NCBI GenBank assembly: GCA_007128995.1
Contig: SKWJ01000039.1
Coordinates: 1-23,790, forward strand
Source of the DNA: Paracoccaceae bacterium
Lineage (GTDB): Bacteria > Pseudomonadota > Alphaproteobacteria > Rhodobacterales > Rhodobacteraceae
DNA length: 23,790 nucleotides
Reading direction: 5' to 3'
Shown here piece after piece: positions 1 to 23,790 of this stretch. Positions within the stretch are counted from its first letter, which is position 1. Each line of letters begins with the position of its first letter. The translations under genes were made by a program, and so were the position numbers. Below the pieces are notes generated by a model. The model did not search any database, had not been told where the DNA came from, and saw only the letters and a program-made list of their open reading frames with translations.

Positions 1-315
1 ATGGACAACCATCAGGCCAGTGGTTTCCGTGCGGTCCAGAAACGCCGCCAGATCACGCCGCTCGTCGCCGAAAGCGTAGGTCAGGGGCAGGGGGCGCGGA
101 TCGTGGTCGAACGCCCAGACGCTGTCACCGCGCCGCACGTCGCGGAAAGGGAAAATGCGATCCATGTCGCGGAAATTCGCCGCCCTGTGCGCATCGGAAA
201 ACAGCGTGATCCCGTCCCAATAGGGGCTTTGGCGCAGCCACACAAACCCGACCATTGCAAGCAGGACAAGCGCGGCAAAGCTCCATAAGGTGACGCGCAT
301 CAGGCGGCGGATCAT
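1..315 (-). CDS. Serine hydrolase (beta-lactamase class C-like), N-terminal part, cut by the window edge
   Basis: Reading the minus strand from the ATG at 315 gives 105 open codons to base 1, so the gene continues to the left. Residues about 7-27 form one hydrophobic segment (signal anchor or uncleaved signal), after a basic MIRRLMR start. The next stretch carries FRDMDRIFPFRD, a DSVWAF motif and LDRTETTGLMVVH. In the membrane-anchored serine hydrolases of the beta-lactamase/PBP superfamily this precedes the SxxK nucleophile block, which lies outside the window. An internal ATG at 300 is a possible alternative start. Family assignment rests on this pre-catalytic pattern alone, so the active site is unseen. 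Its 3' neighbour on the same strand (526-1611) belongs to the same broad superfamily. Confidence 0.6.
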   Translation of the reverse strand, partial: MIRRLMRVTLWSFAALVLLAMVGFVWLRQSPYWDGITLFSDAHRAANFRDMDRIFPFRDVRRGDSVWAFDHDPRPLPLTYAFGDERRDLAAFLDRTETTGLMVVH

Positions 316-525
316 GGTTTTCAGCCCCTCATTCAGCAAGTGGGTGCCAGGGTAACACGTCCAGAACGCCGCGTGCCTTGATATCGATCATGCCGAGCGG
401 AAGTCGCTCGCGACACCAGCACAAAGCTTTTTCGCCTTGTCCTTGCCCCGCTGCCCAAATATCGCGCGGCGCAGATTTTCAGTGCGGAGATCGCGAAATA
501 TGAGGTCAAACCTGACATTGGGCCT

Positions 526-1611
526 TCAAGGCCCTCCATGTTTCGCTTGGGCCCGTCGTTCATGCCTGCGCCAGTGGCTTGTACCTGCTGCGATAAATGC
601 CCCGAGGCTGCCGGTATTCGTCACAAACGCAGTGACCTGAGATGCAGAAGTCATTATGCGCAGGTCTGCCATCCACAACCCGTTCGACCCGTTGTGCCCG
701 AGGGTGCCTTCACCAAGAACCCACCCGCCGGCATAATCGCGCCCCGTGATAAGGTCGCCGAAGACCCGTGCCGCTACGATCCCGTCATCGCCTCGGGCCA
801 GGGCCGCCACTGCCGCACCATAGCGCAAGAGGTCTGACAGGCTCAGATGTACCAGACCTGCGGGCCCGAAGGCGGGTGACAGATCGGCAAGGGCTGAGTC
901 ATGTGCAGCAGGGCGACCGGGTGCAGGGCCGAACCCGCGCAGGGTCAGAAGCCATGAGAGCAGCGAGCCATGCCCCTGCGGATTATGGGCGGAGGGCGGT
1001 CCGAAGCCAAGGCTGCCCAGCCCCAGCGGCGCGGCGATCTCGCTCCGAAGCAACGCCTTCCACGGAGCGCCCCCAATCTGTTCGGTGATGTGACCCGCAA
1101 GCATGTAGCCGAGGTTTGAATAGCAGAACTTGTCGCGGCGGGGTGGGGCCAGCATTTGCGGCGCCAGCAAAAGGTCGCGCAAAGGCCCCTCGGGGGCGTC
1201 AGGGTCACGCCCATCCGTGACAGTCCAGACAGCCCGTGGCGGGTTGGCCACCAGACCGGCGCGATGTGCCAGAAGCACGCGCAGGCTCTGACGGGCAAGG
1301 TCCGGGTGCAGGGGCAGCGCCGCAAGATCGCCCAGGGGGGCGTCGAGGCTGATCCTTTCCCGCGCCGCCAGTCGGGCTAGCAATAGAGCCGTCATCGACT
1401 TGGTGATCGAGCCGATATGCCATTTATCATCCGGACCGATGACATCGGGTTGTCCACGCGCGCGCAGCCCAGCCACGGCAATCTGCGCTATACCATCAGC
1501 GCCGATCCTGCCGAGCCCAATTCCTGGCAATCTCCAGAAGCGCCGCAGTCTTTCGGCATGTCGCGACAGATCGGTTCCGGGTTGGATTGCGTGTGAGGGG
1601 ATCATCGGCAT
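526..1611 (-). CDS. Serine hydrolase, class C beta-lactamase / penicillin-binding-protein-like
   Basis: A 361-residue protein with the three active-site motifs of the PF00144 family in the right order. SITK (S68-K71) is the acylated SxxK nucleophile, YSN (Y164-N166) is the second motif, and HNG (H306-G308) stands where KTG/HSG is usual. Length fits the family (about 350-400). No signal peptide is visible, which is unusual for a true beta-lactamase. It suggests a cytoplasmic esterase or peptidase role, or that the real start was missed. Two ATG codons (1611 and 1605) are both possible and neither has a strong Shine-Dalgarno. Substrate cannot be predicted: this family covers esterases, D-aminopeptidases and beta-lactamases. 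It lies downstream of the CPBP gene on the same strand, separated by a degenerate serine-hydrolase fragment. Confidence 0.82.
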   Translation of the reverse strand: MPMIPSHAIQPGTDLSRHAERLRRFWRLPGIGLGRIGADGIAQIAVAGLRARGQPDVIGPDDKWHIGSITKSMTALLLARLAARERISLDAPLGDLAALPLHPDLARQSLRVLLAHRAGLVANPPRAVWTVTDGRDPDAPEGPLRDLLLAPQMLAPPRRDKFCYSNLGYMLAGHITEQIGGAPWKALLRSEIAAPLGLGSLGFGPPSAHNPQGHGSLLSWLLTLRGFGPAPGRPAAHDSALADLSPAFGPAGLVHLSLSDLLRYGAAVAALARGDDGIVAARVFGDLITGRDYAGGWVLGEGTLGHNGSNGLWMADLRIMTSASQVTAFVTNTGSLGAFIAAGTSHWRRHERRAQAKHGGP

Positions 1612-1740
1612 GGGTTTAAAGTGTTATGTCAGATTCGAATGCTACACTCAAATCATGCTATTTTCTGAGTTCTGAGCAAGGAGCCTGACTTTTTGCCACA
1701 AGGAACGCAATGTCCGGGCCGGAAATCTCGCTGAACTGCG

Positions 1741-1925
1741 GTTGCAGGGCTGGCAAAGTCACTTGTCCGCACGTGCAGAGTACCATCTGGCACCGTTCAG
1801 GCGACCGAGGAACCTGGAAAGCCATGCTCGGCGCGCAGGGTATCAAGTACGCCCTGCACCCGGCCCCCGGCAATGACCGGACCTGCCAGCACGAGGCTCA
1901 TCAACAAGGCGATCACGGATTTCAT
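1741..1925 (-). pseudogene. Remnant of a secreted serine hydrolase (signal peptide plus first residues)
   Basis: An ATG at 1925 overlaps the stop codon of the upstream CPBP gene (ATGA), as in a translationally coupled pair. It opens a 42-codon frame beginning with a clean signal peptide (MKSVIALLMSLVLAGPVIAG). This is followed by LDTLRAEHGFPGSSVA, a pattern typical of the start of secreted beta-lactamase/D-Ala-D-Ala carboxypeptidase-like hydrolases. A TGA at 1797-1799 ends the frame. The same frame continues beyond it with TVPDGTLHV, again matching the strand after that motif in the family, and then resemblance stops. I read this as a gene broken by an in-frame stop and a large 3' deletion. 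The left boundary is approximate. Alternatively it is a short coupled leader peptide. Confidence 0.5.
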
Positions 1926-2749
1926 GATATGCGCCCTTTGGCGACTGGCATGACCTCGGTGACAGCGCCCTTGCGGCTGAACATCTCGGTCCGCTTGATC
2001 CACACCACGATCACGGCCAGCGGGATGAACAGATACATGTCGAGAGGTTTGGTATCCGGCCACATCGGCATGTTGAGTTGCCAGTGAAACAGCGCCGCCA
2101 AAAGGATGCTGCCGCGCGCCGCGTTGAAGAAGGCGGTGACGATGACGCTGACTGCGGTTGCCCCCAGGAGGAAGGGCATGACTTCCCAGTTGCTTTGCGG
2201 CGTGCCGCCCAGATAGAAGGCGGGAACATGCCAGAGTGCCCAGACAATGCCCACCAGAAGCCCGGCCCAGATGGGGGCCATGGCGCGCTGCAAGACCGGT
2301 GTGGCGTAGCCGCGCCAGCCAAGCTCCTCCATCGGGCCTAGGATCAGCATGAAAGCGACCAGTGGCAGAAGGTCGCGCAGCGGCGGTTGGGCGAAGGAGT
2401 CGCGTGTCAGCGTCCCGGTAACAATCGCAGCGAAATAATAGATCGCCGGAATGCCGAGGATCAAAAGCAGATACCACCCGACAGGGGCGCGCCACAGAAG
2501 CAGACGCGACAGGTAGCGGCGCAAACCGGGCAGTCCCCCATACCACAGGACAAGCAGAATTGCCGAAATCGCGGGCGCCCAGACTGCAAGAATGAACAGC
2601 GGATGCGCGGGACCCATCGGGCCAAGGGTTGCCTCGACCGCGTCCTGAAAAACAAACACCAGCCCCATGCCACCCCAGGCGATGGCAAAAGCCATGAAAA
2701 AGAACAGGAAAACAGAGCCGACCGGCGGCTCCGATACATTATCCTTCAT
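1922..2749 (-). CDS. CPBP family intramembrane glutamic protease (CAAX/Abi type)
   Basis: A 275-residue, very hydrophobic protein with about seven or eight membrane segments. It carries the CPBP (PF02517) motifs in order: EELGWRG with E141, E142 and R146; WHVP with H174; FFN with N209; and FHWQLN with H222 and N226. These are the intramembrane Glu/His residues thought to activate water in this family. The ATG at 2749 has a good Shine-Dalgarno (AGGAG at 2757-2761, 7-nt spacing). Members process CAAX proteins in eukaryotes. Bacterial members act in bacteriocin self-immunity, sigma-factor signalling or unknown membrane proteolysis, so the target here is unknown. Its stop overlaps the start of the serine-hydrolase remnant, indicating a former two-gene operon. 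Confidence 0.88.
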   Translation of the reverse strand: MKDNVSEPPVGSVFLFFFMAFAIAWGGMGLVFVFQDAVEATLGPMGPAHPLFILAVWAPAISAILLVLWYGGLPGLRRYLSRLLLWRAPVGWYLLLILGIPAIYYFAAIVTGTLTRDSFAQPPLRDLLPLVAFMLILGPMEELGWRGYATPVLQRAMAPIWAGLLVGIVWALWHVPAFYLGGTPQSNWEVMPFLLGATAVSVIVTAFFNAARGSILLAALFHWQLNMPMWPDTKPLDMYLFIPLAVIVVWIKRTEMFSRKGAVTEVMPVAKGRIS

Positions 2750-3657
2750 GGATCAACTCCTGATACCCAGACCAGACAACCGACTGCCACGCCCCTCCAA
2801 AAGGTGGCGCGGATTGCCGGTTGGCACGTCCCTGAAATAGCGACGACTTTGGCGCCGCAAAGATACCCATTGATTGATCGCGTGCGCCATGATGCAGATC
2901 AAGCCTATATGCGAATGCGGCCTGCCGCACGATTCAAGGGCGAAGCCTTCAAGGCTGCCCATGACCCGCCCATTCAAACATTGGAACTGCGTCGAAATCT
3001 GCAGCAAAATGGTATGCGCTGCAGACAGATCTGGGGTAAGCCATGTCAATTCCCTGACGTCCTCGAGTGGGGCAGGCGGCTTATCAGGACCATTTTGCGC
3101 CTTCATCTGGATGAGGTGGCTGCGGAACTCTGCGCGCGACTGGATCGCCCGAGCGAGAAGCAAGGCTGACGCCGAGGGGGCGCCGCACGACAAGGGCGCG
3201 GCTGGCACCTGTCGTCCACGCCGAGGGGTATTTCGCAGCTGACCGCGACACTGTCACAGAAAACCCCGGTGATATCCTGAAATCGCTGCAATGCGATCCG
3301 GTGCCGGGGCTGCAAGACCGCAAGGTCTGGAAGTGGCGCCAGAGCAGAGGTCAGGCGTTGGTCGCGGTCACGACGCCTGCTTTCGGTCATCCGCATGTAA
3401 AGCCCCTGCTGGCAATTGGGGCCGGGATCGCTGGCTGCGTTCAAAATCCGACGCGTCAACAGGTCCTGTTGCAGATCCAGATATCGCACCAGTTCCCGAG
3501 CTTGCATCAATCAAAACGAAGACGGCTTCGGATGGGTCGATGAATAAGCCCTGTTCAATTGGTTCTGGCGAAAAAACCTGTCATGGATCCCGGCAACCGC
3601 TTGATACCCTTCCATCAGCGGTGCAGGGAACGCATCATCCAGCCGCGTGCTCAACAC
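2750..3657. other. About 900 bp without a convincing gene; possible decayed coding sequence on the minus strand
   Basis: No reading frame here has both a recognisable product and a plausible start. On the minus strand three protein-like stretches follow one another in different frames or with stops between them. About 3657-3514 reads with an acidic/aromatic start (RLDDAFPAPLMEGYQAV) and ends in TGA. About 3513-3190 continues with QARELVRYLDLQQDLLTRR. About 3208-2790 reads in a shifted frame. Together they look like one gene broken by a stop and a frameshift, but I recognise no family. The last 20 bases hold the Shine-Dalgarno for the CPBP gene. Confidence 0.3.
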
Positions 3658-3679
3658 CTAGTGTTCGCCACCTGACGAA
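3658..3679 (+). repeat. Left terminal inverted repeat of the MITE-like element
   Basis: A 22-base arm beginning CTAGTGTTCGCC and ending CTGACGAA. It pairs with 3967-3988 in inverted orientation with one mismatch (C versus T at the ninth base). Confidence 0.6.
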
Positions 3680-3930
3680 AGATACCCAAGGAGGGCTTCG
3701 AGCCTTTGGCGGTCGCACCCTGCGCGGACTCAAGGGCCGCAGGCCCGCCGCGCATCGCCAGGCCGCGCCCCCGGCATGGCGATCTGGTTGCCTCTTGCGC
3801 ATAGCCCTGATCTTGCCTGATCAGCCCACCATAAAGCATGGCAGACCTTACCGGCGATCGCCGCACCGCGGCCCGACGCTGCGCCGCTTTGCACCCAAAA
3901 ACCCTATGTCTGAAAAATCCCACTGTGCTG

Positions 3931-3955
3931 CCTGTCGCGATGGCATCGCGACAGG
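3931..3955. repeat. Perfect 12-bp-arm hairpin, possible terminator-like structure
   Basis: CCTGTCGCGATG is followed after a single base by its exact reverse complement, giving a strong GC-rich hairpin. It lies about 30 bases past the stop of the minus-strand amidohydrolase gene. Read on the minus strand, it is followed about 12 nt later by a run of five T. The gap is too long for a classic intrinsic terminator, but the hairpin could still stop or stabilise that transcript. It sits inside the MITE-like element. Confidence 0.4.
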
Positions 3956-3966
3956 CGCTGGAACCA

Positions 3967-3988
3967 TTCGTCAGGTGGCAAACACTAG
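3967..3988 (-). repeat. Right terminal inverted repeat of the MITE-like element
   Basis: Inverted partner of 3658-3679 (21/22 identical). Its outer CTAG supplies the TAG stop codon of the gene at 3985-5439, so the end of that protein (GCC then stop) is set by the element or its target site. Confidence 0.6.
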
Positions 3989-5439
3989 CAGCAGCCCATC
4001 CGGTCGCGGAACCACGCCGCCAGTGCGGGCCGCAGTTTCGACCAGTCTTCGCGGAACTCTGCTGTGCCGGGAAGGGCATCGCGATAGGCGGCACGCAAGG
4101 CGCTCTCAGCCTCTGCCGCATTCAAGCCGACCAGAGTCCGGTTGGAAATTACGTGTCTGCCCTCGACCCATAGGCCGAGGATGTGCTCGCGGCGCGCGCG
4201 GGCAAACAGCAGCGCGCGGGGGTCCACGGGCAAAAGTCCGTCCCGGTCCAGCGCTGTCATATCGAGAAGCAGGATATCGGCGGGGGCCCCGGCAACAAGC
4301 TGCCCCCCTTCCGGCAAGCCCAGCGTGGCCCGGCCAGCACGGCAGGCCGCGCTCAGAACATCCTGCCGGCTCAAACCCTCGTCAAACCCGTGACCGGCGT
4401 GCAGCAAGCGCATGAGCCGCAATTCGCGCAGCGCGTCGTCATCCTCGTCAAGGGCGCACCCATCAAGCCCCATTGCCACGCGGACACCCGCGGCCTTCAT
4501 GGCGGTTACGGGTGCAATCCCGGATTTGAGATGCAGGTTCGATGAGGTGTTGATTGCGATGGTCGCCCCTGCGGCCGCGATAGCGGCCAGTTCTTCGGCC
4601 CGGCACCAAGTGCCATGCGCAAGCGTCAGGCGCGGACCAAGCAGGCCGATGCGGTCCAGAAACTGAACAATCCCGTCAGGAAAATGCTGATCTGCCCATG
4701 CCCGCTGGTAGCGCGTCTCCAGCAGGTGCATATGCACGCGCCGCCCGGTCCGGGCTGATGCCTCGGCGATGGCCTGCAACAAGTCTGGCGAACACCATTG
4801 CGGACCTGTTGGGCCAAATTGCACATCGACGCCGCGCCCCTTCAACGCTCCCGCCACGCGTTCCACGGCGTCGATCTGTGCCGCGATCGGCGGCATTGGC
4901 CGGTTGAGGGTCGCGGCAAGCCGACTTGCGGCAGCTACGTCACCATTGGCGGACAGAGCATCCAGCACAGGGCCGTGGTCGCCGTAAGTCAGGGGGTTTC
5001 GATCGCGCAACGAGAGTGCGAGCGCGATGCGCAGGCCGACCGCGTCCGCCGCGTCCGCGATTTGCAGGACTTCTTCTTCCAGCGGGACCAGACCCATGGG
5101 GCGCGTAAGATGCACCATCACGGCAGCCGAACCACCCAGTGCCGCGCGTGCCAGCGCCGCGCGTGCCGCCAGCCCTGCATCAACGGGCGGCATTGCGCCC
5201 AGGCCGACAAGCCAGGTTTCGAGAGGTTCTCCTGCCAGACCGAAGGATGTTGCGGACAAGGGGCGCGCGTGGTCATGCGCGTTGACAGGGGCGGGCAGCG
5301 CCAGCGCCGTGGTCTTTGCTCCGGCGGGGGCCGGGGTTACCGCCGTGATGCGGCCGTCGGACATATGAATCTCTGACGGACCAACGGGCCGGAAATCCGG
5401 CCCGACAAGGGCCTTGGCGACCAAAATGCTTTCGCTCAT
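3985..5439 (-). CDS. Amidohydrolase, SsnA/AtzA-like (predicted deaminase of an N-heterocycle), paralog 1
   Basis: A 484-residue metal-dependent amidohydrolase. Visible metal-ligand motifs are NAHDH (H55, H57), HMHLLE (H236/H238), AHGTW (H275) and GLDG (D326). The conserved acidic run DEDDDALREL follows. In the SsnA/AtzA/8-oxoguanine-deaminase branch these residues hold one divalent metal and hydrolyse amino or chloro groups from heterocycles, or open formimino groups. The C-terminal GAPADILLLD segment is the usual beta-sandwich return. It is strongly similar to the gene at 19665-21140: both share [28 protein letters not shown] and TSSNL.L.SGIAPV. It is transcribed divergently from a LysR gene, which probably controls it. 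The stop codon lies in the end of an inserted element. Substrate unknown. Confidence 0.85.
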   Translation of the reverse strand: MSESILVAKALVGPDFRPVGPSEIHMSDGRITAVTPAPAGAKTTALALPAPVNAHDHARPLSATSFGLAGEPLETWLVGLGAMPPVDAGLAARAALARAALGGSAAVMVHLTRPMGLVPLEEEVLQIADAADAVGLRIALALSLRDRNPLTYGDHGPVLDALSANGDVAAASRLAATLNRPMPPIAAQIDAVERVAGALKGRGVDVQFGPTGPQWCSPDLLQAIAEASARTGRRVHMHLLETRYQRAWADQHFPDGIVQFLDRIGLLGPRLTLAHGTWCRAEELAAIAAAGATIAINTSSNLHLKSGIAPVTAMKAAGVRVAMGLDGCALDEDDDALRELRLMRLLHAGHGFDEGLSRQDVLSAACRAGRATLGLPEGGQLVAGAPADILLLDMTALDRDGLLPVDPRALLFARARREHILGLWVEGRHVISNRTLVGLNAAEAESALRAAYRDALPGTAEFREDWSKLRPALAAWFRDRMGCC

Positions 5440-5570
5440 GTCATCTCCCCCAGCGCGTCCATCCGTCTGTACCTGATCACGCTATCGTCTTGTCTTCTGT
5501 CTGTCCTGTGCTAACTTCCGACCGCTGCGATGCAAAATGCGTAGCGCTCCAGCTGAAAAGAGGCTCCATA
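5440..5570. promoter_or_regulatory. Divergent promoter region between amidohydrolase and LysR gene
   Basis: This 131-bp gap between divergent starts is where a LysR-type protein normally binds its own control site. An imperfect dyad, CGCTGCGA...TGCGTAGCG (5523-5546), with a T/A-flanked centre is the best candidate. It falls close to the LysR start, as expected for autoregulation. No clear -35/-10 pair was found. Confidence 0.35.
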
Positions 5571-6485
5571 GTGCGACACCAGCGTATTCTTGCCTATGTC
5601 GATGCCGTCGCACGCGCAGGGTCCATCCGCAAGGCGGCGGAGCATCTTTCGCTGACGGCGTCGGCACTGAATCGCCGTATTCAGGATTTCGAGGAAGACC
5701 TCGGCACCCCTATTTTCGAGCGGTTGCCGCGCGGTGTGCGGTTGAACGCAGCCGGAGAATTGGCCATCCGCCATATCCGCGCCCAACGAGCGGACCTCGC
5801 GAAGCTGCACTCGCAGATCGCTGATCTGAGTGGGGTGCGTCGCGGTCATGTTGCCATCGCCTGTAGTCACGCCGTTGCCTATACCTTGCTGCCGCGCGAA
5901 ATAGGCGTCTATCGCGCCGCCTTTCCGGCGGTGACATTCTCGGTCACCGTGCTCGACCATGTCAGCGCTCAGCAGGCTCTGGCTGATTTTTCGGTGGACC
6001 TTGTTCTGGTGTTCGAGCCGTCGATTCAGGCAGAACTTCAGGTCATCTATGTTCTGGATGAACCCCTCTTTGCGATTGCCGCGCATGATCACCCCGCGCT
6101 GCAAAAGCCAGTGGTGCGCCTGCGGGATTGCATCGCGCACCCTGTCGCCCTGCCGGACCGCAGTTTTGGAGGGCGGCAACTGCTGGATCAGGCGTTGCAA
6201 CGACGCATGATCCGGCTGGACCCGGTCATCGAGAGCAATTCTTTCGAGATGTTGCGCAATTATGTTCTGGCCGAGAATGTGATCACCTTTCAGACCCTCC
6301 ATGGCGCACCGCTGGACGCGCATGACAAGCTTGCCGCCCGTCCCGTCGATGAGCGCGATGTTGCGCCGGGGCGGTTGGTGCTGGGTCAGTTGCGGGGACG
6401 CACATTGCCAGTGTCATCGGCCAAATTTGCTGACCAGTTGGCCCGCCGCCTTGATGCGGGGCGTAAACACGCGATTTCACAATAG
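5571..6485 (+). CDS. LysR family transcriptional regulator
   Basis: A 304-residue LysR protein. The N-terminal winged helix-turn-helix spans about residues 3-62, with AGSIRKAAEHLSLTASALNRRIQDFEEDLG as the core, followed by the linker helix and a two-lobed effector domain (about 90-290). I chose the GTG at 5571 because AAGAGG lies 7 nt upstream and it begins right at the domain. An in-frame ATG at 5490 would add 27 residues unlike the family. It is divergent from the amidohydrolase at 3985-5439 and 258 bp upstream of the TRAP operon, so either or both could be targets. The ligand is probably the imported substrate or an intermediate (inference). Confidence 0.88.
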   Translation: MRHQRILAYVDAVARAGSIRKAAEHLSLTASALNRRIQDFEEDLGTPIFERLPRGVRLNAAGELAIRHIRAQRADLAKLHSQIADLSGVRRGHVAIACSHAVAYTLLPREIGVYRAAFPAVTFSVTVLDHVSAQQALADFSVDLVLVFEPSIQAELQVIYVLDEPLFAIAAHDHPALQKPVVRLRDCIAHPVALPDRSFGGRQLLDQALQRRMIRLDPVIESNSFEMLRNYVLAENVITFQTLHGAPLDAHDKLAARPVDERDVAPGRLVLGQLRGRTLPVSSAKFADQLARRLDAGRKHAISQ

Positions 6486-6743
6486 CCTGTGCGGCTTGCA
6501 GTTGACTGGCACCCTTGGGGGGCTGATCCCGGTTGACCTGCATTCGCCATTTCAGTGAGCCATGCCATACCAACTGGCGGCGCTCATCCGCCGAGCGCTG
6601 CAACTTTTGCACCGCAGTTGTCTGAATTTAGCAGCATACACGATCACTCGAAGTCTTTAGTCAGTCATCAGTGCCCGAGTCGTCCTGATCATGACGCCTC
6701 GATTGCAACCGCCCTATTGGCCCTAACCTGCGAGGACACCTTC
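6486..6743. promoter_or_regulatory. Leader of the TRAP operon
   Basis: A 258-bp non-coding gap between the LysR stop and dctP. It is locally less GC-rich around 6615-6670 and must contain the promoter of the seven-gene plus-strand operon if that operon is independently transcribed. A TTGCAC at 6607-6612 is a weak -35 candidate with no good -10 partner. The dctP Shine-Dalgarno GAGGA is at 6732-6736. Confidence 0.3.
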
Positions 6744-7736
6744 ATGCCCAACTGTTTTTCCTGCCCGACCGCCGCGCTGCCTGCGCTTGCGCTTGGCGTT
6801 TCGCTTGGCATTGCCCCGCTGGCAGCCAGCGGTGACACTCTGATCCGGCTTGCCCACACTTTGAACCCAGCCGATGCGCGCCATCTTGCCGCCGAGCATT
6901 TCGGTGACCTGATCGCCGAGCGCAGTGAGGGAACGATCAGGGTCGAGGTTTATCCCTCGTCGCAACTTGGTGGTCAGGTCGAGATTTTCGAAGGCATGAA
7001 CCTTGGCCTGATCGAGATGAATATTGCTGGCAGCACCCATCTGGCAAACCTTCTGCCATCCTTCGGCCTGTTCGATCTGCCCAATCTGGCCCCGGATGAG
7101 GACAGCTTCATTGAAATGCTGGATGGCGAGATCGGTCAGCAACTGCTGGATATGCTGCCGGAAGTGGGGCTGCGCGGCCTTGCCTATTCCGAAGTCGGTT
7201 TTCGGCATGTCTATACCAACACCCCCGTGACCAGCATTGATGATCTGTCCGGCATGGTGATCCGCGTGCCTGGCAATCCGGTTTATAATGACACATTGTC
7301 GACCTTTGGTGCGCGCCCCACGCCGATGGCGCTGGGCGAAGTGTTTACCGCTTTGCAGCAGGGCGCGATTGCGGGGGCCGAGAACCTGATCGGGTTTTAT
7401 CGCAACTCGGGTCACTGGGAAGTCGCGCCCTATCTCGCGCTGACCTATCACGCGGCGTTGCCTTCTGTGGTCACAGTCTCTGAATCCTTCTGGCAGAACC
7501 TGAGCGCTGAAGAACAGGACATGGTGCGCGAGGCTGCCATCGAAGCTGCCCTGTTCGAGCGCCGGTTGTCGCAGGAACAGACGGAACTTGCGATGAGCGA
7601 GCTGCCAGAGCTTGGGGTGACAATTCAGGAAGTTGATCTGACCCCGTTTGCCGCTTTGGCACCAGAAATCCATGCGCGCCACCGCGACACCATCGGGGCA
7701 GATCTGCTCGACGCAGTCGCCGCGATGATGGACTGA
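6744..7736 (+). CDS. dctP: TRAP transporter substrate-binding protein, DctP family
   Basis: A 330-residue periplasmic binding protein. It starts with a Sec signal peptide (hydrophobic core about residues 10-27, likely cut after AAS at 29). The DctP signatures follow: GGQVEIFEGMNLGLIEM, then VIRVPGNPV with R174 (the arginine that normally pairs with the substrate carboxylate), then LGEVFTALQQGAIAGAEN at 198-214. The ATG at 6744 has GAGGA 7 nt upstream. An upstream in-frame ATG at 6555 would put 63 non-secretory residues before the signal peptide and is rejected. It delivers a solute, most likely a carboxylate-bearing one because R174 is kept, to the DctQM membrane pair encoded directly downstream. 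Confidence 0.93.
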   Translation: MPNCFSCPTAALPALALGVSLGIAPLAASGDTLIRLAHTLNPADARHLAAEHFGDLIAERSEGTIRVEVYPSSQLGGQVEIFEGMNLGLIEMNIAGSTHLANLLPSFGLFDLPNLAPDEDSFIEMLDGEIGQQLLDMLPEVGLRGLAYSEVGFRHVYTNTPVTSIDDLSGMVIRVPGNPVYNDTLSTFGARPTPMALGEVFTALQQGAIAGAENLIGFYRNSGHWEVAPYLALTYHAALPSVVTVSESFWQNLSAEEQDMVREAAIEAALFERRLSQEQTELAMSELPELGVTIQEVDLTPFAALAPEIHARHRDTIGADLLDAVAAMMD

Positions 7737-7760
7737 TACAGAGCAGGGCAGGGGGCAAAG

Positions 7761-8312
7761 ATGGCAAATGGACTCATGGCTGATTTGCGCACTGTCCCGG
7801 CCCGCGCGCTGCATGTGTTGACCCGGATCGACACAGGACTGGCCCGCGCCGAAACCGGTGCGGGCTTCGCGATCCTGACGACGCTGATTGCAGTGCTGAC
7901 ATTGCAGGTCGCGGGGCGGCAACTGCCTGGACTGTTTTTTCCGTGGACGGAAGAGGTCTCGCGTTTCCTGTTCGTCTGGCTGGCCTTTCTGGGCACGGCG
8001 CTGGCGGTTCAGCGCAATGCCCATGTTGCGATCCACGTCTTTGCGGACCGCACCGGACCCGGGGTGCAACTGGTTCTCGGGCTGATCACGCGGTCTCTGG
8101 TGGTGGGGTTTGCCCTGATCATGGTGTACTATGGCCTGCGCCTGTGCATGACGACGCGGATGGTCAGCACGGTGCTGCGTTTGCCCATGTGGTTGCCCTA
8201 TGCCGCGATCCCGGTCGCGGGAATGTTGATCGTTTTTCATGGGTTGATCGGAATGCTGCGGCTTTTGGCGGACGCGTATGACAGGCAGAAAAGTTCCGAG
8301 GTCGCGCAATGA
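7761..8312 (+). CDS. dctQ: TRAP transporter small membrane subunit, DctQ family
   Basis: A 183-residue protein with four predicted membrane segments (about 33-53, 66-86, 104-126 and 142-168). It carries the DctQ hallmark PWTEEVSRFLFVWLAFLG near the second helix. A G-rich Shine-Dalgarno (GGGGG at 7751-7755) precedes the ATG. A second ATG six codons on is possible. It forms the small subunit that couples to DctM for Na+-driven uptake. The stop overlaps the dctM start (ATGA), indicating coupled translation. Confidence 0.92.
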   Translation: MANGLMADLRTVPARALHVLTRIDTGLARAETGAGFAILTTLIAVLTLQVAGRQLPGLFFPWTEEVSRFLFVWLAFLGTALAVQRNAHVAIHVFADRTGPGVQLVLGLITRSLVVGFALIMVYYGLRLCMTTRMVSTVLRLPMWLPYAAIPVAGMLIVFHGLIGMLRLLADAYDRQKSSEVAQ

Positions 8313-9595
8313 CACTCGTCATAGGGATGACCGTCCTGATGCTGTTTCTGCTTGTGCTGGCAGTGCCGGTCGCCTTTGCCGTTGGCGTGGCGGCGGTGGC
8401 GGCATTGCAGGCGATGGGGATCAGCTGGCAGCTGGTGCCCGGGCGGCTGTATAACGGCATCGACAGTTTTACCCTGCTGGCCATTCCGATGTATATTGTC
8501 GCGGGCGGCTTGATGGTTCGCGCCGGAATTGCCGAACGGTTGATCGCGATGGCGCTGGCGCTGGTCGGGCATCGTCGCGGCGGATTGGGAAATACCACTG
8601 TACTCAGCGCAGTCATGTTTTCGGGCATTTCCGGCTCTACCAGCGCCTCGACCGCGGCACTGGGCTCGATCCTCATTCCATCGATGCATAAGCGCGGCTA
8701 TCGGCGCTCAGATGCGACCGCAATCCTGTCAGGTGCCTGTGCGGCGGGTATCCTTGTGCCACCGGCGATGTCGATGATCGTGTTCAGTGGCCTTACCGGC
8801 AGTTCTGTTTCGGCGCTGTTCGCTGCTGGCTTTCTACCTGCGTTCTGCTGTGCGATCGCGATCATGCTGTATGTGCGCTGGCACGCAGGCGCCGCCAATA
8901 TACAGGTCCTGCCCCGCCTGTCGCGTCCAGAGCGCTGGGGCGCTCTGCGCGCAGGCTTGCCTGCGCTGGTGCTGCCCGTGCTGGTGTTCGGCGGCATTTT
9001 CAGCGGTGTCTTTACCGCGACCGAGGCTGGCGTCGTCGCGGTGCTCTATGCCCTCGCGTTAGGTGGGCTCATCTATCGCAGCCTGACCGTCCATGACCTG
9101 TTCGAGGTTCTGGGCACGGCGGTCCTGACCTGCGGTGTGGTCCTGATCATGGTCACGATATCCGGTATCTTCTCATGGGTCCTGACCGCGAACCAGATCC
9201 CGCGCCTGTTGGTGGAAACGGTCGGCGCATATGAGCTGACACCCTTTGTGTTCCTGCTGTGCGTCATCGTCATTTTCGTGCTTCTGGGGATGATCATGGA
9301 CGAGTTGGCGATCATGGTCATGCTTATCCCGATCGCCCTGCCGCTGGTGAATGCGCTTGGTATCAGCCCGATCCATTTCGGGGTGGTCGTGATCGGCTGT
9401 GTCGGCATCGGGCTTTTTTCACCGCCTGTTGCCTCGGCCTTGCTGGTGGCCTGTTCGGTCGCGGGGGTGCGGATCGAGGATGTGGCCCGCCCGCTGTTGC
9501 CGCATCTGGTGATTGTCTTTGCCGTGATCGTCCTGCTGGCCGCATTGCCTGATTTGACGCTGTTTCTGCCACGTTTGATGGGGCTGTCGGTATGA
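8309..9595 (+). CDS. dctM: TRAP transporter large membrane subunit, DctM family
   Basis: A 428-residue polytopic protein (about 12 membrane segments) of the DctM/SiaM family. It has the typical FTLLAIPMYIVAGGLM and SGISGSTSASTAALGSILIPSM segments, plus LLGMIMDELAIMVMLIPIALPLV in the second half. These are the re-entrant and scaffold-type regions that carry Na+ and substrate sites in TRAP transporters. It overlaps dctQ by 4 bp upstream and the amidase gene by 4 bp downstream, so the import and hydrolysis genes are translationally linked. Confidence 0.94.
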   Translation: MTLVIGMTVLMLFLLVLAVPVAFAVGVAAVAALQAMGISWQLVPGRLYNGIDSFTLLAIPMYIVAGGLMVRAGIAERLIAMALALVGHRRGGLGNTTVLSAVMFSGISGSTSASTAALGSILIPSMHKRGYRRSDATAILSGACAAGILVPPAMSMIVFSGLTGSSVSALFAAGFLPAFCCAIAIMLYVRWHAGAANIQVLPRLSRPERWGALRAGLPALVLPVLVFGGIFSGVFTATEAGVVAVLYALALGGLIYRSLTVHDLFEVLGTAVLTCGVVLIMVTISGIFSWVLTANQIPRLLVETVGAYELTPFVFLLCVIVIFVLLGMIMDELAIMVMLIPIALPLVNALGISPIHFGVVVIGCVGIGLFSPPVASALLVACSVAGVRIEDVARPLLPHLVIVFAVIVLLAALPDLTLFLPRLMGLSV

Positions 9596-10797
9596 GCGCC
9601 GCAGCCACCAGCACTTCTGTGCCACATGGCATTTACGCGGATGCTGACATCCGTTGCGCCGCAACCGGGCGCGGCGCGCTTGACGGGCTGATCTTTGCCG
9701 CCAAGGATGTGTTCGATATTGCCGGGCGGGTGGCAGGGGCGGGCTGCCCGGCCCGTGCCGCGGTCGAGGCCCCGGCATGCGCAACAGCGCCCGTGATCCT
9801 TCGCTTGCTTGATGCTGGTGCGCGACTTGCCGGACTGACGACCACCGAAGAGATGATGTTCGGGGTATTGGGTCAGGGGGAAGGGGCGCCCGACAATCCG
9901 CGTGCGCCTGATCGTCTGGCGGGCGGGTCATCCATCGGCTCGGCGGTGGCGGTGGCGCGCGGGTATTGCGATTTTGCCCTTGGGACCGATACTGGCGGGT
10001 CGGTCCGGGTTCCGGCCAGTTTTTGCGGGCTCTTTGGCCTGCGCCCCAGCCATGGCGCTGTTTCCACGGTCGGTGTCGTGCCGCTCGCCCCGCGTTTTGA
10101 CACGGTCGGCTGGTTCGCTGCGACAGCTGAAAGCCTTGCCGAGATCGGCGGAGTGCTGTTGCGCAAGGGCCCGGTTGCGCCAGTGCCGCGCGCTGTCTGG
10201 GTGCCCCCGGAAATCACCGAAGGGCTGGATGCCGCGCTGAACGCAGCATTGTTTTCGCGCGCAAAGGCGCTGGCCGCGCAGCTTGGCGTGCCGCTGGCAA
10301 CATCGTCCATCGGGTCGGGCCCCGCCAGTTGGGGACAGGCCTGGAAAGCTTTGCAGGGCCGCGCCGCTTGGGACACGCATGGTCCCTGGATCGAGACTCA
10401 CCGTCCGGCGCTTGGGCCCGTTGCAGCCCGCCGCTTTGCCGCGGCCCGCGCGGTCAGTTCAGCAGAGTTCGACGCGGGTAATCAGATATGCACAGAGTTG
10501 GAGCGCGCGGTTTTGCCCCGGCTCGGGTCGGGGTGGCTGTTGGTCATGCCCACGACCCCGGGGCCTGCGCCTGCGCGCCATGCCCCTGAGCCCGAGCTTG
10601 AGGGCGCGCGCGCGGCGATCCTGTCGCGCACCGCACTGGCGGGCCTTCTGGGCTTGCCGGAACTCACTGCGCCTTGGCTCTCGGTGGGTGGCCTGCCTGT
10701 CGGGTTTTCGCTGATCGGCCCGCCGGGGGCCGATGCCGCGCTGCTTCTGCTCGCGCGGCAGGGCGCGGCCACACTCTCTGAAACACAACATGAATAG
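9592..10797 (+). CDS. Amidase, amidase-signature family
   Basis: A 401-residue amidase-signature enzyme. The Ser-cisSer-Lys triad is visible: K38 in FAAKDVF, cis-Ser S113 in GGSSIGS, and nucleophile S137 in GTDTGGSVR. The spacings (75 and 24 residues) equal those in fatty acid amide hydrolase. It is shorter than GatA (about 480), like small-molecule amidases such as allophanate or malonamate hydrolases. The start overlaps the dctM stop (ATGA). Next to a cyclic amidohydrolase in the same operon, it would suit cleavage of the linear amide or carbamoyl product made by ring opening (inference). The exact amide is unknown. Confidence 0.9.
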   Translation: MSAAATSTSVPHGIYADADIRCAATGRGALDGLIFAAKDVFDIAGRVAGAGCPARAAVEAPACATAPVILRLLDAGARLAGLTTTEEMMFGVLGQGEGAPDNPRAPDRLAGGSSIGSAVAVARGYCDFALGTDTGGSVRVPASFCGLFGLRPSHGAVSTVGVVPLAPRFDTVGWFAATAESLAEIGGVLLRKGPVAPVPRAVWVPPEITEGLDAALNAALFSRAKALAAQLGVPLATSSIGSGPASWGQAWKALQGRAAWDTHGPWIETHRPALGPVAARRFAAARAVSSAEFDAGNQICTELERAVLPRLGSGWLLVMPTTPGPAPARHAPEPELEGARAAILSRTALAGLLGLPELTAPWLSVGGLPVGFSLIGPPGADAALLLLARQGAATLSETQHE

Positions 10798-10807
10798 GAC
10801 CAGAGGA

Positions 10808-11599
10808 ATGAAACTAGGGCTCCGCGAGCGCGTCGCACTGATCACTGGACCGGCGAAGGGAATGGGGGCGGCAGTGTCGCACGCTTTCGCCGCAGAGGGC
10901 TGCCGCCTTGTGCTTGCAGGCCGCGACACAGATGCAATCGAACCTGTTGCCGCTGACATCCGCGCACAGGGTGGCCGGGCGCTTGTCGTCGCCTGCGACA
11001 TCACCCGAGAAGCTGATTGCACCGCCGCAGTCACAGCCGCCGAGGCAGAATTCGGTGGCGTGGATATCCTTGTCAATGTGGCAGGCGGTACAGGGCCTAT
11101 CGGAAAGACCGGTGCGGAAACCAACCGCGCAGAGTTTGACCAGATCATGGAACTGAATGTCGCCGGTCCCTTTGGCATGATGCGGGCCGTGGCCCCGGGT
11201 ATGAAGGCGCGCGGGTACGGCCGGATTGTCAATGTGGGCGGCACGTTCGGGATGCGTGGGCGCGCGGGCCGGCTGGCCTATTCGTCCTCGAAATGGGGAT
11301 TGCGCGGGCTGACCAAAAGCTTTGCGCTTGAACTCGGGCCTCATGGGGTCACGGTCAATATCGTTGCGCCCGGCATGGTTGATGGGCCGCGCTTTCGGAC
11401 CAAGGTCGTGCCGGAAATGGCCGCACGGCTGGGTATCACTGAAGAAGAAGCAATGGCGCGCCACGCTGCTGATTATGCCACGCGCCGTGTCTCGACCCCC
11501 GAGGATGTTGCCGCAGCCTGCGTGTTCCTCGCTTCGGACGTGGCAGCCCAGATCACCGGTGTTGATCTGCCGGTGGATGGTGGCTGGGCAACGCTATGA
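10808..11599 (+). CDS. Short-chain dehydrogenase/reductase, copy 1, lacking the usual catalytic serine
   Basis: A 263-residue classical SDR. The cofactor motif is TGPAKGMG (13-20), the NNAG equivalent is NVAGG (90-94), and the catalytic YSSSK holds Y158 and K162. The C-terminal ITGVDLPVDGG is typical. The position 13 residues before Tyr, normally Ser, is Gly145 in NVGGTFG, with Thr146 next to it. The partner SDR at 16520-17314 has the same change. GRD at 38-40 after the second strand suggests NADP(H) preference, though this is weak evidence. I chose the ATG at 10808 because AGGA lies 8 nt upstream. An ATG at 10790 overlapping the amidase stop would add six residues. It probably oxidises or reduces an alcohol/ketone intermediate of the pathway. 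Confidence 0.88.
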   Translation: MKLGLRERVALITGPAKGMGAAVSHAFAAEGCRLVLAGRDTDAIEPVAADIRAQGGRALVVACDITREADCTAAVTAAEAEFGGVDILVNVAGGTGPIGKTGAETNRAEFDQIMELNVAGPFGMMRAVAPGMKARGYGRIVNVGGTFGMRGRAGRLAYSSSKWGLRGLTKSFALELGPHGVTVNIVAPGMVDGPRFRTKVVPEMAARLGITEEEAMARHAADYATRRVSTPEDVAAACVFLASDVAAQITGVDLPVDGGWATL

Positions 11600-11635
11600 G
11601 CCTGCCTTGCGCAATGAACCAAGATGGAGCCTTAC

Positions 11636-13168
11636 ATGCACAGCCCTGAAACAGCGCCACAGTCGGTGGTGGACACTGTCATAACCAATGGAACCCTTGT
11701 CACCGAAACTGCCATGTTTGCAGGCGACATTGCCATTCACGAAGGCCGGATTGTCGCGATCTCGTCCCCCGGCTTTGCCCCCCCGGCGGCGCGGGTCATT
11801 GATGCGACGGGGCGCATGGTGCTGCCTGGATGCATCGATGTGCATGTGCATTTCCGTGTGCCCGGCATGGGCCACAAGGAAGACTGGCAGACGGGTTCAC
11901 AGGCAGCGGCAGTGGGCGGTGTGACGACAGTTTTCGACATGCCCAACACAAGCCCGGCAACAGCCACGCCCGAAGACCTTGCCGCCAAGGCTGCGCTGGC
12001 CGAGGCGGCTTCGATTGTCGATTTCGGCCTGTACGGCCTGCTGGGCGAGCAAAATCTCGATCAGATTGACGCGCTGGCCGCAGCCGGGGTGATCGGGTTC
12101 AAGCTGTTTCTGGGCAACACCACCGGCGATCTGCCTTGCCCATCAGATGGTGCTGTTCTGGAGGGCTTTGAAATTCTAGCGGAACTTGGCTTGCGCTGCT
12201 CGATCCATGCCGAGAACTCGCCGATCCTGTTCTGGCGGCAAAAGGCGCTTCAGGCGGCGGGTCGCACCGATGCGATGGCGCATCTGGCGGCGCGCACTGA
12301 TATTGTCGCGGTCGAGGCTCTGAACCGCGCGGCCACGCTGGCAGAGTGGACCGGGGCGCGCATTCATATTGTTCATGAAAGCTGTGCGCGCTCGCTGCCG
12401 CATATTCGCTGGTGGAAAAGCCGCGGAGTTGACCTGACGGTCGAGACATTGCCGCAATACCTTTATCTGTCGGCTGAAGAGTCGCTCCTGCCGGGCGGGC
12501 ATGTCTTGCGGATGAACCCGCCCATCCGCGAAGCCGCGCATCAGGCGCCGATCTGGGCCGGACTGACCGATGGCAGTATCGACATGATCGCCACCGACCA
12601 CGCCCCCCACAGCATTGCGGAAAAGCAGGCTGACCGGTTGGCGCCCGACAGTATCTGGAACGTGGCCTGCGGCTTTCCGGGGGTCGAAACGTCGCTGCCG
12701 CTGATGCTGACGGCGGTGAATGACGGTCGCCTTGGCCTGCCGGATGTGGTTCGGCTGATGGCAGGTGCCCCGGCGCGCGCTTTTGGGCTGTCCCATTGCA
12801 AGGGCAGCCTGACGCTGGGCGCGGATGCCGATATCGTGCTGGTGGACATGAAGGCCCGCGCGATATTGCGTGCGGATAAGCTTCACAGCCGTGGCAAGGT
12901 CAGCGCGTATGAGGGCCGCGAGGTGACGGGCCTTCCAGTGCTGACCATGCTGCGCGGCATGGTTGTCGCGCAGGACGGTGCGCCAGTGGGGGTGCCCGGG
13001 ACAGGCCGACACCTGCGCCCCATCATGCCCAGCCCGGCGCCGCGCAACTGTGACACAACGCTACGCGCCGTGACTGCCACGGATCGCCCCGCCTTTGGCG
13101 ATCCCTTCTGGCTGCAGCAGCATTTCGCGACCACCCGGACCGGATTTCACCGGCCCGCCACCCCATGA
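11636..13168 (+). CDS. Cyclic amidohydrolase (dihydroorotase/allantoinase/hydantoinase superfamily)
   Basis: A 510-residue binuclear-metal amidohydrolase. The full ligand set is visible: HVH (H70, H72) followed by FRVPG, lysine K156 in GFKLFL (the carbamylated bridging lysine), H191 in IHAEN, H247 in IVHES, and D321 in ATDHAPH. This set defines enzymes that open cyclic amides such as dihydroorotate, allantoin, hydantoin and dihydropyrimidine. A C-terminal extension of about 50 residues past the usual end is present. The ATG at 11636 is chosen over 11624 because GGAG lies 6 nt upstream of it. The neighbours (amidase, SDR, DUF3830) fit a ring-opening step. The ring it opens cannot be assigned; allantoin is one option among several. 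Confidence 0.88.
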   Translation: MHSPETAPQSVVDTVITNGTLVTETAMFAGDIAIHEGRIVAISSPGFAPPAARVIDATGRMVLPGCIDVHVHFRVPGMGHKEDWQTGSQAAAVGGVTTVFDMPNTSPATATPEDLAAKAALAEAASIVDFGLYGLLGEQNLDQIDALAAAGVIGFKLFLGNTTGDLPCPSDGAVLEGFEILAELGLRCSIHAENSPILFWRQKALQAAGRTDAMAHLAARTDIVAVEALNRAATLAEWTGARIHIVHESCARSLPHIRWWKSRGVDLTVETLPQYLYLSAEESLLPGGHVLRMNPPIREAAHQAPIWAGLTDGSIDMIATDHAPHSIAEKQADRLAPDSIWNVACGFPGVETSLPLMLTAVNDGRLGLPDVVRLMAGAPARAFGLSHCKGSLTLGADADIVLVDMKARAILRADKLHSRGKVSAYEGREVTGLPVLTMLRGMVVAQDGAPVGVPGTGRHLRPIMPSPAPRNCDTTLRAVTATDRPAFGDPFWLQQHFATTRTGFHRPATP

Positions 13169-13180
13169 ATGGAGAATGAC

Positions 13181-13594
13181 ATGGATACCTTGACCGTCAC
13201 CGCCGCAGGATTCACCTTCCCGGCCCGTTTTGAGACGTCCGCCGCGCCTCAGACCGTCGCCGCCTTTCGCAAGCGCATGCCCTTCGAGGGGCAGATCGTC
13301 CATGTCCGCTGGAGTGGCGAGGGCGTCTGGGTTCCGCTTGGCGATACCGATTTTGGCATTGGCTACGAGAACCACACCAGCCACCCCGCACCGGGCCATG
13401 TGCTGCTTTACCCCGGCGGGATCAGCGAAACCGAATTGCTGATCGCTTATGGTGGCCTCGATTTCTCGTCCAAGATGGGCCAGCTTGCCGGAAATCACTT
13501 CATCACGCTGACAGGGGGGCTGGACAACCTGCCCGAACTTGGCCGCCGCGTCTTGTGGGAAGGCGCGCAGCCGATCCGGTTCGAAGAGGGGTGA
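13181..13594 (+). CDS. DUF3830 family protein (cyclophilin-like fold)
   Basis: A 137-residue protein matching the DUF3830 family. It carries WSGEGVWVPLGD (about 43-54), ENHTSHPAPGHVLLYPGGISETELLIAYG (about 64-92) and KMGQLAGNHFITL near 98-110. The family is related to the cyclophilin-like beta-barrels and its biochemical role is not established. It is last in the TRAP/amidase/cyclic amidohydrolase operon. The ATG at 13181 is preferred because GGAG lies 6 nt upstream. The in-frame ATG at 13169, directly after the previous stop, would add four residues. The conserved His and Glu residues (E64, H66, H69) could be catalytic, which is an inference. Confidence 0.8.
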   Translation: MDTLTVTAAGFTFPARFETSAAPQTVAAFRKRMPFEGQIVHVRWSGEGVWVPLGDTDFGIGYENHTSHPAPGHVLLYPGGISETELLIAYGGLDFSSKMGQLAGNHFITLTGGLDNLPELGRRVLWEGAQPIRFEEG

Positions 13595-13637
13595 CCCGGT
13601 CGCGATCTGACGGCTGGGCAGACCCAGGCGCGCAGGC

Positions 13638-14570
13638 TCAATCTTGGCCTGACGCTGCCCTGTCCACATGCAGGGACGGAAGATCGATCCGATAAAACCG
13701 TTGTGCCGTTCCCTTAAAAAAGCTGTCTCGCGCCTGCGCGGCCCAGCTTTCGGTCAGCTTGCACATGGCAGCGAAGGCAACAGGCCCCGGGCAGGCACTA
13801 TCATGGACTGGCCAGTCAGACCCCCAGGCCATGCGCTCGGGGCCGAAGATTTCGGTCATTGGCGTGACAAGTCGGTGGAGGCTGTCCATGGTCCATCCGG
13901 GGTCGTGACATTGCAGTGCGGACACTTTCAGGATGGTTGCTGGCTGCTCGGAGAGTGCACGCAAGCCCTGTGCCCATTCGGACAGCCCGGCAGCTGTCTG
14001 GTCCCAAGGGTCGCCCGCATGCTCGATTGCCACGGACAATCCGGGACGCCGTTCGAGCAGTTTTGCGGCTTGCAGCATCTGGTGCGGGCGCAGCATCAGG
14101 TCCAGCGAAAGGCCACGGTCCTCCAGCGCGCCAAGCCCTGCGTGAAAACCGGGCAATGCCAGCAAGTCGGCCCGCCGCGCGGGGCTGGACCGTCCCGCCC
14201 CGCTGGACACGATGTCACGGACGCCGCGCAAGGCCGGGCTGCACTGCATCAACCGGTCCAGCCGCGCGCCGATGTCGGGTGCGTCCAGCGGCGCATGCGC
14301 GACCAGCCCCGTGGCGATCCGCCCTTCACTGGCACGACGCTCGGCCTCGGCGCGCGCCAGCTCGGCCTCTGGGTCTCTTGCCAGCGCCTCGATCCAGACT
14401 GTGGCCACGATATCGATACCCGCGAAATCAGCTGCGAAATCAGCTGCCGTGAAATCGCGTGTCAGTGCAGGCTTGTCCTTCAGCCACGGATGCGCCTGCG
14501 CATGGTTTCCGGGGGGAGCGCGCCACAAGTGGTGATGTGCGTCGATAACGGGGCCGGAATAGTGTGCCAT
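13638..14570 (-). CDS. Amidohydrolase-2 family TIM-barrel hydrolase (lactonase/decarboxylase-like)
   Basis: A 310-residue PF04909-type hydrolase. It has IDAHHHLW at the start (H12-H14), IEHAG (H184) in the middle and WGSDWPV (D252) near the end, the metal and catalytic positions of this family. Members include fuconolactone and 2-pyrone-4,6-dicarboxylate lactonases and aromatic-acid decarboxylases, so a lactone or enol-lactone hydrolysis is the likeliest job. It lies 4 bp after the Gfo/Idh stop codon. The ATG at 14570 is preferred, but a GTG at 14582 overlapping that stop is possible. Oddity: residues 42-49 read AADFAADF, encoded by an exact 12-bp tandem duplication. Confidence 0.83.
   Translation of the reverse strand: MAHYSGPVIDAHHHLWRAPPGNHAQAHPWLKDKPALTRDFTAADFAADFAGIDIVATVWIEALARDPEAELARAEAERRASEGRIATGLVAHAPLDAPDIGARLDRLMQCSPALRGVRDIVSSGAGRSSPARRADLLALPGFHAGLGALEDRGLSLDLMLRPHQMLQAAKLLERRPGLSVAIEHAGDPWDQTAAGLSEWAQGLRALSEQPATILKVSALQCHDPGWTMDSLHRLVTPMTEIFGPERMAWGSDWPVHDSACPGPVAFAAMCKLTESWAAQARDSFFKGTAQRFYRIDLPSLHVDRAASGQD
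14423..14446 (+). repeat. 12-bp in-frame tandem duplication inside a hydrolase gene
   Basis: CGAAATCAGCTG occurs twice in direct succession and adds an exact four-residue repeat (AADF) to the amidohydrolase-2 protein. A third partial GAAATC follows at 14451. It is probably a recent slippage event that keeps the frame. Confidence 0.7.
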
Positions 14571-14574
14571 GATC

Positions 14575-15612
14575 TCAGGCACTGGGGCGCACGGGTTGGC
14601 CTAGCGCCAGTGACTGTTCGGCGGCCTCGACCAGTGCCACGGCGCGCAGCGCATCTTCCAATCCGGCAATCGGTTGCGTTCCGGTGGCGATGCAATCCAC
14701 GAAATGTGCGACCTCGGCGCGCAGCGCCCCTTGTACGCGGCCATGCACAACGGGCTGATGGCGTATCCCGGCTGCGCGAAACCCGCCCGAAGTGTCAAAG
14801 GCCACGAGCGGCTGGTGCCGCAATGCCATGTCATTCGAGACGAAACCGTCCGCGCCATAGACATCCAGACGGTTGTTGCCTGCGGCCTGCCAGCCTGCCG
14901 GGCTGTCGAAATCCGCATAGGCGCGGGGCAGCGTCCAGCCGCTCTCGACGCACGCGACCGCGCCATCGACAAAGCTGATGGTGGTGATCACATGGTCGTC
15001 CAGCCCTGTGGCGGCATGAACCGCCCCGCGTCCGGCCACGGCATGAACCTCGCGCACAGCAACCGGATGCACCCAGCGGACCAGATCGAAGTCATGGACC
15101 GCCAGAATACGCAAGGTGGAGGAGGTTGCATATTTTTCGGCACCGCCCGGCCCGAACTGTCGCCTTGCCATGATGGCAGAGATCTGCCCGCATACCCCTT
15201 GCGCCACGGCGTCGCGCAACAATGCCGATCCGGGCTCGAAGCGCTCGACATGGCCGACCATCGACATGATACCACTTTCGGCCACATGCTGCATGATCGC
15301 GCGCACGCCGTCAGTGTCGGGCGCGGCGGGTTTTTCGATCATCACGGCACAGCCCGCCTTTGCGGCCAGTGCCACCTGTTCGGCATGCACGCCCTCGGGG
15401 GTGGCAATGATGACCCCGTCCAACTGCGCTTCGGCGAAGAAGCGCTCAGGCTCGTCCCATGATGGCGCGGCGAGGCTATCTGCCAGCGCTGCGGCCCGCG
15501 CCGTGTCGGAATCGCATATCCCTGCAAGCGTCATAGGCCCCAGTTCGGAAAGGATACGCGCATGCCAGCTGCCGATCATTCCGGCACCGATTACACCGAT
15601 GCGTGGTGTCAT
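14575..15612 (-). CDS. Gfo/Idh/MocA family NAD(P)-dependent oxidoreductase
   Basis: A 345-residue protein. The N-terminal Rossmann fold has GVIGAGMIGSWHARIL (residues 6-21), followed by IIATPEGVHAEQ (68-79) and EKPAA (93-97), the lysine motif of Gfo/Idh/MocA enzymes. The C-terminal domain holds VHDFDLVRWVHP with the expected aspartate and histidine. The start at 15612 is well supported by AAGGAGG 8 nt upstream, and a longer frame to 15639 is rejected. Family members oxidise or reduce sugars, inositols and related alcohols. It is first gene of a two-gene minus operon with the amidohydrolase-2 gene, and divergent from the GntR gene. An alcohol-to-lactone oxidation followed by lactone hydrolysis by its partner would be coherent (inference). 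Confidence 0.9.
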   Translation of the reverse strand: MTPRIGVIGAGMIGSWHARILSELGPMTLAGICDSDTARAAALADSLAAPSWDEPERFFAEAQLDGVIIATPEGVHAEQVALAAKAGCAVMIEKPAAPDTDGVRAIMQHVAESGIMSMVGHVERFEPGSALLRDAVAQGVCGQISAIMARRQFGPGGAEKYATSSTLRILAVHDFDLVRWVHPVAVREVHAVAGRGAVHAATGLDDHVITTISFVDGAVACVESGWTLPRAYADFDSPAGWQAAGNNRLDVYGADGFVSNDMALRHQPLVAFDTSGGFRAAGIRHQPVVHGRVQGALRAEVAHFVDCIATGTQPIAGLEDALRAVALVEAAEQSLALGQPVRPSA

Positions 15613-15767
15613 ATGTGCTGCCTCCTTGGTTGGGCTCATGTCACGAACGCCGAGACCCGCGCGACGCGTGACAGTCTGCTGCGATTGTGCGCCCGCGCGT
15701 CGGTTCTTTTATTGCGCATATGTTGCCGACCATAGTAAGGAGCGCAGGTCTGTGCGCGGATATTGCC
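15613..15767. promoter_or_regulatory. Divergent promoter region between Gfo/Idh operon and GntR gene
   Basis: A 155-bp gap between divergent starts. It contains the strong Shine-Dalgarno of the minus gene (CCTCCTT at 15621-15627) and an A/T-richer patch TTTTATTGCGCATATG at about 15707-15722, a likely promoter or operator zone. An AAGGAG at 15737-15742 lies 25 nt from the chosen GntR start, too far to serve it. No clean operator palindrome was found. Confidence 0.35.
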
Positions 15768-16490
15768 ATGAGTTTTCCCGACCCCGCCAACGGTTCTGCC
15801 AGCGATGCGACACTGCTTGCCAGTGAGCGTGCGTATACGGCGCTCAGGACCGACATCCTGATGGGGGTCCACGCCCCTGGCGCGGCCCTGCGGCTTTCGG
15901 ATTTGCGCGCGCGCTACAGCATAGGCCCCAGCCCGCTGCGCGAGGCGCTGTTCCGGTTGGCCAGCCAGAGGCTGGTCTTGCAAGAGAGCAATCGCGGTTT
16001 TCGCGTGCCGCCGCTGGACCTGTCGGAATGGCGTGATGTCGTGACGATGCGCGGACGGCTTGAACCGGCAGCCGCCGAAGCGTCGGTGCTGGCCGGGGAT
16101 GATACATGGGAAGATCGGCTTGTGCTTGCACACCGCCATCTGACCCGGCTGGGGCGCGCGGCGGAACTTGTCAGGGCCGGGCGCGATGCGCGCGATGTCT
16201 CGCAATGGGAAACGGCGCATCGTGCCCTTCACCGCGCGCTGATCGCCGCCTGCGGATCGAAATGGACGATTCATTTCTGCGACCATCTGAGTGATCAGTT
16301 TGATCGCTACAGGCGCTTCGCGCCCCCCAGCCCCGAGGTTCAGGAAGCGTTGTCGGCGCACCATGATGGCCTTGTCGCAGCCGGTCTGGACAGGGACGGC
16401 CCAGCATGCCGCCAGTTGCTCGAGACACATATCGCTATGACGGGTGCCGCCGTTTCGGATGTGCTGGGCCGGCTGCACGCAGGCGCCTGA
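15768..16490 (+). CDS. GntR family transcriptional regulator with FCD domain
   Basis: A 240-residue FadR-subfamily (GntR) regulator. The winged helix is at about residues 18-82, with LRLSDLRARYSIGPSPLREALFRLASQRLVLQESNRGFRV. The all-helical FCD ligand domain is at about 90-232, with metal-binding histidines likely at H155, H199 and H221. The start is uncertain: ATG 15768 has no good Shine-Dalgarno, and an in-frame ATG at 15720 would add 16 residues. FCD regulators respond to small carboxylic acids and usually repress neighbouring catabolic operons. It sits between the Gfo/Idh operon (divergent) and the ABC operon (convergent), so it may govern both. Confidence 0.87.
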   Translation: MSFPDPANGSASDATLLASERAYTALRTDILMGVHAPGAALRLSDLRARYSIGPSPLREALFRLASQRLVLQESNRGFRVPPLDLSEWRDVVTMRGRLEPAAAEASVLAGDDTWEDRLVLAHRHLTRLGRAAELVRAGRDARDVSQWETAHRALHRALIAACGSKWTIHFCDHLSDQFDRYRRFAPPSPEVQEALSAHHDGLVAAGLDRDGPACRQLLETHIAMTGAAVSDVLGRLHAGA

Positions 16491-16519
16491 GGCACTAGCG
16501 GTCCGCATGACGTGCTGCA

Positions 16520-17314
16520 TCAGACAATCGTGCCCCCATCGACCAGCAGATCCTGCCCGGTGAAATTGGCAGCACCGGGGCCAAGCAGGAACAGCACGGC
16601 CATGGCGATATCTTTGTCGGTGCTCATCCGCTTCATGGCAGAGGTGGCGCGGAACGCATCATAGACATCCTCGTATGGTTTGCCTTCGCGCTCGGCGGCC
16701 TGGCCCAGTTGACGGGTCAGCCTTGGCCCCTCGACCCCTCCGGGCGAGACCATGTTCACCCGCACGCCGCGCGCGCCGACCTCAAGGGCCGCTGACTTCG
16801 TCAGTCCGCGCAATGCCCATTTGGTGGCGCCGTAGGCCCATGCCTGCCGCACGCCCTTGAACCCGAAGGTTCCGCCGATATTGACCACGCTGCCTGTGCC
16901 TGCCGCGATCATCCGGGGCAGAAAGTATTTCATGGTCAGAAAGCTGCCGATCAGATTGACATCAAAAACGGTGCGCACATCTTCCAGCGTGTGTTCCCAG
17001 ACCATCTTGCCGGATGGCCCGGTGCCCCCGGCGACATTCACGAGCCCCCAGGTATCTGGTGAGAGTGTCGCGGCAGCGGTATCGATAGCGGCCTGCACAG
17101 ACCCTTCATCCGTGATGTCGCAGCCATGCACGAGGGCGCTGCGGCCCAGTGCGCGGACTTCGGCTGCGACACTTTCCAGCGCGGCTGTATCCCGCCCGGC
17201 CAGCACGATATCGGCCCCGGCCGTTGCCAGCTCCAGCGTGATTGCGCGGCCCATGCCCTTGGCTGCGCCAGTAACGAACACGGCATGGCCGGTCAGTGCG
17301 AACGGGTGTGTCAT
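16520..17314 (-). CDS. Short-chain dehydrogenase/reductase, copy 2, lacking the usual catalytic serine
   Basis: A 264-residue SDR with TGAAKGMG (15-22), NVAGG (93-97), YGATK (Y161, K165) and a C-terminal FTGQDLLVDGG. As in the SDR at 10808-11599, the residue 13 before the tyrosine is Gly148 within NIGGTFG, with Thr149 adjacent. The start overlaps the stop of the upstream ABC permease gene (ATGA), which makes it the last gene of the ABC operon and leaves the start little in doubt. The two SDRs resemble each other (LAGRDT, CDIT, NVAGGTGP, KWGLRGLTKS/KWALRGLTKS) and probably act on related substrates. It is convergent with the GntR gene, 29 bp apart. Confidence 0.9.
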   Translation of the reverse strand: MTHPFALTGHAVFVTGAAKGMGRAITLELATAGADIVLAGRDTAALESVAAEVRALGRSALVHGCDITDEGSVQAAIDTAAATLSPDTWGLVNVAGGTGPSGKMVWEHTLEDVRTVFDVNLIGSFLTMKYFLPRMIAAGTGSVVNIGGTFGFKGVRQAWAYGATKWALRGLTKSAALEVGARGVRVNMVSPGGVEGPRLTRQLGQAAEREGKPYEDVYDAFRATSAMKRMSTDKDIAMAVLFLLGPGAANFTGQDLLVDGGTIV

Positions 17315-18120
17315 CGGGTCATCTTTCGTTCAAGCTGCACGGTCACGACATACAGGCTGACAGAAGCCGCCATACTGATCACGACCCCTGCCCACATGAG
17401 CGGCAGGCGCCTGAAAGACGACGCTTCAAGGATCAGAGTGCCCAGCCCCGGTGCCCCTGACAGCCATTCGGCCAGCATCGCCGACAGCACCGCCCCGGCT
17501 GCGGCCATGCGTATGCCGGTAAAGACATAAGGGGCCGCGAAGGGCAACCGCACCTTCTGAAAGGTCTGCCACCAGCTTGCACCGCACACATGCATCAGTT
17601 CCACAACATTCGCGGGCGCCGAGCGAAAGCCGCGCGCGGCATTCACCATCAGCGGAACGACGGACACCATCACCACGACCGCGACCGATGTGGCCTGCCC
17701 GCGCCCGAAGATCATGATCAGCAGGGGTGCGATGGCCAGTATGGGTGCTGTGCGCAGGATCACGATCAGCGGCAGGAAAGCCCGCGACAGCAGGTCCGAG
17801 AAGGTAAAGAGCGCCGCCAGCACGAGCGCGAGAACAAGCGCAAGCGCCATGCCCGCCAGCGTGGAGCGCAGGGTAAAGCCAAGCGCTTTCGACAGCACCG
17901 CCCACTCGCCGGTCAGCGCCCCCCAAACAGCCTGCGGCGACGGTGCCATGTAATGCGGAACATCAAGTGCCGCGATGATCCCCGCCCAGACAAGCAGCAG
18001 CGTGCCCATCAACAGCACCGCGAACACAATAGCGCGTCGCAGCGCGGCAAGGCGCTCCTGCGCCTCGGCATAGCGGCCGGGCAAAAGCCGTGCGTCGGGT
18101 TCCGCGACAGCGCGTGCCAT
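17311..18120 (-). CDS. ABC transporter permease, NitT/TauT family (second permease)
   Basis: A 269-residue membrane protein with about six segments. The first segment is at about 29-52. The cytoplasmic loop that docks on the ATPase is CGASWWQTFQKVRLPFAAPYVFTGIRMA (about 188-215), a typical EAA-type motif of the SsuC/TauC/NrtB permeases. It begins one base after the stop of the first permease and ends overlapping the SDR start. The two different permeases would form a heterodimeric channel, as in NMT1-type pyrimidine and some other NitT/TauT systems. The hydrophilic N-terminal 25 residues are longer than usual. Confidence 0.9.
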   Translation of the reverse strand: MARAVAEPDARLLPGRYAEAQERLAALRRAIVFAVLLMGTLLLVWAGIIAALDVPHYMAPSPQAVWGALTGEWAVLSKALGFTLRSTLAGMALALVLALVLAALFTFSDLLSRAFLPLIVILRTAPILAIAPLLIMIFGRGQATSVAVVVMVSVVPLMVNAARGFRSAPANVVELMHVCGASWWQTFQKVRLPFAAPYVFTGIRMAAAGAVLSAMLAEWLSGAPGLGTLILEASSFRRLPLMWAGVVISMAASVSLYVVTVQLERKMTR

Positions 18121-18121
18121 C

Positions 18122-18901
18122 TCAGCGCCCCCCTGCCAGAGTGTCTGGCGGCCGGGACCAACCGACCACGCGCTGCTCGGCCAGCGCGATCAGGCCGTAA
18201 GCCAGCGCGGACAGGGCGCAGACAGTGACAATGGCAAGCCACGCAAGTGGGACGTTGAATGAAAAGAGCGCATAAACGATCATCGCGCCCAGCCCGCGAT
18301 CAGTCCCCATCCATTCCGCGATCAGCGTTCCAAGCAAGGCCAGGGGTGCCGCGATCTTGAGTGCGGCGAACAGATAGGGCAGCGCGCTTGGCAATGCGAG
18401 CTTGCACAACCGCTGCCAGCGCGATGCCGCGATCACGTGAAACAGCTCGTCCATGTTGCGGTCTGTGCTGCGAAACCCCTGAACACAGCCGATCAGCAAT
18501 GGAAAAAACGCCGAAATCGCGGCGACAGTGACATGCAGCCTCGGCCCCTGGCCGATGAAGATGACAAAGATCGGCGCGATGGCGATCAGCGGGATACAAT
18601 CGACCAGCACGGCCAGACTGACAATCGGGCGTTCCAGCATCCGAAGTGCCAGCGCGACAGCGGCCATGACCAGCGCCAGACCGGCGGCAATGGCATACCC
18701 CGTCACCGCCGAACGCACCGTGCGCCCGGCATGGTGAAGCAGATCGTCCAGCGCATCGGGCAGGATGGCCAGGACCTGACTGGGTGCGGGCACAGTCACG
18801 GGCAGCAGGCCGGCGGCTTTCGCAAGCTCTGCCCCGACCGCGACGGCCAGCAGAACCAGCGCTGGTGGCAACAGCGCCCCGTCAAGCAACCTGCCTGTCA
18901 T
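18122..18901 (-). CDS. ABC transporter permease, NitT/TauT family (first permease)
   Basis: A 259-residue membrane protein with about six segments. The coupling motif is [28 protein letters not shown], followed by [10 protein letters not shown] and then GLGAMIVYA, a layout seen in SsuC/TauC/ThiX-type permeases. The ATG overlaps the ATPase stop codon (ATGA). It pairs with the permease encoded one base downstream. Confidence 0.9.
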
Positions 18902-19668
18902 GCGGGCACCCGCGTGCCATCATCGAACAGGGCTGCGCGCACGTCGTTTTCGACAGCGTTGAAGGCGGGCAGGCGCATCATTTCAAGCCGGCGCGGACGC
19001 GGCAGATCGATATGGATGCGGTGTGCGATCCGGCCCGGATTGGCACTGAGCACCAGCACGGTATCGGCCATGAACACCGCCTCGCTGATCGAATGGGTGA
19101 CCAGCACGGCGGTGGTGCCTGAGGCCTTCCAGATATCCAGCAATTCCAGATTCATGCGCTGGCGGGTAATTTCGTCAAGGGCACCAAAGGGCTCGTCCAT
19201 CAACAGGACCTTGGGTTCAAGTGCCAGTGCGCGCGCGATTGCCACGCGCTGCTGCATGCCCCCCGACAGTTGCGATGGCCGCGCCTGCTCGAAACCGGCA
19301 AGCCCGACCATGGTGATCAGCGCGCGCGGGTCGCGCGCGGGGGCCTTGCCTGCGACCTCTATCGGCAGGCTGACATTGTCCAGCACGGTGCGCCATGGCA
19401 ACAAGGAAGCATCCTGAAAGACAAAGCCGATCTCATGCGAGCGACGCGCGATGGCAGGGTCATGATTGCCGATGCGGATTTCGCCGGTGCTCGGCGGCAG
19501 GACGTCTGCGATCAACCGCAGCAATGTGGACTTCCCGCATCCCGAAGGCCCGATCAGCGCCGTGAAGCTGCCCGAACGAAATGTTTCCGTGATGCCGTCC
19601 AGCGCTGTCACCTCGCGATCAGGCAGGCGGAACCGCTTCGAGACATCGCTCAGCACGATTTCGGTCAT
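18898..19668 (-). CDS. ABC transporter ATP-binding protein, NitT/TauT family
   Basis: A 256-residue ATPase. Walker A is GPSGCGKS (40-47), Q-loop Q85, signature LSGGMQQ (134-140), Walker B LLMDEP with D158 and E159, and switch histidine H192. The ATG at 19668 overlaps the stop of the upstream amidohydrolase gene (ATGA) and has AGAGGG 7 nt upstream. An upstream start at 19707 would overlap more and lacks such a site. The family (SsuB, TauB, ThiZ, NrtD) powers import of sulfonates, nitrate, cyanate or pyrimidines. Confidence 0.94.
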
Positions 19669-21140
19669 TCTGCGGCCCTCTTGTTGCGTGTTGGCGGGGG
19701 CACGCAATGGCAGCCTGCGTGCAAATATCCGCGCATGGCCTCGGCTCTTGCACCTTGTGCGGCAGTGTCCATGGGCGCGGCACCTGCCCGCGCCTGTGCC
19801 AGCAACTCCGCCTCGATCTCAGGCAGATCTATGCCCAGGCATCGCCCGTCAGCGACAATCCGGCGCCCGGCAACCCACAGCCCTGCGACATCGGCCTTGG
19901 TGGCGCGGGTCAGCAGCAGCTCAGACGGGTGGCACCTGTCTGCAATCGTGTCGGCCATGATCCGGTCGGTCGACAGCGCAAGCAGATCGGCGGGCGCGCC
20001 CGGTATGACGGTTCCGCCACCATCTTCGCCCAGAATCGCCGCGCGCCCATCGCTGAGCACAGCCCGCCACAGTGATTGCGGTGTCAGCACATCATTCAGT
20101 CCGAAGCCGCGCTGCAGATGCCAGAGCATGCGCAATTCGCGCAGTGCATCCTCGTCATCATCAAAGGCCATGCCATCCAGCCCCATCCCGAAACGCAAGC
20201 CCGCCGCCACGAAATCGGCCACGGGCGCTATGCCCGAGCGCAGCCGCAGGTTGGACGAGGTATTGACCGACACCATAACCCCGCGCGCGGCCAGCAATGC
20301 GCATTCATCAGGGCGCAACCATGTGCCATGCGCCACGGTCAGCCGTGGGGATAACAGCCCCAGCGCATCAAGATGTGCGATCAGCCCGTCAGGATATGTG
20401 GAATCGGCCCATTCGCGTTGTGCCCTTGTCTCCAACAGGTGCATGTGAACACGGCGGTCATGCCGGGCCGAGCGCGCAGCTATCTCGCCCAGAGTGTCCG
20501 CATCCACCCATTGTGGCCCTACTGGCCCATATTGCGGCAGGAAATGCGGCGAGGCGAGGGTGAACACCTCTTCTGCAGCATCGAGTTGCGCGGCCATTGA
20601 AGGCAACGCGCGGGGCCTGTTCGCGACTTCGGTGCGCAAGCCCTCGGGCAGGGCGTCGAGAAGCGGGCCGGGGTCACCATAACTCAGTGGGTTATGCCCA
20701 AGGACAGGCGCGGCGAATGCCACCCGCAGCCCGACATCGGCTGCGGCGCGCGCAACCGCGCAGGCTTCATCCACCAAGGCCTGTGGGTCCTGTGCGTTGT
20801 GGCAATGGTTCAGCACACCGACACCCGACAGCGCCAGACGCCCGAACGCGGCGGCAGCCCGCAGATAGGGGTCGACCTTTGGCTCTAGCGACAGGGCGGA
20901 AAGCCAGACCTCGAGCGTATCGTCTTGCGCGCCAAATGCCACAGTGCGCAGCCCGCGCCCATGGTCATGGGCGTTGCACAGCGCGGGCATCAGGATGTCG
21001 CCTGCCGCTGGTGCGCTGGGCAGGGGCGCAGGGGTGATCTGCGCGATCTGGCCGCCTGACAGATGCACCACGCCCGCCCCCTGCGCAGCCGTATCAGGGC
21101 CGCGCAGGAGGTGGGCAAAGGGGATCGACCCGTTGGTCAC
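19665..21140 (-). CDS. Amidohydrolase, SsnA/AtzA-like (predicted deaminase of an N-heterocycle), paralog 2
   Basis: A 491-residue paralog of the gene at 3985-5439. Metal and active-site motifs are NAHDH (H58, H60), HMHLLE (H232/H234), AHGTW (H271) and GLDG (D322). The acidic run after GLDG ([10 protein letters not shown]) is shared. The gene starts with GTG at 21140, which has GAGAGGG 7 nt upstream overlapping the stop of the binding-protein gene. It ends overlapping the ATPase start. An enzyme gene embedded between the binding-protein and ATPase genes of an importer implies that the imported molecule, or its direct product, is its substrate. Given the binding protein's family, an amino-substituted heterocycle is a reasonable guess but is not shown by the sequence. 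Confidence 0.88.
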
Positions 21141-21151
21141 CAGCCGCCCTC

Positions 21152-22234
21152 TCAGCCAAGGCTTTCATGGGCGGTGCGGATCAGGTCCTGCGTCATGACA
21201 TCGTCAATGGTAAACTGCCCCGGCTCCATGTCGCCGGCAGCAACCGCAAATTCCAGACCTGCCTCAAAGGCATCCGGCTCGAGCCACAGCAGGCCATGCT
21301 CGGCGGCGGCACCGACAGGTACGAAATCTGCCATCATCCGGCTTTCTGCGATCTGTGCTTCCAGATCCAGCCCGCGCTGGCCATAGGTTTCGACCATCAG
21401 CTCGGCCATTTCCTCGGGGTTGTCGAGGTGCCACTGCCAGCCGCGTATTTCGGCGCGCAACCAACGGATCAGCAGGTCGGCATTTTCCTCGATCACGGAA
21501 TCCGAAGCGATCAGGACGCCGGCATGGCCGGGCACGCCAAGATCGTTCATGTAGGCAATCGCGAGATCCACGCCCCGCAGTTGCAGCATGACGCCCTGAT
21601 TGGTGGCCCAGCCATAATAGCCGTCCACCTGTCCTGCGGCCAGAATGCCGGGGTCAGTGCCGACCGGCACGAAGGTCACGCTATTCGTGTCGATCCCGGC
21701 GCTGCGCAGCAGGTTGGTCATCTGCGGGCGCGTGCCGTCGGGCATGGCGATGGTCTTGCCCACGAAGTCTTCGAGTGTGTTTATCGGATTTTCGGCAAGG
21801 CTCATCACGGCGCCGGGTGCGCGCTGCATGATCGCTCCGAAAGCCTTTACCGGCACTCCGGCGGTACGCGAGCGGATGGTGCCTTCGACATCGGTATCGG
21901 TGGTCGTGATCTGGCCCGTGGCGACGGCGACATCCGATCCGGTCGTGCCGGGGCCGCCCGGCAGAAACTCTGCCTCGATCCCTTCCTCTGCGAAATAGCC
22001 ATTGTGAATGGCCGCGAAGTGACCGCCGAACTGGATCGACTTGACCCAGCCAAGCTGGTGGATGGTCGTGTCCATCGCCTGCGCTGTGACGGGCAGGCCG
22101 AAAAGCCCCGCAGGCAGCGCCAGCGCGCCCGCAGAGGCGGCAGACGCCCCCAGAAAGTTTCGACGGCTGAGCGGACGCCCGGCATTCAGGCGGACGAGTG
22201 AGGGATGACGGGGCGGGGTGGTGCGATGATCCAT
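21152..22234 (-). CDS. ABC transporter substrate-binding protein, NMT1/THI5-like, Tat-exported
   Basis: A 360-residue periplasmic binding protein. It has a twin-arginine signal: SRRNFLG at about residues 23-29, a hydrophobic run to about 50, and cleavage likely after AQA at 53. The mature part opens with LGWVKSIQFGGHFAAIHNGYFAEEGIEAEFLPGG, the classic start of NMT1/THI5-like (SsuA/TauA/ThiY) proteins. QVDGYYGWATNQG in the middle is also typical. The ATG at 22234 is chosen because it places the Tat motif near the N-terminus; the longer frame to 22378 is not secretory. Known relatives bind sulfonates, nitrate, thiamine pyrimidine precursors or riboflavin, so the ligand here is open. Confidence 0.9.
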   Translation of the reverse strand: MDHRTTPPRHPSLVRLNAGRPLSRRNFLGASAASAGALALPAGLFGLPVTAQAMDTTIHQLGWVKSIQFGGHFAAIHNGYFAEEGIEAEFLPGGPGTTGSDVAVATGQITTTDTDVEGTIRSRTAGVPVKAFGAIMQRAPGAVMSLAENPINTLEDFVGKTIAMPDGTRPQMTNLLRSAGIDTNSVTFVPVGTDPGILAAGQVDGYYGWATNQGVMLQLRGVDLAIAYMNDLGVPGHAGVLIASDSVIEENADLLIRWLRAEIRGWQWHLDNPEEMAELMVETYGQRGLDLEAQIAESRMMADFVPVGAAAEHGLLWLEPDAFEAGLEFAVAAGDMEPGQFTIDDVMTQDLIRTAHESLG

Positions 22235-22528
22235 GGCGCGCTGCTTTCTGTGTCTGATGTTGCGATGACTGTCCGGTCGGTTGTGCTGCTCTGGGCAACT
22301 TGGGCGCTGCATTCCAGGCGAGAGAACAGCATGCCGTTCGCGCTTTCCTGAGTCTGGAATAGCGATTCGCTGCATCATGTTTTCGAAAATTCATCGATTA
22401 TCGAAAATTTAAGCATGTGAGCCCATCAAATGCGCAATGCGTTAACGTCAGGGCGCGAGATGCTTGCCGTTATGTGTCGCGTGAAAAACAGGCTTGCCTA
22501 TGTTCACGGCGACACGCCCAATTCACCC
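22235..22528. promoter_or_regulatory. Divergent control region between ABC operon and alpha/beta hydrolase operon
   Basis: A 294-bp gap between divergent starts. It holds an A/T-rich block at 22380-22412 in otherwise GC-rich DNA, with repeated TCGAAAATT units and a perfect palindrome. The stretch 22430-22528 could instead be coding if the hydrolase starts earlier. Confidence 0.5.
22380..22410. promoter_or_regulatory. AT-rich repeat/dyad, candidate operator
   Basis: TTTTCGAAAA at 22380-22389 is a perfect 10-bp palindrome. TCGAAAATT occurs twice as direct repeats (22383-22391 and 22401-22409), 18 bp apart, with ATCGAT between them. The 18-bp period puts the repeats on nearly the same helical face only if about 10.5 bp per turn is stretched, so they may be two half-sites and not tandem full sites. 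Location at the centre of the divergent promoter suggests a control site for both operons, possibly for the GntR/FCD or LysR protein of this locus. Confidence 0.5.
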
Positions 22529-23392
22529 ATGAACGAACAGTTGTCATCAGACAGTGTGGCCCAGATCAAGCGCCACGAGGTTTCCTTGGGCACCGAGCGC
22601 CTGAGTGTGCTATGTGCCGGGCCCGACGGCGGAGCGTCGATCATCCTCATCCATGGGCTTGGCTGGGATGCTGCGCGCTTGTGGTCCGCCCAGATGCAAC
22701 GGCTTGCGGTCGCCGGATGGCGTGTCCTGGCACCCGATCTGCGCGGCAATGGACGCTCGTCCTCCATCAGGGCCGAACTGCGTGTTCCCGATCTGGCCGA
22801 GGATGTGGCGGCCATGCTGGAGACCCTGGCCATTGAACGGCCAGTCCTTGTGGGGTTTTCCATGGGGGGCATGGTGGCGGCTGATCTGGCGCTGCGCCCG
22901 GGCACGGACCCCGCCGGGCTGGTGATCGCCTGTGGTGGCGTCACCTGCCCACCAGAGGCAGAGGCTGCGACCAACGCCATGCTGGCCAAAGCGGCGGAGC
23001 TGGGACCAGAGGCTTTTGCCCGCGCTCAGGCACAGGCTATCTTCGCGCCAGAATGGGCCGCGCGCAATCCGCAGGCTGTGGCCGAGTTCCAGATTTGGCG
23101 CGCGCAGATGGATCAGGAAAGCCTTCGCCACAGTTTTCGGGCGCCTTTCGGGTGCGACTATGCCCCAAGGCTGGGGGCAATCGAGTGTCCGTCCGCCGTC
23201 TTTGCCGCTGCCGAAGACAGTTTTGTCGATCTGAACGATGCGCGTGCGCTTGCTGCCAGATTGCCCGATGCACAGTTCGAGGTTATCCCCGATACTGGCC
23301 ATATGGCCCCGATCGAGGCGCCGGAAGCCTTTGACGATGCCCTGTCACGGTTCCTGCTCCGCGTCGCCCTTCGGCCGGAGCCAAGGGCATGA
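22529..23392 (+). CDS. Alpha/beta hydrolase (enol-lactonase/esterase-like)
   Basis: A 287-residue alpha/beta-fold hydrolase. The oxyanion strand IHGLGWD is at 41-47, PDLRGNGRS at 69-77, and the nucleophile elbow GFSMGGM has S111. The acid is likely D230 or D234 in AAEDSFVD, and H258 lies in DTGHMAP. The pattern (DLRGNGRSS, GFSMGGM) resembles 3-oxoadipate enol-lactonase and related small-ester or lactone hydrolases. The start is uncertain: ATG 22529 lacks a strong Shine-Dalgarno, and in-frame ATGs at 22430 and 22460 would add 23-33 residues without family likeness. It overlaps the next gene by ATGA, forming an operon with the pyroglutamyl-peptidase-like gene. Confidence 0.87.
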   Translation: MNEQLSSDSVAQIKRHEVSLGTERLSVLCAGPDGGASIILIHGLGWDAARLWSAQMQRLAVAGWRVLAPDLRGNGRSSSIRAELRVPDLAEDVAAMLETLAIERPVLVGFSMGGMVAADLALRPGTDPAGLVIACGGVTCPPEAEAATNAMLAKAAELGPEAFARAQAQAIFAPEWAARNPQAVAEFQIWRAQMDQESLRHSFRAPFGCDYAPRLGAIECPSAVFAAAEDSFVDLNDARALAARLPDAQFEVIPDTGHMAPIEAPEAFDDALSRFLLRVALRPEPRA

Positions 23393-23790
23393 TTGGCCTT
23401 GTCACAGGCTCGCAGCCTTTTGCCGGCCTGCCCGACAACCCCGCAGCCACCCTGCTGCCCAAGGTCGAGGGCGAAGTCTTTCACGGCGTCACGATCCGTA
23501 CCGTGACCACGCAGGTCCAGCTTGCGACCGTCCCGGAAACGGTTTGTGATCTGATCGCGCACACCCGCCCGGTTTTTCATCTTGCGCTGGGGCTCGCGCT
23601 GGGCGCACCTGCGCTGCGGCTCGAGACGACCGCGATAAACCGGCTGGACTTTGGCGTAGCCGACAATTTCGGCGCGCGCCCGACTGGTGGCGGACCAATC
23701 GTGCCGGACGGTCCGGCGGCGCAGTTGGCAACATGGGATGCCGCCGATCTGGTCGCGCGGTTGCGCGCTGATGGATTGCCGGCGGTCATA
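23389..23790 (+). CDS. pcp: Pyrrolidone-carboxylate (pyroglutamyl) peptidase I-like enzyme, 3' end beyond window
   Basis: The ATG at 23389 overlaps the hydrolase stop (ATGA) and opens 134 codons to the window edge. The pattern follows peptidase family C15: LVTGSQPFAGLPDNPA at the start (usual TGF.PFGG..NP), LALGLALGAPALRLETTAIN with the catalytic Glu at E79, ADNFG, and IVPDGPAAQLAT. It stops at GLPAVI, just before the expected S-x-AGTYLCN block with the catalytic cysteine. The glycine-rich N-terminal loop is altered (GSQPFAG). Typical C15 enzymes are about 200-215 residues and remove pyroglutamyl from peptides or hydrolyse similar lactam-linked amides. Inside a heterocycle-degradation locus it may have been recruited for a lactam-type or N-acyl substrate (inference). 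Confidence 0.8.
   Translation, partial: MIGLVTGSQPFAGLPDNPAATLLPKVEGEVFHGVTIRTVTTQVQLATVPETVCDLIAHTRPVFHLALGLALGAPALRLETTAINRLDFGVADNFGARPTGGGPIVPDGPAAQLATWDAADLVARLRADGLPAVI

Follow-up and report, generated by a model that had tools for sequence, protein, structure and literature searches.

Relationship to Described Systems and Organization of the Locus

Among described systems, the Rhizobium cluster for cyanuric acid and biuret comprises, according to PMC5806882, a GntR regulator, a BMP-type ABC transporter, a formamidase, an isochorismatase-family hydrolase (BiuH), AtzD and further hydrolases. Individual enzymes that can be compared with those analyzed here are the triazine hydrolases TrzN/AtzA, the MTA/SAH, isocytosine and guanine deaminases, the class I dihydroorotases, allantoinases and hydantoinases, and ErtD, the hydantoin-5-propionate amidohydrolase of ergothioneine utilization. 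The window, i.e. the whole stretch of 23,790 nucleotides that was analyzed, is a 23.8-kb MAG contig, one of the 545 contigs in the assembly. Families were assigned by Pfam matches above curated cut-offs, and NCBIfam models were compared by score against cut-off. All of the families named in a first-pass annotation of this DNA were recovered by such Pfam matches where it had placed them, as follows.

3985..5439, minus: AH1, amidohydrolase-superfamily aminohydrolase (TrzN/AtzA/MTA-deaminase-like); PF01979 (Amidohydro_1), 111 bits; divergent from LysR
5490..6485, plus: LysR, left-module regulator; PF03466 and PF00126
6555..7736, plus: TRAP binding protein DctP; PF03480, 243 bits; start uncertain, with later in-frame starts at 6717 and 6744
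7761..8312, plus: TRAP small permease DctQ; PF04290
8309..9595, plus: TRAP large permease DctM; PF06808, 337 bits
9592..10797, plus: amidase-signature amidase, distantly AtzE-like; PF01425
10808..11599, plus: SDR1, NAD(P)-dependent dehydrogenase, kernel gene; PF13561, 187 bits
11636..13168, plus: cAH, dihydroorotase-like cyclic amidohydrolase, kernel gene; PF01979
13169..13594, plus: DUF3830, cyclophilin-like fold; PF12903, 114.9 bits (Pfam gathering score 26)
13638..14582, minus: Amidohydro_2 enzyme, lactonase-like; PF04909; L-fuconolactonase model 98 bits (cut-off 400)
14575..15639, minus: Gfo/Idh/MocA dehydrogenase; PF01408
15687..16490, plus: GntR/FCD, right-module regulator; PF07729, 64 bits, and PF00392, 50 bits
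16520..17314, minus: SDR2, short-chain dehydrogenase; PF13561
17311..18120, minus: ABC permease 1; PF00528
18122..18901, minus: ABC permease 2; PF00528
18898..19707, minus: ABC ATPase; PF00005; the ATG at 19668 is the likelier start
19665..21140, minus: AH2, paralogue of AH1
21152..22378, minus: NMT1/THI5-type binding protein with a TAT signal; PF09084 and PF10518
22430..23392, plus: alpha/beta hydrolase, PcaD/RutD-like; PF00561
23389..23790, plus: C15 pyroglutamyl-peptidase-like hydrolase, 3' part missing because the contig stops at 23790; PF01470

Neighboring genes on the same strand mostly overlap or are tightly spaced (gaps of -8 to +36 bp); the LysR-DctP gap is 69 bp, and the ATPase and AH2 genes overlap by 43 bp if the longest start is used.

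Sister clusters in other genomes hold the LysR/SDR1/cAH/AH1 set together with a cyanuric acid hydrolase or, alternatively, an FmdA-family (acetamidase/formamidase) enzyme. An AtzD-family hydrolase and FmdA-family amidases are common to the sister clusters and the Rhizobium cluster, and one genome (L194) carries a Rhizobium-type and a sister-type cluster side by side. In contrast, no SDR1, cAH, AH1 or DUF3830 gene is annotated within 8 kb of atzD on the two Rhizobium plasmids compared, and the window lacks AtzD. The literature searches made found no described pathway with the gene set of the window, in agreement with the first-pass annotation, which had recognized no named one.

A Probable Two-Module Organization of the Island

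Each half of the island has its own importer, aminohydrolase and short-chain dehydrogenase (TRAP, AH1 and SDR1 on the left; NitT-type ABC, AH2 and SDR2 on the right), and the paralogues are 45% (AH1 and AH2) and 46% (SDR1 and SDR2) identical. The right half occurs alone in the relatives L035, L053, L062 and L217, and the left-type core alone in L080, L088, L193, L212 and L216. LysR homologs (41-55% identity) are found in sister clusters, GntR/FCD homologs (44-66%) in L035, L037, L040, L044, L053 and L062, and SDR2 homologs (59-78%) in right-module relatives, and AH1 and AH2 fall into separate clades with separate neighbor sets. The earlier proposal of one pathway, in which all 20 genes would work one after another on the same ureide, lactam or aminopyrimidine, is consistent with the contiguity of the genes, and the halves do share kernel genes, because the right module of L035 includes SDR1, cAH and DUF3830, which belong to the left operon in the window. 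Nevertheless, two importers, two aminohydrolases and two dehydrogenases from the same families, halves that occur apart, and AH1 and AH2 in different clades with different neighbors make such a linear pathway unlikely. We therefore consider it reasonably probable that this island is a hybrid in which two related modules for the catabolism of cyclic ureides or amino-N-heterocycles are joined.

The relatives do not share the TRAP-amidase part, and their clusters contain no close counterpart of it. TRAP matches are weak (26-31%, in seven mapped loci plus one in L216), and amidase homologs of 40-42% identity occur in three loci (L111, L198 and L215). A search of 36 congeners at 1e-40 did not recover the amidase, which scored 382.5 bits with PRK08310 (cut-off 391) and 156 bits with the AtzE model (cut-off 426-461).

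A Conserved SDR-cAH Kernel

The conserved kernel consists of SDR and cAH, often with AH. SDR1 orthologs were found in 5 of the 372 Alphaproteobacteria genomes sampled (own genome included), with cAH adjoining in four of them and one gene away in G333 (Fisher p=6e-9, own genome excluded), and AH was also present in four of the five genomes. AH was absent from the SDR-cAH neighborhoods of G022, G282 and G333, and it is therefore not indispensable. The class samples (385 genomes for AH, 372 for the later searches) overlap with their nesting unchecked, and the best few candidates per genome were scored. Out of 445 AH matches, 80 loci were kept, and 25 of these hold SDR1 (at least 55% identity) and cAH (at least 45%) in the fetched flanks, 12 of them with neither cyanuric acid hydrolase nor FmdA there; neighbors were assigned by tblastn matches within the fetched flanks, so that loci at contig ends are incomplete. 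SDR1 orthologs in other clusters are 58-73% identical.

This co-occurrence supports the original view that the island serves the catabolism of a cyclic nitrogen compound: rather than lying in unrelated loci elsewhere, the pieces travel together in many Proteobacteria. Chance adjacency of unrelated hydrolase operons in a plastic genome might be suspected from the short contig in a fragmented assembly and from the amidase unmatched in congeners, but the recurrence of the neighborhoods both in the class sample and in sister clusters, together with the short intergenic gaps, renders it extremely improbable.

The AH1 and AH2 Aminohydrolases

AH1 and AH2 share the fold and the metal/HxxE residues of the triazine hydrolases TrzN/AtzA and of the MTA/SAH, isocytosine and guanine deaminases, but they are only 16-27% identical to them and lie far below the cut-offs of every NCBIfam model matched, including those for 8-oxoguanine deaminase (the best for AH1, 133 versus 532 bits; AH2, 125 versus 532 bits), the SsnA subfamily (62 versus 455.5 bits) and ammeline-hydrolase-type enzymes. 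The initial label "SsnA-like" is loose. Residues H58, H60, H234, E237, H271 and D322, each of which we take to belong to the active site, are invariant in 27 aligned sequences, which display the HxH, H, HxxE, H, D pattern. Fold comparison placed AH2 in a broad deaminase/triazine-hydrolase neighborhood that points to no substrate. The family is large: of 7997 proteins scored, 3045 (each representing one 90% cluster) matched at E 1e-60 or better, and the names among the 120 matches listed, some of them truncated, are at most amidohydrolase, deaminase-related hydrolase or N-ethylammeline chlorohydrolase.

In a tree of 33 sequences picked by hand, AH1 belongs to the clade that holds the AHs of the cyanuric acid hydrolase/FmdA clusters (support 100/100). 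Of the 14 other members of this clade, 10 come from clusters that also encode cyanuric acid hydrolase (two of them with FmdA as well), three from clusters with FmdA only and one from a cluster with neither, versus none of 16 AH2-side members with either enzyme in the fetched flanks. An AH2-like enzyme close to an enzyme of PF09663, the Pfam family of cyanuric acid hydrolase, in L198 counts against a clean AH1/AH2 split. A xenobiotic s-triazine cluster of the atz/trz kind that was recruited recently would agree with the fold of AH, to which deaminases and TrzN/AtzA come closest, and with the cyanuric acid hydrolases of sister clusters; it is nonetheless very unlikely in view of the deep divergence across many families (AH2 is 43-59% identical to other AHs, except one at 76%, and the figure for SDR1 is 58-73%), an identity to TrzN/AtzA of about 20%, and a host genome in which cyanuric acid hydrolase was not found.

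The Cyclic Amidohydrolase

The HxH, Lys, R, N pattern, which we take to be that of dihydroorotase, is kept in cAH, a likeness to the class I dihydroorotase/allantoinase/hydantoinase group. Residues R74, N104, H325 and K156 are invariant in 24 sequences, in agreement with the dihydroorotase residue test; presumably, as in dihydroorotase, R, N and H bind the substrate carboxylate and the Lys is carboxylated. In contrast to that group, cAH is located in importer/regulator clusters with other hydrolases and scores below the equivalog cut-offs, both for dihydroorotase PRK09060 (369 versus 482 bits) and, just under, for allantoinase AllB TIGR03178 (350.6 versus 357.85 bits). The sole dihydroorotase-test model that it passes is the broad subfamily model pyrC_multi (304.7 versus 279.05 bits). 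ErtD, judged by its model name, is likewise a cyclic amidohydrolase whose substrate is a carboxylated hydantoin, but cAH reaches 289 bits against its cut-off of 650.

That the genes are unusual paralogs in an already known route for purines or pyrimidines, such as the breakdown of allantoin, hydantoin, dihydropyrimidine or ergothioneine, could be proposed from the near-threshold allantoinase score, the pyrC_multi match and the name AllB given to cAH relatives in some records. This appears improbable, as cAH lies below all equivalog cut-offs for these roles, ErtD included, and keeps the dihydroorotase-type R and N, positions at which allantoinases differ from dihydroorotase, and no above-cut-off Pfam or NCBIfam match named a urate, allantoate or Rut enzyme. 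In the hand-picked 24-row cAH tree, the window cAH groups with right-module cAHs, apart from those of cyanurate clusters, and it has V after the key Arg, where the others with the motif displayed have D or E.

Cyanuric Acid Hydrolase and FmdA in Sister Clusters

All of the 16 sister-cluster cyanuric acid hydrolases tested scored 490-574 bits against the NF052395 equivalog cut-off of 360. For two of them (L099 and L088), the nearest solved structure is Azorhizobium 4nq3, and in these two, by comparison with 4nq3, the Ser-Lys dyad and the Arg missing in barbiturases are present (residue numbers from PMC4051656). The NF052395 scores and the 4nq3 comparison rule out a barbiturase identity.

PF09663 was detected in 22 of 54 AH-bearing genomes versus 20 of 372 in the Alphaproteobacteria class sample, in a survey covering 50 of the 80 locus genomes (the 30 dropped were mostly Rhizobium-type) and counting one genome twice, because L035 appears to be a contig of G001. 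By group, the figures were 0/8 for Rhizobium-type genomes, 0/4 for genomes with G handles and 22/42 for the other locus genomes, the last contrasting with 20/372 as AH-locus-selected genomes against an unmatched class sample. The AH-PF09663 association gave a Fisher p of about 1e-4, which is approximate because the AH (385) and later (372) samples overlap with nesting unchecked. The Rhizobium-type AH loci (FAD oxidoreductase, CoA-transferase, enoyl-CoA hydratase) were set aside as probably belonging to a different pathway.

No PF09663 match and no allophanate hydrolase AtzF (TIGR02713) above cut-off were found in the window genome (G000, 79% complete) or in its sister G001 (100% complete); AtzF is present in 4 of 10 genomes (G011, G074, G333 and G383). 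The end steps must therefore differ in these two genomes, and cyanurate need not be an intermediate in the host. The isochorismatase-like gene of the sister clusters (L061 copy) was unsupported as biuret hydrolase (108 versus 370 bits) or RutB (113 versus 378 bits).

Proposed Chemistry and Substrate

For the chemistry of both modules, we infer the following scheme. The TRAP (left) and NitT-type ABC (right) importers would take up two related molecules; AH1 and AH2 would strip a ring amidine of an amino group (or substituent) by hydrolysis, SDR1 and SDR2 would oxidize a ring or side-chain carbinol, and cAH would act like dihydroorotase in opening a cyclic ureide ring that bears a carboxylate. 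The left amidase, the Gfo/Idh dehydrogenase with the lactonase-like enzyme, and the right alpha/beta and C15 hydrolases may then break down the products for nitrogen and carbon. An intermediate near the level of cyanurate or biuret is suggested because many sister clusters add cyanuric acid hydrolase or FmdA to the same upstream genes.

The substrate is probably a carboxylated cyclic ureide or amino-N-heterocycle; the presence of cyanuric acid hydrolase in many sister clusters suggests a ring of the carboxylated cyclic ureide or triazine type. Our best guess, unproven, is that an oxidized purine or a 5-azapyrimidine (e.g. oxonate-like) is the most economical substrate class. Literature searches found no publication describing a bacterial route that starts from 5-azauracil or oxonic acid, and they gave no useful support for a pterin deaminase/lumazine pathway. 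Riboswitches offered no ligand clue: the window has two sub-threshold matches, and the 14 loci scanned yielded none at gathering scores.

Tentatively, the SDR1-cAH-AH1(-DUF3830) kernel might be the natural upstream pathway that has long been missing for the cyanuric acid hydrolase family, a possibility that we hold to be less than even. It would convert an oxidized purine or 5-azapyrimidine (e.g. oxonate or 8-oxoguanine damage products) to cyanuric acid, on which an AtzD-type enzyme acts, or to a formyl-biuret-like product, on which an FmdA-family enzyme acts. The window would then carry a branch of this pathway whose end steps are altered, joined to a paralogous module that handles a related compound bearing a polyol or hydroxy-acid side chain. 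The literature searches made found no description of this candidate upstream pathway. Because an aminohydrolase, a dihydroorotase-like enzyme and a dehydrogenase accompany cyanuric acid hydrolase in a conserved gene cluster, the physiological source of cyanuric acid becomes testable; cyanuric acid has been reported in Paramecium secretions (2025; PMC12342508).

Accessory Genes

The cluster supplies a genomic context for DUF3830, as it does for the large aminohydrolase family. DUF3830 orthologs (52-78% identity) occur in sister clusters, and a fold search with its model (pLDDT 78) returned 3kop, TM1367, cyclophilin-like proteins and KslB-type Pictet-Spenglerases, with no function indicated. The alpha/beta hydrolase scored 121 bits with PcaD (cut-off 256) and 105 bits with RutD (cut-off 238.5). 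In eight of nine relatives bearing the C15 gene, an IPNS-like 2OG-Fe oxygenase is encoded in the same locus.

Organization of the Island

The island is real and conserved. It joins two related modules that are predicted to act on cyclic nitrogen compounds. It lies in a source genome of 545 contigs that is 79% complete, the window being the entire contig C334 (23,790 bases), and the gene families named in the first-pass annotation were borne out by Pfam matches. In the left module, the genes run in the order LysR, TRAP genes, amidase, SDR1 (a short-chain dehydrogenase), cAH (a dihydroorotase-like cyclic amidohydrolase), and DUF3830, with AH1, encoding an amidohydrolase-superfamily aminohydrolase, divergent from LysR and 50 bp apart from it. 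The right module comprises NMT1 (an NMT1/THI5-type binding protein), AH2, an ATPase, two permeases, and SDR2, in that order, and is adjoined by the GntR/FCD, Gfo/Idh, and Amidohydro_2 genes, while the alpha/beta hydrolase and the pyroglutamyl-peptidase-like C15 enzyme diverge from NMT1. The C15 gene is truncated at the contig edge; among relatives, 8 of 9 with C15 also encode a 2OG oxygenase in that locus. Gaps between genes on the same strand range from -8 to +36 bp, except for the 69 bp between LysR and DctP, and the ATPase and AH2 genes overlap by 43 bp, a size that hinges on the start codon chosen. No tRNA was found in the window. The identities between AH1 and AH2 (45%) and between SDR1 and SDR2 (46%) indicate that the island contains two paralogous enzyme pairs and two importers.

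Left of the island, at 526-1611 and 1922-2749, the window encodes a beta-lactamase-family serine hydrolase and a CPBP-type protease (1.2 kb from AH1), which are probably unrelated to it. The window cAH (11636-13168) carries the motif HVHFRVPG, in which V takes the place of the D or E seen in those sister cAHs for which this motif was displayed.

Conservation in Relatives

When an AH-family alignment was scanned against named genomes, 445 relatives were matched and the best 80 loci were kept. Matching the window proteins against these 80 loci revealed recurrent neighborhoods. Relatives of the right module (loci L035, L036, L037, L038, L039, L040, L044, L053, and L062, plus L217) hold varying subsets of the C15, alpha/beta hydrolase, NMT1, AH2, ABC, SDR2, GntR, SDR1, cAH, Gfo/Idh, and Amidohydro_2 genes. 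A second set, from Azospirillum, Bradyrhizobium, Tardiphaga, Rhodoplanes, Aquabacter, Rubrivivax, and other hosts, combines LysR, NMT1-type binding proteins, SDR1, cAH, ABC, and AH. SDR1 (at least 55% identity) and cAH (at least 45%) occurred together in 25 of the best 80 loci, of which 7 contained a cyanuric acid hydrolase, 6 an FmdA-family enzyme, none both, and 12 neither in their flanks; the two enzymes were found together in a Skermanella plasmid (L116) and in genome G383 (L197), both outside the 80.

None of the mapped loci closely matched the TRAP-amidase part of the window. Identities were 26-31% for TRAP (L093, L097, L110, L116, L204, L205, and L209) and 40-42% for the amidase (L111, L198, and L215), with a PF09663 (cyanuric acid hydrolase) enzyme nearby in L198 and L215.

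The SDR-cAH Kernel

Among 372 Alphaproteobacteria genomes, orthologs of cAH (E 1e-90 or better) were present in 6 and those of SDR1 (E 1e-75 or better) in 5. The cAH gene directly adjoined SDR1 in four of these five, an isochorismatase-like gene separating them in genome G333, and an AH was likewise present in four of five; G333 gave no AH match, yet a cyanuric acid hydrolase lies directly beyond SDR1. In the sixth cAH genome, G282, cAH is paired with SDR2 in a right module. Within the window's genus, cAH was detected in 4 of 37 genomes. Genome G022 contains LysR, a binding protein, SDR1, cAH, ABC, and DUF3830 without AH. The kernel is thus SDR plus cAH, and AH is frequent yet dispensable.

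Cyanuric Acid Hydrolase in Sister Clusters

Many sister clusters contain the LysR/SDR1/cAH/AH1-type set with a cyanuric acid hydrolase or an FmdA-family enzyme. Their ring-opening amidohydrolases passed the cyanuric acid amidohydrolase cut-off in all 16 loci tested (L061, L087, L088, L090, L091, L099, L101, L102, L114, L116, L179, L193, L194, L196, L197, and L215), scoring 490-574 versus 360 bits. For two of these enzymes, alignment with 4nq3 from Azorhizobium (E 9e-142 and 2e-161) shows that both keep the equivalents of Lys156, Ser226, and Arg188, the last of which is Gln in barbiturases (PMC4051656). Of the 54 AH-bearing genomes surveyed, 22 contained PF09663, versus 20 of 372 genomes of the class; reading by hand placed it inside the AH/SDR1-type cluster in 13 of the 22 and elsewhere in 9. 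At L194, in Histidinibacterium G423 (also the genome of L038), the AH1-type/SDR1/cyanuric acid hydrolase cluster abuts a biuret-hydrolase/formamidase/BMP-transporter cluster that resembles the Rhizobium one. Because of this link to cyanuric acid hydrolase, the island is more specific, and of greater interest, than a generic N-heterocycle island.

As far as searched, the island is undescribed, as the first-pass annotation had supposed. The literature search turned up papers on cyanuric acid, biuret, and triuret hydrolases, but neither its listings nor passages of PMC4051656, PMC7948467, PMC6557486, PMC12342508, PMC5806882, and PMC3758960 describe this neighborhood; an earlier description elsewhere may exist. 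DUF3830 was not mentioned in any paper of the collection searched.

Phylogeny of the AH and cAH Enzymes

In a maximum likelihood tree of 33 AHs, the 16-member clade that includes AH1 and its own-genome paralogue (contig C104) received 100/100 support. The source clusters of the 14 other members contained a cyanuric acid hydrolase in 10 cases (2 also with FmdA), FmdA only in 3, and neither in 1. On the AH2 side, none of the 16 other rows had either enzyme in the fetched flanks, but L198, which the tree does not include, encodes an AH2-like enzyme close to a PF09663 match at 42%. The window cAH clusters with right-module cAHs, and therefore the left operon looks like a recombination of parts.

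Contig C104 (L017) carries, at 1-846 and 981-2435, a third AH copy (77% to AH1) and a divergent LysR copy (85%). Next to them lies an ORF (2326-3279) of NAD(P)-binding appearance. The contig thus holds a further fragment of the same module elsewhere in the genome. The SDR1-cAH-AH clusters of L041, L042, L054, L055, and L211 include subsets of additional enzymes, namely a Rieske oxygenase, PhyH and IPNS-like oxygenases, D-glutamate-cyclase-like and glutamine-synthetase-like proteins, and HyuA/HyuB. A different conserved cluster, found in L117 (Rhizobium johnstonii pRL11, 922-9272) and in loci such as L050, L063, and L105, encodes an NMT1-type ABC system, an FAD oxidoreductase, a CaiB CoA-transferase, an enoyl-CoA hydratase, LysR, and an AH from the AH2 part of the tree, and it seemingly represents a separate pathway.
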